Virus record (IMG/VR): IMGVR_UViG_3300023237_000006
Coordinates: 47,926-111,925 of that record
Length of the DNA: 64,000 nt
Strand: one strand, 5' to 3'
DNA from: a virus
The notes under the pieces are model-generated. The model searched no databases. It saw only the letters and a program-made list of their open reading frames with translations, and was not told the origin of the DNA. Below are positions 1 through 64,000 of the stretch, piece by piece. Numbering within the stretch: the stretch's first letter is position 1; each line of letters starts with the position of its first letter. The position numbers were made by a program, and so were the translations under genes.

Positions 1-1253
1 TTCGAGTTTTCTGTACTAAATTCTATACTCGTTTCATATTTATTAATATTATCTTCAAGCTGAATTTCAAATTTTTCATACTGTATTGAGCCAGATTTAT
101 TAAACGTATTTATATAATATATAGAACTACCAACACCTCTGAATGTTGGGGAGGCCAACCCCTGAGGGGTGAGTAGAGGTACTCTAGGTGCAGAAGATAA
201 TACAAATAATATATCATTAAATTTATTATATTTGCAGGCTAAAATCTTTTCATTTTTACCCGTTATTTTAATATCAGCTATCCACGAGAAAAAGCTATCA
301 AAAACCCTAACTATATTTGCCCCTGAATCATGTACGTATATAGTATCATCTGCAGACTCTATACGTTCTATATTACTAAATAAATTCTTTTGATTTGATC
401 GATCTATAGCCCCACCAACACTCTCTTCTAGTAGTAGCTTTTTATCTGTTGAACCATCACTAAAGAAATTAGATATATCGTATTTAAATATAGTATTATT
501 AGAGGAATCGGCAATAAACATCTTCTTACCTTCAATACATACATCTACTATATTTTTAAATTCTAGCGTCTTATTGCTATCAATTTTAGACCCACTAAAT
601 GTAACATTAATAGTATTATATGCACTATCTGAGGATAATGTTATTAATTTAGTGCCAGTACATGCAAAAATTATATTATTACCATCATTAGTCTGTATAT
701 TATCAAACCTCCGGATTAAATCTAAATCATTTAGGCCGACTTCATTGCTAGACACTGTATCAGCAATATATTCCCCCGCGTGCCATTTCAAATCAAACCC
801 TCCATCAGCTGTTGCTGTTAATATCTCAGTTGCCGTCGACACATCAATATCTGCCGAAACACCTGCCCAAAACGTCTCACCGGATGGTATATTATTGGAG
901 GCTATAAATAGCTTACTATATAAAAATATTGTATTTTCATATACCCTATTAAGTACACTATTAAATGCAGTATATGATATCGACTCATTAGCAGGCACTA
1001 ATATATTTTCACGAGTATACGGGAATAGCAGACTATCCGATATTTTACGATCTTTAAAATATTTAGATTGGTAGTAATCACATTCAATCTTATTATTACT
1101 AGTTAATAATTTTGATTTATCGGTTCTATACTTACCAGTAGTAAACACACCATTATTGATATTAAAAAATCCTTCATATGCACTACCATCTAATAATAGC
1201 TCACCGCTATCAGCATATGCATATCGCTTTTTAAAGAGTTCAGATATTTTCAT
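1..1253 (-). CDS. Large virion structural protein, C-terminus beyond window
   Basis: Reading leftwards from an ATG at 1253, the frame has no stop to base 1, so about 417 N-terminal residues are visible and the gene runs out of the window. The start begins MKISELFKKRYAYAD and sits 1 nt after the stop of the upstream gene (TAACATG), which suggests translational coupling in the minus-strand virion operon. Repeated stretches such as IFACTGTKLITLSS and KKMFIADSSNNTIFKYDIS resemble beta-propeller (NHL-like) strands. Function is inferred only from position and composition: a tail-fibre, baseplate-edge or other virion protein. I do not recognise a named family. Confidence 0.75.
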   Translation of the reverse strand, partial: MKISELFKKRYAYADSGELLLDGSAYEGFFNINNGVFTTGKYRTDKSKLLTSNNKIECDYYQSKYFKDRKISDSLLFPYTRENILVPANESISYTAFNSVLNRVYENTIFLYSKLFIASNNIPSGETFWAGVSADIDVSTATEILTATADGGFDLKWHAGEYIADTVSSNEVGLNDLDLIRRFDNIQTNDGNNIIFACTGTKLITLSSDSAYNTINVTFSGSKIDSNKTLEFKNIVDVCIEGKKMFIADSSNNTIFKYDISNFFSDGSTDKKLLLEESVGGAIDRSNQKNLFSNIERIESADDTIYVHDSGANIVRVFDSFFSWIADIKITGKNEKILACKYNKFNDILFVLSSAPRVPLLTPQGLASPTFRGVGSSIYYINTFNKSGSIQYEKFEIQLEDNINKYETSIEFSTENS

Positions 1254-1254
1254 G

Positions 1255-4200
1255 TTAATAAGATTTAAATTCGATATTTTTAATATTGACGGATGCAGGT
1301 AGGGTTTTGGTTATATCTAATACTATAGCTTCTTTTAAATTAGAATCAGGAAGATCCTCAAGTAACTCCCCCTTTATTATTATATTAATATCATTTGATT
1401 TGCTAGGCGCTCCCTGCCACTTATAGTACGCTTTAATTGTCTCCATTTGATTATTTTCCCCCGCCGGAAGTGAAACGGTTAAATTAGGCATATCTATATT
1501 GTTATAGTATAAAAACTTTATATCTATATCATCGACTGCAGTCGCGTAAAATTTTGGTTGTTCCATTTGAAGACCTCTACATAAGTATGACCCTGGCATT
1601 TTTATGTAATCCGCTAATAATAAATTATTAAAGAAGTTTGTACCTCCCACACAAAGACCATCTGTTAATAACGACTCAATATTATACTTTGCAGGATTAA
1701 ATATATACTGTTCGACCTGATGAGAGTCTATAAAGAGGGTTATTGTCCCCCTTTTTGTATCTACCCTAATTGCAAAATGGTGCTTACTCCCGGGTAGGAA
1801 TTCTTCTAAATCATAATTAAATTTTGCAATTAATTTATCTGTACTATTTCTTGTATTGTCTATCTTAAAATTAAAGTGTAGCTGATTTTTTTCATCAATT
1901 TGATCTTGAAGATATTTAAAGTTAGTTAAATTGTACCTATAACTACTCCCATCACACTTACTATTAAACACTACATTAGTCTCTATAGATACTGACTCCA
2001 CTAAAGGGTTACCTACACTATCTTCTAATATTTTAATAAGATAATTATTCTGCTTTTTTTCACTAATAGTACTGTTTGCAATAACAATAGGGTATTCATA
2101 TAACTCGCCGTTAATATACTCTCGAACAATATCTACAGCAATTGCATTACGGCTCTCATTTTCTGCTAAAGGAGCTCCAGCAAATAGAGGGAGATTATAT
2201 ACTGTTGTACCATTATCTCGCATTTTTATTAAGCTCTCACCTTTAATTATAAAAATATTATTATCAAAAACAGCAAAATCTTTAATAGCTACTCCTGATA
2301 GGGGAGTGGGTGGTAGTACGATACCTTGCCTACTTAAGGTAAATGAATTTAATGTATTATTATTTTTTAATAAAATCTGACGTGAGGAGTGATCATATGA
2401 TTCGAGAGCTAGTGTAACATTTTCAATGAGAGTCAGAGCATATAAATCGTTAAATTTAATAGTCTTATCACCTCGGAACCCAACAATGTTACCATTTATA
2501 TCCATAGATATTGATCTAATTTTATAAACTTCTCCACTTTCTTCTGGTATAATAACTGGATCTAATATGGTGACCTCCTCTGTATGTAAATCTAGTTCTA
2601 CTACTCTACCCTCTTCATTTTCCAATATATACAACTTCCCACCAAAATTATAATAGTTTATATATCCGGTTATTTCAGTAAGCTTCTTACTGCTATATAT
2701 AGGGCCATTTGATTGGATTTTATAAATGTTAAAACTATCTGTTATAGCATACATATCATCTAAATGATCAGTTCGTATTAGATCTATAATTTTTTCACGG
2801 TTGCTGCTTGTCCTGATGGGCCTGACTGTATGTAGCCGTCTACCATTTGTATTATATATATCAATCGATTGCTTAGATTCAGATTGAACCGCAACAAATG
2901 GGGTTATAGCCTCATCGTTTGTCACTGAAATGCCTCGATTGTTGTAGGACCCTAAAATTTGATGATTTATTGACTTCTTCCAATCGAGTCTACGAAGCCA
3001 GAATGACATTGTTAATTCAGAATTTCTATTAATTAATTCATTATCGTTGGTTAGGTAGTAAGAATTATCTAAATTATATATATTGCTATCCACATCATCA
3101 TCGCTAATAGCTGGCTGTAATCCTCCCCGTGATGATTTAAGTTGTAATCTATCTAAAATTATTTCATCATCTAAATGCTCTAAAAATTGCTTTATATAGG
3201 TAGAGCCAATCCGCTGATATATATATTTGCTATCTGGTATAATAGCTAAAGTACTCTTGATATCAAAATATTCATCTAGATTATTTTCTGCCTTTATTGT
3301 TTCTCCTAATGAAGAGAAATACCCGTGACTCACTGCGCTAGATGAAAGAGCGTTGAATTTATTAATAGCTTCAGGTATATAATACCTATCCAGCCACACG
3401 CTAGCACCACCACCACCACCTGATAGCCAGGTGCATAAGTATTCTCCGGTAGCCGCTCCCGGCATTACCCCCTCATTCGCTGTATATAATCTATCTGCAG
3501 TATGGGGAGAGTCCCCAGGGAAACTTCCACACCTGGCAAATAATGTATCATTAATATTTATCTGTGTATATGGGTATAAGCTCTTCGGCGTTGTAAATGT
3601 GTTATATGTATCTGGATAAAATTTAAAATTTTGATTATAATATGTATATGTAAAGGATATATCAGTGTTTCCTTTTTCTTCGAAGCTTCCGGTTTGCATC
3701 CCTTCATAAGATCTTAGATCTACATTCGGTATTTTTTCTGAATTATATTGGGTCATGTAGTCCCCTCGCATTATAGTATTATCATTACTTAAAGCATTCT
3801 TAAGAGGCAGCATATTTAATTCTATATAGTCCCCAGTTATATTACTATATTGTGTAGATAAAAAGTAGTTAGTAGATTGATTAAAAATGCTTCGACTATT
3901 GTCAATTTTATTATTAAAGTCCTTATATGATACCCATGAAGTATCTATTTTAGGGTGTATATCTTGAATTATATTTATATTATCTATGCTAAATTTAGTC
4001 GTCGAGTTAAACAATATACTACCTCCTGAGGAATTGTAATTTGTAAGAGTAAGCTGATCATTAACGACGCTTACCGTTTTCCTATACTCACCTTCAACTC
4101 CGCTTATTAACTTCACAAGGGTTAGTGTATTGTTATCTATATAATATTCAAATAATGTATCATCGATGGTAGTCGGTATACCCTCTACTACTACCTGCTT

Positions 4201-4701
4201 ATTAAACATCAATTTATCGTCTTGATTTACGGTTAAATAAAATATATTATTTTTAGATTGATGAGATACGCGACAAAATATTGAGTTAATTAGATTAATC
4301 TCAAAATATTTACGACTTTCGTCTGATATACTATCATCTTGTTTGACTAAGCATGGGTATGTATCCTTTGAGAAGTCACTCGTACTTTCACTGATATATA
4401 TATATTTACGAGACTCAACATCACCTTCACAATTATCTATATATATAGGAGTTACTATATTATTAATTATATTCGATATATTATTAAAATTTAATATATC
4501 ACTCCCTCTAATTTTTTTAGATAAAAAAAGCGCACTATAATTATTAATATTTGCAGCCTTCACATCTTGAAGAGCGGCAGGCTTATGTATCGATATATTT
4601 GTCGATTCAATAATATGCCTAGTAGATTTAATAGAGAACTCCTCATCAACAAATCTTGCGCTTAAACTACGAGCGCTGGTACTAAAGTATACGGTATCCA
4701 T
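1255..4701 (-). CDS. Large virion protein with LamG-like and propeller-like segments
   Basis: The 1148-residue product has no catalytic motif. The N-terminal third is beta-rich. Around residues 410-440 there is a glycine-rich stretch followed by VWLDRYYIPE. Near residue 570 (ELTMSFWLRRLDW) and again near 990-1010 (KHHFAIRVDTKRGTITLFID) it resembles concanavalin/LamG folds. The stretch between them looks like repeated propeller blades. It lies in the minus-strand string of giant virion genes, with 1-nt spacing to the next gene. A late box (CCTAAATA, 4711-4718) lies just upstream of the ATG. A tail fibre or baseplate-associated adhesin is plausible but inferred. Confidence 0.8.
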   Translation of the reverse strand: MDTVYFSTSARSLSARFVDEEFSIKSTRHIIESTNISIHKPAALQDVKAANINNYSALFLSKKIRGSDILNFNNISNIINNIVTPIYIDNCEGDVESRKYIYISESTSDFSKDTYPCLVKQDDSISDESRKYFEINLINSIFCRVSHQSKNNIFYLTVNQDDKLMFNKQVVVEGIPTTIDDTLFEYYIDNNTLTLVKLISGVEGEYRKTVSVVNDQLTLTNYNSSGGSILFNSTTKFSIDNINIIQDIHPKIDTSWVSYKDFNNKIDNSRSIFNQSTNYFLSTQYSNITGDYIELNMLPLKNALSNDNTIMRGDYMTQYNSEKIPNVDLRSYEGMQTGSFEEKGNTDISFTYTYYNQNFKFYPDTYNTFTTPKSLYPYTQININDTLFARCGSFPGDSPHTADRLYTANEGVMPGAATGEYLCTWLSGGGGGASVWLDRYYIPEAINKFNALSSSAVSHGYFSSLGETIKAENNLDEYFDIKSTLAIIPDSKYIYQRIGSTYIKQFLEHLDDEIILDRLQLKSSRGGLQPAISDDDVDSNIYNLDNSYYLTNDNELINRNSELTMSFWLRRLDWKKSINHQILGSYNNRGISVTNDEAITPFVAVQSESKQSIDIYNTNGRRLHTVRPIRTSSNREKIIDLIRTDHLDDMYAITDSFNIYKIQSNGPIYSSKKLTEITGYINYYNFGGKLYILENEEGRVVELDLHTEEVTILDPVIIPEESGEVYKIRSISMDINGNIVGFRGDKTIKFNDLYALTLIENVTLALESYDHSSRQILLKNNNTLNSFTLSRQGIVLPPTPLSGVAIKDFAVFDNNIFIIKGESLIKMRDNGTTVYNLPLFAGAPLAENESRNAIAVDIVREYINGELYEYPIVIANSTISEKKQNNYLIKILEDSVGNPLVESVSIETNVVFNSKCDGSSYRYNLTNFKYLQDQIDEKNQLHFNFKIDNTRNSTDKLIAKFNYDLEEFLPGSKHHFAIRVDTKRGTITLFIDSHQVEQYIFNPAKYNIESLLTDGLCVGGTNFFNNLLLADYIKMPGSYLCRGLQMEQPKFYATAVDDIDIKFLYYNNIDMPNLTVSLPAGENNQMETIKAYYKWQGAPSKSNDINIIIKGELLEDLPDSNLKEAIVLDITKTLPASVNIKNIEFKSY

Positions 4702-4710
4702 TTACACTTA

Positions 4711-4718
4711 TATTTAGG
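4711..4718 (-). promoter_or_regulatory. Late promoter box (CCTAAATA)
   Basis: T4-like late -10 box on the minus strand, 9 nt before the ATG of the gene starting at 4701. The spacing is longer than the usual 5-6 nt in this genome. Confidence 0.5.
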
Positions 4719-5244
4719 ATAATACTATATTTATAACGTCACCAGACTCAGTCTCTACTATACAAAAAACGTTATTATTGGTAGTATCAGTTAATTGAGT
4801 ATTAATTATGCTAACATCCCCTAAAGTATCATAATAACTATCCTTATAAATATTAATTGGGATGCTATGTAACACCTCTCTATAGTCGGAATATCTAACA
4901 AGTATTTGTGCTGTTATTGCTCCATAATCTATATTATTATCTTCAACGGGGTAATGGCTCTCATCAAATTTAAATGTATGATCTGCCCCGGTAGATATTA
5001 AAAATGTGTTATATCGTGCAAAATTATATGTTATAGGGGTATTAATATGGTCATTTTCAACTTTATAATTTTTATACTCTATAGCAGACCCGTCGCCATA
5101 ATCTATCTGTATACGTGATACGATTGTATTATCTAATGCCAGTGAGGCGAAGTTAAATGTAACATCCGTTTCTCCCTTTATATAAAGAGTATTATAGGTC
5201 TGATTACCTTCTGCTGGGCCGCCGGTTAAATGTACTGTTTGCAT
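4714..5244 (-). CDS. Small virion protein, beta-rich
   Basis: The product is about 176 residues (MQTVHLTGGPAEGN...), beta-strand rich, with an Ig/PKD-like region (RIQIDYGDGSAIEYKN). I chose the ATG at 5244 because AGGA precedes it by 5 nt. An in-frame ATG at 5250 is also possible, and it lies 1 nt from the upstream gene's stop. A longer reading from 5331 would overlap the upstream gene by 80 nt and is unlikely. Function unknown; the context is virion structure. Confidence 0.7.
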   Translation of the reverse strand: MQTVHLTGGPAEGNQTYNTLYIKGETDVTFNFASLALDNTIVSRIQIDYGDGSAIEYKNYKVENDHINTPITYNFARYNTFLISTGADHTFKFDESHYPVEDNNIDYGAITAQILVRYSDYREVLHSIPINIYKDSYYDTLGDVSIINTQLTDTTNNNVFCIVETESGDVINIVLS

Positions 5245-5251
5245 ATTCATC

Positions 5252-8248
5252 CTAATTAAATTTATATTCACCTGTATCTTTTGAATGTATAGGATCTGTA
5301 TTAAGTTCAGATCCAGACAATAATGAAGCACTCATACTGTCAAAAAAGTTATAGCTATAACCGTTTTGTGACATTGGGTATGCCCTTATGCTTTGTATAT
5401 TGATAGATTTATCATTATCCTTATGATTAAATCTCATATTAAAAAATGTTGATTGATAATTACCATCATTTCCTGCCCACGTTAATGAGAAAATATTATT
5501 TCTTGAGTTGTGAGTTAGAGATGGCTTGGTAATATTAGTTATGTTTATACCTATAGCACTAAGAGAGAATAGTGATGACAATTTATTATAATCATCACCT
5601 ACCGGGTATATCTTCTTGACCTTATTTCCAGAAATATCATAAGCATATATTTCTGGAAATACACTTTTACTATTTGAAGAGGAAAGTGTACTTAATAACG
5701 AAGTAGTGCAAAAATATAATTTATTGTAGGAGTTAACATAAAATGGATTACTCACCCATTTAAATGGATCGCTTAAGGGTACATTATATACAAAATTATC
5801 AGATATACCGATTGAAGATTTAAATTGATTATCCGCAAATTTGAAATCTTGAACTATAAAATCATTAGTCGTTTCAATAATTATGGTATTGTATAATATA
5901 TCAAAATATGTAATATCTCCGTCGTATATAGAATCTCTTACTATACTATCATATGAACTAAACACCCCACTCAGCGCAGCGCTCAACGGTAAAATCGTAT
6001 TAGTCTTAAAGTTATGAACGAATACATTACCTGACAACTGCTGTATATAGCTAAGCGATTTATCAATAGCAGCTTCGCTTGAATTATCAAAAATTGTTGT
6101 TGAATGGGGTATCTCTTCATCAGATCGTGGGTATATATCGTTAGTATATAGTGTTTCGCCTCTATATAATATATCCAACCCGAAGCTCTTACCATCTATG
6201 ATAAAAAAATTGTTGGAAGATAATATTGGAGCCGCTGTAAAACTCGCTTCGTCTATAGGTGAGGATATATTCGAATTATTAGGGTTTATACCCGCCTCTA
6301 TAAGTATACTATAATAGACTTCAGCGTTATCATGTTCTTTATTGAATCTGATGTCATCAGCGCTCATTTCATCAACTCCCCGGAAACCACCGCCATCATA
6401 TATTACACTTTTCTCTAAAAGATAATCTAATGACTCATTATATGTAGTTTCAATATAGGGGCAGAACTCTCTGAAATATAAGGAACTAATATCATCTCCT
6501 GTGAGATTAAACATATGAGTACTCAAATAATTGTATCCGGTGGAGTAGTTCCCACTACCATATGGTACCTCTTCTATAGTTCTTGCTGTAAGACCTGTAC
6601 GCGTCGCATACCCTAAGTATAGATCATCACTAGATAAGCTATAGTTAAAATTATACCCCTCTATATCATCATAAAATACATGACCGTCAAATAATATGCG
6701 ATCTTTATCCTTAGCACTATTTATCAATAAACTAGCACTCTCTATTGATCTTCTACCGGTAGATTTTTTTATAAGGCCAAATTGATTCCCATATAAATCA
6801 TGTTTTAAATTTGCCAATATCCCAGAATTATACAGCTTAGTAAACAGTGGAGTAAATACAGTATTTTGATTATTTTGTGTATTTTCATTGCTGTTATAGC
6901 TATAGGCTAGTGTATCATATGGCGTACTAAATACATCATTTACGGAAAACCCATGACCAGCTGATTTTTTAAGTTTACTTTCATTTATAAAAAACTCAAG
7001 AGGGTAATTCTTGAGTGTATCTTCTGTAAAATTAGATACGTTACCATATAGATTTGGGTCTGGAAATATATAAATATTATCAGGTTCAAGCTGACCAATA
7101 TCCTTTATTGAAAAGTTCTCAATAGCCGTTTTAAATGTCAGCTTCCCTAACTTATCTGGCTTAAAAAACAGACCAAGTTCTCTCGCCGATTTCCTCGACC
7201 CCTCCGGTATAGTGGCTGTAGATGGGAATCTTTTATTTGAATAATTCTTTGCAGGGGATTCAGCTTCTGCTAATATACCGGATGTGAAATCAGTCAATGT
7301 ACTATTAGTAGATAAAAAGTAAATATCAGTACCTAGATATTTTGATAATATTTTCTTTCTTATATCTAATCGATATTCACTATTAGGTTTACCGTCTCTT
7401 ATTGTCTGCTCTAATGTATTACTAGGTGTACATATTAGATCTACTAAACTTGGGCTATAATTTACCTTAAATAAATCTATATTATCTATAATTATCGGCT
7501 TCTTAAAAATATCCCTCTTTAGAGACTCTTCAAAATCAGTAAAGAGGTCGAGCTCAAAAACATTCGTATTTGAAGACCAATATGCTGCACGCCTACCGGT
7601 AGCGTTATAATCACTTGCGTTCGAATCAGCACTGATATCAAAATATTCAGAATATGTATCATATAGCTCCTCTATTTCTATATCTAAATCTTGAATTATT
7701 GCAGATAAACTAGTATTTAAAAGATTATAGTTATTATAACCATATTCAACAAATACATAGTCATAAATTGTATCGAAAATTCTCTGAGTAGACTCCTGAG
7801 TGGTTCCTTTGGATTTGACTGAAGCAGTTCTAGTCTTCAGTTTCTCTCTCTTTTCAATATAAAATTCACATATATCCGAAAGTTTTAAGCTGAAAAATGG
7901 GATAGCGATCGCTAAATCTTCTTCACTATCATAATCTATATTACTTAAAAATCTCTTCTCCTCTAATGTAGTATAATTTAAGGCGATATTACGCAGTAGA
8001 TCAATGTATTGATTTTTTACATTTAATATTACAGCCTCCTTTGATTCACCCTTATGTACATACCAGGCTTCTAGATAATCTTTATATGCATTATTATATT
8101 GTTGAGGTGTTCCTATATTTTCAACCTGCTTTACAAAAGCATTAAAAGTAAACGGTTCACTAAAATCCAACCACCTATCTTCTTCTGTAGATAGATTTGT
8201 AATTGAGTTAGATACACTGATAGATCCATATACAGGAATAGGCTGCAT
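5252..8248 (-). CDS. Large virion structural protein (998 aa)
   Basis: The N-terminal 200 residues are helical and charged (for example YIEKREKLKTRTAS), and the rest is beta-rich with repeated aromatic and Asn/Ser-rich strands. No enzyme motif is visible. The ATG at 8248 is preceded on the minus strand by a perfect T4-like late box, TATAAATA, with 5 nt between box and ATG. The size, late promoter and position between giant virion genes support a tail or baseplate-periphery component. I do not recognise the family. Confidence 0.8.
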   Translation of the reverse strand: MQPIPVYGSISVSNSITNLSTEEDRWLDFSEPFTFNAFVKQVENIGTPQQYNNAYKDYLEAWYVHKGESKEAVILNVKNQYIDLLRNIALNYTTLEEKRFLSNIDYDSEEDLAIAIPFFSLKLSDICEFYIEKREKLKTRTASVKSKGTTQESTQRIFDTIYDYVFVEYGYNNYNLLNTSLSAIIQDLDIEIEELYDTYSEYFDISADSNASDYNATGRRAAYWSSNTNVFELDLFTDFEESLKRDIFKKPIIIDNIDLFKVNYSPSLVDLICTPSNTLEQTIRDGKPNSEYRLDIRKKILSKYLGTDIYFLSTNSTLTDFTSGILAEAESPAKNYSNKRFPSTATIPEGSRKSARELGLFFKPDKLGKLTFKTAIENFSIKDIGQLEPDNIYIFPDPNLYGNVSNFTEDTLKNYPLEFFINESKLKKSAGHGFSVNDVFSTPYDTLAYSYNSNENTQNNQNTVFTPLFTKLYNSGILANLKHDLYGNQFGLIKKSTGRRSIESASLLINSAKDKDRILFDGHVFYDDIEGYNFNYSLSSDDLYLGYATRTGLTARTIEEVPYGSGNYSTGYNYLSTHMFNLTGDDISSLYFREFCPYIETTYNESLDYLLEKSVIYDGGGFRGVDEMSADDIRFNKEHDNAEVYYSILIEAGINPNNSNISSPIDEASFTAAPILSSNNFFIIDGKSFGLDILYRGETLYTNDIYPRSDEEIPHSTTIFDNSSEAAIDKSLSYIQQLSGNVFVHNFKTNTILPLSAALSGVFSSYDSIVRDSIYDGDITYFDILYNTIIIETTNDFIVQDFKFADNQFKSSIGISDNFVYNVPLSDPFKWVSNPFYVNSYNKLYFCTTSLLSTLSSSNSKSVFPEIYAYDISGNKVKKIYPVGDDYNKLSSLFSLSAIGINITNITKPSLTHNSRNNIFSLTWAGNDGNYQSTFFNMRFNHKDNDKSINIQSIRAYPMSQNGYSYNFFDSMSASLLSGSELNTDPIHSKDTGEYKFN
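5259..5266 (-). promoter_or_regulatory. Possible late promoter box (TATAAATT)
   Basis: Near-consensus late box on the minus strand inside the end of the upstream gene, 8 nt before the ATG at 5250. Confidence 0.4.
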
Positions 8249-8253
8249 ATTAA

Positions 8254-8261
8254 TATTTATA
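8254..8261 (-). promoter_or_regulatory. Late promoter (TATAAATA)
   Basis: Perfect T4 late consensus on the minus strand; the 5-nt spacer TTAAT leads straight into the ATG at 8248. Confidence 0.8.
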
Positions 8262-8272
8262 GCATATTACGC

Positions 8273-11200
8273 TTAAGAGCAAAGAGATGTGGTAAATAAA
8301 CCAGTACCTTCAATTAAAGTATATCTTAAAGCTTCACTTACCGAACCATCTTTACCTACCCATTCCGCATTTGAGCTTAGAGCCTCATTTAAATTATGAA
8401 AATTAGAGTCTTCCCAGTTCAGTATACCTTCTAATTGCGAGTTCTCTGGAGTAAAGTTAATTGTATATAAATCATATAACTTTTCTATATCCATATATGT
8501 AGCACTCACTGGTAATACTAACGGCCATCCCCAACCAGCGTCAAAACTACTCAACGGAAATGTTTGATTAAGTCTCATTTCACCTGCATATGCACTCAAA
8601 ATATTAGTATTAAGTAATTTATAATTATTACTAAATTTACTCTTCGCAACTATAGGCTCGGAAAATTCTCCTGCAGTTAATAAAGTAGTCTCCATATTGT
8701 CGATCTTTAATTTGAGATTAGTTCCATAAAAGTTATTAGGTATCGGGTAATTTTGTGAATCGAAATTATTAGTATATTGATTTCTACCAGCCCATAAACG
8801 AGATTGTTTAATTGAGAATATATCCATCAATCGTTTTAAATTGGACGGTATAGAAAATCTAAAATTCTCAAAGGACTCTAGATTAAACCCGAGCATACTA
8901 TACATATTATATAGAGAATCTATATTACATAAGTCCACATCAGAATTATTACTAACAAAATCTGAAATTTTATCATATACTCGCTTACCTAGAGTGTTTG
9001 GGGATGAGCTTAAATTACCTACTATAGACCCTATTAACTCATCAAACATTACCGTATCGTCAAACAAGGCCTCTTGATATCTTAAACTCTTATAGTGTTC
9101 TGTACTATCGAAGGATTCTGATTTTTTCTCTACTTGATACTTATTAGAATTATATATATTAAAGTTTGAGCTCATACCAGTCGCTACAGCAGACATACTG
9201 AATGTAGTTGTAGCATATTTTAATGCCCACCTCATCCCGGTCCAGTCACCTCTTGCCTCAATTAAAGAATTACTACTTACAGTAGCTATTGTAGTGTTGC
9301 CAGTTTCAACGTAAGATCCTGAAGCAACCCCAGTTATAGATTTTGTTGAGTTATTTACAAATACTATATCCCCAGTACCAACTGTACCTACTCCAGTTAT
9401 ATCACTTGAAGAGTTGGTGGTAGTAATAGTTGATATATTTTTTAATTCAACTCCAGATAAATTTAGGATACCATAATCATTAACATTTATATTAAAGATA
9501 GCATGATCGTCTGTATCAATAGTAATATGGCTCGATCTCCCAGATATAGAATATACTGCAGTTGTTACACCTGAAGCATCGTTATGGTGAAAAATTTTAT
9601 CATTATAACTAGAAAGAGCTTCATAATATGTACTCTCGTCTTGAGCGATTATCCATATATTATTACTCGTATCTATGCAGAGGTCTACTGGAGTATACCC
9701 CCCAGTCAAACTTATAGAGCTCAATGTGTTACCTAAGGTATCGTATTTAACCAATTTAGATGTGAGGGATGTAGAATATGTCATCCATATATTATTATTG
9801 ATATCAGTATCAATCGGCCCCGCACTATAATTATCTAGACTAACTACAGCTAGTAGATTATTATCATTATCAATCTTTATAGCGCTAGAGCTGTTATAAA
9901 ATGATCCCCAGATATCTTTATTACCATCTATAGCAATATTTGACCCACTATTGCCCGCTGCTACGGTTAGACCGAAAGAGGATAAATGTGTTGTAGATAG
10001 CGGGGTCGAGAACGCATCATATTTCTGCAAAATTCCAGACTTCAAAGCTGCCCAGGCTGAATAATAGGAACCTGTATGTGTATTATCTTCTGGGAATAGG
10101 CTATGTGGTATATATGTGCTATTGTAATTTGGGGTGTCATATACATAACTAGCTACTGGAATAGTTTCCTTTACAATAATACTATCAGACCCGAATTGAG
10201 TCTTTAGTGCAAAACTTATATTTAAAGATTTATTAATATCGCCACATCCTACGATTCCAAGCATTGGGACGGTATCGGAGTAGTTATATGTTTCATTAAC
10301 TATAGTATCTGCAGATAGGTATAAATCATTCAACGTGAAATTACTATCGGATGATAAATAACTATTTGAAAAGTGCATATACCCCTTCCAGTAGCCCCCT
10401 GCACTCGATAGATTATCTGTGTACGTGCTTATAATAGATGGCTGCGCAGATGTAGGTATAGCAACACCTGCCCCAGATACAACATTAATTTTTATTTGAT
10501 ATGGTTGTGTAATATTACCTACTGCGGTTAAAGTGGGTAAATAATTGGAGGCATATTTACTTGCATCCTTTAATCTTATAACAAAAGGTATACGTGTATC
10601 AGTGTATTGAATATTAGATAATTTAAATGTATCTATATTATCTTCAATACCATCAATACCGTTTTGAGAAAATGTTAAGGTATTAACACTCAAATGAGGG
10701 GTTATAGTTAGATTAAAGCTGGCTGCAGCCGTATTTAGCGTTGGTAGCTCAGATCTATTATATATATTCTTGTAATAGTTATTTTCATAAGATACTCTAT
10801 CATCGAATTTAGATGTATCAAATCTTATAAGACCTAATATAGCAGATCTATCTTTCAACCATTTATTATCGGTTGTTATTTTATCGGAGCTAATATATAC
10901 TCTTTCTGTACTATATGTTCCTGCAACTTCCGCGTCTGTATCACACTTACGACATCTTACAATATTATCCCCAGATACTTTTGCATATATTATATCTTTA
11001 GGGTGTGTTGTAATGCTATCGATTACTTTATATTCAGCTGTAGAGGTAATAGTATTAAAACATCTACTATAAAATTTGACACTAGGTATTAGGTGAGCAT
11101 ATTTGTTGGAGTAATACTGATCATGTGTTAAAAAATCCCCTCCTGACGCATATAAATTAACAGTAATGCCTGAACCAGATAGCGAATTATAAGTTTGCCA

Positions 11201-11596
11201 GTTATTATATATTTGAAGGTCTATGCCCTCGTCGTGACCTGTAGAGCCAGCTGGTTGTATAAAAGATGATTTTGAGCTAAGAGAAATTGTGTTTGTTACA
11301 AAGTCGCTTATTTTGAGGCTTTTTGTAAATGAGCTAGTATGCGCATCACCGCCTGTATTGTATACATATAATGTAACTTTGTATATTCCTGAAAAATTAT
11401 AACTATGAGTTGCACATAAGCTTTGAGAGGTAGTACCATCTCCAAAATCCCACAATACCTGACCTGTATTTGAATTAGGGTTTATCTGAGGTATAAATGT
11501 AAATGGGCATATATCTAGAGCATAGCTAGAGAGTGAGAAATTCCCAGTGAAATCTCTTATATTAAAAAATGTGTAGTCTGTCTGAGGGTGCTCCAT
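8273..11596 (-). CDS. Virion protein with N-terminal PKD domain and propeller-like middle
   Basis: The product is 1107 residues. Residues about 20-110 form a PKD/Ig-like domain (VLWDFGDGTTSQS followed by the strand IYKVTLYVYNTGG). The middle, about 560-760, has repeats such as IDTDINNNIWMTYS and CIDTSNNIWIIAQD typical of propeller blades. The C-terminal 250 residues are mixed helix and may be the virion-docking part. PKD domains in phage tails commonly mediate surface contact, so a receptor-binding or fibre-like role is inferred. It starts 4 nt before the end of gp6 in the same strand order. Confidence 0.8.
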   Translation of the reverse strand: MEHPQTDYTFFNIRDFTGNFSLSSYALDICPFTFIPQINPNSNTGQVLWDFGDGTTSQSLCATHSYNFSGIYKVTLYVYNTGGDAHTSSFTKSLKISDFVTNTISLSSKSSFIQPAGSTGHDEGIDLQIYNNWQTYNSLSGSGITVNLYASGGDFLTHDQYYSNKYAHLIPSVKFYSRCFNTITSTAEYKVIDSITTHPKDIIYAKVSGDNIVRCRKCDTDAEVAGTYSTERVYISSDKITTDNKWLKDRSAILGLIRFDTSKFDDRVSYENNYYKNIYNRSELPTLNTAAASFNLTITPHLSVNTLTFSQNGIDGIEDNIDTFKLSNIQYTDTRIPFVIRLKDASKYASNYLPTLTAVGNITQPYQIKINVVSGAGVAIPTSAQPSIISTYTDNLSSAGGYWKGYMHFSNSYLSSDSNFTLNDLYLSADTIVNETYNYSDTVPMLGIVGCGDINKSLNISFALKTQFGSDSIIVKETIPVASYVYDTPNYNSTYIPHSLFPEDNTHTGSYYSAWAALKSGILQKYDAFSTPLSTTHLSSFGLTVAAGNSGSNIAIDGNKDIWGSFYNSSSAIKIDNDNNLLAVVSLDNYSAGPIDTDINNNIWMTYSTSLTSKLVKYDTLGNTLSSISLTGGYTPVDLCIDTSNNIWIIAQDESTYYEALSSYNDKIFHHNDASGVTTAVYSISGRSSHITIDTDDHAIFNINVNDYGILNLSGVELKNISTITTTNSSSDITGVGTVGTGDIVFVNNSTKSITGVASGSYVETGNTTIATVSSNSLIEARGDWTGMRWALKYATTTFSMSAVATGMSSNFNIYNSNKYQVEKKSESFDSTEHYKSLRYQEALFDDTVMFDELIGSIVGNLSSSPNTLGKRVYDKISDFVSNNSDVDLCNIDSLYNMYSMLGFNLESFENFRFSIPSNLKRLMDIFSIKQSRLWAGRNQYTNNFDSQNYPIPNNFYGTNLKLKIDNMETTLLTAGEFSEPIVAKSKFSNNYKLLNTNILSAYAGEMRLNQTFPLSSFDAGWGWPLVLPVSATYMDIEKLYDLYTINFTPENSQLEGILNWEDSNFHNLNEALSSNAEWVGKDGSVSEALRYTLIEGTGLFTTSLCS

Positions 11597-11599
11597 GTA

Positions 11600-12895
11600 T
11601 TAATTAATTATTATCTTCGCAGCAAGTTCCGAACCTTTGTAGAAAAACGGCACTTTAAAGAACGGTAATTGTATATTTTGGGTTGTAATATTTATATCAT
11701 CTTCCGGATATAGTGTATTCCACGTTAGTAGACTAATGCCGGGTTTTTTAATAGTATTGCCTTCATAAGTTGTAGATGTGTATATTTCATCTACCCCTGA
11801 TATATCTATTATTCGTCTAGATAAATCAGCTAAATCTATTACCATTCCGAGAGTTATATTACTATTATCAAAATAGTCTAATATAATTTTATTGATGGAG
11901 GTCTTTATATCATCTAGGGATATATTTATGCCCCTATCTGCATTAACTACTAAAGTCGTATTGTCTCTAATTTCCGAAATTGACCTTGGGTCGTTTGATT
12001 GTATTTCTACCCCTAAGTCTACCGCAGTATAAACTGGATCGCAAATTACAATCTCATTCGTAACCATCTTTACACGATCTATATAATCATTAATGGCCTT
12101 TTTTAATGATTGTGGCGTTGCTACCGGCGCAATTTCATTTATAATGGATCCTGCTGATGGTAATGCAAAAACATATATATTATTAAAGTCGCATGCATCT
12201 GCGAACTTTAACTGGTTAATTGATACATTAGTATCTTCGTTAGGTCGTGATAGCCCAATGTCGTAGTAATATTTTATTACATTATCTATATAGCTATTAT
12301 TATTGACAACTTTTATAGACTGAAACAGGTTACTAAATTGCTTTTTTAATAATGATTCATAATCATCTATAGTCACCGCTCTATTTTGCGCAGAAAATAC
12401 TCTAGGCGCGTTTTGTTTAATATCTTCTAATAATTCATAGTCTGAGTATGGGGTAGATTTTGCGGTATTATTTAATTCTATCTCTTCAGATGCAATCCTG
12501 CCAGCTATTGTATTAGATCCAACAAAATTGATATTAGTGGAATCGCTATACAATGCTGAATTTAATTCTTGAAATCTTTGGGAGTTGTATTGTTTGATAG
12601 AAGATGCCTTAAGCAGCCCTGATATATCAATATAAGCTTCACTACCATCACTCAATAGATAGAATACATATATTATATCTCCCTCATTAAGCTTTTTACC
12701 GGTAATATTATTACCAAACTTTAACTCTACACGACCATTTTCGTTTACTCTCTTTTCAAATACATCCGATGTACCGCCAGCATAATATAGACTATCTATC
12801 TCTTCCCATTGCGACCAGGTATTATCCCCTATATTTTTAACATAAATGTTAATATTATTATAATCTATAAATTGGGTATTTTTATTGTCTACATC
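11600..12895 (-). CDS. 6: Baseplate wedge protein gp6, C-terminal part (frame-interrupted)
   Basis: This frame carries the C-terminal two thirds of a T4 gp6-like wedge protein: the conserved segments around NAPRVFSAQNRAVTIDDYE, KMVTNEIVICDPVYTAVDLG and DISGVDEIYTS are typical. Coding starts at about 12895 (DVDNKNTQFIDYNN...) with no ATG, GTG or TTG for about 80 codons; the first usable start is a TTG at 12655, inside the conserved region. It therefore must be read by a -1 shift from the N-terminal part, or the sequence has a 1-base error. Joined, the protein would be about 615 residues, close to T4 gp6 (660). Confidence 0.85.
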   Translation of the reverse strand, partial: DVDNKNTQFIDYNNINIYVKNIGDNTWSQWEEIDSLYYAGGTSDVFEKRVNENGRVELKFGNNITGKKLNEGDIIYVFYLLSDGSEAYIDISGLLKASSIKQYNSQRFQELNSALYSDSTNINFVGSNTIAGRIASEEIELNNTAKSTPYSDYELLEDIKQNAPRVFSAQNRAVTIDDYESLLKKQFSNLFQSIKVVNNNSYIDNVIKYYYDIGLSRPNEDTNVSINQLKFADACDFNNIYVFALPSAGSIINEIAPVATPQSLKKAINDYIDRVKMVTNEIVICDPVYTAVDLGVEIQSNDPRSISEIRDNTTLVVNADRGINISLDDIKTSINKIILDYFDNSNITLGMVIDLADLSRRIIDISGVDEIYTSTTYEGNTIKKPGISLLTWNTLYPEDDINITTQNIQLPFFKVPFFYKGSELAAKIIIN

Positions 12896-13449
12896 TTAAG
12901 TATTAATGTTAATACTTCATAACTCTCACCCATCGCTGTATATTCCGGATATTCAGTAAATACGCCCTGAAATAGCAACGTCTTGTCTGAAAAAGTAGTA
13001 AGGGGTTCATTACCAGTAATTGTTTTTTCAAATGATACATCTTTAGAAAATGAATATGTAAATCCGTTATAATTAATATAAGAGTATCTCTTTATACCAT
13101 ATGCCCCGACCGGTAGTTCTGCCGTCCCCTTCGCTTGAAAGCTTACAACTGAAGTCTTAGGCCCTTCAGGCTTATAATCTATAAGTTTTACCAACTTATT
13201 CATATTCTCATATAGCTGAGTTTGATCAAACATTGTTTCAGATGATGTTTGGTTCAAATAGAACAGTAGTATATGATATGTAAAGGCAAAAATATCAGTC
13301 AATGCAGCAAGGTTACTTCCCTCAAAATTCTGATCGGTAAATACAGTATTTTCAGTTAGCCTATCTGTTATGTAGTCCTTCAGCGTTACAGCGTCAAAAG
13401 ATGCATAGGCTCCTTTAGGTAAATTAAATTCAACAAATTCAGTACTCAT
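12889..13449 (-). CDS. 6: Baseplate wedge protein gp6, N-terminal part (frame-interrupted)
   Basis: 186 residues starting MSTEFVEFNLPKGAY and including NLAALTDIFAFTYHILLFYLNQ and ENMNKLVKLIDYKPEG, which match the N-terminal region of T4-like gp6. It ends at a TAG at 12889, exactly where the C-terminal part opens in the -1 frame. The two open frames overlap by only a few bases (about 12892-12895). The ATG at 13449 follows AAGAAG, a plausible ribosome-binding site, and there is no late box. It follows gp25 by 6 nt. gp6 forms the baseplate wedge with gp25 and gp53. Confidence 0.85.
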   Translation of the reverse strand: MSTEFVEFNLPKGAYASFDAVTLKDYITDRLTENTVFTDQNFEGSNLAALTDIFAFTYHILLFYLNQTSSETMFDQTQLYENMNKLVKLIDYKPEGPKTSVVSFQAKGTAELPVGAYGIKRYSYINYNGFTYSFSKDVSFEKTITGNEPLTTFSDKTLLFQGVFTEYPEYTAMGESYEVLTLILKM

Positions 13450-13455
13450 ATCTTC

Positions 13456-13941
13456 TTAGTTATTTAATACAGCGAACCCTTCGTAGTTGAGTAACCCCGA
13501 TAATAATAATTCACTTCCAGCTAAAAAGGGTACGCGAATGAATAAATTTACTATATATGCTTCGTCTTCTATACGCGAAATCACCTCTGGGGGTTTTATA
13601 AATTCAATACGAGGTTCTTGTTCTATTAGACCTGACCTTATTCTCTCTACAATAGTTACCCTAACACTTTCGGATATTGGCTCAAATAGTACATCTCTTA
13701 AATCAATGCCGAATAGCGGATTTAATATCTTCTCCCCTGGAGAGGTAGTCATTATATTAATTATTGAATTTCTGATAGCCCCTAAATCATAGTCAATTTG
13801 AATATCTTTTCTCTCATTATCCGCATATACCTCATCTCTGGATGTAAAGGTGGCAGCAATATCTAGATGTAAGTCGGAGTACGAAAAATCTCTTGTATAT
13901 TCACGAGCTTTCGGCAACGACGTTATTTTAACGTTTCCCAT
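13456..13941 (-). CDS. 25: Baseplate wedge protein gp25
   Basis: 161 residues with the gp25/GPW signature: NSIINIMTTSPGEKILNPLFGIDLRDVLFEP and, near the C-terminus, NLFIRVPFLAGS. gp25 is the lysozyme-fold-like wedge protein that helps trigger sheath contraction. I chose the ATG at 13941 (MGNVKITSLPK) because a late box ends 5 nt upstream. A longer frame to 14166 would run across the divergent gene and its promoter. It is adjacent to gp6, as in T4-like wedge clusters. Confidence 0.9.
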   Translation of the reverse strand: MGNVKITSLPKAREYTRDFSYSDLHLDIAATFTSRDEVYADNERKDIQIDYDLGAIRNSIINIMTTSPGEKILNPLFGIDLRDVLFEPISESVRVTIVERIRSGLIEQEPRIEFIKPPEVISRIEDEAYIVNLFIRVPFLAGSELLLSGLLNYEGFAVLNN

Positions 13942-13946
13942 GAAAA

Positions 13947-13954
13947 TATTTAAG
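13947..13954 (-). promoter_or_regulatory. Late promoter (CTTAAATA)
   Basis: Minus-strand late box with a 5-nt spacer to the gp25 ATG; it faces a divergent late box 8 nt away. Confidence 0.75.
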
Positions 13955-13961
13955 GAGATAG

Positions 13962-13969
13962 AATAAATA
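13962..13969 (+). promoter_or_regulatory. Late promoter (AATAAATA)
   Basis: Plus-strand late box, 3 nt before the ATG at 13973 and 6 nt before the second ATG at 13976. Confidence 0.65.
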
Positions 13970-13972
13970 ACA

Positions 13973-14578
13973 ATGATGAAGAACGACCAAAAATTTATAA
14001 AACTTTGTGAAGCTGCGCTCACCCGCTTAGATCGGGCGGGATTTCTCGTTGGAGACGTTGTCGAGATCTCAGATCTATCAAAAGTTTCAGAGAAAATTAG
14101 ATCCGGCCTAAAAGAATATGTTGATTTAGGTTTAAATCTTAGAGTTATTGATATAGTCAATAACACACCATCTGATAAGCCTGGCAGTCAACTTAATAAC
14201 ACCGGCGATGTTACTATATTTCTAGGTGTAGATTATGGAGGTGGTAGAATTATCGGTAGATTCCCAGTACCTCCAGAGAGTTGTACTCCAATTGAATTTT
14301 ATCCTAATCTCGCTCCAATTCCAGATGCACTTCGTCGTGATAATGCAATTACAATTAAACCAGAGGTTGTCCCTGGTTATGAAGGTGAGGAATTTAAAAA
14401 GCAAACCGGTACTGCAAATGACGGTAATGGTAAGCTAAAGCCGGTAGAGGCTTCCAATCCAGTAAAAGATACAAAAATACCAAGCCCTACACCCCCTAAG
14501 CAAGCTGTATACTTTAGAGAGTCTAAAGAGCGGGATGTAGAATGCTTGGCAGATGCATATATAGCTATGCAAAAATAG
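13973..14578 (+). CDS. Conserved-looking hypothetical phage protein
   Basis: 201 residues beginning MMKNDQKFIKLCEAA. An N-terminal helical part is followed by a beta-rich core (TIFLGVDYGGGRIIGRFPVPP) and a proline-rich linker, then a short C-terminal helix ending DVECLADAYIAMQK. No known domain is recognised. It is driven by a late box, divergent from gp25, and its last 14 nt overlap the convergent clamp-loader gene. The second ATG (13976) fits the promoter spacing better. Late timing suggests a morphogenesis role, but that is inference. Confidence 0.75.
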   Translation: MMKNDQKFIKLCEAALTRLDRAGFLVGDVVEISDLSKVSEKIRSGLKEYVDLGLNLRVIDIVNNTPSDKPGSQLNNTGDVTIFLGVDYGGGRIIGRFPVPPESCTPIEFYPNLAPIPDALRRDNAITIKPEVVPGYEGEEFKKQTGTANDGNGKLKPVEASNPVKDTKIPSPTPPKQAVYFRESKERDVECLADAYIAMQK

Positions 14579-15506
14579 CCCTGTTTAGTTGTATGGTGCA
14601 AGCTGTAAAGTTAATTTCTTGATCGACAACAAAAGCAGCTCTATATAAATGTTCAGATATAGATAATATGCAGTCCTGCTTTTTATCTGCCGTTATATCT
14701 GTCTTTTTAAATATTATATCTAACAATGTTTTAAGAAGCGTTTGATAGTCGTTTTGAAAATCTATCCCATGCTGAATAACATATGTTCTTAAGGCAAGAG
14801 GGTCGTCTAATTTACTATAAACCTTCTCAGCCACATGGTCTATAGTCTCTGACTTATTTATATTAAGTTTTCCTGATGAACTAAATTTCTGTAGTAGATT
14901 TATAGTTTTTCTTATATCTGGATAGATGCCTCTAACTAATTCTACAAATTTTAAATGATCTTCCTTTTCTACCGTTATATCTTCAGATTTTAATATAGAC
15001 ATACACCTCGTTACTATACCTGCAACTGGAGGAGATAAATCTATTTCTTGTACTCTACTCTGCAACGGAGCAATAATACGGTGCTTAAAATTAGCAGTTA
15101 AAATGAATTTTGTATACTCTGAGTATTCCTCCATTACATTCCGCAAAGCTCTCTGAGAATCAGGAGTGATACCGTCTGCTTCATCTAGTATAATCACCTT
15201 AATATTACCATCGATGCTCTTAGTACGAGCGAAGCCTATAATTTTGTTTCTAACAGTATCTATACCGCTCTCATCACTTGCATTTATATATAAATGCTGA
15301 CATTTCAAAATATCATTAACAATTACTTTAGCTACAGTAGTTTTACCTATCCCCGGAGGCCCCTGGAGTAGTAGATGGCTCATATTACCATCAATCGCTA
15401 TTTTATCTAGGACTTCTCGCGACGAATCGCTAAGAATAATTTCTTCTAATATTTTAGGCCGATATTTTTCAGCCCAAATATTTTTTATACCACCACTATT
15501 TTCCAT
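14565..15506 (-). CDS. 44: Clamp-loader ATPase, gp44/RFC small-subunit type
   Basis: 313 residues, close to T4 gp44 (319). It has an AAA+ Walker A GPPGIGKTT (49-57), Walker B ILDEAD (106-111), a sensor/arginine-finger region ANFKHRIIAPLQSR, and a C-terminal clamp-loader collar. gp44 with gp62 loads the sliding clamp on primed DNA; in T4 the loaded clamp also activates late transcription, which fits the late boxes here. gp62 and the clamp are not in the window. A late-type box (GGTAAATA) precedes the ATG by 6 nt inside the end of the dUTPase gene. Confidence 0.93.
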   Translation of the reverse strand: MENSGGIKNIWAEKYRPKILEEIILSDSSREVLDKIAIDGNMSHLLLQGPPGIGKTTVAKVIVNDILKCQHLYINASDESGIDTVRNKIIGFARTKSIDGNIKVIILDEADGITPDSQRALRNVMEEYSEYTKFILTANFKHRIIAPLQSRVQEIDLSPPVAGIVTRCMSILKSEDITVEKEDHLKFVELVRGIYPDIRKTINLLQKFSSSGKLNINKSETIDHVAEKVYSKLDDPLALRTYVIQHGIDFQNDYQTLLKTLLDIIFKKTDITADKKQDCILSISEHLYRAAFVVDQEINFTACTIQLNRAIFA

Positions 15507-15511
15507 ATTTT

Positions 15512-16051
15512 TTATTTACCTGTTGATCCAAACCCACCGTCACCACGATCGGAGACACTATCGCTAATACTAAAGGCACTAAAGGACATATTAGCATCAA
15601 TCAGTGGGTATACTACTATTTGAGCAATTCTATCCCCGATACTAACATTATAATCTACATCAGTAAAATTGTATAACTTTACTGCGAGATCTCCCCTATA
15701 TCCATTATCGATTATACCAAAATGTGGAGATATGCCATGTTTAAACCCTAAACCTGAGCGACCTTCAATTCTGAACCAGTACCCTGGTTGTATATATGCA
15801 ACTGTTAATCCTACATCAACAATCGCCGAGCCTACCTTATAATGCTTATTAATGTCTGTATACTTACTAAGTGGAACTTCCTCAATAGTTGATGCTCCCT
15901 GTGATCCTGCTGGTATAGTAGTATTAACAACAGATACCAGATCATATCCAGAGTCGCCGGTACCCGAATTACCCTCTTTATCAATACCTATATGACTCCT
16001 AATAGGTATTTCCGCCCTATCGTGTGTTTTCGTAAAAAATATATTAATCAT
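15512..16051 (-). CDS. dut: dUTPase (dUTP diphosphatase)
   Basis: 179 residues with all five trimeric dUTPase motifs: GDSGYDL (32-38), EGRSGLG (96-102), IDNGYRGDL (114-122), IGDRIAQ (138-144) and the C-terminal P-loop-like DRGDGGFGSTG (168-178). The enzyme hydrolyses dUTP to dUMP and pyrophosphate, keeping uracil out of phage DNA and feeding dTMP synthesis. The insert at 42-75 is longer than in minimal dUTPases. It sits 5 nt upstream of the clamp-loader gene in the same direction, which suggests a small replication operon. Confidence 0.95.
   Translation of the reverse strand: MINIFFTKTHDRAEIPIRSHIGIDKEGNSGTGDSGYDLVSVVNTTIPAGSQGASTIEEVPLSKYTDINKHYKVGSAIVDVGLTVAYIQPGYWFRIEGRSGLGFKHGISPHFGIIDNGYRGDLAVKLYNFTDVDYNVSIGDRIAQIVVYPLIDANMSFSAFSISDSVSDRGDGGFGSTGK
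15513..15520 (-). promoter_or_regulatory. Late-type promoter box (GGTAAATA)
   Basis: Minus-strand box within the 3' end of the dUTPase gene, 6 nt before the clamp-loader ATG. Confidence 0.5.
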
Positions 16052-16096
16052 CGTAATTTAATAATAGTATCAGAGTTGAAAAAGGCCACCAGTTAC

Positions 16097-16104
16097 ATTA
16101 AATA
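16097..16104 (+). promoter_or_regulatory. Late promoter (ATTAAATA)
   Basis: Plus-strand late box with the 5-nt spacer ATTTT to the GTG start at 16110; it decides that start. Confidence 0.7.
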
Positions 16105-16109
16105 ATTTT

Positions 16110-16580
16110 GTGAATGATGATAATACAGTAAAAGATTTACTAGCCCAGCTGCAAAGTGATCCCCCTAGGGATAGAGCCGAGGGTACAGATATAGATTTAG
16201 CTAGGGAAAATATTGAAGATTTTTTACTAGCAAATATAGGTAAATTGGTTCAGGGTGGCGTTGAATCCGTTCAGAATATGATTGACTTTACAGCATCAGC
16301 TCCCGATGCAGATAGTAGTGAATCTCTAGCATCGCTTATAAGGGCATCAGCCTCATCAATTGATATATTGCAAAAGATTATGATTTCTCGAGAGAAAAAT
16401 ATAAATTCCCGCGAAATAGCACAAATGAAGATAGACAGCTCATCAAAAAATATGGATAAAGAAATAACTGCGAAGCTGTTACTTAGCCGTGAGGAGGTTT
16501 TACGTCAACTTATATCTAAATCACGAGATCTTATTACTGAAGATGTGGTAGAAGCTGAAGTAGAGGAACTAAGTGATTAG
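16110..16580 (+). CDS. 16: Probable terminase small subunit, gp16-like
   Basis: 156 residues, acidic at both ends and strongly helical in the middle: a long helix around NIEDFLLANIGKLVQGGVES, then SLASLIRASASSIDILQKIMISREK. This two-helix pattern and the length match T4 gp16 and its marine relatives, which form a ring that recognises DNA and regulates gp17. GTG start set by the late box. It converges on, and overlaps by 12 nt, the gene on the opposite strand. The large terminase is 18 kb away at 34.4 kb. The assignment rests on helix pattern and size only. Confidence 0.5.
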   Translation: MNDDNTVKDLLAQLQSDPPRDRAEGTDIDLARENIEDFLLANIGKLVQGGVESVQNMIDFTASAPDADSSESLASLIRASASSIDILQKIMISREKNINSREIAQMKIDSSSKNMDKEITAKLLLSREEVLRQLISKSRDLITEDVVEAEVEELSD

Positions 16581-17891
16581 AGTTGGATTTGCATCTTCCC
16601 CACCTTGATCATTATTGATATTAGTTTTAGTACCAACTTCGCTTGAATCTGCGCCATCTTTAATAGTATCATCTCTATCTACTCGACTGAACTCATCATC
16701 AGCTGACCTTTCAGACATTACAACAAAATAATCTTCAGTTGGCTTATATATAAATGTAGTAACAGCCTTACCTCCCCTATGTACACTAGTAGCAGTGTCC
16801 TCCCCATGTGTATCAGGGTTTTCATCAATCATTAACTCTGCTGGTTTGTCATTAATTCTGTGATCAGGGTCGTGTGGGCTATATTTGAGAATAAAATCAC
16901 TAATCTCAAAGCATTTACTACCTACATCCTTTTCAGTGTTTTTCCTAATCTCTTCTCTAGCCTCTACCGCTGCATTAAAGGGGCTAATAGATCTCTCTAA
17001 AGAACCAACTATATTATGTGCTACATTTGCTAAAGTTTCAGCAAATGTATCTTCCTCTTCAACTTCCGATTCTACTCTCGCAGTATCTATTGCTTCTGGA
17101 TCTGACAGAGCATCAGCCGCATTTACTTGAAAACATAACCCTTGCATTTTCCGTTTCTGTCCAGCGGTAGATGAGTTCCATCGCTTTTCCGGAACCTCTA
17201 ATAGACCTACCGGTGATTTCTTAAACCACGCTTCTGCGATTGACTCACCGCCGACTAAGCTCTTAAGGTATGTGCCCTCTGCTTCATTTTTAAAAATCTC
17301 TATAGCGTCTGGCGACGGTATATCCCCACCTAACCAGTCCCTATACCCCTCTGAGTATTCTGCAACTCTATGCGCTCTATATTGCTTGTATTCTTTATCT
17401 CTAGATAGATAAGCAAGCCGATCTGTTGGTGGTTTTAGCGGGTTACACCTACCCCCGCCACCACCGCCACCACCACCGCCACCACCACCGCTGCTATCAC
17501 TCGTAGATTCTTCCTCAGTTTCTTCTACTGACCCGGAGCCCCCACCAGCGTTACCTGTATTATTAGCAGCTGTTGCAATTACATCTATTATAGGCGCCTC
17601 ACCTATTCTAAGACCGCCACTTTTTATATTATATGGTAGTCTATTATACTCTTCAGAATATTCAATTAGTACATCTGGTGGTAAATCTGACGATATTTCT
17701 AATAGATTAATTGCAAATTCAGTAGCTGCCTCATCTGGCGAGGTTGATGACATAATTGAATAAAATTGATTATTTAAATCGATTATGGTTTTAAATGCAC
17801 TTATTTCCTGACATAAGCCAAAACTATCTACATAATACGAATATGGTAAATGAGTAAATATGAATGGGAGAGCTGTTTTAGATATTATCAT
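16569..17891 (-). CDS. Baseplate-cluster protein with a 13-glycine linker
   Basis: 440 residues. A folded N-terminal part (about 1-115) is followed by an acidic/serine linker and 13 consecutive glycines, then a helical part (about 150-300) and an acidic C-terminus. The Gly run corresponds to a GGT/GGC-type repeat around 17453-17493. The start overlaps the stop of the upstream hub-like gene by 4 nt (ATGA), indicating translational coupling. Function unknown; the context is the baseplate hub. Confidence 0.75.
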   Translation of the reverse strand: MIISKTALPFIFTHLPYSYYVDSFGLCQEISAFKTIIDLNNQFYSIMSSTSPDEAATEFAINLLEISSDLPPDVLIEYSEEYNRLPYNIKSGGLRIGEAPIIDVIATAANNTGNAGGGSGSVEETEEESTSDSSGGGGGGGGGGGGGRCNPLKPPTDRLAYLSRDKEYKQYRAHRVAEYSEGYRDWLGGDIPSPDAIEIFKNEAEGTYLKSLVGGESIAEAWFKKSPVGLLEVPEKRWNSSTAGQKRKMQGLCFQVNAADALSDPEAIDTARVESEVEEEDTFAETLANVAHNIVGSLERSISPFNAAVEAREEIRKNTEKDVGSKCFEISDFILKYSPHDPDHRINDKPAELMIDENPDTHGEDTATSVHRGGKAVTTFIYKPTEDYFVVMSERSADDEFSRVDRDDTIKDGADSSEVGTKTNINNDQGGEDANPTLIT

Positions 17892-19246
17892 TTACTTGCG
17901 TATGTTTTTACTCCAGATATTTCATTCCAATACTTTTCATCACTGAATATATGCTTGCAGCTTGTAATCCAATACCGCCCACATATATTTCTATGCCTTT
18001 CTGTAGCATCACCTCCCTCTATTGAAGCTATATCTGCAAATAGCCCTGACCGTCTATACGGCATGCCTCTTGTAGTTATATTAATCTTATGAGAATTGTT
18101 AATTAAATTGTTAAAAAATACAGCGTTAGTATCTACTTGTTCCGCATAATCGGGTCGAAGAAATGTAGATTTAAACGTATTACTTGATTCTAAAATATTA
18201 TTCTTAAATTGATCATTAAACTCTATCGCCGAATTATCACCAAGCGGATCAACAAAATATTTTTTATAATCTGAAAGTGTTTTATCTAAAAATTTAGCTC
18301 CATTATTAAATCTTGACCCAGTTGCGCCTTCTGTAACTGGGATATATAACGACATCTTTCTGCCAAGCTCCCCACCGTTAGGGTATTCATGATTAAACGA
18401 CTTAATAACGCTTAAATCGCTACTAGCATTCTTTGCAACCTTTATACCGCCTGAACCACCGTCGCCTCTAACTCCCATATCACCTAATATAAATGACTCT
18501 AGTACCCACTCTGCATCCTGTGAGAATTTCTCGAAAACCTGATGCATGGGGTACGACTTCATTTCATTATCCTTATTATCCCAATATGTGTAAATAAAGT
18601 CATGAGGGGCTTCTTCTGATATATGTCGTGAGTGTATTTTTTTAATAACATCATAACAATATTCATTACCGAAAGGCGAGAGAGGTGGTGTATAATGTTT
18701 CCCCTTTGCCCAATTATCTTTACTTACGGGGATGCCTGCCTTTTCAAATACCTTCCTGAGATATACATCTGTTCTAACTCCTCTCTCGTTATTAGACATA
18801 TTAGTGATATCATTTTCACTATCTGTTATCTCTTTAAAATCCTCAATAGATACAGTAGATTTTATTTCTCTTAATGCCTGACCTCCAATTTCTCTAAAGT
18901 ATATCCGCTTCATACTTCTAGGGTATTCCCCTATTGGTAAATTATCTACCTTATAAATACTTAACGCGTGTTCTACAGGTGGTGTAGAAATCTCGCCCTC
19001 ATCACCATCATTTGCTTGTATATATATATACATCAAATCAGTAAACGGATCACCACCAAATTTTATTAAGTTGTCTAGAGCACCTGCAGTATTATCTACA
19101 ACCATAAATCCTTCTACAAAACCAGTAGAGGGAAGACGAGAGTCTATCTCTAAGTATCTGATGGATGATTTAGTAAGAGATACCCCCGACCCTAGAGATA
19201 TATCGAATGTAAACGATCGATCATCTATTTGTGCTATCTTTGCCAT
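17888..19246 (-). CDS. Baseplate hub protein, gp27/gpD-like (tentative)
   Basis: 452 residues starting MAKIAQIDDRSFTFD. The order of beta-rich N-terminal domain, helical middle (TDVYLRKVFEKAGIPVSKDN) and C-terminal module ending RYWITSCKHIFSDEKYWNEI resembles hub proteins of contractile tails, where a terminal strand pattern similar to this is common. The hub caps the tube end and holds the spike. The gene lies between gp53 and the Gly-linker protein. Assignment by context and general architecture; confirm by profile search. Confidence 0.55.
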   Translation of the reverse strand: MAKIAQIDDRSFTFDISLGSGVSLTKSSIRYLEIDSRLPSTGFVEGFMVVDNTAGALDNLIKFGGDPFTDLMYIYIQANDGDEGEISTPPVEHALSIYKVDNLPIGEYPRSMKRIYFREIGGQALREIKSTVSIEDFKEITDSENDITNMSNNERGVRTDVYLRKVFEKAGIPVSKDNWAKGKHYTPPLSPFGNEYCYDVIKKIHSRHISEEAPHDFIYTYWDNKDNEMKSYPMHQVFEKFSQDAEWVLESFILGDMGVRGDGGSGGIKVAKNASSDLSVIKSFNHEYPNGGELGRKMSLYIPVTEGATGSRFNNGAKFLDKTLSDYKKYFVDPLGDNSAIEFNDQFKNNILESSNTFKSTFLRPDYAEQVDTNAVFFNNLINNSHKINITTRGMPYRRSGLFADIASIEGGDATERHRNICGRYWITSCKHIFSDEKYWNEISGVKTYASK

Positions 19247-19624
19247 TTATAATGAATTTTTTAATTGGTTTAGTATTGAAGTTAAATACTCCTTTTTAAT
19301 TACCTTATATGTATCTCCAGTCTTAGGCAATACTACTGGGTTTATTATATTATTAATAGCTAGTATAAGCCACCATAAGTGCTGAGTGCCATAGGCATCA
19401 TGACTGATTGTCGTCCAGGGAATCGGCTTAGCTATCTCCACATAATTAAAAACTTCAGGATCAATATTATTACTATCTATTGATATTTTTCTCAGTATAT
19501 TAAAATAGTAATATGATGTGCCCTTCCCATTTCCTTGAGTATACACATTAAATATATTTTCATATCTTCGTATATCGAGATTAGGCAATTCCTCTATGTC
19601 ATTTTGCTTCAGTTGTATTATCAT
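19247..19624 (-). CDS. 53: Baseplate wedge protein gp53-like
   Basis: 125 residues. The central segment, PWTTISHDAYGTQHLWWLILAINNI, matches the LysM-like gp53 core found in T4-type baseplates (short aromatic YG...WW motif followed by a hydrophobic helix). gp53 clamps neighbouring wedges together. The ATG overlaps the stop of the upstream gp54/gp48-like gene by 4 nt, and the stop abuts the hub-like gene. Confidence 0.75.
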   Translation of the reverse strand: MIIQLKQNDIEELPNLDIRRYENIFNVYTQGNGKGTSYYYFNILRKISIDSNNIDPEVFNYVEIAKPIPWTTISHDAYGTQHLWWLILAINNIINPVVLPKTGDTYKVIKKEYLTSILNQLKNSL

Positions 19625-20556
19625 TTTTGTGCCTCTATTAAAAAGTTTCCAGATTCTTCTGTTAGTGATTTCACTTCGATAGTTATTTGATAAGCCTCTG
19701 GTATGATATCACCTCCAATCATTCTTCGTGTGCCTGCCATCTCAACTTTAAAGGAAGATATAAACCCATATTTTATAAATCTAATACCCGGTATTAGAGC
19801 TTCATAAAAATGGGGAGGGTCTAGTTGCGTTTTTGATTTACGACTAGGTGAAGTATTTCTGGCAAGTGTATTTATAAATTCTTTATTTTTTTGTATACTC
19901 CCTGATTCCTGAGTATTGAGAAGAGGAAATGTTAAAGATATAGGCTCTTCAGATAGAGCGGATGGCTGGTAAAATCTGGTCCTCTCGACGAATACCCCAG
20001 GTTCCAGCAACCCACTAAATCCGTAATTGCTTCCAGCCATATGCTGATTAACAAACTTAGCCCCCGCCGCAGCAAAGTCCGCGATTAAATTGTTACTATC
20101 GCCGCCGAATGTAGTTGCCCAGCTATTAGTCCTCGATCTTACTGAGTTCTCAAAATAAGGTAACTTAAAGGTATTGCCAGATTCTAATAGATTATACATC
20201 CCCCCGTAAGGCTCTAAATGTGGAGAGCTCTCACTATTACCACCAGTTGCTAGTTCACCTGCAATACACTCATCCACAAAATCGCAGACTGTACCGCCTA
20301 GATTTTCTAATGTAGATGTAATAAAGTGAGCAAAGCCTTGTGTAACTTGACTAGTAGATACTTTATACTCCTTCAACTCTATATATGGTGGATCTTTCGG
20401 CTTATTTAAGGACCAATCATACCCATTAACTATATCGAAGCTGCTCCCCCCATTACCTCCAGTATTTCCACTAGGGGTTGTATTTTGATTTGAAGATGAT
20501 GATCTACCAGCTGAGCTGCTCGGAGCTCCAGGATTTGTAGTAGTAACATTTGCCAT
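19621..20556 (-). CDS. Baseplate tube-cap/initiator protein (gp48/gp54 family), copy 1
   Basis: 311 residues with a Gly/Ser/Asn-rich N-terminal 45 residues, then a folded part ending in YEALIPGIRFIKYGFISSF and TRRMIGGDIIPEAYQITIEV. These segments align with the adjacent gene at 20587-21462, so the two are paralogs, as T4 gp48 and gp54 are. They join the baseplate hub to the first tube ring. A late box precedes the ATG by 6 nt. Which copy is gp48 and which gp54 cannot be decided here. Confidence 0.75.
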   Translation of the reverse strand: MANVTTTNPGAPSSSAGRSSSSNQNTTPSGNTGGNGGSSFDIVNGYDWSLNKPKDPPYIELKEYKVSTSQVTQGFAHFITSTLENLGGTVCDFVDECIAGELATGGNSESSPHLEPYGGMYNLLESGNTFKLPYFENSVRSRTNSWATTFGGDSNNLIADFAAAGAKFVNQHMAGSNYGFSGLLEPGVFVERTRFYQPSALSEEPISLTFPLLNTQESGSIQKNKEFINTLARNTSPSRKSKTQLDPPHFYEALIPGIRFIKYGFISSFKVEMAGTRRMIGGDIIPEAYQITIEVKSLTEESGNFLIEAQK

Positions 20557-20562
20557 TAATAA

Positions 20563-20570
20563 TATTTATT
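20563..20570 (-). promoter_or_regulatory. Late promoter (AATAAATA)
   Basis: Minus-strand late box with 6-nt spacer TTATTA to the ATG at 20556. Confidence 0.7.
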
Positions 20571-20586
20571 CAAATATTAATTATTC

Positions 20587-21462
20587 CTATACCTTATCGA
20601 AAAACTCAGCAACGTCCGTTGTAAGCTGTCTTAATGTAATGGATATATTATAAGCTTCTGGAATAATAGTATTAACACCGCCTATATCCATAGTTCTTCT
20701 TGTGCCTAGAAAATCAACTGAAATAGACTCTACATATCCAAACTTCATATAGGTATATCCAGGGACTGTTACTTCATATATACACGGAGGTACAAAGGCG
20801 CTACGGTCCAATCGCTTAACACAATTTTGAAATAAAAGTAGCCATACAAGATCGTAATTACTTTGAATGTCTTCTTCATTTAGCGTATTGAGTAGCGGAA
20901 ATGAAAAGCTGACTGATTGGGTACTACTGCCAGGATCATAAAATCTCGGCTTTAAAAGAAATACCCCCGGCTCAGTTAAGGTTTTAACGAGCTGGTTTGT
21001 CCCAATAGAAATCTTCTTAAATGCATTATATAGATCACTCGCTGCATCCATTAGCCCGTCACCTTTATATGTTTCCGCAAAATCAGCTGATTTTGTAAAT
21101 ACAGGTCCTTCATTATAATACGGTAATGTGTATATAAACCCTGTAGGCTCACTATCATATAGCCCATCAAAAGGATCGTCAGAGTCTGGAATATCTGCTG
21201 CTGACATTATATCTTTCAGTTTACCCTTTACTCCAGCTGGACAGAGTTCTAAAATCTTATTAAAGCTACCTGATGCAACAGCTGTTGAATATTTAGCTTG
21301 AGTAACAATAGAGCTTTGCAGTATTTCTGATTCCTTTAATCTAATTTCTGGAATGTCTATAGATTTAACGGTAGAATATTTACCTATAATGTTAACAAGA
21401 CCGCTACCTGACGGCCTTGCTGACATTTTACCTCCAGAAGATTCTATTGTATATAGGCTCAT
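20587..21462 (-). CDS. Baseplate tube-cap/initiator protein (gp48/gp54 family), copy 2
   Basis: 291 residues. Shared blocks with the next gene are VFLLKPRFYDPG / SFSFPLLNT in the middle and YEVTVPGYTYMKFGYVESI / TRRTMD...IIPEAYNISITL at the C-terminus. In the T4 baseplate two such related proteins stack between hub and tail tube. The ATG at 21462 overlaps the tape-measure stop, so translation is probably coupled to it; there is no late box of its own. Confidence 0.75.
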   Translation of the reverse strand: MSLYTIESSGGKMSARPSGSGLVNIIGKYSTVKSIDIPEIRLKESEILQSSIVTQAKYSTAVASGSFNKILELCPAGVKGKLKDIMSAADIPDSDDPFDGLYDSEPTGFIYTLPYYNEGPVFTKSADFAETYKGDGLMDAASDLYNAFKKISIGTNQLVKTLTEPGVFLLKPRFYDPGSSTQSVSFSFPLLNTLNEEDIQSNYDLVWLLLFQNCVKRLDRSAFVPPCIYEVTVPGYTYMKFGYVESISVDFLGTRRTMDIGGVNTIIPEAYNISITLRQLTTDVAEFFDKV

Positions 21463-23663
21463 TATGAAATCCCCTTAGATACTCTATCGTTGAAGAACAT
21501 GTCGTTTGTATCTGCTGGATATCCACCACCACCACCTGTCCCACTACTATTCCCACCCCCACCGAACATCATTGGCGCTGTACTACCTGCAGAGTTATTA
21601 ACGGAAGCAATATTTGAAAGACCGGATCTAATATCTTTTAATATCTGTACCTGATTATTCGATGCAGTAATAATATCCTTTCTAAGTTTAGACAACTCTT
21701 TGACTGATGCCCTATTAAGATCAGCGATAACTTTAAAGTCGCCTTCAATATTGAATTTAACTTTATCTACATTTGTTTGTATTTTACTCCCAAAATCTGC
21801 ACCCGCTTCAGCAATATGACCTGCGATAGCAGCGCCTGTCTCTCTAGGTACTGCTATTATTTTAGCTATAATATCTTTTGCGTGGCCTATTGAAGCTTTC
21901 AACATCTTAGGTATGCTAGTTATTAGAGACATAGCTTTACTAGCTATAAAATTAGTAATACTCGACGTCATATTCTTTTGCCAGTTAGCAACTGTAGTTG
22001 AACTATTTACTAAGATATCCTTCCCTAACTTTAATTGGTTAGCAATGAACGTACTTGAATTCTTTATACGGGCAGCTGCATCACTCAATAAATCACTACC
22101 TGAAGCGATTACATTGGTAACTTTGGCTTTTACTATAGCATCAAGCCCCTTTAATTTAGATTTAGCATTACTAAATACATCAGCAGATGCAGTTTTTATA
22201 TTATCTATAAATATCCTTATATTTTGACTAACTGTATCAAATATAGCTCTCCCAGGTAACTTAATTTTATCTATAATATTATTTGTATAGTTTTTAATTT
22301 TTTCTCCTGCAGAACTTAGAGGGGAGAAAAAGGCCTTTATTTTTGATATAAACTCATTTGTACCTTGAGTTAACTCAAGACTCTTACCGTTATCGGTTTT
22401 TTCTATGAGACCTAGCCACTCAAGTGGTTTAGCTAGGAAATATGGCAGATTTTTAAGTTTATTACTGATCCAATTTTTTGCACTCATTCCAAAGTCTTTT
22501 ATATTTGAAAAATTTACTGAATCAGTAATTTTAGACATACTAAGAGACGAAATTATACTATAACCCTTACTTACCCCTTCCGCTAAAAGCGGCGCGTATG
22601 GAAAGATACCCTTTATTATATTTTCAAATCCAGATTTTATATCACCTCTATTAAAGGCCTTCCAAGATTCGAACCACCACATCAGAGAGGATATTACAGG
22701 TATATATTTACCATATTTTGATATCTTATCTCCAACCCATCCAGCTAGCTTACTGAACATTGAACCAAATTTTTCTGACTGCTTAACTCGAGCACTTGGG
22801 CTCATTACAGCATATCGCCCTAATAGAGCAATATCTAAAGCAATGCCTAAAGGGCCTGTAATAGCCCCCACCCCTGGGATTAGTGTACCTAAGCTTAGTA
22901 ATCCAGAAGCAATCTCCCCAACACCACCTATAATATCACCCGCTTTTATATTTTTATAGGCAAACCAAAAAGCAACCAACGCCCCTACACCCGGTAAAAA
23001 TCTGATAACTTTAGAAATATGGCCGCCTAATTTACTACCCAATGTTGAAAATATTTTTAAGAATTTACCAGCTTTAGGGAATGCTTTTGTCACCTTATCT
23101 ATAATTCCAAATGTCGCTGTTTTTAATATATTAATTGCACTGGTGACTAATCTACCGAGTCTCTTTTTAATACTCTCTAAGAATATACCCCCGAGCTTTA
23201 CTAAGCCACCACTGAACATTTGCATCAATTTTCCTGCAGCTCCAGGACCAGTAAAAAATGCTGCAATTGCAAGACCTAAACCCCCCAAGACTAATAAAAT
23301 ACCCCCTAAGCCTTTTAGTAAAGACTTAGAACATGCATCATCAGACTTAGGAATATCTACATTAATTACTGACGGTATGTTACGTGTCTTCTTCGCACCA
23401 AAATCTGGATTTTTCTCTTTTGAGAAATTGAACATAGTCCTTGCAAATATTTTGGATATAGTCCCCCAACGGGAGGCCTCATTGGTCGAGAGAGAGGGCC
23501 CTTTCTTCTTTATAGACCGTTCGTTCTTATTGTCAAAATCAGGTGAACGTACATCATCATAATTTGCAGATGATTGATTAGCTGCAGGGAGACCCGCAAC
23601 ATCCTTTAGCTTTTTAACTGCTTCAGCTAAAGCAGCAATTAATTTTGTAACATCTTGGTCCAC
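21462..23663 (-). CDS. 29: Tape-measure protein (gp29-type tail-length determinant)
   Basis: 733 residues, longer than T4 gp29 (590). The N-terminal 110 residues are charged. Then come several hydrophobic/Gly-rich membrane-like segments (LLKGLGGILLVLGGLGLAI near 120-140; IIGGVGEIASGLLSLGTLIPG near 240-260) and a long helical C-terminal half rich in Lys, Ala, Ile and Ser. This is the usual tape-measure pattern: it sets tail length and is ejected. The start is GTG at 23663, with a late box 5 nt upstream. The C-terminal tail is Gly/Ser-rich. Confidence 0.8.
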   Translation of the reverse strand: MDQDVTKLIAALAEAVKKLKDVAGLPAANQSSANYDDVRSPDFDNKNERSIKKKGPSLSTNEASRWGTISKIFARTMFNFSKEKNPDFGAKKTRNIPSVINVDIPKSDDACSKSLLKGLGGILLVLGGLGLAIAAFFTGPGAAGKLMQMFSGGLVKLGGIFLESIKKRLGRLVTSAINILKTATFGIIDKVTKAFPKAGKFLKIFSTLGSKLGGHISKVIRFLPGVGALVAFWFAYKNIKAGDIIGGVGEIASGLLSLGTLIPGVGAITGPLGIALDIALLGRYAVMSPSARVKQSEKFGSMFSKLAGWVGDKISKYGKYIPVISSLMWWFESWKAFNRGDIKSGFENIIKGIFPYAPLLAEGVSKGYSIISSLSMSKITDSVNFSNIKDFGMSAKNWISNKLKNLPYFLAKPLEWLGLIEKTDNGKSLELTQGTNEFISKIKAFFSPLSSAGEKIKNYTNNIIDKIKLPGRAIFDTVSQNIRIFIDNIKTASADVFSNAKSKLKGLDAIVKAKVTNVIASGSDLLSDAAARIKNSSTFIANQLKLGKDILVNSSTTVANWQKNMTSSITNFIASKAMSLITSIPKMLKASIGHAKDIIAKIIAVPRETGAAIAGHIAEAGADFGSKIQTNVDKVKFNIEGDFKVIADLNRASVKELSKLRKDIITASNNQVQILKDIRSGLSNIASVNNSAGSTAPMMFGGGGNSSGTGGGGGYPADTNDMFFNDRVSKGIS

Positions 23664-23668
23664 ATAAT

Positions 23669-23676
23669 TATTTATT
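23669..23676 (-). promoter_or_regulatory. Late promoter (AATAAATA)
   Basis: Minus-strand late box with 5-nt spacer ATTAT to the tape-measure GTG; it overlaps the stop codon of the upstream gene. Confidence 0.65.
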
Positions 23677-24415
23677 CACTAGTAAAGAAAGCCGCATCAA
23701 TTTCTATAGAACCAAATTCAGTATCTAAGTAATAATTCTCGATTTTCCGGGTTTTTGTGATAAAATCTATAATATCTTTGTTTATACTACTAGGCATAGC
23801 CTCAATTATGGATCTTTTAGCAGACGCACTCATACCATCAGCAAAATTATATGTATCATCTCCAAACTCTATACTTTGTATAAATTTATCAATTTCATAA
23901 ATATACAAATTACCTATGGTGTCCCCTATGGATGTATTCACCTCATTAACTCTCTCTATAGCTTTATTTACCTTTATATCTCTATTGAGAGATGGTACCT
24001 CAATATGTACAGTTATACCATCAACTACAATTGAATCTTTTAAAACGAGGCCATCTAATAAGCTGTTGTAGTTAGTAGTAACTGTAGCTAAGTGCTTAGC
24101 TATACTCAATTTATTACCAGCTACTTTGATTACATCGTCAACGAACAAAGACCTCAACGCTAGTATAATAGGGTATCTATCAATAATAGAAAAATTATAG
24201 TCTGCGCTTGCATTGCTTACTATTATTTCATTAAGTACATTTGTAAGAGTAATACCACTTGACGGGCCATCTGCAGCAGTCTTTATTATCTCTTTTTGTT
24301 GGTTTACATTAAGACCTCTAAATTCAAACTCTTTTTTAGCAGTAGGTACAGATATACTATGTGTGGTCGACTCATTTATCTCATTAAGTTTATCTAGAAG
24401 GGTACTCGTGCTCAT
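23672..24415 (-). CDS. 26: Baseplate hub assembly protein, gp26-like (tentative)
   Basis: 247 residues. The N-terminal pattern, VPTAKKEFEFRGLNVNQQKE, with a basic/aromatic strand then a helix, resembles the T4 baseplate gp26 family, in which a short KKIKFRPFLVKEEK-like segment is typical. It is located directly upstream of the tape measure. Its role would be hub assembly. The ATG at 24415 has only a degenerate TA-rich upstream box. Confidence 0.5.
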   Translation of the reverse strand: MSTSTLLDKLNEINESTTHSISVPTAKKEFEFRGLNVNQQKEIIKTAADGPSSGITLTNVLNEIIVSNASADYNFSIIDRYPIILALRSLFVDDVIKVAGNKLSIAKHLATVTTNYNSLLDGLVLKDSIVVDGITVHIEVPSLNRDIKVNKAIERVNEVNTSIGDTIGNLYIYEIDKFIQSIEFGDDTYNFADGMSASAKRSIIEAMPSSINKDIIDFITKTRKIENYYLDTEFGSIEIDAAFFTSE

Positions 24416-24442
24416 ATATATATATTAATTATAGTTGTATCT

Positions 24443-25291
24443 CTAAGAATCAACTCCATTCTTATTAGTCTCTTCAAACTTTTTATGAATGCTTATAATT
24501 TTATTAAATTCTCGGGGGGTTATTTTACAAAATTGATCGTAGCTCCCACCTATAACCTTACTGAAAATATATACATTCTCACAAAAAGCATCTTCATCAA
24601 CAGAAAATAGAGATTTTAAAAGAAAGAATAAATTGTTATCAAAAATACCAGACTCAATCTTATCATAAGATACCTGTGAACCTTCCGCCGCAGATGGGAG
24701 AAGTGTTAAGGTATTAGTATCTTCAACTGCAATATTATTACATATATCGACCAGGTCAAAGTCTAAAGATTCTAGGAACTTAGTTTTTTCTTCATCTGTA
24801 AAATTAGCAAAATATAAAACCTCACCTATGTCAGACTCTATAGTATATATCATACTAATATATGCATCAGCAACTGTACTATGAAACATATTAACCGGAG
24901 CTGTTAGAGTAATTTTAATATCATGATATTCAATTATATTTAAAATATCTAAAGGTAGTTGCTTACAATTATTTAATATAGTGTATAAAAAGACACCTAT
25001 AGTCTGATTATTGCCATTAACATCCTTACCTATTAGAGATATTGATTTATCTACATATTTTTCATATAGAGATAACCATATAAAAAATTTATCTATTTTT
25101 GTTAATTCCGGTATGACCTCCTCATTAATAACTAGGTTCAGGAGCGTTTCATCTAAAAACTTACAAATTGAATCATTATCATCATTATCGCCAATAAATT
25201 TGCAAATCATATAAAATATATAATTACTAATAGGCTTTACTTTAACATCTCGCCTCGTTTGCGGCGCTTTAATTGTTGTATAATACTCCAT
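24443..25291 (-). CDS. Hypothetical tail/baseplate-cluster protein
   Basis: 282 residues, acidic and mostly helical, with no visible catalytic motif. Its position between the tube-like proteins and the gp26-like gene, just before the tape measure, is where tail-assembly chaperones or hub assembly factors usually lie. No frameshift signal of the lambda G/GT type is seen. The ATG overlaps by 1 nt the stop of the upstream tube-like gene, so the two are probably coupled. Confidence 0.7.
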   Translation of the reverse strand: MEYYTTIKAPQTRRDVKVKPISNYIFYMICKFIGDNDDNDSICKFLDETLLNLVINEEVIPELTKIDKFFIWLSLYEKYVDKSISLIGKDVNGNNQTIGVFLYTILNNCKQLPLDILNIIEYHDIKITLTAPVNMFHSTVADAYISMIYTIESDIGEVLYFANFTDEEKTKFLESLDFDLVDICNNIAVEDTNTLTLLPSAAEGSQVSYDKIESGIFDNNLFFLLKSLFSVDEDAFCENVYIFSKVIGGSYDQFCKITPREFNKIISIHKKFEETNKNGVDS

Positions 25292-25863
25292 TAAGATACG
25301 CTATAATTATCATACACCCAGGAAGTACCTATTAGGTCTACTTTTGAAGAATCGTACGTATATGATACACTCTCTACAGCTGTTGGGGATGCATTATAAT
25401 ATTTAAACGTCTTTCGCGGTGATCCATCTCTACCTAAATGCGTTGCAGTTATGGTCTTTTTTAGATCATTTGCATCTGCAATACGACCATAATGAGCTGA
25501 TACTATTACCCACGCTCTAAGAGCTAAGTCTGCAAATGACTCTTCAGTCTCTATGAATTGAATAACTAAAGGTCTACTGTCAGTAGATGATCTGCCAGAG
25601 TTAATTACCCCGGGTAGCAACCCACCGTTGTTTAAAATTGTTGCTTTGCCAGCATTATAGTTATCATTAGCGTGGGTTAATGAAGCTGCTAATAGCTTCA
25701 CACTACCTCCAGGTATATTATCCACATTGCCCCAGGACACACTCTCTAGCTCGCTTACTTCACTCAACCTACCAGGGAGTGTAAACTCCACCTCCCACGA
25801 CGTGTGTAGAGGTATGTTGGTCCTCGGATTGCCGAGATTTTCCAGGAAACTGCGAGTAGACAT
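25291..25863 (-). CDS. Tail-tube-like protein
   Basis: 190 residues. Beta-rich with the features of gp19-type tube folds: an N-terminal helix, a strand-loop TSWEVEFTLPGRLSEV, a strand pair around SRPLVIQFIETEESF, and a C-terminal strand TSWVYDNYSVS. The main tube protein is probably the gene at 33.7 kb next to the sheath, so this may be a tube-initiator or terminator variant. A late box (CATAAATA) precedes the ATG by 5 nt. Confidence 0.6.
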   Translation of the reverse strand: MSTRSFLENLGNPRTNIPLHTSWEVEFTLPGRLSEVSELESVSWGNVDNIPGGSVKLLAASLTHANDNYNAGKATILNNGGLLPGVINSGRSSTDSRPLVIQFIETEESFADLALRAWVIVSAHYGRIADANDLKKTITATHLGRDGSPRKTFKYYNASPTAVESVSYTYDSSKVDLIGTSWVYDNYSVS

Positions 25864-25868
25864 AAATC

Positions 25869-25876
25869 TATTTATG
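25869..25876 (-). promoter_or_regulatory. Late promoter (CATAAATA)
   Basis: Minus-strand late box with 5-nt spacer GATTT to the ATG at 25863. Confidence 0.7.
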
Positions 25877-25891
25877 TCATTTTTTTATTAT

Positions 25892-26413
25892 CTACTCACT
25901 AGTGTAATAATGGTATGCAAATGTAGAACTAAAGCTTACAATTTGACCAGTACCTGCCGCCATAGTATAATCTAATGCTCCGGTACTTCTAATTGCTGCA
26001 CCTATTAGCTTATATGTCTTTACAGGGGCAAGGTTCTTATCAACTTGAGCTAATGATATAATAGAATCTGGCCCACCAATATTATAATCGCCGCGACCAT
26101 CATTACCAAAAACTCTCTCTGTTTCTGCTATCATCTTAGAATGAATATCTGAGTTTGCATCACAATAAAAGTCAATTTGATAGGATGCAGAATTTTCATA
26201 TACTGCTCGACCTGCAACATTAAAATCTAGCCCCTGATAAGGCGCAGTAACATTTTCAATCGTCCTATTTGGGATGGAGCCAGATTTTGCATAAACTAAA
26301 TCATCTTCAGAAAGAGAAAACCCAGGAATGTTAATACCGATCACTCGAAATAGAAAGTCACGGGAGAACTCTCTAGCAACTGCCCGCTCGAAAAATGAAG
26401 TTATGTCTTGCAT
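25892..26413 (-). CDS. Tail-tube-like protein
   Basis: 173 residues with a helix at the N-terminus and a beta sandwich: FLFRVIGINIPGFSLSEDD, then IPNRTIENVTAPYQGLDFNVAGR, which resembles the tube protein segment that corresponds to a target loop in gp19-type proteins, and a C-terminal strand VSFSSTFAYHYY. It is probably a paralog of the neighbouring 190-residue protein and of the 33.7 kb tube protein. A late box ends 5 nt before the ATG. Confidence 0.6.
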   Translation of the reverse strand: MQDITSFFERAVAREFSRDFLFRVIGINIPGFSLSEDDLVYAKSGSIPNRTIENVTAPYQGLDFNVAGRAVYENSASYQIDFYCDANSDIHSKMIAETERVFGNDGRGDYNIGGPDSIISLAQVDKNLAPVKTYKLIGAAIRSTGALDYTMAAGTGQIVSFSSTFAYHYYTSE

Positions 26414-26418
26414 ATCTA

Positions 26419-26426
26419 TATTTAGG
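26419..26426 (-). promoter_or_regulatory. Late promoter (CCTAAATA)
   Basis: Minus-strand late box with 5-nt spacer TAGAT to the ATG at 26413. Confidence 0.7.
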
Positions 26427-26475
26427 TTTATACCTCCGTTTTTATTAAAAAACCGCAGACAATTAACCTAAATCG

Positions 26476-26483
26476 GCTAAATA
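26476..26483 (+). promoter_or_regulatory. Late promoter (GCTAAATA)
   Basis: Plus-strand late-type box with 6-nt spacer to the ATG at 26490. Confidence 0.55.
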
Positions 26484-26489
26484 CCACTT

Positions 26490-26660
26490 ATGCAGACAGA
26501 ACTAATAAAAAAATTGACGGAGTTATCTCAGGAGTGGTTCGATTATGAGCTACCTACTGGTATGGGTGAAGATATGGAGAATACTGAACTAATTGAAGCG
26601 GCAGTATTAAGTTGTGCAGTACAACTCGAAGATATTTTAGAAGAATTTACAGAAGATTAA
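26490..26660 (+). CDS. Small acidic protein (56 aa)
   Basis: A 57-codon frame beginning MQTELIKKLTELSQEW and ending LEDILEEFTED. It is acidic and helical, with no cysteine cluster or membrane segment. A late-type box sits 6 nt before the ATG, the arrangement seen at many genes here, which supports it as real. It is followed by a GGAAC-type promoter for the next gene. Function unknown. Confidence 0.6.
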   Translation: MQTELIKKLTELSQEWFDYELPTGMGEDMENTELIEAAVLSCAVQLEDILEEFTED

Positions 26661-26681
26661 AACTTACAGTGGACTTAGATC

Positions 26682-26697
26682 GGAACCTCATCATAAT
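26682..26697 (+). promoter_or_regulatory. GGAAC-N5-CATAAT promoter
   Basis: GGAAC, 5 nt, CATAAT. The predicted start lies near 26704, giving a 16-nt CA-rich leader (aacaaacaacaa) without Shine-Dalgarno sequence before the ATG at 26720. Confidence 0.65.
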
Positions 26698-26719
26698 ATA
26701 GATGTAACAAACAACAAAT

Positions 26720-27304
26720 ATGAATACGGATTACTACGAAAATATACTAAAAGAATTTGAACGGCTCAACACTACTAACCCCGACTTAGGAAACACTGGT
26801 GATTGTCAATCACTGCATAATACCGGCTTATGGACTGTAGTGACCACTACAGCCGGTCCGAATCGTCGAGAGCGTAAATCACCCCCTGGTGAAGATTGTC
26901 AATCTGCCCAGCCCAACCACTTTAATGGAGACCTAACCGACGGCTCTAAACCAAAGTCCCAGGAAACGTTTACTATTAGATCTAGGTCATATTACACTGA
27001 CAGTAAAGACCTCATTATTAGTGTTGATCTACCTGGGGTTATCCGCTCATCGATTAATGTAAATACTACAAAGTCTACAGGTATTTTAGATATATCCGCT
27101 ACTCGAAACTGCAGCTCTTCGTTTAATATAAAACATCACACTGCAAAAAGTAAGATACCGCAACAGAAATTAACTTCAAGCTTCTTTGTATCTCCCGAGT
27201 TTAATCTTGACGATCTTTGTATGACCCTTAATAACGGAGTACTATTTATAGAAATACCTAAGGCAATCTCGCCATCTACTGATAAAAAAGTTCATAAGTT
27301 TTAA
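26720..27304 (+). CDS. Hsp20/alpha-crystallin-like small heat-shock protein
   Basis: 194 residues. The first 75 are polar and probably disordered. Residues about 80-190 form an alpha-crystallin-like domain: KDLIISVDLPGVIRSSINVN, then a strand LDISATRN, and near the C-terminus CMTLNNGVLFIEIPK, matching the usual xxLxNGVLxIxxPK end. A C-terminal IPK/IxI-type anchor follows. Hsp20-like proteins occur in T4-type phages and are thought to protect folding during infection or virion assembly. It is transcribed from a GGAAC-type promoter and its stop overlaps the next ATG (TAATG). Confidence 0.85.
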   Translation: MNTDYYENILKEFERLNTTNPDLGNTGDCQSLHNTGLWTVVTTTAGPNRRERKSPPGEDCQSAQPNHFNGDLTDGSKPKSQETFTIRSRSYYTDSKDLIISVDLPGVIRSSINVNTTKSTGILDISATRNCSSSFNIKHHTAKSKIPQQKLTSSFFVSPEFNLDDLCMTLNNGVLFIEIPKAISPSTDKKVHKF

Positions 27305-27573
27305 TGAATATAAAAGCATTATTAGATCAAAGAGATTCTAAATTCTTAAAATTCTACGAGCCGTGGCCTACATTAGATATAAATGGTGAGGATAATTATG
27401 GCGATACAGCCATCACCATGTCTGTATCTAACTGTATCAATAGGCAGCGTTATCAAGATCATAAATCTAATAAAGTTGCGAGGGTACCTCATAAGGATAT
27501 TAGAATAACTGATAGGGAGCTACTGCTAAATTTTATAGCTATAAACACACCAATAGAGTCAGATAGTCTATGA
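27304..27573 (+). CDS. Hypothetical protein (89 aa)
   Basis: 89 residues beginning MNIKALLDQRDSKFLKFYEPWP. Mixed charge, no recognised domain. The ATG shares a base with the Hsp20-like stop, and its own end overlaps the start of the sugar-dehydratase gene (ATGA), so the three form a translationally coupled operon. Confidence 0.7.
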   Translation: MNIKALLDQRDSKFLKFYEPWPTLDINGEDNYGDTAITMSVSNCINRQRYQDHKSNKVARVPHKDIRITDRELLLNFIAINTPIESDSL

Positions 27574-28547
27574 AAAAAATATTAGTAACGGGCGGCGCCG
27601 GTTTTATCGGATCTGCATTAGTTCAAATATTAGCAGACTCTAATTACGAAATAATTATCTTAGACAAGATGGGGTATGCTAGCAACTCTAAGTTTGCTGA
27701 GAATATGTGTAGTAGGCTATCAAACGTCTCTCTCATTGTCGGTGATATATCTGAGAGGCCACTATTAAGAGAATTGCTACATGATAAGGGCATTGATAGT
27801 ATCATTCACCTAGCAGCCGAGTCACATGTAGATAATTCAATTGCATCACCTAAACCTTTTGTAGATTCAAATATTATAGGCACATATAATATACTAGAAT
27901 CCATAAGAGAATTAAAGCAAACTACCGGTAGGAGTGTTAGACTTATTCACGTCAGTACTGATGAAGTATATGGGGATTTAGATTTAAATAAATCCCCGTT
28001 TACAGAGTTATCACCGTATAGACCATCCTCACCATATGCTGCTACTAAGGCGGCTGCGGATCATCTAGTAAAATCTTGGTCAAGAACTTATGGCATAGAT
28101 GCAATTGTTACCAATTGCTCAAATAATTTCGGGCCCCGTCAACATAGAGAGAAGTTAATACCTAAGTTAATATTAAATGCTATTGCTGGTAAAAATTTAC
28201 CTTTATATGGAAACGGTCTCCAAATAAGAGATTGGCTATATGTTACAGATCACTGCGATGGTTTAATCCGAGTGCTTGAAGGAGGTGTTTCTGGGTCAAC
28301 ATATAATATAGGGGGTAAATGTGAATGTACAAATCTATCGATAGCTAATAGAGTTATGTTTGAGGTATCTTTACAAACCGCAAAACCATGCACGAGTATT
28401 ATTGAGTATATTGCAGATAGGCCCGGTCACGATAAAAGATATGCAATTAATGCAAATAAAATTTCTCGTGAATTAGGATGGAAAAGAGTCACTAAATTTA
28501 ATAAGAGTATTGAAAATACTGTAAGTTGGTATATTAATAACAATTAA
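27570..28547 (+). CDS. NAD-dependent sugar dehydratase, dTDP-glucose 4,6-dehydratase-like
   Basis: 325 residues of the extended short-chain dehydrogenase family. Rossmann motif GGAGFIGS (8-15); catalytic TDE (130-132) within HVSTDEVYGD, the RmlB-type Asp-Glu pair; YxxxK as Y156-K160 (SPYAATKAAAD); and the substrate-binding NNFGPRQHREKLIPK. dTDP-glucose 4,6-dehydratases make the 4-keto-6-deoxy intermediate of deoxysugars. In a phage it could supply sugar for DNA, virion or host-surface modification; no glycosyltransferase is visible nearby. It is the last gene of the operon started at 26.7 kb. UDP-sugar epimerase/dehydratase specificity cannot be excluded. Confidence 0.85.
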   Translation: MKKILVTGGAGFIGSALVQILADSNYEIIILDKMGYASNSKFAENMCSRLSNVSLIVGDISERPLLRELLHDKGIDSIIHLAAESHVDNSIASPKPFVDSNIIGTYNILESIRELKQTTGRSVRLIHVSTDEVYGDLDLNKSPFTELSPYRPSSPYAATKAAADHLVKSWSRTYGIDAIVTNCSNNFGPRQHREKLIPKLILNAIAGKNLPLYGNGLQIRDWLYVTDHCDGLIRVLEGGVSGSTYNIGGKCECTNLSIANRVMFEVSLQTAKPCTSIIEYIADRPGHDKRYAINANKISRELGWKRVTKFNKSIENTVSWYINNN

Positions 28548-28558
28548 CTAACATATAC

Positions 28559-28574
28559 GGAACCACTGTATAAT
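28559..28574 (+). promoter_or_regulatory. GGAAC-N5-TATAAT promoter
   Basis: GGAAC, CACTG, TATAAT, then 10 nt to the ATG at 28585. Confidence 0.7.
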
Positions 28575-28584
28575 TATTTTATAA

Positions 28585-28840
28585 ATGAAATTACTAAAGA
28601 ATTTTAGAATACGGTTTAATTCTGCATTCCCACGCCCCCCGTGCACTTATTGCGGAAATCCTGTTTGGGCTAATTATTCCGAAAGACCTTCTCACCTAAG
28701 ATGTTTTATAGAGGCAGTAGAAACTAAAAAAAAATAATGATGCAGACGAAATCGCAGATCGAAGACAGATTGAGTTATATAAGCAGGCTGTAAGAGAGAT
28801 GTCAGATACTTCTGAAGCTCCTGATATATTTAAATCCTAA
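28585..28840 (+). pseudogene. Small zinc-finger-like protein, frameshifted at an A9 run
   Basis: The first frame (28585-28737) gives 50 residues with CTYCGNPVW...HLRCF, a possible zinc site, and stops right after nine consecutive A (28726-28734). The +1 frame then continues as coding-looking sequence (NDADEIADRRQIELYKQAVR ... EAPDIFKS) to a stop at 28838-28840, 4 nt before the next gene. Removing one A joins them into one protein of about 84 residues. This could be a sequencing error in a homopolymer, a real mutation, or polymerase/ribosome slippage on the A run. Confidence 0.55.
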
Positions 28841-28844
28841 GATA

Positions 28845-29102
28845 ATGAATAATAAGAAATGTTGCCATTGCTCTCAAATAGTAAACAGCGCTCGTATAGA
28901 AGCTGGATATAATTATTGCATTATGTGCGCTGATAGTATACCGAAGGTAAGGGGGGTTATGTGCTATGGTGGTAAGACTGCCGGAGAGATGCAAGTAGTC
29001 ACCCCTGAGCAATTCGCTGATCATCGAAAGTATAACCCCTACGGTAGAAATACTGGGAGAGGTTCTGGAGTTCATAAAGTAATGAACTCATCTAACGTAT
29101 AG
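28845..29102 (+). CDS. Small zinc-finger-like protein (85 aa)
   Basis: 85 residues with two CxxC knuckles: KKCCHCSQIV and YNYCIMCADS, 18 residues apart, which is the spacing of a small treble-clef/DksA-like zinc finger. The second half is basic and Gly-rich (YGRNTGRGSGVHK). It begins 4 nt after the frameshifted gene and is probably cotranscribed with it from the promoter at 28.56 kb. Could bind nucleic acid or RNA polymerase; not established. Confidence 0.65.
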   Translation: MNNKKCCHCSQIVNSARIEAGYNYCIMCADSIPKVRGVMCYGGKTAGEMQVVTPEQFADHRKYNPYGRNTGRGSGVHKVMNSSNV

Positions 29103-29156
29103 TAAATAATGATATTTCTTATTAGTAGCAACCTCAACCGTAATACACTGTTATTG

Positions 29157-29164
29157 ATTAAATA
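29157..29164 (+). promoter_or_regulatory. Late promoter (ATTAAATA)
   Basis: Plus-strand late box with 6-nt spacer ATATTT to the ATG at 29171. Confidence 0.7.
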
Positions 29165-29170
29165 ATATTT

Positions 29171-29854
29171 ATGGATTCAGAGGGAAACGTTCATCTACAA
29201 ACATTTTTTAATCATCACCCTCATCTTGCAACAGAGATTATTGAGAAGTCTGCAACTATGTGGCTGATAGCTGATATTGGAGGCGCAGTATTATGGTCTA
29301 ATGAGATATTTCAAAAGTTTATCGGATATTCTCTCCCAGAATTTACTAGGAAAGATAACCCTGTAACTTGGGAGGATTTTTCATTAAAAGATGAATCATT
29401 AAAAGCTGACATGGAAGCTGCAGCAGCTTGTGTAAGGGGAGATTATAATGAGTATACTATCCGCAAGTTTTATATACCGAAAGCAGCTGCCCCAGTATTT
29501 GTAGAAGTTTTTGTGCGTCGATACCCCCCTGAGGGAAAATATGAGTTTTTTGTAGTAGAAGTTAAGTTGCTAAGAGATGAATATTCAACTATCACCCAAT
29601 CATATGAGCAGTTGAGCCGAGACGTTATGGGTCAGATCGCTATATTGAGCGCTACAATAACTGCTGTTACTGCAAATATAGAGGGACAGATCGAAGAAAT
29701 TAAGTCTAATACTATATCACGTATTATTCAAACAGCAGCAGAAAAGCCTAAATCTACTGCGATACTGCTTATGGTATTAGGTACAGTAATACTAGGCCCT
29801 AGATTTATAGAGCTATTAGCTGCGTTTGCTACTGCAATTCGAAACTTTTTTTAA
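29171..29854 (+). CDS. PAS-domain protein with C-terminal membrane anchor
   Basis: 227 residues. Residues about 25-135 look like a PAS fold: ATMWLIADIGGAVLWSNEIFQKFIGYS, with the conserved xxGxxxxxNxxFxxxxGYS pattern, then a strand pair VFVEVFVRRYPPEGKYEFF. A helical linker (about 140-190) follows, then a hydrophobic stretch ILLMVLGTVILG and a second one, IELLAAFATAIRNFF, at the very end. No kinase, cyclase or output domain is seen. PAS modules sense small ligands, redox state or light; here the output may be protein-protein contact at the membrane. A late promoter with 6-nt spacing drives it. Confidence 0.7.
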   Translation: MDSEGNVHLQTFFNHHPHLATEIIEKSATMWLIADIGGAVLWSNEIFQKFIGYSLPEFTRKDNPVTWEDFSLKDESLKADMEAAAACVRGDYNEYTIRKFYIPKAAAPVFVEVFVRRYPPEGKYEFFVVEVKLLRDEYSTITQSYEQLSRDVMGQIAILSATITAVTANIEGQIEEIKSNTISRIIQTAAEKPKSTAILLMVLGTVILGPRFIELLAAFATAIRNFF

Positions 29855-29856
29855 AC

Positions 29857-30003
29857 ATGAAATACAAAATCCCAAAAATACTATTAAATGTGTCTATTAT
29901 ATTTTTAATTATTATTACATCCCACGAAGTTCTTACTAGTATAGACTATATAATGTCAAAATTTATTGGGATTGTAGTAATACCAATGACTATCGGAAGT
30001 TAA
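29857..30003 (+). CDS. Small membrane protein (48 aa), holin-like size
   Basis: 48 residues beginning MKYKIPKILLNVSIIFLIII. A basic N-terminus is followed by one strong membrane segment and a hydrophobic tail (FIGIVVIPMTIGS). The ATG follows the PAS gene stop by 2 nt, so translation is likely coupled. It could be a holin or a partner of the PAS protein at the membrane; neither is proven. Confidence 0.6.
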   Translation: MKYKIPKILLNVSIIFLIIITSHEVLTSIDYIMSKFIGIVVIPMTIGS

Positions 30004-30041
30004 ATATTATCTGATAATATTTAAAATTTTAGTAGTAATAC

Positions 30042-30049
30042 ATTAAATA
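30042..30049 (+). promoter_or_regulatory. Late promoter (ATTAAATA)
   Basis: Plus-strand late box with spacer CTATAA to the ATG at 30056; ATTAAATACTAT is very close to the full T4 late consensus. Confidence 0.75.
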
Positions 30050-30055
30050 CTATAA

Positions 30056-30529
30056 ATGGACAACGAAACTAATTTAATTTGGGAGTCATATAATAGAGAT
30101 GCACCACATGACGATATTATATCGTTTATTCGTGATAATTCGGAGCGTCGCTCTGACGGAAAGCATAAATTAGGAGAATATTGGATATCTATACAGCCAA
30201 ACTCTAATCAGATAAGAGTTTTGCTCCCACGAGGTGAAGGTAAAGAATTTTATAAGCTATCTGATCCTGCTACATTAGAATTTTTAAAGGGCATCCAGGT
30301 TGATACAGACACACCTGTGAACGAAGATGGAGAAACATTTGAAAGTGCGAGATCTTATGAGGAAGATGAGATAATTGCGAGTGAATTAGTAGCATATGTA
30401 TTATCTATAAGTGATCTGGGACAATTTAAAGCTGATGAAGCGATTAAATCAGCTTTTAATGTATTATTAAACGGTGATGAAAATATTATAGATATTACAG
30501 CTTTTAGGAATGCTCAAGCCGGCAGATAA
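30056..30529 (+). CDS. Candidate capsid internal protein with N-terminal targeting tag (157 aa)
   Basis: 157 residues. The first ten, MDNETNLIWE, are identical to those of the next gene, and the 30 coding bases are identical too. Similarity then falls to a residual S/A-Y/F-N and disappears. The tag ends in I-W-E, matching the (I/L)-x-E cleavage consensus of T4 prohead protease gp21, and T4 internal proteins carry a 10-residue capsid-targeting sequence that gp21 removes after Glu10. The mature part would be an acidic protein with no recognised domain. A late box 6 nt upstream of the ATG fits packaging into the head. Function inferred. Confidence 0.6.
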   Translation: MDNETNLIWESYNRDAPHDDIISFIRDNSERRSDGKHKLGEYWISIQPNSNQIRVLLPRGEGKEFYKLSDPATLEFLKGIQVDTDTPVNEDGETFESARSYEEDEIIASELVAYVLSISDLGQFKADEAIKSAFNVLLNGDENIIDITAFRNAQAGR

Positions 30530-30547
30530 TTAATATAATAAGATTTT

Positions 30548-30555
30548 AATAAATA
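30548..30555 (+). promoter_or_regulatory. Late promoter (AATAAATA)
   Basis: Plus-strand late box with 5-nt spacer CGAAT to the ATG at 30561. Confidence 0.75.
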
Positions 30556-30560
30556 CGAAT

Positions 30561-31151
30561 ATGGACAACGAAACTAATTTAATTTGGGAGGCATTTAATG
30601 GGAGATCAAATGAGGTCTCACTAGCTGATGAAATATATAGTATATTAGAAGATATATTTGTCACCAATGCTGATAGCCCTGGTGATGCATATATCGATGC
30701 TGGTAATGATATTCAGCAGATGCTCAAAAAAGCGATGATATATTCTGATACGCAGACTGTCATTGATATGTACAATGAAAATATAAAGATCGCAGTTGAG
30801 TGGTTTAATCAATCTGGTCTCCCTGGTTCTCCTATAGATCGAGGTAGTGTCTTAGAGCAAGTGTTTGATGATATATATAAAGTAAACAATGAGAATGAAG
30901 AGTCTGATGGAATAGCTACAGGCGCCTTCACAGATTTCTTCGATAAATACTGCGATGAAAACGAAGCTGGGCAATTTGTACCAAAATCCGGAGTTGTTAT
31001 TTCTATTGAGGGATTTGATATTGTTAATATTATATCGTTAAGTGAGAATAAAGATACAGTAACTATTGAGGGTCTATCCGATAGTAAATATTCATATTTG
31101 GAGACTGCAGTTGATGATTTTATAACTCATGCAACAATTATAAGTAATTAG
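30561..31151 (+). CDS. Candidate capsid internal protein with N-terminal targeting tag (196 aa)
   Basis: 196 residues starting with the same ten residues MDNETNLIWE as the preceding gene, then diverging (AFNGRSNE...). The remainder is acidic: helices to about residue 110, then a short beta-containing C-terminal part (VVISIEGFDIVNIISLSEN). No named domain. As for its neighbour, the tag looks like a removable capsid-targeting peptide cleaved after Glu10. Own late promoter 5 nt before the ATG. A bidirectional terminator follows. Confidence 0.6.
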   Translation: MDNETNLIWEAFNGRSNEVSLADEIYSILEDIFVTNADSPGDAYIDAGNDIQQMLKKAMIYSDTQTVIDMYNENIKIAVEWFNQSGLPGSPIDRGSVLEQVFDDIYKVNNENEESDGIATGAFTDFFDKYCDENEAGQFVPKSGVVISIEGFDIVNIISLSENKDTVTIEGLSDSKYSYLETAVDDFITHATIISN

Positions 31152-31192
31152 TTAGGTCTAACGTAGTTATTGCTATCCCTGTCAGGGTGGGG

Positions 31193-31211
31193 ACTACACT
31201 AATGGTGTAGT
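31193..31211 (+). other. Small hairpin upstream of terminator
   Basis: ACTACAC, 5-nt loop, GTGTAGT: a 7-bp hairpin between the end of the tagged protein gene and the terminator. It has no T-run; it could be an RNA-stabilising or processing element. Confidence 0.35.
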
Positions 31212-31230
31212 TAAGCTAAATACACCAAAA

Positions 31231-31254
31231 AAGCTGAGCCTTTCGGCTCAGCTT
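31231..31254. terminator. Bidirectional intrinsic terminator
   Basis: Ten-bp perfect stem AAGCTGAGCC / GGCTCAGCTT with TTTC loop. Six A precede it on the plus strand, giving a U-run on the minus strand, so it best terminates the leftward tail-sheath transcript; it also separates the two convergent operons. Confidence 0.85.
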
Positions 31255-31276
31255 TCCTGTGTATGTCGTAGGTAAG

Positions 31277-33652
31277 TTAGTTAACTAGCTCTTTGAAGTC
31301 TTGATTAGTTCTACTAGCGTAGAAGTTGATTAATACAAACTCTCCCGCTCTCGTCGGTTTGAGATATATATCAATTACAAGTTCATTTTGATCAATGATA
31401 TCAGGGGTGTTATTTCTTTCGTCGCAAACGATGATGTAATCATAAACTCCATCATTGTTCTTAGCTTTCTCGAATAACGGCCTGAGATCATCTACTATTC
31501 TAGTACGTGTAAATACCGTGTTAGGCTCGAACACATAATATCTAGAAGTTACCTTAGTAACTTTCTCCAAATATAAGAATAATCGACGAACATTAATTCT
31601 ATCAAACGCACTCGGCATCTTCTGTAGAGTCTTTTGACCGAATACTGTTATACCCTCCCTGAACAATGTAATAGGGTTCATTGCGAATTTATACAAATCG
31701 TCCCGTTGTTTGAGGTTAGGCGTAATTGCAATATCGTTAACACCCGATACTCTACCGCGTGTAAAGCCTGCAGGAGCTATCCAAGGGTATGTAGTAGTAT
31801 CAGTTTTTGTCATAAGCGACGCAGCAATACCAGAGAACGGTGACCAGAAATCAGTACCGGAAAACTTATCGTTAACCCTTGCCCAGTTAGCATATGTACA
31901 CGTATAAGAGCTATTACTATTATTGAATTGATGCCTCAATGAGCTAAATATATGTTGAGACCAATTTTTATTCGGATTAGATATCGTTTTTGCATTAGTA
32001 CCTTGAATTAAAATATGGCGAATTGGATCAGCAATAAAGAGATGATCTTTCCTTTCAAACTCTGCAAAGTTTTGAAATCTACTGAATATAGTATTATAAT
32101 TACCTCTAAGGTCAGACTCTAGAGCTGGTGTAACATATCCGTTTGTATTTGCAAGAGCTCCCAAACCCTCAGTCAAACCTTCTGATGTTTGTATATCGTC
32201 ATAATAGCTAGTCCGATTTGCACTTGCTACTGCATATATAGTGCCTAGACCAGCCTCGATTGATATATCTATATTATATATTTCATCATTTCTAACTAGA
32301 TCGAGAATACGATCAAGCTTAAGCGGTATACTGCCGAGGCTTTTATCAGAATATGTGTTACTCGAATATGCGCCGATAGGGTATAGATTGTCAGCCGAAC
32401 TATCAGACCCTATATCACTTATACCGAGTGCAGTCTTAAACGCAGCGGCAGTTAGAGCACTATATTCACACCTATACTTTTCACCTCTTGCGGATAATGT
32501 ACTAGTCCCTAAATGAGCTTGGTATGTATCCTCAATAAGATTATTAGTAAACAATCTTACTGCCTTTCTAGGTATGCCATCTGGACTTAACCATGTAGAG
32601 CCACCTCGATTAGTTATATTATCATTAACTAACACCGTAACGTTTCTTGAAGAATTATTGAGTTTAGGCTCAATAAAGAATGTAATAGGATCACCGCCTT
32701 GAGTATCTCCGATTTGCCTATGCGAGTCGAGAGAGCCGACAGCATTATCTTCGAGGTAATAATCTAATTTAATAGTATCTGGATTAAACAGAGATTGTCT
32801 TAATTTAAATACACCTATATTTAGTATATCATCATATGATGATCCCTGTACATCAAACCCAGCTGTACTCTCTAGTACTTGTGAAACAGTACCTTGAGAT
32901 ACTTGTGTGCCACTTAATGTAAAATTAATTCGGCTTTCTGGAAGATTGGTAAAGTTTGAACCATTACCACTAGACGTTGAATCTGTCTGTAGGGTTTTAA
33001 CTTGACGAATTGTATCATTTTCTTCTGCAGGATTTACATTCGTGTTATCTGTAATACCGATATAGTATCCCTCAAATCTATCATTAATAGTAGTGAGGCC
33101 TTTATTGAGTACAACTACACCAGCTCCACCAAAATTACTAACGCTGGAGATGTTACCAGCTGCAGACGCTGTATTCGCCCAAGTAAATCCACTACCATCA
33201 ATAGCTGACAGATATTCAGATTTAGTTAATGCAAAGTGTATAGGTTCGCCGAGTATATACGTTGCAGATGCTGGAGATAAAGCAGTACTAAAGTCGTTAT
33301 ACTTACCGTTACCACTATTAGGCGATACAGTGACTACTGGGTAAACTAATGCCCCATATTGATCTCCAAATCCTTCCCCTAGATCTGGCCCGTAAGGCAT
33401 TCGTGATATATTGACATTCGCGCCAGCCTTTATTAATGGCTCTACACTGTAATATAAATATCGCTCAGCAGGTGTTTGTGGAATTCCATATATTGCCTCG
33501 TACTCTCGCATACTCGTCGGCTTTATTATTTCATCTGTAGGACCCTTAGAGGCAAAACCAGTTGCAAAGACATCAGTCCCAGCAAATGTAGCTAGTCGCG
33601 ACGTGAGGTCAAATTCTCGTATTTCCACCCCAGGGGATTGAATAGTTCTCAT
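31277..33652 (-). CDS. 18: Tail sheath protein gp18
   Basis: 791 residues, somewhat longer than T4 gp18 (659). The N-terminal start SPGVEIREFDLTSRL...TDVFATGFASKGPTDEI and the C-terminal domain (RINVRRLFLYLEKVTKVTSRYY, TRTRIVDDLRPLFEKAKN and PTRAGEFVLINFYAS) are hallmark sheath sequences that form the contractile handshake. The middle insertion domains are variable. Monomers polymerise around the tube and contract during infection. A late box lies 7 nt upstream of the ATG and a strong terminator follows the stop. The tube gene lies upstream on the same strand. Confidence 0.95.
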   Translation of the reverse strand: MRTIQSPGVEIREFDLTSRLATFAGTDVFATGFASKGPTDEIIKPTSMREYEAIYGIPQTPAERYLYYSVEPLIKAGANVNISRMPYGPDLGEGFGDQYGALVYPVVTVSPNSGNGKYNDFSTALSPASATYILGEPIHFALTKSEYLSAIDGSGFTWANTASAAGNISSVSNFGGAGVVVLNKGLTTINDRFEGYYIGITDNTNVNPAEENDTIRQVKTLQTDSTSSGNGSNFTNLPESRINFTLSGTQVSQGTVSQVLESTAGFDVQGSSYDDILNIGVFKLRQSLFNPDTIKLDYYLEDNAVGSLDSHRQIGDTQGGDPITFFIEPKLNNSSRNVTVLVNDNITNRGGSTWLSPDGIPRKAVRLFTNNLIEDTYQAHLGTSTLSARGEKYRCEYSALTAAAFKTALGISDIGSDSSADNLYPIGAYSSNTYSDKSLGSIPLKLDRILDLVRNDEIYNIDISIEAGLGTIYAVASANRTSYYDDIQTSEGLTEGLGALANTNGYVTPALESDLRGNYNTIFSRFQNFAEFERKDHLFIADPIRHILIQGTNAKTISNPNKNWSQHIFSSLRHQFNNSNSSYTCTYANWARVNDKFSGTDFWSPFSGIAASLMTKTDTTTYPWIAPAGFTRGRVSGVNDIAITPNLKQRDDLYKFAMNPITLFREGITVFGQKTLQKMPSAFDRINVRRLFLYLEKVTKVTSRYYVFEPNTVFTRTRIVDDLRPLFEKAKNNDGVYDYIIVCDERNNTPDIIDQNELVIDIYLKPTRAGEFVLINFYASRTNQDFKELVN

Positions 33653-33659
33653 ATACCAA

Positions 33660-33667
33660 TATTTAAT
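33660..33667 (-). promoter_or_regulatory. Late promoter (ATTAAATA)
   Basis: Minus-strand late box, 7 nt before the sheath ATG at 33652. Confidence 0.65.
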
Positions 33668-33712
33668 AAATTTTAGCTATAAAAACCGCATTATTGGTTA
33701 TTTATTTAAATA

Positions 33713-34321
33713 CTATATTAAATCACATAATAGTTGAGAGAATTGGAATGTAAAAGTACAGGAAATTTGAGAGCTCTCCTGCTCATTAAAAGCTATACTA
33801 CCTAGGTTTGTTGGAAAGGCTCTTACATAGGTCCACTTTAATCGAGTCTTATTGAACTCATCTAAACCATAAACTGTAAAATCGGTAGAATAGTCTTCGA
33901 TGCTGATTGATTTTTTACTTAATACTTTCGGTTGATCTGTCAGCTCGCTAAATTGACCATCATTCTCAGATCTCATAAGGTTAATCCATCTATAAATAGC
34001 CCAGTAGTTACTCCACAAACTATCTACATGGAAATTTACCGTAACAGGGTCCCAAGATGGTCTTGCATGAGTAGATACAGGCATATTACCACCCATGTAT
34101 TGCAACTCTACCGACGGCACACTTATAGGCGGTATTACAGTGCCCCATACAGAGAACTGTAAGCTATTTAAATTCATTGTGGCATTATTTCTCTCTATCT
34201 TCGAATCTATCAGCTTTAATGCATGAGGTATATTTAGCACTAAGAGGAATTTATCAATCTGCGCTTTATTAAGTGCAGATGGCATATACTCAATTGAATT
34301 AGGATCTGTTGCACTAGTCAT
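33713..34321 (-). CDS. 19: Tail tube protein gp19
   Basis: 202 residues from the ATG at 34321 (MTSATDPNSIEYMPSALNK). The beta sandwich has the tube-type segments FSVWGTVIPPISVPSVELQY and PVTVNFHVDSLWSNYWAIYRWINLM, followed by TRLKWTYVRAFPTNLGSIAFN, as in T4-like gp19. It builds the inner tube. The start was chosen because a late box ends 5 nt upstream; a longer frame to 34381 would overlap the divergent terminase gene. Next to the sheath, as in T4. Confidence 0.85.
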   Translation of the reverse strand: MTSATDPNSIEYMPSALNKAQIDKFLLVLNIPHALKLIDSKIERNNATMNLNSLQFSVWGTVIPPISVPSVELQYMGGNMPVSTHARPSWDPVTVNFHVDSLWSNYWAIYRWINLMRSENDGQFSELTDQPKVLSKKSISIEDYSTDFTVYGLDEFNKTRLKWTYVRAFPTNLGSIAFNEQESSQISCTFTFQFSQLLCDLI

Positions 34322-34326
34322 AATAA

Positions 34327-34334
34327 TATTTAGA
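34327..34334 (-). promoter_or_regulatory. Late promoter (TCTAAATA)
   Basis: Minus-strand late box with 5-nt spacer TTATT to the tube ATG; divergent from the terminase late box 7 nt away. Confidence 0.75.
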
Positions 34335-34341
34335 CTTATAC

Positions 34342-34349
34342 CATAAATA
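34342..34349 (+). promoter_or_regulatory. Late promoter (CATAAATA)
   Basis: Plus-strand late box, 11 nt before the terminase ATG; the spacer contains AGAG, a weak ribosome-binding site. Confidence 0.65.
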
Positions 34350-34360
34350 AAGAGTATATA

Positions 34361-36043
34361 ATGTCTAAGAAGAGTGACCAATTTTACATGAATAACCCAA
34401 ACCTCCCCAAGCGGGGAGCACAGTTTGAGTACTCACCGGACCAAATTAAGAGATTAAACAAAGCGAAAAATAATATTATATACTTCGCTGAAGAGTTTTT
34501 CTTTATCATCGCTCCAGGATCTGGCCGTTGCAAAATTAAGCTTCATAAATGTCAGAAAAAAGTACTACGAGGGTTTAGAGATAATAGATTTAATATAGTT
34601 TTAGCTTCTCGACAGGTAGGCAAATCGACGATGATGACTATTTATGCATTGTGGGTAGCGTGTTTTAAAGCAGATCAACGAATACTTATCGTAGCTAATA
34701 AAGAGGCTACTGCTATTGAAATTTTTAGACGAGTACGTATGGCTTATGAGGAGCTTCCAAACTGGTTAAAGCCACCAGTTACAGAATATGGCAAAACTTC
34801 TGCAGAGTTTGAAAACGGCTCTAGAATCGGAATTACTACTACTACATCTTCAGCCGGTCGAGGTAGTTCTTGCGACCTTCTAATACTAGATGAGCTCGCT
34901 CACATTGAGAGAAACATGATGAAAGAATTTTGGGCGGCAGTATACCCAATTATTTCTGCCTCTAAAAAATCTCAGATACTAATTGCCTCAACTCCTGCTG
35001 GAACTGATAATCTATTTTATACTCTATGGATTGGCGCTGAAAGGGGAGAAAATGGCTGGACTCCAGCTAAGATTCATTGGAGTGAGATACCAGGGAGAGA
35101 CGCGAAGTGGGCTAAAGAAACTCGAGATTCACTAGAGAGTGAAGATTTATGGCAGCAGGAATTTGAACTCCAATTCCACTCAGCAGGGCAATCTGCAGTA
35201 GACTTTGAACAGTATGAAAGATTAAAACTTAATGCAAGAAAGCCTGAATTTGAGCTATATAACGGAGCATATAAAATATATGCAACACCTGACGAGTCTA
35301 GGGTTTATGTAGCAGGTGTAGATGTAGCTGAAGGAGTTGGTCAGGATTTTTCTATTATACAAGTATTAGATATAACTAATTTACAAGAAATAGAGCAGGT
35401 GGCAGAATATGCTAACAATGGAATATCACCTTATAATTTCAGTACAGAGTTGTTAGAGATTTTAGGAAACTGGGGAAATCCACTAACTCTTATAGAAAGA
35501 AATAATCAAGGCACAGCAGTACTAGAGCGATTATACCATACTGAGAACTACAGTAACATAGTTTCATACGGATCGGGTAAAGCAGCTAGAAGCAATAAGC
35601 AGATAGGAATGGTATCTCATACTAATACAAAATATGCTGCCGTAACTAATATGAGGTATTGGTTTAATGATTTAGAATCTGTAGTGTTACATAGTCTGGA
35701 GACTCTAAAGGAGTTCAAACATTTTGTTAGAAAACCTAATAAGGCTTGGGCTGCAGAGAGGGGATTTCATGATGACCGCATAATGGCGCTTGCCTGGGCA
35801 TTAATGATACTACATGAAGAGATTGTTACAAAATACTTTGAAGTATTAGACCGAGATGATAATGGCCGACCATTGAAGTTAGATCCTCATGATTATGGCC
35901 TGCACAAATTTACAAATCCTTTATCCCAATATGAGGATGCTGCAAAAAATCATGAGCAAATCGGAATGCCCATGATTTTTAATGATACCATGGAGGATAT
36001 AGATATGGAAGATCTTGAATCTTTAGGGTGGACTGCCTTATAG
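34361..36043 (+). CDS. 17: Terminase large subunit gp17
   Basis: 560 residues. Walker A-like SRQVGKST (83-90), Walker B LLILDE (173-178), coupling motif IASTPAGT, then the RNase-H-like nuclease domain with Asp residues in VAGVDVAEGVGQDFS, ERNNQG and the C-terminal HDDRIMALAWAL. It packages DNA into proheads using ATP and cuts headful ends. Length and motifs match T4 gp17 (610). It diverges from the tube gene and its stop overlaps the convergent 125-residue gene by 6 nt. Confidence 0.96.
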   Translation: MSKKSDQFYMNNPNLPKRGAQFEYSPDQIKRLNKAKNNIIYFAEEFFFIIAPGSGRCKIKLHKCQKKVLRGFRDNRFNIVLASRQVGKSTMMTIYALWVACFKADQRILIVANKEATAIEIFRRVRMAYEELPNWLKPPVTEYGKTSAEFENGSRIGITTTTSSAGRGSSCDLLILDELAHIERNMMKEFWAAVYPIISASKKSQILIASTPAGTDNLFYTLWIGAERGENGWTPAKIHWSEIPGRDAKWAKETRDSLESEDLWQQEFELQFHSAGQSAVDFEQYERLKLNARKPEFELYNGAYKIYATPDESRVYVAGVDVAEGVGQDFSIIQVLDITNLQEIEQVAEYANNGISPYNFSTELLEILGNWGNPLTLIERNNQGTAVLERLYHTENYSNIVSYGSGKAARSNKQIGMVSHTNTKYAAVTNMRYWFNDLESVVLHSLETLKEFKHFVRKPNKAWAAERGFHDDRIMALAWALMILHEEIVTKYFEVLDRDDNGRPLKLDPHDYGLHKFTNPLSQYEDAAKNHEQIGMPMIFNDTMEDIDMEDLESLGWTAL

Positions 36044-36415
36044 CATGCCCTGTCTAACTAATCGACGAAGCTCTGGAAAGCTATGATTAGTGGAATTGCT
36101 TGAGAGGTTTTGAGATTTTGTCTCCTGGAATCCGGTAGTTGCAGTAAATAAAGTAACGCTATTATCATCTAATATTATACCCATTTCGGTTGTGTTGTAT
36201 ACTGCATCTACACTAAATTTAATACCTTGAGTGGCACTCAACGTAATCATATCTCCTGACAGCTCCGAATCCTCAACAGCATTAAACGATACTCCCTTAA
36301 TATTCCTCCCATCGATATCACCAGCGCTAATAAATAGTACATGGGTAGATGCCTGCGCGATGAGAGAGTCTGGCTCAGGGAGTATAAGATTTAATGAGTT
36401 GAATGTAAATTCCAT
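36038..36415 (-). CDS. Hypothetical late protein (125 aa)
   Basis: 125 residues, beta-rich (for example HVLFISAGDIDGRNIKGVSF and AVYNTTEMGIILDDNSVTLF), ending in a basic helix FPELRRLVRQ. It may be a small head or tail accessory protein. The minus-strand perfect late box TATAAATA precedes the ATG by 5 nt. It lies alone, convergent with the terminase. Family not recognised. Confidence 0.7.
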   Translation of the reverse strand: MEFTFNSLNLILPEPDSLIAQASTHVLFISAGDIDGRNIKGVSFNAVEDSELSGDMITLSATQGIKFSVDAVYNTTEMGIILDDNSVTLFTATTGFQETKSQNLSSNSTNHSFPELRRLVRQGML

Positions 36416-36420
36416 AATAA

Positions 36421-36428
36421 TATTTATA
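36421..36428 (-). promoter_or_regulatory. Late promoter (TATAAATA)
   Basis: Perfect late consensus on the minus strand with 5-nt spacer TTATT to the ATG at 36415. With T4 geometry, +1 would be the A of the ATG. Confidence 0.8.
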
Positions 36429-36466
36429 GTTAATGTCAGTTTTTATTGGAAATAATACAATAAAAC

Positions 36467-36474
36467 ATTAAATA
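36467..36474 (+). promoter_or_regulatory. Late promoter (ATTAAATA)
   Basis: Plus-strand late box with 5-nt spacer TATAC to the ATG at 36480. Confidence 0.75.
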
Positions 36475-36479
36475 TATAC

Positions 36480-37316
36480 ATGTCCACAATTGACCACAAA
36501 GATATAGCTTCAATTTACTCCCAAATGGGTGCCAACTTTATTAATGAAAAGGTTGAGGATCAATCCTTACCTGATGATACAAAGTCAACATCTAAGAGTA
36601 AAAAGGTTAAAGGTAATGCCGGTATTGGTAATAAGGAAAAGTGCCCAACCAAGACTGACGGCTATAAAGCCCCAGAAGAAGCTGAAGATAAATATAATTC
36701 TAGTGCAAAAGTACATAAAGAATCTAAAACTAATAAAAAGGTTAAAAAAGATAAGAACTTTTCCAAAGAAGGCATAAATAGTTATATGAGCGGTAAAAGT
36801 TTATTTGATGAATTATATGAAGAAGTGATGTCCGATGATGAGGATATTTTAGGTATCGGCGGCGATGATGACGGTGAGGGCAATTTTGGAGACGAATTTG
36901 ATTCTGAAGCCGGTGAGGGAGAAGTTACCCTAACACTACCCAAAGAAGTAGCTGAGCAACTTTTTGATCTCTTAGCAGGTCAGTTAGACGACACTGGTGA
37001 AGAAGAGGATGATGGTGAGCTGGATCTTGACGGTGATGAGATGGATGAAGATGATCAGTTTTCATTCGGAGAAGGTGTCGATTCAGAGACCATCCCAGAA
37101 CCATCGAAAGATTCTGACAAATCACGACAGGTGGTTGCGCACAAAGACCTTGTAGCCTCTGGCGATGGTAAACAAACTACTACTACTAAGGTTGGCGATG
37201 ATGGTGATCATGGTCATGCTATTGTAAACGGTAAGCATAAAAATTCTGATAAAGCTCGTCACCGAGTTCGTGCGAAGCGGGGAGTAACTCCAGGTAGTCA
37301 AGCATTTAGTAAATAA
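36480..37316 (+). CDS. Probable prohead core (scaffold) protein
   Basis: 278 residues of extreme charge. Residues 1-110 are basic (KSKKVKGNAG, KTNKKVKKDKN); 112-205 very acidic with DDEDILGIGGDDDGEG and a helix VTLTLPKEVAEQLFDLLAGQ; the C-terminus basic again. The joint SLFDELYEEVM contains L-Y-E, a match to the (I/L)-x-E consensus of gp21-type prohead proteases. Such acidic, protease-cut proteins form or fill the T4-like prohead core. Late promoter 5 nt upstream, terminator just downstream. Assignment by composition and motif. Confidence 0.55.
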   Translation: MSTIDHKDIASIYSQMGANFINEKVEDQSLPDDTKSTSKSKKVKGNAGIGNKEKCPTKTDGYKAPEEAEDKYNSSAKVHKESKTNKKVKKDKNFSKEGINSYMSGKSLFDELYEEVMSDDEDILGIGGDDDGEGNFGDEFDSEAGEGEVTLTLPKEVAEQLFDLLAGQLDDTGEEEDDGELDLDGDEMDEDDQFSFGEGVDSETIPEPSKDSDKSRQVVAHKDLVASGDGKQTTTTKVGDDGDHGHAIVNGKHKNSDKARHRVRAKRGVTPGSQAFSK

Positions 37317-37333
37317 TTAACCTCTAGTATATA

Positions 37334-37370
37334 AAAAGCCGCTATCTTTTAAATAGGGAGCGGCTTTTTT
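37334..37370 (+). terminator. Intrinsic terminator
   Basis: Stem AAAAAGCCGCT / AGCGGCTTTTTT with a 15-nt AT-rich loop that can pair further (CTAT/ATAG), followed by the T-run; ends transcription of the preceding late gene. Confidence 0.85.
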
Positions 37371-37381
37371 GTGTCTACTAA

Positions 37382-37987
37382 ATGAAAGAAAAGGTCTTTT
37401 TTATATCTCCACCGAAATCTGGAAGTAAATCTTACTCATGGGCTCTAAAAACTCTTGGGTGGAATTCAATTCATAATTATATAGAGCTCCCGGTTAGAAC
37501 CGAATTAAGAGATTGGGAGTATTTTAGAAATTCGGAATATAATGCATTTTTTGATCTAGGGTGGATTCACTGGCGAGAGCTATTGAATGAATTTACCGAC
37601 TCTAAATTTATAGTATCCTACCGAGACCCTTTTGATTTAGCGTTTTCCACATTTAATCACAATCAAAGTCTCTTACACGCGGGTAAAAAAGTATCCCCTA
37701 TACTACAAAATGCCCCAAAATTTGATTATAGTGGCATTGCAACCGGCGCAAGGCTATTTTATACTGAGATTTTTGAGAGGATAATAAGCGGGGAGCTTTC
37801 TGATAGAGTATTAGTTACTAGACCCGAGATGGGTTGGGATCACCTGTGTAGATTTTTAGAAGTTGATGTACCAGATGTGCCATTTCCGCACTACCATGAT
37901 AAGACAAACATCTATAAGGTTATAACTACTGGCTGCGAGCCACCACCACAAGCGTTTCCGAATGTTATTATCGGAGATAAAACATAG
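37382..37987 (+). CDS. Sulfotransferase-like protein
   Basis: 201 residues. The 5'-phosphosulfate loop is PPKSGSKS (10-17), and the 3'-phosphate-binding segment is SKFIVSYRDPFDLAFSTF (74-91), the order and spacing of PAPS-dependent sulfotransferases. Further C-terminal family-like stretch: DVPDVPFPHYHD. It would move sulfate from PAPS to a sugar, lipid or peptide. The acceptor is unknown. Shorter than typical bacterial members (250-300). No promoter is evident; it starts right after a terminator T-run. The protein is followed by late neck genes. Confidence 0.75.
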   Translation: MKEKVFFISPPKSGSKSYSWALKTLGWNSIHNYIELPVRTELRDWEYFRNSEYNAFFDLGWIHWRELLNEFTDSKFIVSYRDPFDLAFSTFNHNQSLLHAGKKVSPILQNAPKFDYSGIATGARLFYTEIFERIISGELSDRVLVTRPEMGWDHLCRFLEVDVPDVPFPHYHDKTNIYKVITTGCEPPPQAFPNVIIGDKT

Positions 37988-37993
37988 ATTTTG

Positions 37994-38001
37994 CATAAAT
38001 A
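37994..38001 (+). promoter_or_regulatory. Late promoter (CATAAATA)
   Basis: Plus-strand late box inside the end of the sulfotransferase gene, 5-nt spacer ATGAT to the GTG at 38007. Confidence 0.65.
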
Positions 38002-38006
38002 ATGAT

Positions 38007-38366
38007 GTGAAAACATTTTTAGAATATTGGGGCTCAAAACTGTCAAATTCTCAACGTAAGCAGTGGCAATCTAAATCTAGCCCGTTTAAGACAGATGGTG
38101 ACTTTAGAGGTGATGGTGGTAGAATTACTTCTATAGATGCTATACCTGACAGCCGACAGCACGACGGCTCGCTGCACCCTAAGGTTGAAAAAATGAGATT
38201 AAATCAATCGACACAAGAGATTTTATCACCCGCTGATGTAAGCCGTATAGCAGATATGTATAATATATCTAATCTATCTCCAACATCGCCTAAGCAACTA
38301 TCCAACACTGGAATTATTATAACTTATAGTGCGCCACACAACGCATTTATCCTTAAAAGATCATGA
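38007..38366 (+). CDS. Hypothetical late protein (119 aa)
   Basis: 119 residues from GTG at 38007 (MKTFLEYWGSKLSNSQRKQW). I preferred this start over an upstream in-frame TTG/ATG because a late box sits exactly 5 nt before it. Helical N-terminus, polar middle, ends YSAPHNAFILKRS. The stop overlaps the neck-protein ATG (ATGA), so it is coupled to it and probably takes part in head completion. Family not recognised. Confidence 0.65.
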   Translation: MKTFLEYWGSKLSNSQRKQWQSKSSPFKTDGDFRGDGGRITSIDAIPDSRQHDGSLHPKVEKMRLNQSTQEILSPADVSRIADMYNISNLSPTSPKQLSNTGIIITYSAPHNAFILKRS

Positions 38367-39163
38367 GTATAGAAGATTGCGATAAATATTATACTCCTTC
38401 ATCTCTTGGAGGCTCTTGCTTTTATACCGGAGGTAATAATACATCAATTGAGTGTAAAACAAGGTTAACTGATAAGGACTGCAATAGTAATGATATTGAT
38501 ACAGTGTCTGAAATTGTAAGAGATGCGATTAATAGTACAGGTGTAGAGGTTCAGTACTATGTGAATACAACGACATTAACTGGAGCAGACCCTATATATG
38601 GCGAACAACCGGAAGCTGTATATCACCCACCTCGCCCTATGCTAATGTATATAGAGCTTGATGAAGACGCTATTCAGTTTTCTAAATTCGGTATAAGAGC
38701 TGATGATAACATTACCGCTTATGTTCATTTGAGCTCATATGCCGCTGCGTTTGATGGGGACTCAATATATACAGATAACGGTTGGTTTATCGAGCCAAAG
38801 TCGGATGATGTATTTGTACTTGAAGAGTATGGAGCAACTAGACCAGGAGATAGAACAGGTAAGCAATTTATAGTTACTGAGCGGATGGAGTCTGATATTT
38901 CATCTGGGATGAACGCCTTAGGCGGTCATTATGTATGGCGAATTCGAGCCAGGAGACTTGAATGGTCTTTTGAGCCAGGTCTCAGCGGAGAGGGCGGAGA
39001 TAATCAGATATTTAATAACAGCTTTTCTGGTAGATTGAGTGGAGGTGATCACCCTACCACTGACGATGATAGCCCATTAGGGGATATTGACCAATATAGT
39101 GGAGATAATATATTTGATATGGACGAGCATATGGATTCGGATGTATATGGGGATTACGGTTAA
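38363..39163 (+). CDS. 14: Neck protein, gp14-like
   Basis: 266 residues, close to T4 gp14 (256). The central part, MYIELDEDAIQFSKFGIRADDN followed by FIEPKSDDVFVLEEYG and YVWRIRARRLEWSFEPGL, has the order of the neck-protein core of T4-like phages; the C-terminal 50 residues are acidic and low-complexity. The neck closes the filled head and receives the tail. ATGA overlap with the upstream gene. Confidence 0.65.
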   Translation: MSIEDCDKYYTPSSLGGSCFYTGGNNTSIECKTRLTDKDCNSNDIDTVSEIVRDAINSTGVEVQYYVNTTTLTGADPIYGEQPEAVYHPPRPMLMYIELDEDAIQFSKFGIRADDNITAYVHLSSYAAAFDGDSIYTDNGWFIEPKSDDVFVLEEYGATRPGDRTGKQFIVTERMESDISSGMNALGGHYVWRIRARRLEWSFEPGLSGEGGDNQIFNNSFSGRLSGGDHPTTDDDSPLGDIDQYSGDNIFDMDEHMDSDVYGDYG

Positions 39164-39190
39164 TTATTTTTTAGCCTCTTGAAAATTAAT

Positions 39191-39206
39191 GGAAACCTGG
39201 TATAAT
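39191..39206 (+). promoter_or_regulatory. GGAAA-N5-TATAAT promoter
   Basis: Variant of the GGAAC element: GGAAA, CCTGG, TATAAT, then a leader of about 15 nt to the ATG at 39228. Confidence 0.6.
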
Positions 39207-39227
39207 AATAATATCAGATAATCGTTT

Positions 39228-39575
39228 ATGAAAAGAAAGAGAAATAAAGTATCAGAAGCTGCTGAGCAGCTTAAAGGAGTTGCTACGGCAATTAAGAATA
39301 TTGAAAGTACTGCTGAACATATTAAGGTTAAAGATACTACATTAGCTAGTAAACTACCTACAATTAATCAAGCTCTCGTTAATCGTATTATTAAAAGGGC
39401 TGAGCGGGGATCTTTTGGTCTCAGGCGACAATCCAAGCCTGCTGATATTACTCAATTTGCTCAAATGAGTATTGAAACACTCTCCATGTGCTTAGTTGGA
39501 GCGTTTCATGATAAATATGATCTCATTGCTATTATGACAGCGGCGATTGAAGAGATGACAATAGTTAATAATTAG
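39228..39575 (+). CDS. Hypothetical protein (115 aa)
   Basis: 115 residues, basic N-terminus (MKRKRNKVSEAAEQLKGVA), helical throughout, with hydrophobic C-terminal helix (LSMCLVGAFHDKYDLIAIM). No recognised motif. It begins the accessory block transcribed from the promoter at 39.19 kb, and its stop abuts the next ATG. Confidence 0.65.
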   Translation: MKRKRNKVSEAAEQLKGVATAIKNIESTAEHIKVKDTTLASKLPTINQALVNRIIKRAERGSFGLRRQSKPADITQFAQMSIETLSMCLVGAFHDKYDLIAIMTAAIEEMTIVNN

Positions 39576-39788
39576 ATGAATACACTATTAATTACAAATC
39601 CGCTTCACCCTTATGCAGATAAGCAGTCAATCTCGTCCGTTTTACGGGATTTAGCGACAGAGGACTATTGCGATGGTACTCCATATGTTCAAATGATTGA
39701 AGCTGCTGATTATATCGACACTCTTGAAAAGCAACTGTTAGTGAAGTCGTTCGATTACTCAGAAAACTTCAAGTTTTCCAAAAACTAA
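39576..39788 (+). CDS. Small hypothetical protein (70 aa)
   Basis: 70 residues. The segment SVLRDLATEDYCDGTPYVQMIEAADYIDTLEKQ is typical of a small phage protein family that ends in a 'A..I..LE..' helix. Its start follows the stop of the upstream gene without a gap. Function unknown. Confidence 0.6.
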   Translation: MNTLLITNPLHPYADKQSISSVLRDLATEDYCDGTPYVQMIEAADYIDTLEKQLLVKSFDYSENFKFSKN

Positions 39789-39809
39789 TATTGCATATAT
39801 TTTACTGCT

Positions 39810-39817
39810 ATTAAATT
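39810..39817 (+). promoter_or_regulatory. Possible late promoter (ATTAAATT)
   Basis: One mismatch to the late box, 5-nt spacer to the ATG at 39823. Confidence 0.45.
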
Positions 39818-39822
39818 TTAAA

Positions 39823-40536
39823 ATGCCAGACATAAAATCTCCAATTACATTTGAAGAATCAGCTCATGTGTATACATCTAATATCGATGGTTCTGAGCTT
39901 ATCTCTGCAACTACATTATTAGAAGAATATAAGCCAAAATTTGATTCAGAATATCACGCCGCTAGAGTTGCAAAGAGGGAAGGTGTATCTGTAGATGTAG
40001 TTTTAGCAAGCTGGAATAAACTAAAGGATGATGCGTGTGAATTCGGTAGCGATGTACACGTTGCATGTGAAGAGTTCTTACTCACAGGCGTAAAGAGGTC
40101 GGAATATCTTAATTTAATTGATTCCTTCGATAGGGTTTCAAAGCCATTAATATCTCATGGGAAGACCATTTATGCAGAAAAGCTTATGTGGGATCTAGAT
40201 CTAAGAATTGCTGGTACTGCAGATATTGTCGTAGAGAATAAAGATACCTTTGTTGTCGGAGATTTTAAAACAAATAAACGATTCCGATTTAAATCAAAGT
40301 ACAAAGAATACTACCTAGACCCCATTTCTCACCTAGCTGTATGTGAGTTTAATTCTTATGCTTTACAGATGTCGTTATATGCATTTTTATATGAGAAAAT
40401 GACTAATAAAAAGTGCGCAGCACTAACAGTATATTACAAGCAAGGTCAACAGTTTCTACCTATTAATTGTAACTATCTAAAACACGAGATAGAGGCTATG
40501 GTAGATAGCTATACAAAAAAAGGAACTAAGATATAA
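39823..40536 (+). CDS. PD-(D/E)XK superfamily nuclease (RecB/Cas4-like)
   Basis: 237 residues. His in GSDVHVACEEF (H79), Glu in YAEKLMWD (E119), Asp in AGTADIVVEN (D134), catalytic VVGDFKTNK (D147...K149), and a QxxxY helix YALQMSLYAFLYE: the complete RecB-type order. The nuclease would need Mg2+ and act as an exonuclease in phage recombination, replication or host-DNA degradation. Upstream box is late-like, so timing is uncertain. Confidence 0.85.
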   Translation: MPDIKSPITFEESAHVYTSNIDGSELISATTLLEEYKPKFDSEYHAARVAKREGVSVDVVLASWNKLKDDACEFGSDVHVACEEFLLTGVKRSEYLNLIDSFDRVSKPLISHGKTIYAEKLMWDLDLRIAGTADIVVENKDTFVVGDFKTNKRFRFKSKYKEYYLDPISHLAVCEFNSYALQMSLYAFLYEKMTNKKCAALTVYYKQGQQFLPINCNYLKHEIEAMVDSYTKKGTKI

Positions 40537-40570
40537 TTTAATTACAATGAAAACAAACCTATAATTATAA

Positions 40571-40975
40571 ATGGAAAATTTATTACAAGAAATCAATCAG
40601 TTGTTCGGAAAATCGAAAGTGGTAGCACTATTTGAATTAATAGATGATGTACAGCAGAGTAAGTCTTCGTCGATATCTCTTTATCTGCTACGAGTATTAT
40701 CACCTGCAAATGCAAGTATATATAAAAAAATTCTTGAATATATATGTACGAGAATAGCTGAAGAGATATCAAAAGTAGAAATTAAATCTAATGCTTTCGA
40801 GCTTAAGCTGGTAGCTAGTAATATTCTTGCTGAATCTGGCTATAATGGATTAAAAGAAATAATCGAAAATTTAGATATTGTATCCGACCGATTGGCTACC
40901 AATGGCCCGCCCGATTTTGAAGATGTATTTTTATTTATGTTTCCTAATGAAGATGATTATTGGAGCGGTAATTAA
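40571..40975 (+). CDS. Hypothetical protein (134 aa)
   Basis: 134 residues, acidic, helical (ENLLQEINQLFGKSKVVALF...; ends FPNEDDYWSGN). TATAAT lies just upstream with a 5-nt gap to the ATG, preceded by an imperfect GGAAC-like AAAAC. No known domain. Next gene starts 3 nt after its stop. Confidence 0.6.
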   Translation: MENLLQEINQLFGKSKVVALFELIDDVQQSKSSSISLYLLRVLSPANASIYKKILEYICTRIAEEISKVEIKSNAFELKLVASNILAESGYNGLKEIIENLDIVSDRLATNGPPDFEDVFLFMFPNEDDYWSGN

Positions 40976-40978
40976 TAT

Positions 40979-41176
40979 ATGACTACCCTATCAGTAGAAT
41001 TAGCGAAAGTCTTATTTGAGTATACAAAAACACTAAATAAGGACCACCAATTAGAGCTAATTAACTTTCTTAGCGGTGATACTATAGATATCCCCGATAT
41101 TATTAATATTTTAAAAGCTATTGAGGAGATGCAAATAGCTACCCCATCTAATATAATACAATTTAATCTAAACTAA
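40979..41176 (+). CDS. Small hypothetical protein (65 aa)
   Basis: 65 residues (MTTLSVELAKVLFEYTKTL...). Its end, DIINILKAIEEMQIATPSNI, and helical pattern are similar in style to the preceding protein's, but no family is recognised. Likely cotranscribed with it. Confidence 0.55.
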   Translation: MTTLSVELAKVLFEYTKTLNKDHQLELINFLSGDTIDIPDIINILKAIEEMQIATPSNIIQFNLN

Positions 41177-41226
41177 TATAAGTGAATTTTTATATTATAC
41201 ATAAAGGTATTATTCTATAACCCCCT

Positions 41227-41412
41227 ATGATTGATTTTATTAATCTTCAATATGTTACTATATCAGGTGAAAATGTTTTTTTATACAATGATAAGCCTTA
41301 CACAAAAATAAAAACTATCACTGCAATACTAGTTGCAGATGGGCTTACTGATACTCAAGCAATTAAACAAATTCAAAAAACAAAAAAGCAATTCATCAAG
41401 TTTGGAACTTGA
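41227..41412 (+). CDS. Small hypothetical protein (61 aa)
   Basis: 61 residues with a short beta part (YVTISGENVFLYNDKPYTKIK) and a helical, lysine-rich end. The ATG is preceded by CCCCCT, no clear ribosome-binding site. The promoter of the next gene starts inside its 3' end. Confidence 0.55.
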   Translation: MIDFINLQYVTISGENVFLYNDKPYTKIKTITAILVADGLTDTQAIKQIQKTKKQFIKFGT

Positions 41413-41419
41413 TTACAAT
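41404..41419 (+). promoter_or_regulatory. GGAAC-N5-TACAAT promoter
   Basis: GGAAC, TTGAT, TACAAT, 7 nt, then the ATG at 41427. Confidence 0.65.
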
Positions 41420-41426
41420 ATAATAT

Positions 41427-41741
41427 ATGAATAACGAGGGTTTAGAAATTTATAAAAATCTTATAGATAAATATTACGATATCATTTTTGAGTCGGACAC
41501 GGATTCAGAAAAGGTAGATGATGTTATCGAGAGTTTAAATATTTGGTTCTGTAAAAGTGTAAATGAGGGTCATGATTGGGTTTTAGACTAATGTGGCTTT
41601 TGGCAGCATACATATTGTATACGGTGTATGCAATCTTATAAATACCCCACATTAGCTGGTATTAAATGCTCAACCCTAGTTGATAATATGGGAGATATGA
41701 CTGAAGAAGAATACCTATCTAACCTTAAGTCTGGAGGATAA
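41427..41741 (+). pseudogene. Zinc-finger-like phage protein interrupted by an in-frame TAA
   Basis: From ATG 41427 the frame reads 54 residues ending NEGHDWVLD, then TAA at 41589-41591. The same frame continues without further stop as CGFWQHTYCIRCMQSYKY...SNLKSGG to 41741. The run H-D-W-V-L-D-[stop]-C-G-F-W-Q-H-x-Y-C-x-x-C looks like one continuous zinc-binding motif; a single CAA (Gln) to TAA change explains it. Possibilities: nonsense mutation, stop readthrough, or sequence error. Alternative short frames (ATG 41591, 16 residues; ATG 41628, 37 residues) may be reinitiation products. Confidence 0.6.
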
Positions 41742-41746
41742 TACAA

Positions 41747-41992
41747 ATGGAAAACAAAGATATATTAACAATCGCGACTAGAGATATAAAAAAAAGATAC
41801 CCAGGTATTCATAAATTTGAGTGCCAAGATGTCGAGGATGGTATAACATGTGGATATGAATGGGAAACCCCGACTAGAGATTACATGTCCCCTAGCGGGG
41901 ACTGCTGCCCGGTTTGCTTTTCTGAGAATGTATCTAAGGAGTCCTGGAGAGACGATACACTAAAAGTAGATCTCTTTGGAAATTTAATTTAA
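41747..41992 (+). CDS. Zinc-ribbon protein (81 aa)
   Basis: 81 residues with Cys pairs FECQDVEDGITCGYEW and GDCCPVCFSENV, a possible zinc ribbon, in an acidic frame. A good ribosome-binding site GGAGG lies 9 nt upstream, at the end of the previous frame. Likely a nucleic-acid or protein adaptor; function unknown. Confidence 0.65.
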   Translation: MENKDILTIATRDIKKRYPGIHKFECQDVEDGITCGYEWETPTRDYMSPSGDCCPVCFSENVSKESWRDDTLKVDLFGNLI

Positions 41993-41998
41993 TACACG

Positions 41999-42355
41999 AT
42001 GATTATACAGCTATTAAGTGATTTTTATACTCCGTATATATTCTATATAGGCACCGTATGTATGTTCATTCCAGGGATACTGATGCCTTTAAAATATTTT
42101 ATAAGGCTCTCAATCCGTTATATTAAAGATGACAATAGTAGCAGACTGACAATAACTATATTTGAGTGCCCAATTTTATATCTTTACCCGTGGGATTCAA
42201 ATGACCCACTTTCAGCGTTCATGATAAATAGTGCAGCGTGCTTAGTTATAGCAGCTATATGGCCATTGCTTATTATATGGGGCGCTATATATGGGATATT
42301 AAGATTTATAAGATATATGTATAGAATATTAAATAAAGTAAAATTACAAAAATAA
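41999..42355 (+). CDS. Multi-pass membrane protein (118 aa)
   Basis: 118 residues with hydrophobic segments at about 13-35 (YIFYIGTVCMFIPGILMPL), 50-65 and 75-105 (MINSAACLVIAAIWPLLIIWG). Probably two or three membrane passes. Begins 6 nt after the zinc-ribbon gene. Could alter the host membrane or serve in lysis; not determined. Confidence 0.65.
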   Translation: MIIQLLSDFYTPYIFYIGTVCMFIPGILMPLKYFIRLSIRYIKDDNSSRLTITIFECPILYLYPWDSNDPLSAFMINSAACLVIAAIWPLLIIWGAIYGILRFIRYMYRILNKVKLQK

Positions 42356-42362
42356 TTATATA

Positions 42363-42779
42363 ATGAGAACATACCAATATAAAGAGCTAGATAAGATAGT
42401 AAAAGCTCATATGATACAAGTAGCTAACAATTTAGATACTAAAAATGAGGCTATTGCCGCCGCGAAGCTGCTCCTCAATAAAATAAATTATGTGCGAAGA
42501 GCCATTCCATTTGATATTCCCACTAGAATTGACGATACGGTCAAAATATCATCATATGTAATAATACCAGCTGATATAAAAAACCATAGACCAAATAAAG
42601 ATAATGATATTAGGTGGAATATTTGCTACCCTGACAAATTAAAAGATGTTACACCTCCCCGACAGACTCACCTTATTAAAAGTATATACAGTTCGTCGGA
42701 TGCAGATGTTATAAAATTTATATTGAAACATGTAGCTGTCTCATCTCTTGACAGAGATATAAATTATTCAAAAGAGTAA
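42363..42779 (+). CDS. Hypothetical protein (138 aa)
   Basis: 138 residues, basic/neutral, with an N-terminal helix (MRTYQYKELDKIVKAHMIQ) and a beta-like middle. The upstream sequence AATAATTATATA leads directly to the ATG and may be a promoter. No known domain. Confidence 0.6.
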   Translation: MRTYQYKELDKIVKAHMIQVANNLDTKNEAIAAAKLLLNKINYVRRAIPFDIPTRIDDTVKISSYVIIPADIKNHRPNKDNDIRWNICYPDKLKDVTPPRQTHLIKSIYSSSDADVIKFILKHVAVSSLDRDINYSKE

Positions 42780-42799
42780 ACCTCTCCGATAGCATCTAA

Positions 42800-42807
42800 T
42801 ATAAATA
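42800..42807 (+). promoter_or_regulatory. Late promoter (TATAAATA)
   Basis: Perfect late consensus with 5-nt spacer ATCAA to the ATG at 42813. Confidence 0.75.
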
Positions 42808-42812
42808 ATCAA

Positions 42813-43046
42813 ATGGAAAACAATACAATATATAATATCAAAAAAAACATTAACAAGCTTAGGTTTTTATTATTATTAACTCTACCTCTATCCCCTTGCA
42901 TAGTAAGCTGCGTTCATAATAATAATACTATGGACGATTGGACAGAAGTTACTCGTCGTGCTGATGTAGAAATGGAGTCTCATAGAAATAGATATAACGG
43001 AGCAGATCCAAATATATATATAGTTGTCCCAGTTCACAGATTTTGA
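42813..43046 (+). CDS. Small lipoprotein, outer-spanin-like
   Basis: 77 residues. A basic N-terminus is followed by the hydrophobic LRFLLLLTLPLSPCIVSC, in which IVSC is a lipobox, so Cys33 would be lipidated and the mature part about 45 residues long and polar. Small late phage lipoproteins of this size are often outer-membrane spanin subunits, and the perfect late promoter fits a lysis role. No matching inner-membrane spanin is obvious next to it. Confidence 0.6.
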   Translation: MENNTIYNIKKNINKLRFLLLLTLPLSPCIVSCVHNNNTMDDWTEVTRRADVEMESHRNRYNGADPNIYIVVPVHRF

Positions 43047-43266
43047 GAATATAAAAAATAAAAAAAAATCTAATAATACCTCCCCGTGCTCCTGTAATAT
43101 AGATTATAATTACCCATTATTAATTTATGTTAATGGCGTTCATGGCTGGAAGCGAGTAGATGCTATTAATAATTTTACGGATGCTATAAACATAGCGTCG
43201 GCCTATTGCTGGTATAATGGTGAAGATAATGTTAGAATAACAGATAGTAGAGGTATAGAGTTATGA
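43024..43266 (+). CDS. Hypothetical protein (up to 80 aa)
   Basis: The frame begins at a TTG inside the end of the lipoprotein gene (overlap 23 nt) and encodes MSQFTDFENIKNKKKSNN... then PLLIYVNGVHGWKRVDAINNF, a likely small alpha/beta fold. No ATG is available, so the TTG start is uncertain. Its stop overlaps the next ATG (ATGA). Confidence 0.5.
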   Translation: MSQFTDFENIKNKKKSNNTSPCSCNIDYNYPLLIYVNGVHGWKRVDAINNFTDAINIASAYCWYNGEDNVRITDSRGIEL

Positions 43267-43718
43267 GTAATAGAAAAATGAAATCAAGTTTTGCGGACCT
43301 TTCAGCTGCAATAGTTAAAACTTTTTGTGTGGGAGGCGGTTTATATAAATTTCAACTAAATCAAAGCGAAGAACATTTAGCTCAGGTGACTCAAAATCAT
43401 AAAGAGTTGAGAGCAATGTGCCCTCACCCTAGAGACTCAATAATTGTAGAGGCTGACTTATACTCTTGCGCTGATGGGTATGGGGGTAGAAATTACTTTG
43501 ACAGTGGGTTTATTGTATCATGCACCTTATGTGTTAGTAAAATCGGTAAGTTAGGATTTAATATTGCAACCGGTGAGCCGGAGGGCGATGAAGATATTGT
43601 AGAGATTTTCAATATATGTGAAATAGTTGAAGCTGATAACCGCCGACGTCTTCATAAAGATAATGTCCGTCGAGATGATTTGGCAGAGCTTGATAGACTT
43701 AAGCAAAAATATGAATAA
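43263..43718 (+). CDS. Hypothetical protein with Cys/His zinc-like residues (151 aa)
   Basis: 151 residues. AMCPHPRDSIIVEADLYSC followed by GFIVSCTLCVSKIG gives Cys-x-His and CxxC groups that could bind zinc; this pattern of a CPHP turn and a downstream CTLC recurs in small phage proteins of unknown function. The C-terminus is charged and helical. ATGA overlap with the preceding gene. Confidence 0.65.
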   Translation: MSNRKMKSSFADLSAAIVKTFCVGGGLYKFQLNQSEEHLAQVTQNHKELRAMCPHPRDSIIVEADLYSCADGYGGRNYFDSGFIVSCTLCVSKIGKLGFNIATGEPEGDEDIVEIFNICEIVEADNRRRLHKDNVRRDDLAELDRLKQKYE

Positions 43719-43721
43719 ATA
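43714..43721 (+). promoter_or_regulatory. Late promoter (AATAAATA)
   Basis: Late box at the end of the preceding gene with 6-nt spacer TAATAT to the ATG at 43728. Confidence 0.7.
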
Positions 43722-43727
43722 TAATAT

Positions 43728-44951
43728 ATGAATAAGCGAAGTTTTTTATCTATAATGGGCGGATTAACATTCCCTACAATTTTAAATGCGCAATATGGTA
43801 AAGCCGTAAAAGCTAAGAATATAATTTATATATATTTGGACGGGGGTATATCATCTCAAGAGACCTGGAACCCTAAACCGTTTGCGGACGCTGAATTTAG
43901 AGGCCCGTATGAAGCTATTAAGACTAAGACAGACGGTTTATTGTTTTCAGATCGCTTCCCCCTACTTGCGAAAGAGACTGACAAATTTTCTGTGATTAAC
44001 AGCATGACTCATGGTCAGGCCGCGCACGAGAGGGGTACTGAGTACATGTTTACAGGCTATAAGCCCAGCCCCGCCATTAAATATCCATCTGTAGGATCTA
44101 TAGTCTCTCACGAACTCGGATTTAGAAATTCTCTGCCTGCTTATGTTTCAGTCCCAGTAGAGCAAAACGAATTTGCGAGCACGGGTTTTCTCTCAGCTAA
44201 GTTTGGCTCTTTTAGCCTTGGGGCTGACCCAGCTGCAAAAGACTTCAAGGTTAGAGATTTAAAGAATGGAGTATCAAACAGAAAAAGGGATTTACTAGAG
44301 CTCGTGGATTCTAAATTTAAGAGAGAAATAAAATCCGATAATGTAATTGCGATGGATAAATTTTATGATCAAGCATTTGATTTAATGTCTTCTGAGGCAG
44401 CAATGCAGGCATTTGATATATCGAAGGAATCAGAAACGATGAAGGATATGTATGGGAAAACTCAGCCAGGGCAAAGGCTTTTGATTTCTCGACGACTTGT
44501 AGAGGCGGGGGTACGAATTGTTAAGGTAAATTATGGCGGTTGGGACAATCATGACAAGATAAAAAACAGTTTCGATGCGAAGGCACCTGATCTAGATAAA
44601 GCTCTCTCTGCACTCTTCACCGATCTTGCAGCGCGAGGTATTTTAGATGAGACGATGGTAATTGTAACTAGTGAATTTGGCCGTACTCCGAAGATTAATA
44701 AGACGGCAGGTCGCGATCACTGGCCTAGAAACTTTTCTACTATTATCGGCGGCGGTGGTATTAATAATGGGATGGTTTACGGTACTACAGACTCCATATC
44801 TAACGAAGTGGAGGAGAGTCCAGTATCTCCAGAGGATTTATTTGCGACAATGTTTCATCTTGCTGGTATAGATTCAACAAAGGAGTTAATGACTCCAGAT
44901 CTCCGACCGATAAAAATAAGTAAGGGGAACATTATCTCTGAATTAATATAG
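43728..44951 (+). CDS. DUF1501 (sulfatase/alkaline-phosphatase-superfamily) protein
   Basis: 407 residues. N-terminal MNKRSFLSIMGGLTFPTILNA is a signal peptide with a Tat-like KRSFL start. Then DUF1501 hallmarks: IYIYLDGGISSQETWNPKP (34-51), NSMTHGQAAHERGTEYMF, VKVNYGGWDNHDKI, VIVTSEFGRTPKIN and GRDHWPRNFSTIIGGGGI, with metal-binding Asp/His residues as in the alkaline-phosphatase/sulfatase superfamily. The reaction of DUF1501 proteins is not established; exported hydrolase activity on sulfated or phosphorylated polymers is plausible. Late promoter 6 nt upstream. Rare in phages as far as I know; likely acquired from a bacterium. Confidence 0.85.
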   Translation: MNKRSFLSIMGGLTFPTILNAQYGKAVKAKNIIYIYLDGGISSQETWNPKPFADAEFRGPYEAIKTKTDGLLFSDRFPLLAKETDKFSVINSMTHGQAAHERGTEYMFTGYKPSPAIKYPSVGSIVSHELGFRNSLPAYVSVPVEQNEFASTGFLSAKFGSFSLGADPAAKDFKVRDLKNGVSNRKRDLLELVDSKFKREIKSDNVIAMDKFYDQAFDLMSSEAAMQAFDISKESETMKDMYGKTQPGQRLLISRRLVEAGVRIVKVNYGGWDNHDKIKNSFDAKAPDLDKALSALFTDLAARGILDETMVIVTSEFGRTPKINKTAGRDHWPRNFSTIIGGGGINNGMVYGTTDSISNEVEESPVSPEDLFATMFHLAGIDSTKELMTPDLRPIKISKGNIISELI

Positions 44952-44961
44952 AAATTAAAAT

Positions 44962-44977
44962 GGAACTATAATAATAT
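44962..44977 (+). promoter_or_regulatory. GGAAC-N5-TAATAT promoter
   Basis: GGAAC, TATAA, TAATAT, then exactly 6 nt to the ATG at 44984. Confidence 0.6.
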
Positions 44978-44983
44978 TAGATT

Positions 44984-45658
44984 ATGAAAGAGCTGTATAA
45001 AGGTATTACTTATTATAAAGAATATATACCATCTGTAACTATACCAGCGATAACAGCAGAGCTATTAAATCTTGACTGGATAACAAAAAGAGCTGCTCGG
45101 CATGAATACTTTATGTCCAATTCTAAGACTGAATATTCTTACGGTAATGCATTTGGTGGAGCTGAGCAATATACTTCCCAAAATATGGAGCCTTTTATAG
45201 GCTCTATAATGTCCCTTCTTAATTACGATATAGGCTCTAATTTTAACGGTTGCTTCTTAAACAAATATGATACAGATAAACAGCATCTAGGGTATCATGC
45301 AGATGACTTTGATGGCATGGATCCAGACGAGCCAATTGCTGTAATTTCATTTGGAGCGGAGAGAGAAATATGGGTTAAGCCCCAAAAATCTGAATGTTCA
45401 GGATGTTGCGGAACTGGAGTAGAAAAGGCATCGGTTCTTGATAACACCCCCCATAATTTTAAATGTACAATTTGTAACGACACTGGTATGATACCAACCA
45501 AAGGAAATATACCAGACGATCAGAAAATTTTATTAGAAGAAGGCTCTTTATTTGTAATGCCTGTAGGGTTTCAGGACGATTACTTCCATAGAATTCCGAA
45601 ACATGATAGGCCCTGCGATTGGCGTATTAGTCTAACATTTAGAAGTTTTCTTAATTAA
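44984..45658 (+). CDS. AlkB-like 2-oxoglutarate/Fe(II) dioxygenase with inserted DnaJ-type zinc motif
   Basis: 224 residues. The jelly-roll core has LGYHADDF (His105, Asp107), the distal His in YFHRIPKH (His202) and the 2-oxoglutarate-binding Arg pattern CDWRISLTFR. AlkB enzymes reverse alkylation damage in DNA/RNA by oxidative demethylation. Between the core strands (about 138-168) is an insert CSGCCGTG ... CTICNDTG, two CxxCxxxG motifs as in the DnaJ zinc domain. The insert may add a nucleic-acid or protein-binding zinc knuckle. Transcribed from a GGAAC-type promoter with no room for a leader. Confidence 0.85.
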   Translation: MKELYKGITYYKEYIPSVTIPAITAELLNLDWITKRAARHEYFMSNSKTEYSYGNAFGGAEQYTSQNMEPFIGSIMSLLNYDIGSNFNGCFLNKYDTDKQHLGYHADDFDGMDPDEPIAVISFGAEREIWVKPQKSECSGCCGTGVEKASVLDNTPHNFKCTICNDTGMIPTKGNIPDDQKILLEEGSLFVMPVGFQDDYFHRIPKHDRPCDWRISLTFRSFLN

Positions 45659-45664
45659 TATATT

Positions 45665-45680
45665 GGAACCTATTTATAAT
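45665..45680 (+). promoter_or_regulatory. GGAAC-N5-TATAAT promoter
   Basis: GGAAC, CTATT, TATAAT, 8 nt, then ATG at 45689. Nearly identical to the element at 46278. Confidence 0.75.
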
Positions 45681-45688
45681 TATAATAT

Positions 45689-46000
45689 ATGAAGAGTACA
45701 CATAAGACAGACGTTCCACTTTCCAATCACTTCGTGCGTCCCAGCGAACTTCCAAAGATGCAGCCAGAAAAATTAGTAAAGGGCAAATTTAGAGAGGGGG
45801 AGAGGCGATGCATGACTGGGTGGATGTTAGATATATTTTTAGATAGTGAGACTCCATACGTCGATGCATATAAAGAATTCCGATGCGAGATGATGGATCA
45901 GATGTATAATCATTTTAGCGAGGACCACGCAAACACTCCAGAGCAACGATCTAAATTGTGGAATATGACTGCGGATAGTCTTGGTTATAAATTAGTATGA
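45689..46000 (+). CDS. Hypothetical protein (103 aa)
   Basis: 103 residues with a basic N-terminal third (LVKGKFREGERRCMTGWML) and a helical acidic remainder (EDHANTPEQRSKLWNMTADS). No recognised domain. Overlaps the next gene start by 4 nt. Confidence 0.65.
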   Translation: MKSTHKTDVPLSNHFVRPSELPKMQPEKLVKGKFREGERRCMTGWMLDIFLDSETPYVDAYKEFRCEMMDQMYNHFSEDHANTPEQRSKLWNMTADSLGYKLV

Positions 46001-46272
46001 TAGTATTAGATAAAGATCTGCATCGAGCTGCTGCTACAATGCAGCTAGAAAACTTACTCACAGTATGGAATAAACGAATTGCTACCGCTGAGTTATCTAT
46101 TAAAAACGCGAGAGCCGCGGGAGATTTAGACAAGATACTTCGTGTAGCCATTAAGCTGGGGGCTATTAAAGTCGCCACATCGGAGCTTGAAGCTATATTA
46201 CATCCTGAGTATCATGAAATGATAACAAATGAGTGTGCTGTTGAGGTGAAGTCAGCCCCTATTGAAGTATAA
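45997..46272 (+). CDS. Hypothetical helical protein (91 aa)
   Basis: 91 residues, Ala-rich and almost entirely helical (LENLLTVWNKRIATAELSIK, then KIATAELEAIL-like repeats), so probably a small coiled-coil or helical-bundle protein. Translationally coupled to the previous gene by ATGA overlap. Confidence 0.6.
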   Translation: MIVLDKDLHRAAATMQLENLLTVWNKRIATAELSIKNARAAGDLDKILRVAIKLGAIKVATSELEAILHPEYHEMITNECAVEVKSAPIEV

Positions 46273-46277
46273 AATTA

Positions 46278-46293
46278 GGAACCTATTTATAAT
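46278..46293 (+). promoter_or_regulatory. GGAAC-N5-TATAAT promoter
   Basis: GGAAC, CTATT, TATAAT, TATAAT, then ATG at 46300: exactly 6 nt between the -10 hexamer and the start codon. Confidence 0.75.
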
Positions 46294-46299
46294 TATAAT

Positions 46300-46953
46300 A
46301 TGGAAGACCAGATTAATAAAAAATATCAAGTAGCCATTGACGAGCTTAATAGGGCAAAGAAATTCTTTCTCGATAGGTTTTGTGATGATGATAGAGTAAA
46401 AAACGCTAATGTATTTATTACTATTCAGACGAGCGCTCGACGAAATAATCTAGGTCATTTTTGGGCGGAAAAATGGGTGTCAGACTCTTCTGCAGCTGAT
46501 GAGGATAAGGAATATTATCATGAAATAAATATATGCGCTGAGTATATGAACCGTCCAGCTCAGGATATATATGAAACGCTGCTTCATGAGCTTGCGCATC
46601 TATACAATAATATTTTAGAATTGCCGGATTGTAATGACGTTCAGTATCATAATAAAAATTTTAAAAAAGCTGCGGAAATGTTTGGGTTAATTGTAGATCG
46701 ATTCCCAGGTAAGGGATGGGCTCTAACATCCCTGAGCGAAGAAGCACACAGTGCAATAGCCGCACTGGAGCCAAAAGCTGACGCTTTAAACTTTCATAGA
46801 GTATCACAACCTAAAATTCAGCAAGAGTCTAAGTACATTAATATCAGTCTGAAAAAATCTGAATGGGACGATTTCTTCAAAGAAAAGCTTGATGAGCTCG
46901 GGCTCGAGAAGCCGAAAGAATTAATTTTACAACTATTAGAGGAGTTAAATTAA
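46300..46953 (+). CDS. SprT-like zinc metalloprotease domain protein
   Basis: 217 residues. TLLHELAHLYNN contains the HExxH zinc motif (96-100), followed 20 residues on by YHNKNFKKAAEMFGL, the third-ligand His region of SprT/SPRTN-type proteins. Human SPRTN removes DNA-protein crosslinks; bacterial and phage SprT relatives have unproven roles. The C-terminal 50 residues are helical and lack the usual zinc ribbon. Strong GGAAC-type promoter with no leader. Confidence 0.75.
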   Translation: MEDQINKKYQVAIDELNRAKKFFLDRFCDDDRVKNANVFITIQTSARRNNLGHFWAEKWVSDSSAADEDKEYYHEINICAEYMNRPAQDIYETLLHELAHLYNNILELPDCNDVQYHNKNFKKAAEMFGLIVDRFPGKGWALTSLSEEAHSAIAALEPKADALNFHRVSQPKIQQESKYINISLKKSEWDDFFKEKLDELGLEKPKELILQLLEELN

Positions 46954-46955
46954 TA

Positions 46956-47330
46956 ATGAATACAGCATACACATTACCGAAAGATATTGCTGTTAAAGTA
47001 TTAGCAGAAGCAGCTACTATAGGGAAAGTTAAATTAGATATGCTAGATTGCGCTATTAGCTACGCTAGAATACCTACTACTAAAACTTTACCGCAAATAC
47101 TATTACTATCTGAAGACACTCCTACACATTATAATTTTATTTATAGAGATCAAAGTTTTTTGCAACCCCCCAAATCTGAAGCTGATGATTTAGATAGCCA
47201 ATCAAAAGATTATTGGGATGTAGGATTATCCACAGTTTCTGCTGTTAGTTTTTTCGTCTGGATAAAGCTTAATATAGAAGACGGCTGGAAATTAGTAGAA
47301 AAATATAAACTAGAGCTTAATGAGTGGTGA
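46956..47330 (+). CDS. Hypothetical protein (124 aa)
   Basis: 124 residues beginning MNTAYTLPKDIAVKVLAEAA. Helical start and mixed middle, with no cysteine motif. It starts 2 nt after the SprT-like gene and overlaps the next, so the four genes from 46.3 to 47.9 kb form one operon. Confidence 0.6.
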   Translation: MNTAYTLPKDIAVKVLAEAATIGKVKLDMLDCAISYARIPTTKTLPQILLLSEDTPTHYNFIYRDQSFLQPPKSEADDLDSQSKDYWDVGLSTVSAVSFFVWIKLNIEDGWKLVEKYKLELNEW

Positions 47331-47541
47331 TTGGAACTTTACTCTCCCTTGGGAAAGCAGATCTGATGATCTGTATAAAATAGAAGACTCTCTGATGTCG
47401 TTTCTTGTTTATATACACAATAACGAGTCTAATGAAGAAAATTCTTTTGCAAGGGGTCTGTTAGAAAATGACCGTAGACTCACGGTTGAATCCTTAAGCT
47501 GTGTACGAAAATTGAGAGATGAATGTAAACCTATCCGGTAA
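47320..47541 (+). CDS. Small hypothetical protein (73 aa)
   Basis: 73 residues (MSGDWNFTLPWESRSDDLYK...). Acidic, helical, no known domain. It starts 11 nt before the upstream stop and overlaps the next gene by 23 nt. Confidence 0.55.
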   Translation: MSGDWNFTLPWESRSDDLYKIEDSLMSFLVYIHNNESNEENSFARGLLENDRRLTVESLSCVRKLRDECKPIR

Positions 47542-47911
47542 CTATGTAGTTACTAATCGATCAATTAAAGTAAAAACATGTGACGATATATGTAAATATT
47601 ACCAATGGCTTTTTAACCGTCATCACTTTAATACCATTAAATCAAACCGACCAAGACATGGCGCGCACGTTGGTGTAGTGAGTTCTAAAATCCATGATGT
47701 TGACTGTACAAAATTTTTACATCTTAATGATACCCCGGTAGATTTTAGTGTTGACATTAGCGGCAACTACGGAGGGTTCTCTCGCGGGTTTCTGAACTTC
47801 TGGCTAGATGCATATTCCGTCGATTTTATTAATATTAGGAAGCAGCTCAACATACATAAAATTGAGCCTGGATTCTCACCGTTCCACTTAACAATTTTAA
47901 ATACTAAGTAA
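47519..47911 (+). CDS. Hypothetical protein (130 aa)
   Basis: 130 residues with likely beta-rich fold (LSGNYVVTNRSIKVKTCDDI; later FSVDISGNYGGFSRGFLN). The start ATG at 47519 lies in the end of the preceding gene; a later start is not available, so the overlap is probably real. No motif recognised. Confidence 0.55.
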   Translation: MNVNLSGNYVVTNRSIKVKTCDDICKYYQWLFNRHHFNTIKSNRPRHGAHVGVVSSKIHDVDCTKFLHLNDTPVDFSVDISGNYGGFSRGFLNFWLDAYSVDFINIRKQLNIHKIEPGFSPFHLTILNTK

Positions 47912-47936
47912 TTATATCTTAAGGGGATACTGTTTA

Positions 47937-47952
47937 GGAACCCTAGTATAAT
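47937..47952 (+). promoter_or_regulatory. GGAAC-N5-TATAAT promoter
   Basis: GGAAC, CCTAG, TATAAT. It gives a leader of about 28 nt ending CTACAAACGACCATT before the ATG at 47987. Confidence 0.75.
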
Positions 47953-47986
47953 TAGAGAGAAGACAATATATCTACAAACGACCATT

Positions 47987-48832
47987 ATGGGATTCCTAAC
48001 AAACATTAAATCATTAGACGAGGTACCGCAATTTGAGGTTATTAAAGAGCCTTTATTTGATTCTAGAAACGAACCGATTCCCAATCTTTTTTCGCTTATG
48101 CGAACTGATAGTCGAGAGCATTTAGGGTCTTGCACCAATTCATATCGCCCCATTCAAATGAATGAGATGATTGAGACAATCAAAGTTGCATCTAAAGCGG
48201 CGGGTGATATTGAGCATATTGGATATACTACGAGCTCATCAGGTAAGAAGGTATTGATCCAATCAAAGATCGGCAACTTCGGATTAACTGATGATCCGAT
48301 CGAGGGAATTTTTTATACTATTATTGATAATTCTGGAAAATCTGCAAATATGGTCATCCCCTCAACCATGCGGATTTCGTGTGATAATGCTCTACATCTA
48401 GTTAGATATAAGCATAAGGAATCGACCGGTAATACTCGAAATACCTCACTACGTCATAATTACAATTTTGATGAGCGAGTGGAAATGTTTGTTACTAATA
48501 TTCAATCGAATATTGAAACTGTAAAGAACTTCCAGACAATTGCCAATAGGCTAAGAGATCAGCCATTTACAAAGGATAAAATGGTACTATTATCTCATAA
48601 ATTAATGCCCAAACAAGACGATGAGTCTACAAAGAGGGTCAGTAAGAGGTCATGTCTAATCTCGAAGTTCGGCAACAACGGCAGAGCGAATGAAGGCAAA
48701 ACGAAATGGGATGCACTAAACGCCGTAACGGAATTTGAATCTCACCAGAAATTTACTCCAGCTAAACTGATCCGAACCCTAACCGCATCCACAATGTCTA
48801 CTCAGGCACTGGAGATACTTCAAGGGGCGTAA
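47987..48832 (+). CDS. DUF932 protein (phage/plasmid-like TIGR03299 family)
   Basis: 281 residues. Characteristic DUF932 elements are an N-terminal LGSCTNSYRPIQMNEMIE, the central VLIQSKIGNFGLTDDPIEG and MRISCDNALHLVRYKH. These proteins are common on phages, plasmids and mobile elements; their biochemical role is unknown. Single gene between its own promoter and a strong palindromic terminator, so independently regulated. Confidence 0.85.
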   Translation: MGFLTNIKSLDEVPQFEVIKEPLFDSRNEPIPNLFSLMRTDSREHLGSCTNSYRPIQMNEMIETIKVASKAAGDIEHIGYTTSSSGKKVLIQSKIGNFGLTDDPIEGIFYTIIDNSGKSANMVIPSTMRISCDNALHLVRYKHKESTGNTRNTSLRHNYNFDERVEMFVTNIQSNIETVKNFQTIANRLRDQPFTKDKMVLLSHKLMPKQDDESTKRVSKRSCLISKFGNNGRANEGKTKWDALNAVTEFESHQKFTPAKLIRTLTASTMSTQALEILQGA

Positions 48833-48870
48833 TAATTTGTTCAACCTAGTGTAGTGTGTGCTATACTTTT

Positions 48871-48899
48871 AACGGGCCCTTAGTAACTAAGGGCCCGTT
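48871..48899. terminator. Strong bidirectional hairpin terminator
   Basis: A 13-bp perfect stem AACGGGCCCTTAG / CTAAGGGCCCGTT with TAA loop lies between convergent genes. Flanked by AT-rich TTTT before and TTAATTTATT after, so it can stop transcription from both sides. Confidence 0.85.
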
Positions 48900-48905
48900 A
48901 ATTTA

Positions 48906-49658
48906 TTATTCTGGTATCTGTTTCAGTTCTGATACTGGGGCATACGTAGCCTTCTCCGACCGATTATAGTAGGAATTTTCTAACCAAAAGGTACTAAAAT
49001 ATACCATACCGCCTTTATTGCTAAGATGTTTTGCAGCTGTATCCGCCGAGATGCCCCGATTTGCAACCAACCATTCTACAACAGGTACAAATTCCGGTTC
49101 CGTACCTGGAGATGAGCTGTCCGTAGCCTCATTATTAACGAGAGATAAAAACCAATCCTTATTAACTTTTTTACCAGGGCATGTTTTATAACTTTTAGGG
49201 TCTTCTCGATGGAACTTAACATCGCTGCTATCTATTGTGGAATTATTACCCATCCATTTAATTAAAGACCTTGCTGTTGCAGCCGCAGTTTCCCAAGACT
49301 CCAGACCTCTACCCGATTCCGGATCTTCAGTATCATAATTACCTAGAACTTCTATACCGATCGACGTAGAGTTAAAGGAGCGGGCGTGGATGCCGCTGGA
49401 TTGGAGAGGCGACATTCCGAAAATTTGATCCTCATCAATAAACAGATGAGGTCCCCTCGACCATCCTAATTTTTTTTGATAGTAATTTTTTATATTTACT
49501 ATGTGCTGAATTGTAAACCCACGCGGCCTAGTCTCGAGATTAGGTGCCCATGTGTGATGCATGGTTACACTTTTACACCAACTCGGAACCTTTATAGTAT
49601 TAAGATACTGATCAAAAGTTTCCGGAGTCCAGACTTTTCCTACGTTTGAGTATGACAT
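48906..49658 (-). CDS. N-acetylmuramoyl-L-alanine amidase (endolysin)
   Basis: 250 residues from the ATG at 49658. Amidase_2/PGRP fold: zinc ligands His34/35 in SVTMHHTWAP, His150 in VKFHREDP and Cys160 in KTCPGKK, with the typical NSTSIGIEVLGNYD strand. It cleaves the amide bond between MurNAc and L-Ala in peptidoglycan. The C-terminal 70 residues (VVEWLVANRGISADTAAKH) look like a wall-binding or helical add-on. No signal peptide, so release needs a holin. The start is fixed by a late box 5 nt upstream; a longer frame to 49778 would run into the tRNA-like locus. Confidence 0.9.
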   Translation of the reverse strand: MSYSNVGKVWTPETFDQYLNTIKVPSWCKSVTMHHTWAPNLETRPRGFTIQHIVNIKNYYQKKLGWSRGPHLFIDEDQIFGMSPLQSSGIHARSFNSTSIGIEVLGNYDTEDPESGRGLESWETAAATARSLIKWMGNNSTIDSSDVKFHREDPKSYKTCPGKKVNKDWFLSLVNNEATDSSSPGTEPEFVPVVEWLVANRGISADTAAKHLSNKGGMVYFSTFWLENSYYNRSEKATYAPVSELKQIPE

Positions 49659-49663
49659 ACTAA

Positions 49664-49671
49664 TATTTAAG
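49664..49671 (-). promoter_or_regulatory. Late promoter (CTTAAATA)
   Basis: Minus-strand late box with 5-nt spacer TTAGT to the amidase ATG. Confidence 0.75.
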
Positions 49672-49690
49672 GCAAATGTATATTTTTTAC

Positions 49691-49706
49691 GGAACTTCAA
49701 TATAAT
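49691..49706 (+). promoter_or_regulatory. GGAAC-N5-TATAAT promoter
   Basis: GGAAC, TTCAA, TATAAT. It points rightwards into the tRNA-like locus starting about 30 nt downstream, divergent from the amidase late promoter. Confidence 0.75.
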
Positions 49707-49742
49707 TATATTATAGGGTATTGAGACGTTATTATTTAAATA

Positions 49743-49866
49743 GGTGGTGGGCGACACGGAAGCCGAAGCTGGGTTCAAATCCTGGTTGTGACTCTGGTTG
49801 AGTGTGTGAGTTCGAGTCTCACATTAAGAGATAGGTATCTTACTGGGTTCGACTCCCAGCACCACC
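49743..49866 (+). tRNA. Composite tRNA-like locus with three T-arm-like hairpins
   Basis: The ends form a perfect 7-bp acceptor-like stem, GGTGGTG (49743-49749) with CACCACC (49860-49866). Just inside is a D-arm-like GGC-GACACGGAA-GCC and, at the 3' side, a perfect T-arm CTGGG-TTCGACT-CCCAG (49843-49859). Between them are CTGGG-TTCAAAT-CCTGG (49769-49785), readable as an anticodon arm with CAA (Leu) or as another T-arm, and GTGAG-TTCGAGT-CTCAC (49806-49822). The three arms start exactly 37 nt apart. At 124 nt it is too long for a normal tRNA and CCA is not encoded. It may be fused remnants of tRNA genes or a tRNA mimic. Confidence 0.45.
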
Positions 49867-49887
49867 CATTTAGATAATACAGACTGT

Positions 49888-50298
49888 ATGAAAATTAGAC
49901 TAAGAGAAATATACAAATATTGTAAGCGAGTCTTCGAGCACTCCAAATCTGTGCAGGAACTGACAATTCTTAGAGCTCGGTATAGAGTATTACAAGATAA
50001 GTATAACATTGCTCAGACTAATACATATAAATCCTTTGACAAAGGAGATTGGGATAATTATAATATTTATATGTCAGAAATGCAGAGTTTGCAGCATATG
50101 ATTAATATAGAAATCTATGGTGACCTCTTAGATGTAAATGAATCAGATGATCCCGACGGCCCGGGGTGGGTATGCTTCGATGATTGTGGGTGGGAGCAGG
50201 CAGCTCAGTATCCAGAACCACCATATACACCTCTCCCCTGTCAGTGCTGCTGGGACTACGAGTGCCCTAAATGCGGCTGCGCTGTTGTGATGAAATAA
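49888..50298 (+). CDS. Hypothetical protein with C-terminal cysteine cluster (136 aa)
   Basis: 136 residues. N-terminal 80 residues are helical (LREIYKYCKRVFEHSKSVQE...), then an acidic hinge, and the end PCQCCWDYECPKCGCAVVMK holds seven Cys in a possible zinc ribbon. It lies just downstream of the tRNA-like locus and shares its promoter. Function unknown. Confidence 0.6.
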   Translation: MKIRLREIYKYCKRVFEHSKSVQELTILRARYRVLQDKYNIAQTNTYKSFDKGDWDNYNIYMSEMQSLQHMINIEIYGDLLDVNESDDPDGPGWVCFDDCGWEQAAQYPEPPYTPLPCQCCWDYECPKCGCAVVMK

Positions 50299-50328
50299 TC
50301 AAATTAAATTAGTATTAGGGTAGGGAAG

Positions 50329-50344
50329 GGAACCCCCGTATAAT
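50329..50344 (+). promoter_or_regulatory. GGAAC-N5-TATAAT promoter
   Basis: GGAAC, CCCCG, TATAAT. The leader of about 37 nt is CA-rich (aacaaacaacc, aaaccaaacaaac) and has no Shine-Dalgarno sequence before the ATG at 50388. Confidence 0.75.
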
Positions 50345-50387
50345 TATATTGAACAAACAACCTAAACCAAACAAACTTAATAGTTAA

Positions 50388-51302
50388 ATGAATATTGCAC
50401 ACACAAAGACCTCATTGAGAAAAGTTTCTGATGTTATTATTCCAGAAGAATATTTTTCTAGAATGAAGACTGGCATTTCTCAAATTGATCAGGTATATGG
50501 CGGTGAAGGTATACTGCCAGGTTCAGTTTCAACCATTGCTGCTCCACCCGGAAGTGGTAAAACCACATTGTATCTTCAGATCTGTCAGTCTCTAGAAGAT
50601 TCCGGATATTCTGCAGCATACGTTACTGGTGAAGAGTCAGAAGAAATGATTGCATACTCGAGTAAGAGACTTGGGGTAAGTGACGTTTTAATTGCAAATG
50701 AAAATAATGTAGATATTATTATCAGTCATATGGAAGAAGTTGACTTCTTAGTTTATGATTCCTTCCCATGTCTTACTATGAATGGTAAGAGGCTTAATAT
50801 GTCAGGTCAGGAAGAAGCTATTAGCAAACTCGTATCAGCTGCGAAGAGAACAAAAACAGCGCTGACCGTCGTACTACACGTTACTAAAGGGGGTGGTTAT
50901 AAGGGGAGCACTGCTATCCCTCATGCAGTAGATATTAATATGACGATCGGAGTTGATGATGATGATATGACAATCAGAACTATTTCGACTAGCAAAAACC
51001 GTTACGGGTCACTGTATGAGTGCGCGACATATTTCGGTGCTAAGGGATTTGATTTTTCTAAGACAGTTGTCGCTGCTGATTCAACTACAGCTAAGTCTAA
51101 ATCTAAGAGCGCGAAAAAAGATCAGGAATTAGTAGAAATTATGCAAATTAATGAGCCTCCAGGACTTGATGTATCTCGAGTATGTAGTGATCTTAATATA
51201 GATGCTACTAGGGCTAATTACCTCTTGAGAAATTTATGCCAGCAAGGCAAATTAGTTAAATACGGCAGAGGGACGACAGCTTCCTGGAAGCATAGTATGT
51301 AA
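50388..51302 (+). CDS. RadA/Sms-like RecA-fold ATPase
   Basis: 304 residues. TGISQIDQVYGG (28-39), Walker A APPGSGKTT (52-60), VTGEES (79-84) and a Walker-B-like DFLVYD follow the order of RadA/Sms, and the RadA-specific KNRYG (203-207) is present. It lacks the N-terminal zinc finger and C-terminal Lon-like domain of bacterial RadA; instead residues about 240-304 look like a winged helix (DVSRVCSDLNIDATRANYLL). RadA drives branch migration of recombination intermediates, so a role in phage recombination-dependent replication, as recombinase or helicase, is likely. Confidence 0.8.
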   Translation: MNIAHTKTSLRKVSDVIIPEEYFSRMKTGISQIDQVYGGEGILPGSVSTIAAPPGSGKTTLYLQICQSLEDSGYSAAYVTGEESEEMIAYSSKRLGVSDVLIANENNVDIIISHMEEVDFLVYDSFPCLTMNGKRLNMSGQEEAISKLVSAAKRTKTALTVVLHVTKGGGYKGSTAIPHAVDINMTIGVDDDDMTIRTISTSKNRYGSLYECATYFGAKGFDFSKTVVAADSTTAKSKSKSAKKDQELVEIMQINEPPGLDVSRVCSDLNIDATRANYLLRNLCQQGKLVKYGRGTTASWKHSM

Positions 51303-51325
51303 TTTGTATTAGCCATACATAGAAA

Positions 51326-51386
51326 TACCTCAGGCGCAAGCCGGACTTGAATTGACAAGTATCAATCATTTGTTGAAAATGAGGTA
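51326..51386 (+). ncRNA. Candidate folded RNA, four-stem cloverleaf-like
   Basis: Closing stem TACCTCA (51326-51332) with TGAGGTA (51380-51386). Inside: GGC-GCAA-GCC (51333-51342, GNRA loop), ACTTG-AATTGA-CAAGT (51345-51360) and TCAA-TCATTTG-TTGA (51362-51376). An alternative hairpin GAGG-TAG-CCTC (51381-51391) would disrupt the closing stem. It is non-coding and lies right after the RadA-like stop. It resembles a reduced tRNA but has no CCA or canonical T-loop. Function unknown; folding judged by eye. Confidence 0.4.
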
Positions 51387-51398
51387 GCCTCTTTATAT

Positions 51399-51435
51399 GT
51401 AGTGCATTGAGACTAAAATAAGCTCAATGCACTAC
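51399..51435 (+). terminator. Long hairpin after the RadA-like gene
   Basis: A 13-bp perfect stem GTAGTGCATTGAG / CTCAATGCACTAC with an 11-nt loop, followed by only a short T stretch. Probably a terminator or RNA-stabilising hairpin ending the RadA-like transcript. Confidence 0.6.
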
Positions 51436-51462
51436 TTTACAAATATTAAAATTAAACCCCCC

Positions 51463-51723
51463 ATGATAAAACAACTTAAGACTGGTAACACTGGATATAC
51501 TCAACAGACTCGCCGGGATAAATTAAAAGCTAGCGTGTTATTAGCGCCTTGCGCCGGCGGTAATAATATTATGTATACTCACATTACCCCGCTTAGAAAT
51601 ATATGCAGCTTTGCTAATGAGGCCGCAGATTTATATAGAAACAAAGTAAACAATAAATGCGCTATATACCTTGCACTGATAAGATATATGACAGAAAATG
51701 ACATTAATACATTAAAGTTATAA
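51463..51723 (+). CDS. Small hypothetical protein (86 aa), first of a small-gene array
   Basis: 86 residues from the ATG at 51463 (MIKQLKTGNTGYTQQTRR). An earlier in-frame ATG (51427) lies inside the right arm of the hairpin and is less likely. Basic, with a mixed fold. Together with the following frames to 53.2 kb it forms a dense array of small proteins of unknown function. Confidence 0.5.
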   Translation: MIKQLKTGNTGYTQQTRRDKLKASVLLAPCAGGNNIMYTHITPLRNICSFANEAADLYRNKVNNKCAIYLALIRYMTENDINTLKL

Positions 51724-51755
51724 AATCAACATATAACCGACGAAGAGAGGAATTA

Positions 51756-51962
51756 ATAAATAGTATATCAGAAATTCCAGGTTCTGCTGATGTGAGGCAT
51801 CGAGTCGCCCCGTTATATTCTTTATGTAAATACCCGTCGGATATAGAAGAGCCTGGATATATCTGGGATCTATATAGCGAGAAGCAAGGTAACAGATTCA
51901 CTTTAAGAGCTATATTGACAAATTTTATGCACAGTTCTACAAAAAATATAGCAAATTTATAA
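51756..51962 (+). CDS. Small protein without a standard start (68 aa, ATA?)
   Basis: An open frame continues from the end of the preceding gene to a TAA at 51960-51962. A good ribosome-binding site, AGAGAGG (51744-51750), lies 5 nt before an ATA codon at 51756; the only usual start is a GTG at 51792 without a clear site. The ATA start would give a 68-residue product ending LTNFMHSSTKNIANL. The 3' end resembles that of the next gene (shared attgacaaatt and aaatttata-rCGTGATG), so these are likely duplicated modules. Confidence 0.4.
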   Translation: MNSISEIPGSADVRHRVAPLYSLCKYPSDIEEPGYIWDLYSEKQGNRFTLRAILTNFMHSSTKNIANL

Positions 51963-51967
51963 GCGTG

Positions 51968-52189
51968 ATGAAATGTGATCAAAGCAAACAATTAAAGGAG
52001 AGGTTAATAGACTCCCCACATAGTGAAGTGATTGACGATCTCTACCTCTCATTATTTACTGCTGTAACGGATGAATTGCCTGGCTTAATAAGCTGGTATA
52101 TAAATCGTGCGCATCTCGCACATCGCGAGCTGCAAAAGAACAGAGGTATGTTAAGAGATAAATTGACAAATTATATATTAAATTTATAG
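51968..52189 (+). CDS. Small hypothetical protein (73 aa)
   Basis: 73 residues from ATG 51968 (in GTGATG; GTG at 51965 is also in frame). Contains DDLYLSLFTAVTDELPGLISWY and ends LRDKLTNYILNL, similar in its last residues to the preceding frame. Function unknown; part of the small-gene array. Confidence 0.55.
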   Translation: MKCDQSKQLKERLIDSPHSEVIDDLYLSLFTAVTDELPGLISWYINRAHLAHRELQKNRGMLRDKLTNYILNL

Positions 52190-52194
52190 ACGTG

Positions 52195-52431
52195 ATGAAT
52201 TATTTTAGATACAAACTAAGATGTCGAGTAGTACAATCTTACACCGATTCTTGGAGTACTACTTGCAGGTTAAATGACACATGCAAATACCCCAATAAAG
52301 CGATTTGGCATATATTTAGGCAAAAGCAAGGCGGGTATACCCCTCGAGCTACTAGATTTTTTAACCCTTTAGCGGTAGCATATTTTAAACAATGTAGCAA
52401 GGGTCGCAAAAAAATCAACTCCAGCAAATAA
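52195..52431 (+). CDS. Small basic protein (78 aa)
   Basis: 78 residues from ATG 52195 (again in GTGATG). Very basic C-terminus (CSKGRKKINSSK) with Cys and Trp residues; YPNKAIWHIFRQKQGG in the middle. The junction with the preceding gene (aaatttata, then rCGTGATGAA) is the same as the previous junction, which supports a modular duplication. Confidence 0.55.
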   Translation: MNYFRYKLRCRVVQSYTDSWSTTCRLNDTCKYPNKAIWHIFRQKQGGYTPRATRFFNPLAVAYFKQCSKGRKKINSSK

Positions 52432-52688
52432 TAGAACTCAAATATAACATATCATCTATCTCGCCGGCAGGTCAAAAGGTACTCTCGCTGAGGAAGCAAA
52501 TACAAGAATCGGTCTCCTATGGTCTCTATTATCGAATTGCTAGTACTGGACTACCCGCACTGAAGAATGACTGTCAGCCTTTATTTAAAATGATCTTTAA
52601 AGTATATAGAGATAAGCAAGCCTCGAGCGTAAATTTATACCCATCGGTGTCAGAGTACCTGATGGACAGATATCATCAGATATGTTAG
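52431..52688 (+). CDS. Small protein without a standard start (85 aa, ATA?)
   Basis: The frame is open from a TAG at 52395 to the stop at 52686-52688 and reads like coding (IELKYNISSISPAGQKVLSL; ends LMDRYHQIC), but no ATG, GTG or TTG exists in its first 70 codons. An ATA at 52431 overlaps the upstream stop (TAATA), where an ATG would be expected for the common TAATG coupling. Either ATA is used, the start was mutated, or there is a sequence error. Confidence 0.35.
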   Translation: MELKYNISSISPAGQKVLSLRKQIQESVSYGLYYRIASTGLPALKNDCQPLFKMIFKVYRDKQASSVNLYPSVSEYLMDRYHQIC

Positions 52689-52710
52689 ACTCCCAATCGC
52701 ACAGATAGTA

Positions 52711-52950
52711 ATGACTTTAATTTTCAACAAAATTTACAACAAAAATAAAAACTACAGTATTTCAACATGCGTTGATCCTTATTTATGTGATCCGTCAGCC
52801 GATCCACTCTCTACAGCATATGGCAAACAACAAACCCGAAGTTTAATAGATATAACTAATTTAATGATGGGAAGACGATCTATTTCGGGTTCTAATACTG
52901 GCCCTACACATTTAGTCAAGGCAGAATTGCATAATTATTTCAATGAGTAA
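52711..52950 (+). CDS. Small hypothetical protein (79 aa)
   Basis: 79 residues (MTLIFNKIYNKNKNYSISTC...), with CVDPYLCDPSADPL near the middle. No known domain. It overlaps the following gene by 8 nt. Confidence 0.5.
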   Translation: MTLIFNKIYNKNKNYSISTCVDPYLCDPSADPLSTAYGKQQTRSLIDITNLMMGRRSISGSNTGPTHLVKAELHNYFNE

Positions 52951-53170
52951 AAATAATATACCCATTATCGCGAGACTATCAGTCTGGAGCGGCGGTGCAA
53001 CTAAATTTCACGATTTAATGAATCAGGAGATGAGTAGTATTAACTCCCTATTATCTCTTAGCCCTACAAGGCCATTATTCCGTATATACAACGAGCGGCT
53101 ACAAAGGAATACCCGTACCGTTCGTAGTATTCGATTTCATATGTACACATTTTTCAATGACAATAAATAA
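52943..53170 (+). CDS. Small hypothetical protein (75 aa)
   Basis: 75 residues, basic C-terminal half (NERLQRNTRTVRSIRFHMY). No recognised domain; part of the small-gene array and coupled to the preceding gene. Confidence 0.5.
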   Translation: MSKNNIPIIARLSVWSGGATKFHDLMNQEMSSINSLLSLSPTRPLFRIYNERLQRNTRTVRSIRFHMYTFFNDNK

Positions 53171-53185
53171 CCAGCAACCAATTAT

Positions 53186-53659
53186 ATGCAAATAACACTA
53201 TCTCCGAGTAAACAGGATCGTAAAATATTTAATAACGTGTACGATCGTGAAGTAGATTGGCGATTATTATCTTATTGCATGACGTTAGTATACAATTGGT
53301 CTATCCCTAATAGACAAGCCGTTAGTAATATTATAAGAGTAAAGGCATTTGAATCTGATACAGATGAGAATACCGATCTCGTTGGGTACTTCTATTTCGG
53401 TAAAACAATTTATATCAATGTTGATAATTGCCCTACCTATAAACTTTTCGTTGAGACGATCTTCCACGAGTTCTGTCATTGGTATCAGTATTGGATTATC
53501 GGTAGATCTCATATACATATGGTATCAGAAAGACCTGTTGATAAGTGGAACGTAAAGCAATGTGAAGGAGAAGCAGAAAACTGGGAAAAAATTGGACTAA
53601 AGGCGATCCGTATATATAATGAGTTAGAGGAGTGCAAAAAACTCGCCCAAAGTAAATAA
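53186..53659 (+). CDS. HExxH metallopeptidase-like protein (157 aa)
   Basis: 157 residues. TIFHEFCHWYQYW has HExxH (94-98), followed by CEGEAENWEKIG, which supplies the downstream Glu, an arrangement close to the gluzincin/ImmA-like minimal zinc peptidases. Substrate unknown. Second of three HExxH proteins in the window. Confidence 0.65.
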   Translation: MQITLSPSKQDRKIFNNVYDREVDWRLLSYCMTLVYNWSIPNRQAVSNIIRVKAFESDTDENTDLVGYFYFGKTIYINVDNCPTYKLFVETIFHEFCHWYQYWIIGRSHIHMVSERPVDKWNVKQCEGEAENWEKIGLKAIRIYNELEECKKLAQSK

Positions 53660-53660
53660 A

Positions 53661-53792
53661 ATGAGTGCTGGAAAAGGAGATAGGTATAGATCTGTGAATA
53701 TTGATAAATATAACGCGACCTACGATAGAATAGTAGCTATTAAGAAATTAAAAGCTAAGGCATTGGAGGCTGATAAGCGTAAAGAAAAATGA
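53661..53792 (+). CDS. Small basic protein (43 aa)
   Basis: 43 residues (MSAGKGDRYRSVNIDKYNAT...) ending KALEADKRKEK. Basic, helical. It starts 1 nt after the metallopeptidase stop, and its stop overlaps the next ATG (ATGA), which supports it as real. Confidence 0.55.
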   Translation: MSAGKGDRYRSVNIDKYNATYDRIVAIKKLKAKALEADKRKEK

Positions 53793-54181
53793 TAAGTGAT
53801 ACAAAAAACCGGGACCCTAACGCATGTACTAGTAATACTACATATAAGCATCTGCAAAAACGAGCCGAGGAATTAGGACAGATTGATACAATATTCTCAA
53901 TATTTGAAATACCTGAGGGAGGAACACAAGGGGACGCTGAGTGGCATATTAAAGCACCTAAACTTACTAGAACAATTCCAATTAGAAGGGGTAAGTGGAT
54001 ACTCAAATTAGCCAGCCTTAAGCCTGGAAATCATTTAGACGATTACGAAATGGTGTATAGCCCTAAGTGGCCAGATATATTTAAATATTTTGAGCGTGTG
54101 AATAATGGCCATCATATATACCTTGAGTATCTATATATTGATGAGGCTCAACGGACTATAACCATTACTACTGGATCATAG
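53789..54181 (+). CDS. Hypothetical protein (130 aa)
   Basis: 130 residues. Helical start, then a beta-rich part (KWILKLASLKPGNHLDDYEMVY, HHIYLEYLYIDEAQRTITIT). No family recognised. Last gene before a new promoter at 54.2 kb. Confidence 0.6.
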   Translation: MISDTKNRDPNACTSNTTYKHLQKRAEELGQIDTIFSIFEIPEGGTQGDAEWHIKAPKLTRTIPIRRGKWILKLASLKPGNHLDDYEMVYSPKWPDIFKYFERVNNGHHIYLEYLYIDEAQRTITITTGS

Positions 54182-54198
54182 TAACCTCATAATTAAAT

Positions 54199-54214
54199 GG
54201 AACTAGGGTATAAT
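54199..54214 (+). promoter_or_regulatory. GGAAC-N5-TATAAT promoter
   Basis: GGAAC, TAGGG, TATAAT, TATATA, then the ATG at 54221; it fixes that start. Confidence 0.75.
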
Positions 54215-54220
54215 TATATA

Positions 54221-54466
54221 ATGAAGCTTACATCGCCTAGAATTGTAGAAGATTTAATTTCCCCTTCGCTGCTTAGTTCCGAACTAATGGAGCTGCTCAA
54301 GGAGGCATATGTCTTTATGGGGGCAGATCATAAAGCTACCCGACCTTGGGGTAAAAATCTAGAGAGATGGACCGCAGCGGTAGAAACATGCACCGGTTGG
54401 AATTACTTCGAAGAATCTGAGAGAATGCAAGAAAATTTTAAACAAACAAACAAAACCAATACATAA
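54221..54466 (+). CDS. Hypothetical protein (81 aa)
   Basis: 81 residues from ATG 54221 (MKLTSPRIVEDLISPSLLSS). An earlier ATG at 54197 lies inside the promoter and is rejected. Helical, ends polar (QTNKTNT). Stop and next start are 2 nt apart. Confidence 0.6.
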   Translation: MKLTSPRIVEDLISPSLLSSELMELLKEAYVFMGADHKATRPWGKNLERWTAAVETCTGWNYFEESERMQENFKQTNKTNT

Positions 54467-54468
54467 AT

Positions 54469-54762
54469 ATGTCAGACCTACAACTACCCTCCCTCCCCGA
54501 ACCTAGTAATCAATCGCGAATTGACTGTATTATAGCAGAGATGCAGTCAGTAATAGAATATACCGACAGTATCGTTACAGATCTTACATATAAACTTGCC
54601 CCTGTATTAGCCGAGATACCTGCGCAAAATCCAGAGACTGCTAGTAATACTGAGGTAGGAACGGATGCAGCGCCTCTTACTCTATCTATTTTGCACCAAA
54701 TAGAATATTTACGGCAAATTAACAGCAGAATGATATCTTTGCTGGATCGGTGCGAACTTTAA
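54469..54762 (+). CDS. Hypothetical protein (97 aa)
   Basis: 97 residues (MSDLQLPSLPEPSNQSRIDC...), with a long amphipathic helix pair: IIAEMQSVIEYTDSIVTDLTYKL and SILHQIEYLRQINSRMISLL, separated by a polar loop. Likely an oligomeric helical protein of unknown function; similar small two-helix proteins are common in large phages. Confidence 0.6.
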   Translation: MSDLQLPSLPEPSNQSRIDCIIAEMQSVIEYTDSIVTDLTYKLAPVLAEIPAQNPETASNTEVGTDAAPLTLSILHQIEYLRQINSRMISLLDRCEL

Positions 54763-54772
54763 TAGATAATAA

Positions 54773-54997
54773 ATGCCCAGTATTTCCGCAACCAAAAAAG
54801 ATGATGATCAGCCGGACACTATTTTAGAAGAGTGTACAGCTGATGTTGATGAGCTAATAAACCACTTCGGGGGTCTGGGCTCGGGAACCGTCGGGGACGC
54901 CATACTGCAATATATGGGTAGTTCCGACTGTTCCCCTAGTACGAGAACAAGAATTCGAAATTTTTTCCATTACCAACCTTTAGGAACTTCTTTATAA
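54773..54997 (+). CDS. Small hypothetical protein (74 aa)
   Basis: 74 residues, acidic N-terminus and a segment VDELINHFGGLGSGTVGDAI. Its last codons overlap the promoter of the TilS-like gene (GGAAC at 54983). Function unknown. Confidence 0.55.
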   Translation: MPSISATKKDDDQPDTILEECTADVDELINHFGGLGSGTVGDAILQYMGSSDCSPSTRTRIRNFFHYQPLGTSL

Positions 54998-54998
54998 T
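54983..54998 (+). promoter_or_regulatory. GGAAC-N5-TATAAT promoter
   Basis: GGAAC, TTCTT, TATAAT, TAATAT, then an ATG at 55005 that opens a 5-codon frame (MRNDD) overlapping the TilS-like start at 55015. The real start has GAGGA 5 nt upstream. Confidence 0.7.
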
Positions 54999-55014
54999 TA
55001 ATATATGAGGAACG

Positions 55015-55707
55015 ATGATTAGGTTTAATAAAAACAATATTGAAACACCCAAATGGGCAACGCTTAATGTTGCAGTGTCAATGGGTAAAGATAGCGTCGC
55101 TCTATCTCATTTTTTATGCTCTGGGTATAGAAAGTTAAAACTCATTCATGTAAATCACGGTACCCCATACAGTCAAGAGGCAGAGACGGCCTTCATTGAA
55201 TATGTACACTATTTAAATACAGAACGTCGATGGCGGCGGGAGGCTGGAGAAGAGGTGACTCTTATTGAGTATGCAGTAATGAGATATTCTAATAAGGTCA
55301 AGCTTAAATCTGAATCAGATTTTAGAAATGTTAGATATAAGCTATTTAGTACAGCTCTCGAAGACACGAGAGATGAAGAGATTGTAGTATGTCACCACCT
55401 AGATGATTGTGTAGAGTCCTATCTAATGAATTGTCTTAATGGCCATGCAGACTTCATGCCTATCCCTACAAGAACTAATCGAGGTAATTATACAGTAATT
55501 AGACCTTTTGTAGCAGATACTGAAAGGTCAGATATTAATAATTATGTTAGAGATAAATGCTTAAACGATCATATCGTAGAAGACCCATCTAATGAGGATA
55601 TTACTATTCGTAGAAACTGGCTACGCCGTGTTATCATCCCACAAATTCGACAGCAATATCCGGGAATTAATACAATTGTACGGAAAAAATTAAAGGTAGC
55701 AAACTAG
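55015..55707 (+). CDS. tilS: tRNA(Ile)-lysidine synthase, TilS-like
   Basis: 230 residues. PP-loop SMGKDS (22-27), LIHVNHG (43-49), VVCHHLDD (124-131), then the TilS-specific EDPSN (189-193) and RRNWLRRVIIPQI (199-211). TilS attaches lysine to C34 of tRNA-Ile(CAU), changing its reading from AUG to AUA. Only the catalytic N-terminal domain is present (E. coli TilS is about 430 residues), as in some short bacterial TilS. AUA is common in this AT-rich genome, so the enzyme may support its decoding. GAGGA ribosome-binding site 5 nt upstream. Confidence 0.88.
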   Translation: MIRFNKNNIETPKWATLNVAVSMGKDSVALSHFLCSGYRKLKLIHVNHGTPYSQEAETAFIEYVHYLNTERRWRREAGEEVTLIEYAVMRYSNKVKLKSESDFRNVRYKLFSTALEDTRDEEIVVCHHLDDCVESYLMNCLNGHADFMPIPTRTNRGNYTVIRPFVADTERSDINNYVRDKCLNDHIVEDPSNEDITIRRNWLRRVIIPQIRQQYPGINTIVRKKLKVAN

Positions 55708-55716
55708 ATTTAATAA

Positions 55717-56397
55717 ATGAAGCTCATCGAACCGCAAGACGCTCCTATAGGAGCGACCGTATTATTTTATTGTGACATAATTAAGCGATCAATAATGACT
55801 TTTGATAGGTATTTTATACATTATGTGCTACTATATCAAAGGCAAATTAATCGTCGCCGGCAACGATCTATTATTATGCTGGATTATAGAGCTGCATATT
55901 ATTGGTGCTGGCATAACCTCAGGCTATTATTATGGCAGCTGCAGGAGAGCTTTGCAGAGCTAAGAGATCGAACCCTATTTTATTTCCGTTTGAATAAGCT
56001 ACCTAAAGTGCTACAGGTAACTCTCGATAGCCACATTCAGCATCTGTTATTTGATAATAAAATTAACGCGACCATTATATATAACCCAGACGATGCCTGG
56101 GCTCAGCGAACTCTTCGACGAATTGCTATATGCCCTATTGTAGATGCAGAGACATATTTTACTGCGCTACACGAGATAGCTCACGTAGTAGATGGTCCGT
56201 CTTGGTACTCGCGGTTTGTAGAGAGGGAGTGTCATGCGTGGAATTGGGCGATTGATCGCAGTCTTATAGAGATTGATACATCTGTTAGTCGAGTTATAAT
56301 AAAATCTATTATGGGGTATGTAGTATACTCATTAAAAGACGCAAGAACAAATTTTGATAAAACTATAATAACTAAATTACTCAAGCGTATTGAATGA
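55717..56397 (+). CDS. HExxH metallopeptidase-like protein (226 aa)
   Basis: 226 residues. ALHEIAHVVDG has HExxH (152-156) and FVERECHAW supplies a downstream Glu, the layout of ImmA/IrrE-like and minigluzincin peptidases. The N-terminal 95 residues are hydrophobic/aromatic and basic, possibly membrane-associated (YDRYFIHYVLLYQRQINRRR region). Starts 9 nt after tilS. Third HExxH protein in the window; substrate unknown. Confidence 0.6.
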   Translation: MKLIEPQDAPIGATVLFYCDIIKRSIMTFDRYFIHYVLLYQRQINRRRQRSIIMLDYRAAYYWCWHNLRLLLWQLQESFAELRDRTLFYFRLNKLPKVLQVTLDSHIQHLLFDNKINATIIYNPDDAWAQRTLRRIAICPIVDAETYFTALHEIAHVVDGPSWYSRFVERECHAWNWAIDRSLIEIDTSVSRVIIKSIMGYVVYSLKDARTNFDKTIITKLLKRIE

Positions 56398-56660
56398 TAA
56401 ATAAATCACCACCAAAGAAGAAAAAAATAAAACTAAGCCACGGTGAGGGTACATTAAAGCTCCGGCAGAATGTAATTAGTACATCCAAAAATAATATTTT
56501 AAAGGAATGCCCCTTTTGCCGTGGCACTGCCGTAGCGTACGAAACTCCTTGGGGGGCGGGTGTTAGTTGTAAATCTTGCAATGCAGATGGCCCTAATGCG
56601 CCAGCTCCAGCTACCGGATCAATAAATGCTGTAATAAAATTATGGAACAAACGACATTAA
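56394..56660 (+). CDS. Lar-like zinc-finger protein (restriction-alleviation family)
   Basis: 88 residues. After a lysine-rich N-terminus comes LKECPFCRGTAVAYETPWG...GVSCKSCNADGP...AVIKLWNKR, with two CxxC groups and the terminal WNxR, the pattern of Lar-family proteins. Rac-prophage Lar alleviates EcoKI restriction; other members are untested. Starts by ATGA overlap with the metallopeptidase gene. Confidence 0.65.
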   Translation: MINKSPPKKKKIKLSHGEGTLKLRQNVISTSKNNILKECPFCRGTAVAYETPWGAGVSCKSCNADGPNAPAPATGSINAVIKLWNKRH

Positions 56661-56794
56661 CTTCAATATCAGTAAATATTATAGCATACGCTGCTATGAT
56701 ATACTGCCTACCTCTAACGTATGTACTATGCTTCCTCGCTGTAGATGTATTAGCTGTATCATCGTTGATATTTATGATCAGTAAATATATATGA
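56642..56794 (+). CDS. Small membrane protein (50 aa)
   Basis: 50 residues beginning MEQTTLTSISVNIIAYAAMI. Almost wholly hydrophobic, one or two membrane segments (TYVLCFLAVDVLAVSSLIFM). It overlaps the Lar-like gene by 19 nt in another frame and the next small frame by ATGA. Could be a membrane toxin/holin-like peptide; not established. Confidence 0.5.
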   Translation: MEQTTLTSISVNIIAYAAMIYCLPLTYVLCFLAVDVLAVSSLIFMISKYI

Positions 56795-56886
56795 TTGGTT
56801 TACTATATGTATTTATACAAGCATTTATAAAGGGGATACGGTCAGGTATGAAAGATCATACTCCCAAGGATGATAATGAATCTTAA
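56791..56886 (+). CDS. Small peptide (31 aa)
   Basis: 31 residues (MIGLLYVFIQAFIKGIRSGM...), hydrophobic start and polar end. It begins by ATGA overlap with the preceding membrane protein, which supports it, but it is very short. Confidence 0.35.
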   Translation: MIGLLYVFIQAFIKGIRSGMKDHTPKDDNES

Positions 56887-56909
56887 ACTTGCAGAACCTA
56901 CGAATAAAT

Positions 56910-56925
56910 GGAACTTCTGTACAAT
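56910..56925 (+). promoter_or_regulatory. GGAAC-N5-TACAAT promoter
   Basis: GGAAC, TTCTG, TACAAT, AATAGT, ATG at 56932: exactly 6 nt from the -10 hexamer to the start codon. Confidence 0.7.
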
Positions 56926-56931
56926 AATAGT

Positions 56932-57137
56932 ATGAATAAAAAAGTTACTAAAAAACCTAAATTGAAACTTACTGCCGCGGATGGTAATGCATTTGTTATT
57001 TTAGGTATTCGTCGAATACCGCCGCCAAACGAGTAAATTGGTCCGCTGAGCAAATTAAAACTTATAGAGAAGAAGCGGTGAACGGTAGTTATGATGAATT
57101 GCTACAATTGACTATGAAGAATTTTAATGTTTCATAA
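56932..57137 (+). pseudogene. Conserved small phage protein, -1 frameshift
   Basis: The first frame reads MNKKVTKKPKLKLTAADGNAFVILGI, the start of a common phage family ('DGNAF-I/L-G' then a helix), then goes off-frame and stops at 57034. The -1 frame, from 57012, gives SNTAAKRVNWSAEQIKTYRE...QLTMKNFNVS to a TAA at 57135, the expected second half. Adding one base (for example a T after ATT at 57007-57009) restores a protein of about 68 residues. A sequencing error, mutation or shift in translation are all possible. Confidence 0.65.
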
Positions 57138-57176
57138 TATTTACTGAAAACTATATGTGTCCAGATGTCATCATTG

Positions 57177-57184
57177 AATAAATA
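57177..57184 (+). promoter_or_regulatory. Late promoter (AATAAATA)
   Basis: Late box with 5-nt spacer TTGTA to the ATG at 57190. Confidence 0.7.
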
Positions 57185-57189
57185 TTGTA

Positions 57190-57363
57190 ATGCAGTATGA
57201 TGATAAAGATGATGATTTCAGTGAGTTTCATTACCCGGACTGGGCCATCATATCAGACCATTTTCTACTGCAGATGAACGCACTCGAGGCAGAAGGATAT
57301 ACCGCTCGAGATATAGTTAAAGGTATGTCTCAAGCACTCGCTGATGCTGCTATGGAGCTCTAA
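57190..57363 (+). CDS. Small hypothetical protein (57 aa)
   Basis: 57 residues (MQYDDKDDDFSEFHYPDWAII...; ends ALADAAMEL). Acidic N-terminus and a helical end. Late box 5 nt upstream, although its neighbours have GGAAC promoters. Confidence 0.6.
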   Translation: MQYDDKDDDFSEFHYPDWAIISDHFLLQMNALEAEGYTARDIVKGMSQALADAAMEL

Positions 57364-57378
57364 CTACTCCAAGAGAAT

Positions 57379-57394
57379 GGAACTAACATATAAT
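57379..57394 (+). promoter_or_regulatory. GGAAC-N5-TATAAT promoter
   Basis: GGAAC, TAACA, TATAAT, AATAGT; about 22 nt AT-rich leader to the ATG at 57423. Confidence 0.75.
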
Positions 57395-57422
57395 AATAGT
57401 ATATTAAAAGATTATATTTATT

Positions 57423-57626
57423 ATGAAAGAATTTAAGTTATCAGAAGAGCTCGAAGACGCTCTAATGTCTCGTGGGCATACTATTGAAGATATTAATAAT
57501 ATGGACGCTGGAGAAATGTTTGACGAATACTGCCATTGGAATGGGCTGTTGGGCTGGGGGCCGGCTCTTCGCCGCATTATGAGAGAAGCCAGTATGGCTT
57601 CAGAATCGCGATCGGTTTGCCCGTGA
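57423..57626 (+). CDS. Small hypothetical protein (67 aa)
   Basis: 67 residues (MKEFKLSEELEDALMSRGHT...). The helical segment DINNMDAGEMFDEYCHWNGLLGWG is a recognisable style of small phage protein but no function is known. Confidence 0.6.
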   Translation: MKEFKLSEELEDALMSRGHTIEDINNMDAGEMFDEYCHWNGLLGWGPALRRIMREASMASESRSVCP

Positions 57627-57650
57627 AACTTTCATTTTGTTATAATTATT

Positions 57651-58094
57651 ATGGAAAATATATATTGTTCTGATTGTTTATCTCAAACCATTTGCGAGCG
57701 ATTAGGGTGCAAGTATTGTGAGGATGGTAAAATTCTATCCCCCTCTGAAGAGATTGCCGTTGCTCAATGGTTTATTGGTGATGATACTGGAGTAAGCTCT
57801 AAATATATGGCTGCTATAGCGCTGCACGGTAAAGTTATTCTACCAACTCGACGACTAACAGAACCGCAAGACCATGGTGATTTTGGAAGATGTTTAAGAC
57901 TACTAAGTATAGTGCCATCTATCGCCCACTCATTTGAACTTTTGAAGACATGTTCCTCAGTTTGGGAGGTCTATATGGAACATTGGGATGATCTCTCTTA
58001 TTTATATAATAATGAAGATTTTGCGAAACTCGATACAAGACTGAAGATTTTGAGAGACGAAGCTAATATAAACTTCCCGACCCGAGAAAAATGA
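57651..58094 (+). CDS. Zinc-finger-like hypothetical protein (147 aa)
   Basis: 147 residues. N-terminal YCSDCLSQTICERLGCKYCEDG has five Cys as in a short zinc knuckle; the rest is helical and acidic. TATAAT lies 4 nt before the ATG, with only a weak upstream GAAAC match. ATGA overlap with the next gene. Confidence 0.6.
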   Translation: MENIYCSDCLSQTICERLGCKYCEDGKILSPSEEIAVAQWFIGDDTGVSSKYMAAIALHGKVILPTRRLTEPQDHGDFGRCLRLLSIVPSIAHSFELLKTCSSVWEVYMEHWDDLSYLYNNEDFAKLDTRLKILRDEANINFPTREK

Positions 58095-58534
58095 AAATTA
58101 AAAATTTACGGAACCATATACTCAACCCAGGGTTGAATTGTAATGACAGCGAATTTAAACTATTGCACGATTCCTTTAAAGTAGGAGATAAAGTGGTGGA
58201 CATAGGTGCTTTTGACATGAGCCGAAGTAGAGGTACTATCGCATTACTTGAAAATGGTGAAACACTCGGAGTGAGGTGGGAGTTTGGAACTACTTCAATT
58301 TGTTTAATTTATACAAGTATAACGAGAGGTACTCGCTATGCTAAGTATTATGACGTCGCTCTATTTACTAACATTAAATATTCAATTAGTAGAGTGGTCA
58401 TAAAATTTTATTATCAGTTATTAATATTCGCATCTGATCTGCTATGGGGGTATGCGAGTGATATATTGGCACATAGCAGCGCGCTTCGCAATCGTTTTGA
58501 TCATGAGTTTCGTCTTAACCCCCCCCACGGGTAG
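58091..58534 (+). CDS. Hypothetical protein (147 aa)
   Basis: 147 residues. Near residues 35-60, KVGDKVVDIGAFDMSRSRG then LENGETLGVRWEFG, resembles a small SH3/KOW-like barrel; later a hydrophobic stretch (YYQLLIFASDLLWGYASDIL) that could be membrane-associated. Starts by ATGA overlap with the preceding gene. Confidence 0.6.
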   Translation: MKIKNLRNHILNPGLNCNDSEFKLLHDSFKVGDKVVDIGAFDMSRSRGTIALLENGETLGVRWEFGTTSICLIYTSITRGTRYAKYYDVALFTNIKYSISRVVIKFYYQLLIFASDLLWGYASDILAHSSALRNRFDHEFRLNPPHG

Positions 58535-58536
58535 CG

Positions 58537-58758
58537 ATGAAAATAAATTATACCATAGATGCAGTAAAGTATCACAAATTAAATAAGGATAGCGCGATGT
58601 TGGCTCGTATACACGCCATAGTTAAGCGTTATGGCATAAATTCGAATGCGACTACCTTTGAGTGTACTCTTGAAATGGATACTCGCGTCAGGAAACTAAA
58701 TAAAAAACTCGAAGACCTTAAATTAGAGCGGGAAAATCTTCCTAAGGTATTAAAGTAA
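58537..58758 (+). CDS. Small hypothetical protein (73 aa)
   Basis: 73 residues, basic, with a C-terminal coiled coil (VRKLNKKLEDLKLERENLPK). Starts 2 nt after the previous stop; last gene before the promoter at 58.76 kb. Confidence 0.6.
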   Translation: MKINYTIDAVKYHKLNKDSAMLARIHAIVKRYGINSNATTFECTLEMDTRVRKLNKKLEDLKLERENLPKVLK

Positions 58759-58760
58759 TA

Positions 58761-58776
58761 GGAACCCCCTTATAAT
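58761..58776 (+). promoter_or_regulatory. GGAAC-N5-TATAAT promoter
   Basis: GGAAC, CCCCT, TATAAT, AATTGT, then an 18-nt leader to the ATG at 58801. Confidence 0.75.
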
Positions 58777-58800
58777 AATTGTACAGACATTAGATACCAC

Positions 58801-59082
58801 ATGAACGATCACATTTATACAAACGATTCGAAACCTATAATCAAAATTTCCGAGAAGGCGCCAGCCTCAATGAGTAAATTAATGCTCGCGGCATCCGCAT
58901 TGTCATATGTTTCACACGATAATTCTGGAGATATCTTTAATAGTCGATTGTTTAAGGCATCAGCTTATGATAAACGGCATAATAAAGACCGTGAGAAGAC
59001 GCCATCTGATATTGCGAATATCGCAGCAGCAAAAGCTAAACGAGCGAAGCGAGCTGAAAGAAAAGTACGTCAATTAAATTGA
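58801..59082 (+). CDS. Hypothetical basic protein (93 aa)
   Basis: 93 residues. Middle helix MSKLMLAASALSYVSHDNSG, strongly basic, alanine/lysine-rich C-terminus (AAAKAKRAKRAERKVRQLN) that could bind nucleic acid. Monocistronic between two GGAAC promoters. Confidence 0.6.
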   Translation: MNDHIYTNDSKPIIKISEKAPASMSKLMLAASALSYVSHDNSGDIFNSRLFKASAYDKRHNKDREKTPSDIANIAAAKAKRAKRAERKVRQLN

Positions 59083-59123
59083 AACTTAATTTAAATAAAA
59101 AATTTATTAGAGGAACAATAATA

Positions 59124-59139
59124 GGAACCTCATTATAAT
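59124..59139 (+). promoter_or_regulatory. GGAAC-N5-TATAAT promoter
   Basis: GGAAC, CTCAT, TATAAT, AATAGT; leader of about 40 nt, strikingly CA-rich (acaaacaacc, aaacaaacaac), no Shine-Dalgarno sequence, to the ATG at 59187. Confidence 0.8.
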
Positions 59140-59186
59140 AATAGTATACAAACAACCAACACAACTAAAACAAACAACTAAAACAC

Positions 59187-60158
59187 ATGGCTGATAAAAT
59201 CGACAAACTAACACCAGAGCAAGAAGCTGCAATGGATGACTACGTTGCAAAGTGGCGTAAAATCGGTGTAGATACCTCCCGACTGGATCCTGATGAAACC
59301 GTGAATATCATTCACGCATATCAGGAGAATATTCTGAAAATGAAGAAGACTCCGGTCCTCATTGTAGATAACCCTATTGAGGCTTGGGTTGGTTGTAACT
59401 ATGCAGTTACAGGCGTCCCAATCGACGAAATCAAAGATCGTATTGCTAACTACTTTAAGTGCGCAAAGGGTGAAAAGGATATTGAGATCGATCGGCCGGT
59501 ATACCCATATCAAGATGGTTCATTTTTCTCTTCGATTTTGTCTTTTTACGATTATATGATCAGTGAGCTTGGAATTGATATCCCTCAAGATCTTCTCGAT
59601 AAGTTCGAGATCTGGAAAGATACTTCTAAGCTTGGTCTAATCTACCCACTCGATGAGGTTTGTATTGTGACTGAAAAGCCTCTCTACATTCATCTGAACG
59701 AGGATAACGAATTGCACCGTGATGGTGGACCCGCATTGGCCTACGCAGGTGCAGGGGAATTTAAAATTTACGCTATGAATGGTATTAGCTGTAGTGATTG
59801 GCTTGTTGAAACTCCCGCAATGGAGCTAGATCTAAAGCGATACCACGATATTAAAAATGCAGATGAGCGGACTGAATTTGTCCGTAAATTTGGAATTGAG
59901 CGAATGCTCGGAGAATTTGGCAAACAACTCGATACTTTTGAGAAATATGATCACGAGTGGTGGACTAATTCAGAGTACGAACTCTGGGATATGAATGAAA
60001 TCTTTGAGGGGGTCGCATACGCTCCACACCTCAAGATGAAAAATATGTCAACTGGCGTATGGCACGTTGAAGCTGTATCACCTAAATGTGCTAACCTTAA
60101 AGACGCAATTAAAGAGAGGTTCGGTGGTAAGGACTTTACGATTGCAGCCATTGCCTAA
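59187..60158 (+). CDS. DUF6745-like protein (323 aa)
   Basis: 323 residues. YIHLNEDNELHRDGGPALAYA followed by an 'A-x-x-G-x-x-x-x-x-W-L-V-x-T-P-A' segment, DWLVETPAMELD, and NADERTEFVRKFGIERML match the DUF6745 pattern, known from actinobacterial and phage proteins of unknown function. Codon use is more balanced (many GAC, AAC, CTC codons) than in neighbouring genes, and the leader is CA-rich, suggesting high early expression. No catalytic motif seen. Confidence 0.7.
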   Translation: MADKIDKLTPEQEAAMDDYVAKWRKIGVDTSRLDPDETVNIIHAYQENILKMKKTPVLIVDNPIEAWVGCNYAVTGVPIDEIKDRIANYFKCAKGEKDIEIDRPVYPYQDGSFFSSILSFYDYMISELGIDIPQDLLDKFEIWKDTSKLGLIYPLDEVCIVTEKPLYIHLNEDNELHRDGGPALAYAGAGEFKIYAMNGISCSDWLVETPAMELDLKRYHDIKNADERTEFVRKFGIERMLGEFGKQLDTFEKYDHEWWTNSEYELWDMNEIFEGVAYAPHLKMKNMSTGVWHVEAVSPKCANLKDAIKERFGGKDFTIAAIA

Positions 60159-60216
60159 TTTAAAACTTTACCTAAATAACAGTAGAAACCCACAACAACT
60201 AATATATAATAATTAT

Positions 60217-60564
60217 ATGAACGAAACCAACACAAAAACAAAAGTAATCCTTCACGGCGAATGCATGGTATTCCCATCCGATATCCCTGAAGGTACTTCC
60301 GCAAAAAAAGTCGATGGGGCATTTGTCATCGTTGCTGATTCTGAAACAACTGGAAATCATCACGTCGTTGATAATAAGGCCGGAGTAAACTTCTTCCAAA
60401 ATGGCGGAGGTACTCTGTTTATGCAGAATTCAGAACCCACTCAAATCCGATGCGTTATGGAGAACCGACACGATGCGATCGCTCTAGAGCCAGGTACTTG
60501 GGAATTCGGCATCCAGCAGGAGTATGATTACTTCACTGAGAGTCTTCAAGCAGTAAGAGACTAA
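60217..60564 (+). CDS. Hypothetical protein (115 aa)
   Basis: 115 residues from ATG 60217 (MNETNTKTKVILHGECMVFP); TATAAT-AATTAT precedes this ATG with 6 nt, with a weak ACAAC in place of GGAAC. The core is a beta sandwich (AFVIVADSETTGNHHVV, then GGTLFMQNSEPTQIRCV) with a His pair, and FGIQQEYDYFTE at the end. It shares the balanced codon use of the DUF6745-like gene and a strong terminator follows, so the two probably form one highly expressed unit. An earlier frame start at 60067 would overlap the upstream gene and is rejected. Confidence 0.65.
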   Translation: MNETNTKTKVILHGECMVFPSDIPEGTSAKKVDGAFVIVADSETTGNHHVVDNKAGVNFFQNGGGTLFMQNSEPTQIRCVMENRHDAIALEPGTWEFGIQQEYDYFTESLQAVRD

Positions 60565-60587
60565 TAACTAACATCGTGGGCGATAAT

Positions 60588-60618
60588 AAAGGGAGGGGTA
60601 AATTACCTCTCCCTTTTT
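60588..60618 (+). terminator. Intrinsic terminator
   Basis: Stem AAAGGGAG / CTCCCTTT with inner GGTAA-TTACC pairing and TTTTT at the end; closes the DUF6745-like unit 8 nt before the next promoter. Confidence 0.85.
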
Positions 60619-60625
60619 GTCTATA

Positions 60626-60641
60626 GGAACCTTTTTATAAT
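60626..60641 (+). promoter_or_regulatory. GGAAC-N5-TATAAT promoter
   Basis: GGAAC, CTTTT, TATAAT, then 13 nt to the ATG at 60655; directly behind a terminator. Confidence 0.75.
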
Positions 60642-60654
60642 TAAGTATAACGAT

Positions 60655-60888
60655 ATGATTAAATTTGAAGATGATGTAGAGGCAAATTTCTGGATGAATA
60701 TTTACAGTAAAGTTGCCACTGAAGTAGATAGCTATGTAGATGGAGACCCTTATGCAGCGGTTGCAGATATTGCTGTGACCTCTCTTCGTCTCAGATTTCA
60801 TAAAGACACAAAGAAATCGTCAGCTCCGCATATTACAGAGATCAAAGATGCCGCCCCACAACCATACCACAATTCGAGAGAGCAATGA
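60655..60888 (+). CDS. Small hypothetical protein (77 aa)
   Basis: 77 residues, acidic helical N-terminus (MIKFEDDVEANFWMNIYSKV), polar tail with PHITEIKDAAPQPYHNSREQ. Own GGAAC promoter; ATGA overlap with the next gene. Confidence 0.6.
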   Translation: MIKFEDDVEANFWMNIYSKVATEVDSYVDGDPYAAVADIAVTSLRLRFHKDTKKSSAPHITEIKDAAPQPYHNSREQ

Positions 60889-61202
60889 AACTATTTAATT
60901 TTTATAAACGAAAACACCGCCCACAAAATTATACCCGGCGTAAATCTTCACTAGGTCATGTTCGAGGGTATAATGATCAGATGTCACGACGTCAAAATGA
61001 CACTATTGATTTTTTAACGAGCTCGTATAATATTGAAGAAATAGATACTACAATTAGTACGGTTACTAATCCAGAATCTATAATTTGGATTGGGTCTCAT
61101 GGAGTGCTAGTTGATTTCGATGGAAACGTTGATACAGATGGTACAGGCTTTGTACCAATTGAATGGGCGACTGTACCGAAGGAGGCAGATCGTATTATCT
61201 GA
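60885..61202 (+). CDS. Hypothetical protein (105 aa)
   Basis: 105 residues, basic N-terminus (KLFNFYKRKHRPQNYTRRK), then a beta-rich end (IIWIGSHGVLVDFDGNVDTD). No family recognised. It ends 8 nt before tRNA-Arg and is probably cotranscribed with it. Confidence 0.6.
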   Translation: MKLFNFYKRKHRPQNYTRRKSSLGHVRGYNDQMSRRQNDTIDFLTSSYNIEEIDTTISTVTNPESIIWIGSHGVLVDFDGNVDTDGTGFVPIEWATVPKEADRII

Positions 61203-61210
61203 CTTTAATC

Positions 61211-61287
61211 GCGTCTGTAGATCAATTGGATAGATCACGAGTTTTCTAAACTCGCGGTTGTGAGTTCGAGTCTCACCAGGCGTACCA
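61211..61287 (+). tRNA. tRNA-Arg (anticodon UCU), CCA encoded
   Basis: All four arms fit: acceptor GCGTCTG/CAGGCGT (7 bp with wobble), D-arm GATC...GATC, anticodon arm CGAGT-TTTCTAA-ACTCG with TCT at 61245-61247, T-arm GTGAG-TTCGAGT-CTCAC (61260-61276), discriminator A and encoded CCA (61285-61287). It reads AGA/AGG Arg codons, which are frequent in this AT-rich genome. The T-arm is identical over 17 nt to the middle arm of the composite locus at 49.8 kb. Confidence 0.92.
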
Positions 61288-61348
61288 CTACTATAATAAT
61301 ATTAAAAAAATATATAATAAGGGAGATAAGAAAGATATTGAGGATGAT

Positions 61349-61522
61349 GTGGCCTTAACTCCTTGTATAGCCTCCTTTAACATTTGGCTAAATTTGAAAT
61401 CTATCTTTACTGAAAATCATAGGATATCCAATCAGCATATTGTATCAGAGAAATTCCGAAGAATACAAGAGCAAGGTGACCGCCTGAGAGATATTTTAGC
61501 TATTAATGTTAATGATCGATAA
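61349..61522 (+). CDS. Small hypothetical protein (57 aa)
   Basis: 57 residues from GTG 61349; GAGG lies 5 nt upstream and decides the start. Reads MALTPCIASFNIWLNLKSIF... and ends RDILAINVNDR. No known domain. It follows the tRNA and overlaps the next start. Confidence 0.5.
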   Translation: MALTPCIASFNIWLNLKSIFTENHRISNQHIVSEKFRRIQEQGDRLRDILAINVNDR

Positions 61523-61742
61523 TAATTGCTACGAACGTCGGTGTCATATATTACATCGAGTATTCGACCGGGTCCAAAGAATGCAAAGTTCTTCTGAAGG
61601 ACCTTCAGAAGCCTACCATTATGTTTATGATACAACTAATAGTTGTATCCGGCTGTCAGCTTACGCTAGGATGAGAGAGACTAATAATAAAATATGCCCA
61701 ATGGTTATTGATTATATGTCTCGCAACTTTCCAACCATTTAA
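61506..61742 (+). CDS. Small hypothetical protein (78 aa)
   Basis: 78 residues (ATG 61506, or ATG 61512). Basic/Cys-containing N-terminus CYERRCHILHRVFDRVQRM, then a Ser/Glu-rich turn and a helical end. Similar in style to other small proteins at 62.7-63.4 kb ('...SAYARMRE...'). Confidence 0.5.
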   Translation: MLMIDNNCYERRCHILHRVFDRVQRMQSSSEGPSEAYHYVYDTTNSCIRLSAYARMRETNNKICPMVIDYMSRNFPTI

Positions 61743-61744
61743 AT

Positions 61745-62140
61745 ATGAATACACTAATACTAACAGGAATTTTAACTATATTTCTAAACATACTACCTTC
61801 AGGGGTCATTGCCGCAAAGGCTGAAGCCTGGGAAGGTAAATACTATAAACGAGGGGTTAGTGCACAGTGCGCCAGCTTCGTTGGGGCAGTCGTCAAATCT
61901 ACAGGGAGATTACCACCTAAAGGATACGAAAAATGTACTAATTGGAACAACTGGGGAATTGCTGTTGCAATACGTAATAGGAAGCGGGGTGATATTATTA
62001 TATATAGCAAGTCTGGAAGATACAACCATATTGGCATCTATGACGGTCGTGGTAAAATTATACATCGACCGACACGCAGTCGACCGGTGCAGAAATTGAA
62101 ATATAATTATCGACGAATTCTTGCAGTTAGGAGAGGGTAG
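61745..62140 (+). CDS. Secreted NlpC/P60-like cell-wall hydrolase
   Basis: 131 residues. A signal peptide (LILTGILTIFLNILPSGVIAA) is followed by a small papain-fold domain: catalytic Cys in SAQCASFVGAVV (C42), His in YNHIGIYDGRG (H95) and a further His in IIHRPTRS (H107). NlpC/P60 enzymes cut peptidoglycan peptides. The export signal sets it apart from the amidase at 48.9 kb; it might weaken the wall, block superinfection or act in lysis. Catalysis is inferred from motifs. Confidence 0.7.
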   Translation: MNTLILTGILTIFLNILPSGVIAAKAEAWEGKYYKRGVSAQCASFVGAVVKSTGRLPPKGYEKCTNWNNWGIAVAIRNRKRGDIIIYSKSGRYNHIGIYDGRGKIIHRPTRSRPVQKLKYNYRRILAVRRG

Positions 62141-62144
62141 TATT

Positions 62145-62501
62145 ATGGTAAATAGAACAAAAATAAACGATAAATTAGAAAGAACTTTAGATGATATATT
62201 CGACCCCGCTATGATGCGACTGGTTGAAGCTATTGCAGATGAGAAATATCCGATAGAAGATATCTCGAAACTTACAATTACTTTATGTAATGCAATGGAG
62301 TCTTTTTCTGAAAGTATAAATGAGATGGTGGAAGAAGGGAGCAAAGAGGTAGTAGTTACAGTCGATCAACTCTCAACGCTTATAGCTAAAGAATTGCGTA
62401 GGGTCAAAGCTGATGATATCATCGATTTAGATGGTAGTATCAATATAAAAAATCAGAATTGTTTCCAAGTTGCAAAACGCATCATTCGTCAGATACCATA
62501 G
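62145..62501 (+). CDS. Hypothetical protein (118 aa)
   Basis: 118 residues from ATG 62145 (MVNRTKINDKLERTLDDIFD), preceded by GAGAGGG 7 nt upstream. Helical and acidic in the first half, with IIDLDGSINIKNQN near the end. An upstream in-frame ATG lies inside the hydrolase gene and lacks a binding site. Confidence 0.6.
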   Translation: MVNRTKINDKLERTLDDIFDPAMMRLVEAIADEKYPIEDISKLTITLCNAMESFSESINEMVEEGSKEVVVTVDQLSTLIAKELRRVKADDIIDLDGSINIKNQNCFQVAKRIIRQIP

Positions 62502-62510
62502 CTGAATTAT

Positions 62511-62729
62511 ATGACTGTTAACGATCATGGGCTAGCTTACAAACTTGACTGTCACGATGATATATTAGAAACGTTTGAAATCTCCATGGATAGTAGGATG
62601 AGATTGTCTGTGCAGTGGGACCTGATGCACACCTCAACGCTTACTGATCTAGTTGTATATGCTGAAGAATATGTCCCCCTAGCTGATAGTATTCTATCGA
62701 AACTCCAGGAGTATAATAATGATGAATGA
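62511..62729 (+). CDS. Small hypothetical protein (72 aa)
   Basis: 72 residues (MTVNDHGLAYKLDCHDDILE; ends ILSKLQEYNNDE). Its last 17 codons recur as a decayed copy at 63054-63105 (PLTDNILSKLQEYNNDE), showing that its 3' end was carried along in the downstream duplication. Overlaps the next gene by 11 nt. Confidence 0.6.
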   Translation: MTVNDHGLAYKLDCHDDILETFEISMDSRMRLSVQWDLMHTSTLTDLVVYAEEYVPLADSILSKLQEYNNDE

Positions 62730-63059
62730 AGGCAATTTTATTAATGCGATCGATTCGCTGCAATGCATTAGAGACTATTACACCCCTAGATTGAGATTCA
62801 GAACACGTATGAATATGGCGCATGCATCTGTTAGGTCTCGTATAATTCTCAGCAGTAATAATACTATGTTAGAAACTCTACAATCGCAATTCTCTCATAT
62901 GGCTTCATATGATCATGAACACGATACAATAGGTAAGCAACGCGAGAGGTGGCTTCGTTTGGAGTTCCGTAACTCGAAAACTAAAAAGGAGTATCAAAAG
63001 CCTTATATGTGCCATTTAAATAAATAAAACCAGTTTATTAAATTACTAACGGAACCCCT
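62681..63059 (+). repeat. Tandem duplication, unit 1
   Basis: Unit 1 of a direct duplication of about 378 nt containing the gene at 62719-63027 and the conserved 3' flank cagtttattaaattactaac-GGAACCCCT. Confidence 0.8.
62719..63027 (+). CDS. Duplicated small protein, copy 1 (102 aa)
   Basis: 102 residues starting MMNEGNFINAIDSLQCIRDY. AGGAG 7 nt upstream supports ATG 62719. The C-terminal half is basic (RERWLRLEFRNSKTKKEY) and ends KPYMCHLNK, identical in the second copy. Paralog of 63098-63403. Function unknown. Confidence 0.65.
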   Translation: MMNEGNFINAIDSLQCIRDYYTPRLRFRTRMNMAHASVRSRIILSSNNTMLETLQSQFSHMASYDHEHDTIGKQRERWLRLEFRNSKTKKEYQKPYMCHLNK

Positions 63060-63435
63060 AACTGATAATATTCTATCGAAACTCCAGGAGTATAATAATG
63101 ATGAATGAAGGCAATTTTGTAAATGCTATTGATATGGAGTGTATCAGAGAGTATTACACCCCCAGATTTAGATTCGCCATACGCATGCAAATGGTACATG
63201 CAGTTGGTAGGTCTCGTGTACCTCTCAGTATTAATAATAGTATTGAGGAGGTTCTGCAATCGCAATTATCTCATATGTCTTCACACATTCGATCAAATGA
63301 TACGACAGTCAAGCAACGCGAGAGATGGCTCTCGATGGAGTTTCGTAATTCAAAAACTAAAAAGGGATATCAAAAGCCTTATATGTGCCATTTAAATAAA
63401 TAACCCCAGTTTATTAAATTACTAACGGAACCCCT
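63060..63435 (+). repeat. Tandem duplication, unit 2
   Basis: Unit 2 begins with a decayed copy of the 3' end of the gene at 62511-62729 and includes the paralogous gene at 63098-63403; it ends in the same GGAACCCCT as unit 1. Confidence 0.8.
63098..63403 (+). CDS. Duplicated small protein, copy 2 (101 aa)
   Basis: 101 residues, clearly homologous to copy 1 (start MMNEGNFVNAIDMECIREYY, end RNSKTKKGYQKPYMCHLNK) with substitutions concentrated in the middle. The upstream CCAGGAGTATAATA is conserved, giving the same ribosome-binding site. Divergence suggests an old duplication under coding constraint. Confidence 0.65.
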   Translation: MMNEGNFVNAIDMECIREYYTPRFRFAIRMQMVHAVGRSRVPLSINNSIEEVLQSQLSHMSSHIRSNDTTVKQRERWLSMEFRNSKTKKGYQKPYMCHLNK

Positions 63436-63442
63436 ATATAAT
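63427..63442 (+). promoter_or_regulatory. GGAAC-N5-TATAAT promoter
   Basis: GGAAC, CCCTA, TATAAT, AATAGT, ATG at 63449. The matching site after unit 1 (63051) has GGAAC-CCCTA-ACTGAT, without the -10 hexamer, because the duplication junction replaced it. Confidence 0.75.
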
Positions 63443-63448
63443 AATAGT

Positions 63449-63691
63449 ATGAGTAACACAGTTGTGGAAAATAGCCCCCCTATCCGATGGTCATGCTTCG
63501 ACGCTGTAGGCAGCCTAATGATTGATCTCACTAGTGCAGCTCAATCTGCATTAGGCCATCAGGAGGAGGCATCATTTAGTGAATCATATGAAACGAAAGA
63601 GCCCACAATAACAAACAGTTATCAAAATAATATATGTGCAACTGTTTATAGCTGTACTGTAGATAAGGCCAGAGTTTATAACTGGAAGTAG
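63449..63691 (+). CDS. Small hypothetical protein (80 aa)
   Basis: 80 residues (MSNTVVENSPPIRWSCFDAV...). No domain recognised. Own GGAAC promoter with 6-nt gap to the start codon. Confidence 0.55.
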   Translation: MSNTVVENSPPIRWSCFDAVGSLMIDLTSAAQSALGHQEEASFSESYETKEPTITNSYQNNICATVYSCTVDKARVYNWK

Positions 63692-63701
63692 CAGGTATCA
63701 G

Positions 63702-63890
63702 ATGTTGAAAATTGTAAACTTAAAATATAAATCTCTTCATAAAACGATACCAATGGAGTCATTTACAACTGATTGGTATATAGCTAGCACAGTAAAAATA
63801 AGATTTAGCCAACCGTTTGGAGTTGCAAAGCGGCATGTATCGCCACAAGCAGCTGTAGAAAATTTTATCATATCAAACTACCCTGTTTAA
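63702..63890 (+). CDS. Small basic protein (62 aa)
   Basis: 62 residues (MLKIVNLKYKSLHKTIPMES; ends AAVENFIISNYPV), possible small alpha/beta protein. It begins 10 nt after the preceding stop and is followed 5 nt later by another start. Confidence 0.5.
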   Translation: MLKIVNLKYKSLHKTIPMESFTTDWYIASTVKIRFSQPFGVAKRHVSPQAAVENFIISNYPV

Positions 63891-63895
63891 TTTCC

Positions 63896-64000
63896 ATGAA
63901 AATAACCTCAAAAGAAAGAGCGCGGATGAGTCGTTTAAAAGACACGCCATTTGGGGTATGGGATTCGATATGTTTCCCGCTGTGCCGCATAGCTGTAGAG
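63896..64000 (+). CDS. Hypothetical protein, cut by window end
   Basis: Open from ATG 63896 to the last base, giving 35 residues (MKITSKERARMSRLKDTPFG...). The rest lies outside the window. Function unknown. Confidence 0.45.
   Translation, partial: MKITSKERARMSRLKDTPFGVWDSICFPLCRIAVE

Follow-up and report, generated by a model that had tools for sequence, protein, structure and literature searches.

TAAATA late boxes are fused to start codons in a clade of T4-like viruses with predicted leaderless late and early/middle mRNAs

Late transcription in bacteriophage T4, with its leadered messages, is the textbook case of a phage late programme. The late boxes of T4 lie 26 to 28 nt before the start codon and those of P-SSM7 mostly 20 to 28 nt before it. 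The mRNAs of the Thermus phage P23-45 are mostly leaderless, as are those of phiYS40, and to our knowledge neither phage is T4-like or has gp55 late promoters. In phiYS40, this concerns the middle and late mRNAs and goes along with raised IF2 and lowered IF3 (PMC3594737), which makes phiYS40 a precedent for phage messages of these classes without a leader. Deinococcus-Thermus bacteria have many leaderless genes of their own, and in the TA-led leaderless genes of Actinobacteria and Deinococcus-Thermus the -10 box precedes the start by about 12 nt (PMC3160421). In pelagimyophages, searches for late promoters have failed (PMC7029224).

We analyzed a window of 64,000 nt (bases 47926-111925 of the 111,925-bp IMG/VR virus record IMGVR_UViG_3300023237_000006; about 35% GC), calling genes with a simple in-house ORF caller and using metagenomic records as relatives. 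A nucleotide search against cultured phages gave no match. The TerL gene (34361-36043) is of the T4 type and is about 31 to 34% identical to those of cultured cyanophages and similar phages. Virion genes in the window encode a tail sheath, three tail-tube-like proteins, gp25 (Pfam GPW_gp25, gene 13456-13941) and a tape measure (PHROG match, gene 21462-23663), and there are also a gp44-like clamp loader, an amidase (Amidase_2, gene 48906-49658) and a DUF1501 gene (43728-44951; PF07394, 1e-104). Outside the window, the record carries genes for a gp45-like clamp, a gp55-like late sigma, helicases, SSB, UvsX and a piece of a DNA polymerase. This is a deep T4-like virus whose replisome and late sigma are of the T4 type.

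A preliminary description of the window had proposed that at least 18 genes carry a T4-like late box 5 to 6 nt before the start codon. Counting ORFs of at least 55 aa, we found 15 with TAAATA ending 5 nt before ATG or GTG and 7 with a 6-nt gap, giving 22 boxed ORFs versus 1.64 expected (P ~1e-17; expectation from the mean of bins 10-59, 0.82). All 13 sites listed earlier hold TAAATA, and the boxes reported for the tube, gp25, tape-measure, amidase and DUF1501 genes were indeed seen at 5 to 6 nt. Among 15 orderings of the same letters, TAAATA scored 22, the overlapping frame ATAAAT 11 and the rest 0 to 5. Since the total number of TAAATA in the window (177 versus 163 expected) is close to expectation, the hexamer is unusual in its placement only. 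Outside these 22 ORFs, the spacing is 7 nt for the tail sheath and 11 nt for TerL. The sites, in window coordinates, are as follows.

8246-8259, minus strand: late box (TAAATA 8254-8259), 5 nt before the ATG of gene 5252-8248 (998 aa); box in 3/3 orthologues
13939-13952, minus strand: late box, 5 nt before the ATG of gene 13456-13941 (gp25-like baseplate protein, 161 aa)
13964-13978, plus strand: late box, 6 nt before ATG 13976 of gene 13976-14578; box in 4/4 orthologues; divergent partner of the box at 13947
15504-15518, minus strand: TAAATA, 6 nt before gene 14565-15506 (gp44-like clamp loader); box in 0/4 orthologues
16099-16112, plus strand: late box, 5 nt before the GTG of gene 16110-16580; 2/2 orthologues boxed, with ATG
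20554-20568, minus strand: late box, 6 nt before the ATG of gene 19621-20556
23661-23674, minus strand: late box, 5 nt before the GTG of tape-measure gene 21462-23663; GTG and box in 2/2 orthologues
25861-25874, minus strand: late box, 5 nt before the ATG of tail-tube-like gene 25291-25863
26411-26424, minus strand: late box, 5 nt before the ATG of tail-tube gene 25892-26413; box in 11/15 orthologues
26478-26492, plus strand: late box, 6 nt before the ATG of small gene 26490-26660
29159-29173, plus strand: late box, 6 nt before the ATG of gene 29171-29854
30044-30058, plus strand: late box, 6 nt before the ATG of gene 30056-30529
30550-30563, plus strand: late box, 5 nt before the ATG of gene 30561-31151
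33650-33665, minus strand: late box, 7 nt before the ATG of tail-sheath gene 31277-33652; 5 to 7 nt in 15/15 orthologues
34319-34332, minus strand: late box, 5 nt before the ATG of tail-tube gene 33713-34321
34344-34363, plus strand: TAAATA, 11 nt before the ATG of TerL gene 34361-36043; leader predicted at 6 nt, Shine-Dalgarno absent
36413-36426, minus strand: late box, 5 nt before the ATG of gene 36038-36415; box in 6/6 orthologues
36469-36482, plus strand: late box, 5 nt before the ATG of gene 36480-37316; box in 5/5 orthologues
36775-36788, plus strand: TAAATA, 5 nt before an ATG at codon 103, in frame within gene 36480-37316
37996-38009, plus strand: late box, 5 nt before the GTG of gene 38007-38366; box in 5/5 orthologues, GTG in those shown
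42802-42815, plus strand: late box, 5 nt before the ATG of gene 42813-43046
43716-43730, plus strand: late box, 6 nt before the ATG of DUF1501 gene 43728-44951; boxed in the sole orthologue found
49656-49669, minus strand: late box, 5 nt before the ATG of amidase gene 48906-49658; box in 6/6 orthologues
57179-57192, plus strand: late box, 5 nt before the ATG of small ORF 57190-57363

The start of TerL is boxed at 5 to 7 nt in several relatives. Three GTG starts had been predicted from the box alone; those at 23663 and 38007 are GTG with a box in orthologues too, while at 16110 the box recurs in both orthologues but these begin with ATG.

We scanned the region upstream of starts without bias, taking each of the 4,096 hexamers at 31 distances. 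In the full record, TAAATA at 5 nt came first (18 versus 0.24 expected) and TAAATA at 6 nt third, with only the frame-shifted ATAAAT and the 5-nt TAAATA above it. Box-to-start distances across the record, which the preliminary description had suggested checking, thus form a sharp 5-nt peak and are not random. TAAATA at 5 nt also topped the scan in five relatives, with counts of 38, 35, 15 and 26 in the long records G001 to G004 and 6 in locus L015, next to 18 in the virus itself (expected, 0.04 to 0.34). The TerL clade is monophyletic (51 to 73% identity, support 100/99), mostly aquatic in origin and, among the rows used for the tree, without any cultured phage. In 995 kb of clade loci, counted after removal of identical 40-mers, 193 non-identical starts had the box at 5 nt versus 1.25 expected, a further 39 at 6 nt and 31 at 7 nt. 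The box was found in 80 of 93 orthologues of boxed genes (about 28 to 67% protein identity) versus 22 of 216 for unboxed genes. GTG made up 14 of 197 boxed starts, and in G001 to G004 the TAA of the box is the upstream stop codon in 6 to 14 of 33 to 73 boxed genes. In about 20 loci, the two genes of one divergent pair have a palindromic TATTTATAAATA in common, with 5 nt to either start codon and a total of 22 bp.

We located a gp55-like late sigma on the plus strand at contig positions 9989-10483, outside the window, by tblastn (T4 gp55, 1e-10; P-SSM7 gp55, 2e-14); phrog_254, considered as a late-sigma profile, matched nowhere. A gp45-like sliding clamp is encoded at contig positions 29475-30206 on the plus strand (PHROG processivity factor, 4e-8), and homologues of both proteins are present in all five records (this virus and G001 to G004). 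For the gp33 co-activator, which is poorly conserved, no PHROG match was obtained among the subset of small proteins scanned. TATAAATA likewise peaks at 5 nt (160 versus 0.7 expected), with a relaxed upstream TA, and TTGA at the -35 place occurs in a minority of late-boxed genes only, among sites selected by the core TAAATA. Genes that come first after a change of strand carried late boxes more often than others, with odds ratios of 3.3 to 7.1 (P from 0.011 to 6e-7). By homology and motif, the features of a T4-type late promoter, namely, gp55, gp45, a TATAAATA-type box and no strong -35, are thus in place. Because of this homology, we infer that gp55 recognizes the box, so that host RNA polymerase with the phage gp55 sigma and the gp45 clamp would read TAAATA, the core of TATAAATA.

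The T4 late box covers 8 bp, its first base being at -13 (PMC2988020); it thus ends at -6, and a gap of 5 nt places +1 on the start codon. In 107 of 122 (88%) 5-nt genes a pyrimidine precedes the start codon, versus 302 of 506 (60%) unboxed genes (P = 8e-10). Only 22 of 54 genes with a 6-nt gap had a pyrimidine there, showing that the preference tracks the distance to the box and not the start codon. The pyrimidine-purine step of 5-nt genes thus appears to behave as a transcription initiator. A Shine-Dalgarno signal was absent, cores occurring at 6 to 10% of clade starts versus 6 to 9% in a control stretch. Counting against strict leaderlessness, the predicted leader is 1 to 2 nt in genes with a 6- or 7-nt gap and about 6 nt for TerL. 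It could hence be argued that the boxes are true late promoters from which transcription starts a few nucleotides further upstream, leaving leaders of 2 to 8 nt, given that the spacing varies (5, 6, 7, and in some cases 9 and 11 nt) and that +1, for the clade gp55 acting with the polymerase of its host, is only predicted. We consider this unlikely, since the sharp 5-nt peak and a -1 pyrimidine in 5-nt genes only fit a +1 at the start codon, and such leaders would in any case be too short for a Shine-Dalgarno site.

Unboxed genes turned out to carry a second signal. TATAAT ended 6 nt before ATG in 34 cases versus 0.6 expected, and GTTGA was found about 28 to 30 nt upstream of ATG (AGTTGA at 30 nt, 20 versus 0.23 expected), which gives the layout TTGA-N17-TATAAT-N6-ATG. 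A third motif, AGGAAC at 17 nt (11 versus 0.09 expected), defines the class TAGGAAC-N4/5-TATAAT-N6-ATG. The -10 hexamer of sigma70 promoters ends at -7, so a 6-nt gap again puts +1 on the start codon. Two sites in the window represent these layouts.

46288-46302, plus strand: early/middle-type promoter, TTAGGAAC..TATAAT, 6 nt before the ATG of gene 46300-46953
63437-63451, plus strand: TATAAT, 6 nt before the ATG of gene 63449-63691, GGAAC upstream of TATAAT

Sigma70-type fused promoters precede the genes for a DnaB-like helicase, SSB and, in G001, DNA polymerase; on account of these functions, their timing is presumably early or middle, and at least some replication genes would be driven by host sigma70-type promoters. 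In 44 orthologue comparisons, early-class genes never had a late box and kept the early box in 19, versus a baseline of 80 of 379 for unboxed genes, the early-class match being loose, with one mismatch allowed. A late or sigma70-type box was found at 46 of 50 strand-switch heads in G001, 21 of 22 in G004, 18 of 24 in G003, 26 of 40 in G002 and 14 of 20 in the virus itself, where 6 of 20 unit heads had neither motif at the strict distance; the loose -10 class also matches about 1 to 5% of other ATGs. The -10 spacing of TA-led bacterial leaderless genes resembles the TATAAT-N6-ATG of the clade, but those genes use a cellular sigma, whereas the clade additionally has phage-sigma promoters and the TAGGAAC motif.

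Taken together, these data make it very probable that the promoters of the clade are fused to start codons and that late as well as early/middle mRNAs begin at AUG or GUG, their translation being initiated without a leader. Every point of the initial proposal of leaderless late mRNAs that sequence can address agreed with it, but the proposal was too narrow, as sigma70-type promoters are fused as well; the observation is thus larger than first described and extends to the clade. Host polymerase would use its own sigma at first and gp55 plus the clamp later on, the RNA beginning at the start codon, and ribosomes would take the AUG- or GUG-starting messages by leaderless initiation, both the actual +1 and 70S initiation being predictions. 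All three promoter classes most likely make leaderless mRNAs. The wider reading, in which the whole temporal programme (sigma70-type, TAGGAAC-activated and gp55-type) is leaderless, Shine-Dalgarno initiation has been dropped entirely and promoters unite a stop codon, a TATA box and a start codon, up to a 22-bp palindromic divergent promoter, seems to us likely. Against leaderless initiation from fused promoters count the six unit heads of this virus with neither motif, the unboxed genes inside units that have neither a promoter nor a Shine-Dalgarno, and the GTG among boxed starts, GTG being a poor leaderless start in E. coli and an efficient one in some Actinobacteria (PMC9031893).

We then compared the clade with other phages. 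No 5-nt peak was found in T4, P-SSM7, KVP40, XG4, phiM12, PTm5, P-SSM2 or RM378, nor in the single-cell marine virus AG-345-F15 or the neighboring sister clade (36% identity), and the boxes of T4, P-SSM7, P-SSM2, KVP40 and the sister group lie mostly 20 to 30 nt upstream. Melnitz had a weak 5-nt peak (3 versus 0.1). Shine-Dalgarno cores were present at 57% of starts in T4 and XG4 and at 52% in Melnitz. The clade shares with T4 the gp55 and gp45 homologues, the box core, the absence of a strong -35 and late virion genes on both strands, but whereas T4 has its box 26 to 28 nt before ATG and a Shine-Dalgarno leader, the clade has it at 5 nt in a leaderless layout, and the upstream TA of the T4 TATAAATA box is relaxed. 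The T4-like leadered layout (box at 20 to 30 nt plus Shine-Dalgarno) was not seen in the clade. HTVC008M, a cultured T4-like SAR11/Pelagibacter phage (Kyanoviridae) with gp55 and gp45, is the nearest cultured case. In about 11 of its starts annotated in GenBank, TAAATA precedes the start codon by exactly 5 nt, with no room for a leader and no Shine-Dalgarno, while its other late boxes lie at 18 to 36 nt, most with a GGAG-type Shine-Dalgarno, indicating that its box is independent of the start codon. The starts with the 5-nt box are at 6280, 7562, 11972, 18943, 19456, 31132, 49760, 75559 and 75830 on the plus strand and at 16007 and 18916 on the minus strand. HTVC008M differs from the clade in being a mixed system, with 44% Shine-Dalgarno and no early fusion, and in lying outside the clade on the TerL tree.

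These comparisons also bear on the view that TAAATA, at -11 to -6, serves translation initiation as an AT-rich, S1- or Kozak-like element in a host without Shine-Dalgarno, the transcripts coming from elsewhere. The clade has AT-rich starts and no Shine-Dalgarno signal, and Bacteroidetes are known to use AT-rich signals at their starts (PMC3160421), but two unrelated boxes each keep their own promoter-geometry distance (5 and 6 nt), boxes concentrate at unit heads, the HTVC008M box lies at 5 nt without and at 18 to 36 nt with a Shine-Dalgarno, and a Tenacibaculum phage without Shine-Dalgarno lacks the 5-nt TAAATA signal too, so that we regard this view as very unlikely. That the boxes are a functionless by-product of compaction, of short AT-rich intergenic regions and overlapping stops (TAA-ATA), can practically be dismissed, since the box does supply the upstream stop in some genes of G001 to G004 but most boxes do not use a stop codon, other letter orderings show no peak, TAAATA is not over-abundant and boxes are conserved at 28 to 67% protein identity.

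If promoter-start fusion holds, this monophyletic T4-like group would show that a large lytic virus can rely on leaderless initiation by default. In the open-access literature on leaderless mRNAs, T4-like phages, pelagiphages, marine phages and late promoters, as far as its text was available, we found no report of a late box fused to the start codon. We suggest such fusion as a possible reason for the failure of late-promoter searches in pelagimyophages; it would also allow exact start-codon prediction in such genomes, and the cultured HTVC008M makes late fusion open to testing now.

A TerL scan of GTDB contigs, performed as a host search, found no relative. The DUF1501 relatives are Verrucomicrobiales (52 to 54%), but the Verrucomicrobia loci and genomes examined showed no excess of TTGA..TATAAT-N6-ATG and so gave no support for a host in this group. 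A scan with gene 36480 had the same virus as its sole match. Two of the TAAATA sites fit the description of a start-associated late box less well. The TAAATA before the gp44-like gene (15513) is possibly a chance occurrence, because all four orthologues lack it, and the one at 36775 lies in frame within gene 36480-37316, where the ATG at codon 103 is a possible internal start.

The late box (TAAATA) that directly precedes the start codon of the boxed genes can also serve the gene before it. Among the four long metagenomic relatives of our record, the TAA of the box also terminated the preceding reading frame in 14 of 73 (G001), 12 of 60 (G002), 6 of 33 (G003) and 7 of 36 (G004) boxed genes, and in our own record this was found in only 2 of 31. 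In our record and G001 to G003 together, TTGA occupied the -35 place, 22 nt before the late box, in 13 of 197 cases versus 1.6 expected; these boxes are perhaps composite promoters that a host sigma factor would read too.

A 22-bp divergent promoter, CAT-N5-TATTTATAAATA-N5-ATG, was found to be conserved in G001 (C1:119369-119396) and at about 19 other loci, including the following:
L031, 6341, divergent promoter
L079, 6300, divergent promoter
Its two late boxes share four overlapping bases, so the promoter should accommodate a single polymerase at any moment.

One late box lies inside a gene:
Window 36775-36788, late box ahead of an in-frame internal ATG, inside gene 36480-37316
This box possibly directs the synthesis of a shorter late product, in parallel with T4 gene 17, from which such a product is made.

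In Rhodothermus phage RM378 (1-50000), the strongest start signal was a different motif, also AT-rich, that reads approximately TTATTTAAAA and has its end 4 nt upstream of ATG; it is possibly a fused promoter of another type.

Two adjacent boxed genes (window 30056-30529 and 30561-31151) are identical in their first 15 bases, ATGGACAACGAAACT, suggesting a possible duplication, and three tail-tube-like paralogues lie within the window (25291-25863, 25892-26413 and 33713-34321). The DUF1501 gene (window 43728-44951), itself preceded by a late box, is present in two copies in G002, and the nearest cellular relatives found for its protein were from Verrucomicrobiales (52-54%).

The DNA polymerase match at contig positions 16189-17325 of our record is confined to the C-terminal half (profile 498-845). 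The polymerase may be split, with its remaining half encoded by the upstream open reading frame (14600-16141); in G001, the polymerase is a single 851-aa gene.

What the first reader, a model, noticed from the sequence alone, without database searches (positions are those of the whole stretch)
30056..31151. Two candidate injected internal proteins sharing a 10-residue cleavable tag
Adjacent late genes begin with identical MDNETNLIWE, identical also over all 30 nt, then diverge. The identity stops at a Glu in an I-x-E context, the gp21 protease consensus. T4 internal proteins use a 10-residue capsid-targeting sequence cut after Glu10. The mature parts are unrelated to each other and have no known domain. 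If correct, they are packaged in the head and delivered to the host, like T4 IPI, which inhibits a restriction enzyme.
Basis: partly seen in the sequence, partly recalled or inferred. Interest (0 to 1): 0.8.

Follow-up and report, generated by a model that had tools for sequence, protein, structure and literature searches.

The report
Shared head-targeting tag on phage proteins
In a group of uncultivated large T4-like phages, about thirty mostly unrelated proteins begin with the same short peptide (core LIWE[A/S]Y), which probably loads them into the virus head so they can be injected into the host, and that makes candidate injected proteins findable by sequence search.

Summary
Two adjacent late genes (30056-30529, 30561-31151) share 30 identical nucleotides encoding MDNETNLIWE. 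The core LIWE[A/S]Y, 4-9 residues after the start codon, heads about 30 proteins from about a dozen IMG/VR contigs; after removal of the tag only one pair is alike. A 236-kb relative sharing 57 of 130 gene products has at least 13 tagged genes plus an S77 (gp21-type) prohead protease with its catalytic residues, gp22-like and gp23 genes. Motif matches at N-termini: 24 seen, 0.6 expected. Tagged genes follow a T4 late-promoter element far more often than others (24/29 vs 231/905). Tagged cargo in relatives includes ADP-ribosyltransferase, GNAT, metallopeptidase-like and ParB-like proteins, typical of injected phage effectors. Synonymous codon variation shows selection on the peptide. T4 ipII/ipIII show the same layout. 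Not shown: packaging, cleavage, injection, or any function for these two acidic proteins. The protease is not on this incomplete 112-kb contig. Best filed as a new, sequence-distinct variant of the T4 capsid-targeting sequence.

The parts
30042..30049 (+). T4 late-promoter-like element ATTAAATA, 6 nt before the ATG of gene 1
   Evidence: sequence; TAAATA within 22 nt of the start in 24/29 tagged vs 231/905 other genes
30056..30529 (+). gene 1 (P1), 157 aa tagged late protein of unknown function, acidic after the tag (pI 4.5)
   Evidence: ORF; no PHROG/Pfam hit; pI
30056..30094 (+). tag copy 1: MDNETNLIWE-SYN; putative cleavage after Glu10 (codon 30083-30085)
   Evidence: 39-nt direct repeat, first 30 nt identical; core found on unrelated proteins elsewhere
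30548..30555 (+). T4 late-promoter-like element AATAAATA, 5 nt before the ATG of gene 2
   Evidence: sequence; enrichment
30561..31151 (+). gene 2 (P2), 196 aa tagged late protein of unknown function, acidic after the tag (pI 4.1); a tagged ORF in L020 may be a distant homologue
   Evidence: ORF; L020:56-361 E=4e-7 with the tag included, no hit once the tag is removed; pI
30561..30599 (+). tag copy 2: MDNETNLIWE-AFN; putative cleavage after Glu10 (codon 30588-30590); alternative [L/I]xE site after Glu30

Best explanation
The shared N-terminus is a capsid-targeting propeptide that works like the T4 CTS. The genes are transcribed late. The peptide M-x(3-6)-[E/N]-L-I-W-E-[A/S]-[Y/F] docks the protein on the prohead core. 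A gp21-type (S77) protease then cuts after an [L/I]-x-E, most simply the core Glu (I-W-E|[A/S]) and in some members a site 5-20 residues further on. The mature protein stays in the head with the DNA and is delivered to the host. The phage group reuses this tag as a module on many different cargo proteins, some with effector enzyme domains. The duplicated tag in the window was recently copied between neighbouring genes. Shown by sequence: the tag, its N-terminal confinement, unrelated cargo, late-promoter association, peptide-level selection, and a protease in relatives. Inferred: docking, cleavage, packaging, injection.
For: Tag core confined to N-termini of unrelated proteins: 24 matches vs 0.6 expected; after tag removal only one pair of 30 is alike. 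Relatives fetched by terminase, not by tag, carry tagged genes close to the sheath gene. The collinear 236-kb relative (57/130 gene products) has at least 13 tagged genes and an S77 protease (E=3e-28) with T4 gp21 His85 and Ser140 aligned; in another contig a tagged gene directly follows gp21-, gp22-like and gp23 genes. Late-promoter association 24/29 vs 231/905, p=4e-10. Cargo: ART-PolyVal 7.5e-15, GNAT 1.7e-8, PcfJ 4e-7, weaker zinc peptidase, PARP and ParB matches. Synonymous variation in conserved tag codons. T4 ipII/ipIII have 30 identical nt then diverge. Cores without canonical [L/I]WE[A/S] have a downstream [L/I]xE in 7/8 vs 7/22 (p=0.012, post hoc).
Against: No virion proteomics exists. 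Protease and MCP are not on the window's own contig, which is incomplete. Conservation extends past the presumed scissile Glu, and 14/30 tagged proteins also have a downstream [L/I]xE, so the cut site is uncertain. P1 and P2 are acidic, unlike T4 IPs. The tag is absent from 13 reference phages, including T4, marine cyanophages and a pelagiphage. P1 and P2 have no recognisable domain, and the structure models are unusable (pLDDT about 44). Some contigs were found by the tag itself, which inflates counts there.
Confidence: 0.74

Rival explanations
1. The tag docks proteins onto the prohead core, but the cargo are core or scaffold helpers (like T4 gp67/gp68) that are degraded or stay in the head and are not injected effectors. 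P1 and P2 would be such acidic core proteins.
For: P1 and P2 are acidic; several other tagged proteins are short and acidic; one follows the gp21-gp22-gp23 genes directly.
Against: Other tagged proteins carry enzyme domains with no scaffold role (ART, GNAT, metallopeptidase-like), and the cargo varies between close relatives.
Confidence: 0.2
2. The tag is not a cleaved propeptide but an uncleaved docking peptide for another late structure (tail, baseplate, membrane) or a phage protein partner; the I-x-E resemblance is coincidental.
For: Conserved residues continue past the Glu ([A/S][Y/F]); the window pair and some relatives' tagged genes lie next to or near the tail sheath gene.
Against: Enzyme cargo and the T4-like layout fit the head better; canonical cores have a small residue after Glu, and non-canonical ones nearly always have a second [L/I]xE.
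Confidence: 0.13
3. Ordinary tandem duplication: P1 and P2 are diverged paralogues and the shared start is a remnant, or a DNA-level element (ribosome or late-promoter signal) rather than a protein signal.
For: Adjacent genes; DNA identical over 30 nt.
Against: 30 exact nt beside no detectable similarity downstream; the same peptide on unrelated genes in other genomes with different synonymous codons.
Confidence: 0.05

Closest known systems
Capsid-targeting sequence of T4 internal proteins IPII/IPIII (and IPI, Alt)
   Same: 10 N-terminal residues ending in I-x-E at positions 8-10; 30 identical nt shared by adjacent genes whose mature parts differ; S77 protease in relatives; unrelated cargo including an ADP-ribosyltransferase (PMC9026906)
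   Different: Peptide sequence is different (LIWE[A/S]Y core against T4 F-I-A-E-A); many more tagged genes per genome (at least 13 in G012); P1 and P2 acidic, T4 IPs mostly basic; late-promoter element sits 5-6 nt before the ATG in most tagged genes
Long N-terminal propeptides of ejected head proteins in giant phages SPN3US / phiKZ
   Same: Prohead-protease-processed N-termini on proteins injected with DNA (PMC5694885)
   Different: Those propeptides are mostly much longer (often over 100 residues); here the tag is about 10-25 residues and shared almost word for word
Polyvalent proteins (Iyer et al. 2017)
   Same: One tagged protein in G018 is an ART-PolyVal (PF18760); several cargo domains are of the same kinds predicted to be packaged and injected (PMC5512222)
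   Different: Here mostly small single-domain proteins, each with its own tag, instead of one large multidomain polypeptide

Membership tests
T4-type capsid-targeting sequence (CTS) / internal proteins | Short (10-20 aa) N-terminal peptide shared by proteins with unrelated mature parts | tested here: met
T4-type capsid-targeting sequence (CTS) / internal proteins | Ends in a gp21-type [L/I]-x-E site | tested here: met
   I8-W9-E10 in both genes; whether it is the cut site is not known
T4-type capsid-targeting sequence (CTS) / internal proteins | Prohead protease of family S77 encoded by the phage | tested here: inconclusive
   Absent from the incomplete window contig; present in collinear relative G012 and in G019
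T4-type capsid-targeting sequence (CTS) / internal proteins | Late expression | tested here: met
   TAAATA 5-6 nt before both starts; enriched on tagged genes; by sequence only
T4-type capsid-targeting sequence (CTS) / internal proteins | Sequence similarity to the T4 CTS itself | tested here: not met
   Apart from the start Met and the I-x-E spacing the peptides differ; hence 'works like', not a sequence member
T4-type capsid-targeting sequence (CTS) / internal proteins | Protein is packaged in the head, trimmed, and ejected | not testable with these tools
   Needs virion mass spectrometry
T4 IPI anti-restriction proteins | Homology to IPI or inhibition of a type IV restriction enzyme | tested here: not met
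   No Pfam or PHROG match for P1 or P2; activity not testable here

The most novel reading that the evidence does not exclude
A previously unreported capsid-targeting code (LIWE[A/S]Y) serves as a general loading label in a clade of uncultivated T4-like jumbo phages, each genome carrying a large interchangeable set of tagged injected effectors (a dozen or more in G012), so the injected set of an uncultivated phage can be read from sequence; P1 and P2 would be new effector families.
Probability: 0.55. Interest if true: 0.8.

Novelty: new variant of a known kind. Interest (0 to 1): 0.66.

Why it matters
Proteins injected by phages are normally found only by proteomics of cultivated virions. A recognisable tag lets candidate injected effectors and anti-defence proteins be listed from metagenomes, including ones without known domains such as P1 and P2. 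It also indicates that T4's capsid-targeting system is a general, sequence-diverse loading system, and it offers a new peptide for packaging foreign proteins into phage heads.

Tried and rejected
Direct relatives of P1 and P2 in IMG/VR: only a near-identical contig. PHROGs/Pfam on P1 and P2: nothing. AlphaFold without a useful alignment: unusable, so no fold search was run. gp23/gp21 family searches in the terminase-selected relatives: nothing, all fragments. Host identification through bacterial genomes: no relative found. Tag in 13 reference phages: absent; the one Cr30 match does not lie at a gene start. P2 homology to L020:56-361 rests mainly on the tag. False motif hits discarded: the TnpB-like G012:10985, G000:65813, and the IIFEKY family of G006/G007/G011; G016:21460 and G009:30851 treated as uncertain. 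Papers searched for the motif letters: no relevant hit. Considered and rejected: a DNA-level signal (synonymous variation).

Full report
OBSERVATION. The two ORFs are as described: 30056-30529 (157 aa) and 30561-31151 (196 aa), both on the + strand, 31 nt apart, each starting MDNETNLIWE with 30 identical nucleotides. The repeat finder extends the match to 39 nt at 95%, so the peptides are MDNETNLIWE-SYN and MDNETNLIWE-AFN: the claim that identity stops at the Glu is only true of exact DNA identity. The 30-mer occurs nowhere else in the 111,925-b record, and in IMG/VR only in a contig that is almost the same phage. With this contig's codon usage, two independent copies of the peptide would agree in every codon with a probability of 0.003, so the tag was copied recently or is kept alike by conversion. 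Outside the tag the two proteins show no similarity and no known family.

THE TAG IS A MODULE. Relatives fetched by the terminase, not by the tag, carry tagged genes close to the tail sheath: L020 has MDNESELIWEAYSQ.. and MKQDAELIWEAYTS..; L018 has MNNRDTELIWEAYSS... A degenerate search for ELIWEAY in IMG/VR returned 19 stretches; in most contigs where the match lies in a substantial ORF it sits 4-9 residues from a start codon, on different proteins. The 236-kb contig G012 has at least 13 tagged genes, mostly MND-x-x-LIWE, and the 29-kb contig G018 has four starting MKTEEELIWE. Over the contigs examined the core appears 24 times within the first residues and 11 times elsewhere; 0.6 would be expected at the N-terminus. 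Some contigs were chosen by the tag, but most of the G012 tagged genes were not what brought that contig in. Removing the tag leaves one similar pair among 30. In G012 and G018 the conserved residues are encoded by different synonymous codons, so selection acts on the peptide and not on a DNA signal. The window's own contig has a third tagged gene outside the window, MNDKELIYESYKSL.. (G000 20793-21452, minus strand).

RELATION TO HEAD ASSEMBLY. G012 shares 57 of 130 G000 gene products, largely collinear. It encodes an S77 prohead protease (Pfam E=3e-28) in which T4 gp21 His85 and Ser140 are aligned (their catalytic role is from general knowledge of gp21), as does G019. In G019 the order is gp21, gp22-like, gp23, tagged gene. 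The window record lacks gp21 and gp23, but it is a fragment and its relatives carry them. Tagged genes have TAAATA within 22 nt of the start in 24/29 cases against 231/905 for other genes (p=4e-10); both window genes have it 5-6 nt before the ATG. T4 served as a control: ipII and ipIII share exactly their first 30 nt, encoding the known 10-residue capsid-targeting sequence, and then fall to 78% at 45 nt and 67% at 60 nt. The T4 CTS was defined experimentally: the first 10 residues of IPIII suffice for targeting, with residues 8 and 10 important for processing (PMC9026906). The window tag has Ile at 8 and Glu at 10.

CARGO. Tagged proteins of relatives include an ART-PolyVal ADP-ribosyltransferase (7.5e-15), a GNAT acetyltransferase (1.7e-8), a PcfJ-like protein (4e-7), and weaker zinc-peptidase, PARP and ParB-like matches. 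ART-PolyVal homologues in other phages align only from about residue 12-23 on, and the two starts examined (pT24, Dfl-JY45) lack the tag, so the tag looks like an addition. Such domains are predicted in packaged and injected phage proteins (PMC5512222), and T4 Alt is the classic example. P1 and P2 have no domain and are acidic (pI 4.5, 4.1; T4 IPs 7.9-9.7), so a prohead-core role is possible for them.

WHERE IS THE CUT? The core resembles [L/I]-x-E|[A/S]. But 14/30 tagged proteins have a further [L/I]xE within 18 residues (21% in untagged genes). Cores that depart from [L/I]WE[A/S] have it in 7/8 cases, canonical ones in 7/22 (p=0.012; classes chosen after seeing the data). A reasonable model is targeting by the core with cutting at the core Glu when it is followed by a small residue, otherwise downstream. 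This is inference.

NOVELTY. No relevant paper held mentions the motif, and it is absent from 13 reference phages. It is a new sequence variant of a known kind, the T4 CTS, used on an unusually large number of genes. Packaging, cleavage and injection are not demonstrated.

Noticed in passing
whole contig and relatives G012, G014, G006; e.g. window 30044-30055: The late-promoter element TAAATA sits 5-6 nt before the start codon of many genes (130 + 48 of about 280 occurrences upstream of starts). If the T4 late start-site spacing holds, these late mRNAs would be leaderless, starting at the ATG.
   Followed up: partly
window 36480-37316: A gene family whose N-terminus varies around the same theme (MNHNDIAGIYEAFQTTFLTEAKK in G009, MSTIDHKDIASIYSQMGANFINEK here), with a conserved F-[L/I]-x-E that could be a prohead-protease site.
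   Followed up: partly
window 43728-44951: DUF1501/sulfatase-like protein (Pfam E=1e-104), also present in G012 and G019 at 46-49% identity; its start (MNKRSFLSIMG) looks like a Tat signal, by eye. Unusual phage cargo, possibly a host clue.
   Followed up: partly
window 37382-37987: Sulfotransferase domain protein (PF17784, E=5e-20) encoded between structural genes.
   Followed up: no
G000 14600-16141 and 16189-17325 (outside the window): The DNA polymerase is split over two ORFs, while G012 has a single ORF.
   Followed up: no
G012 79351-81588; L020 7850-11197; L019 438-2555: By eye, an intein-like insertion in the G012 portal gene; the terminase ORFs of L020 and L019 are interrupted or enlarged, probably by inteins or introns.
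   Followed up: no
G012 late genes: A second class of late N-termini (MKFDDIVKQILED, MKFKDLVNHILKE, MQKFNQLMEEILTES, MNFDKLVKRLTEAP) resembles the T4 MKTYQEFIAE pattern more closely and may be another targeting class.
   Followed up: no
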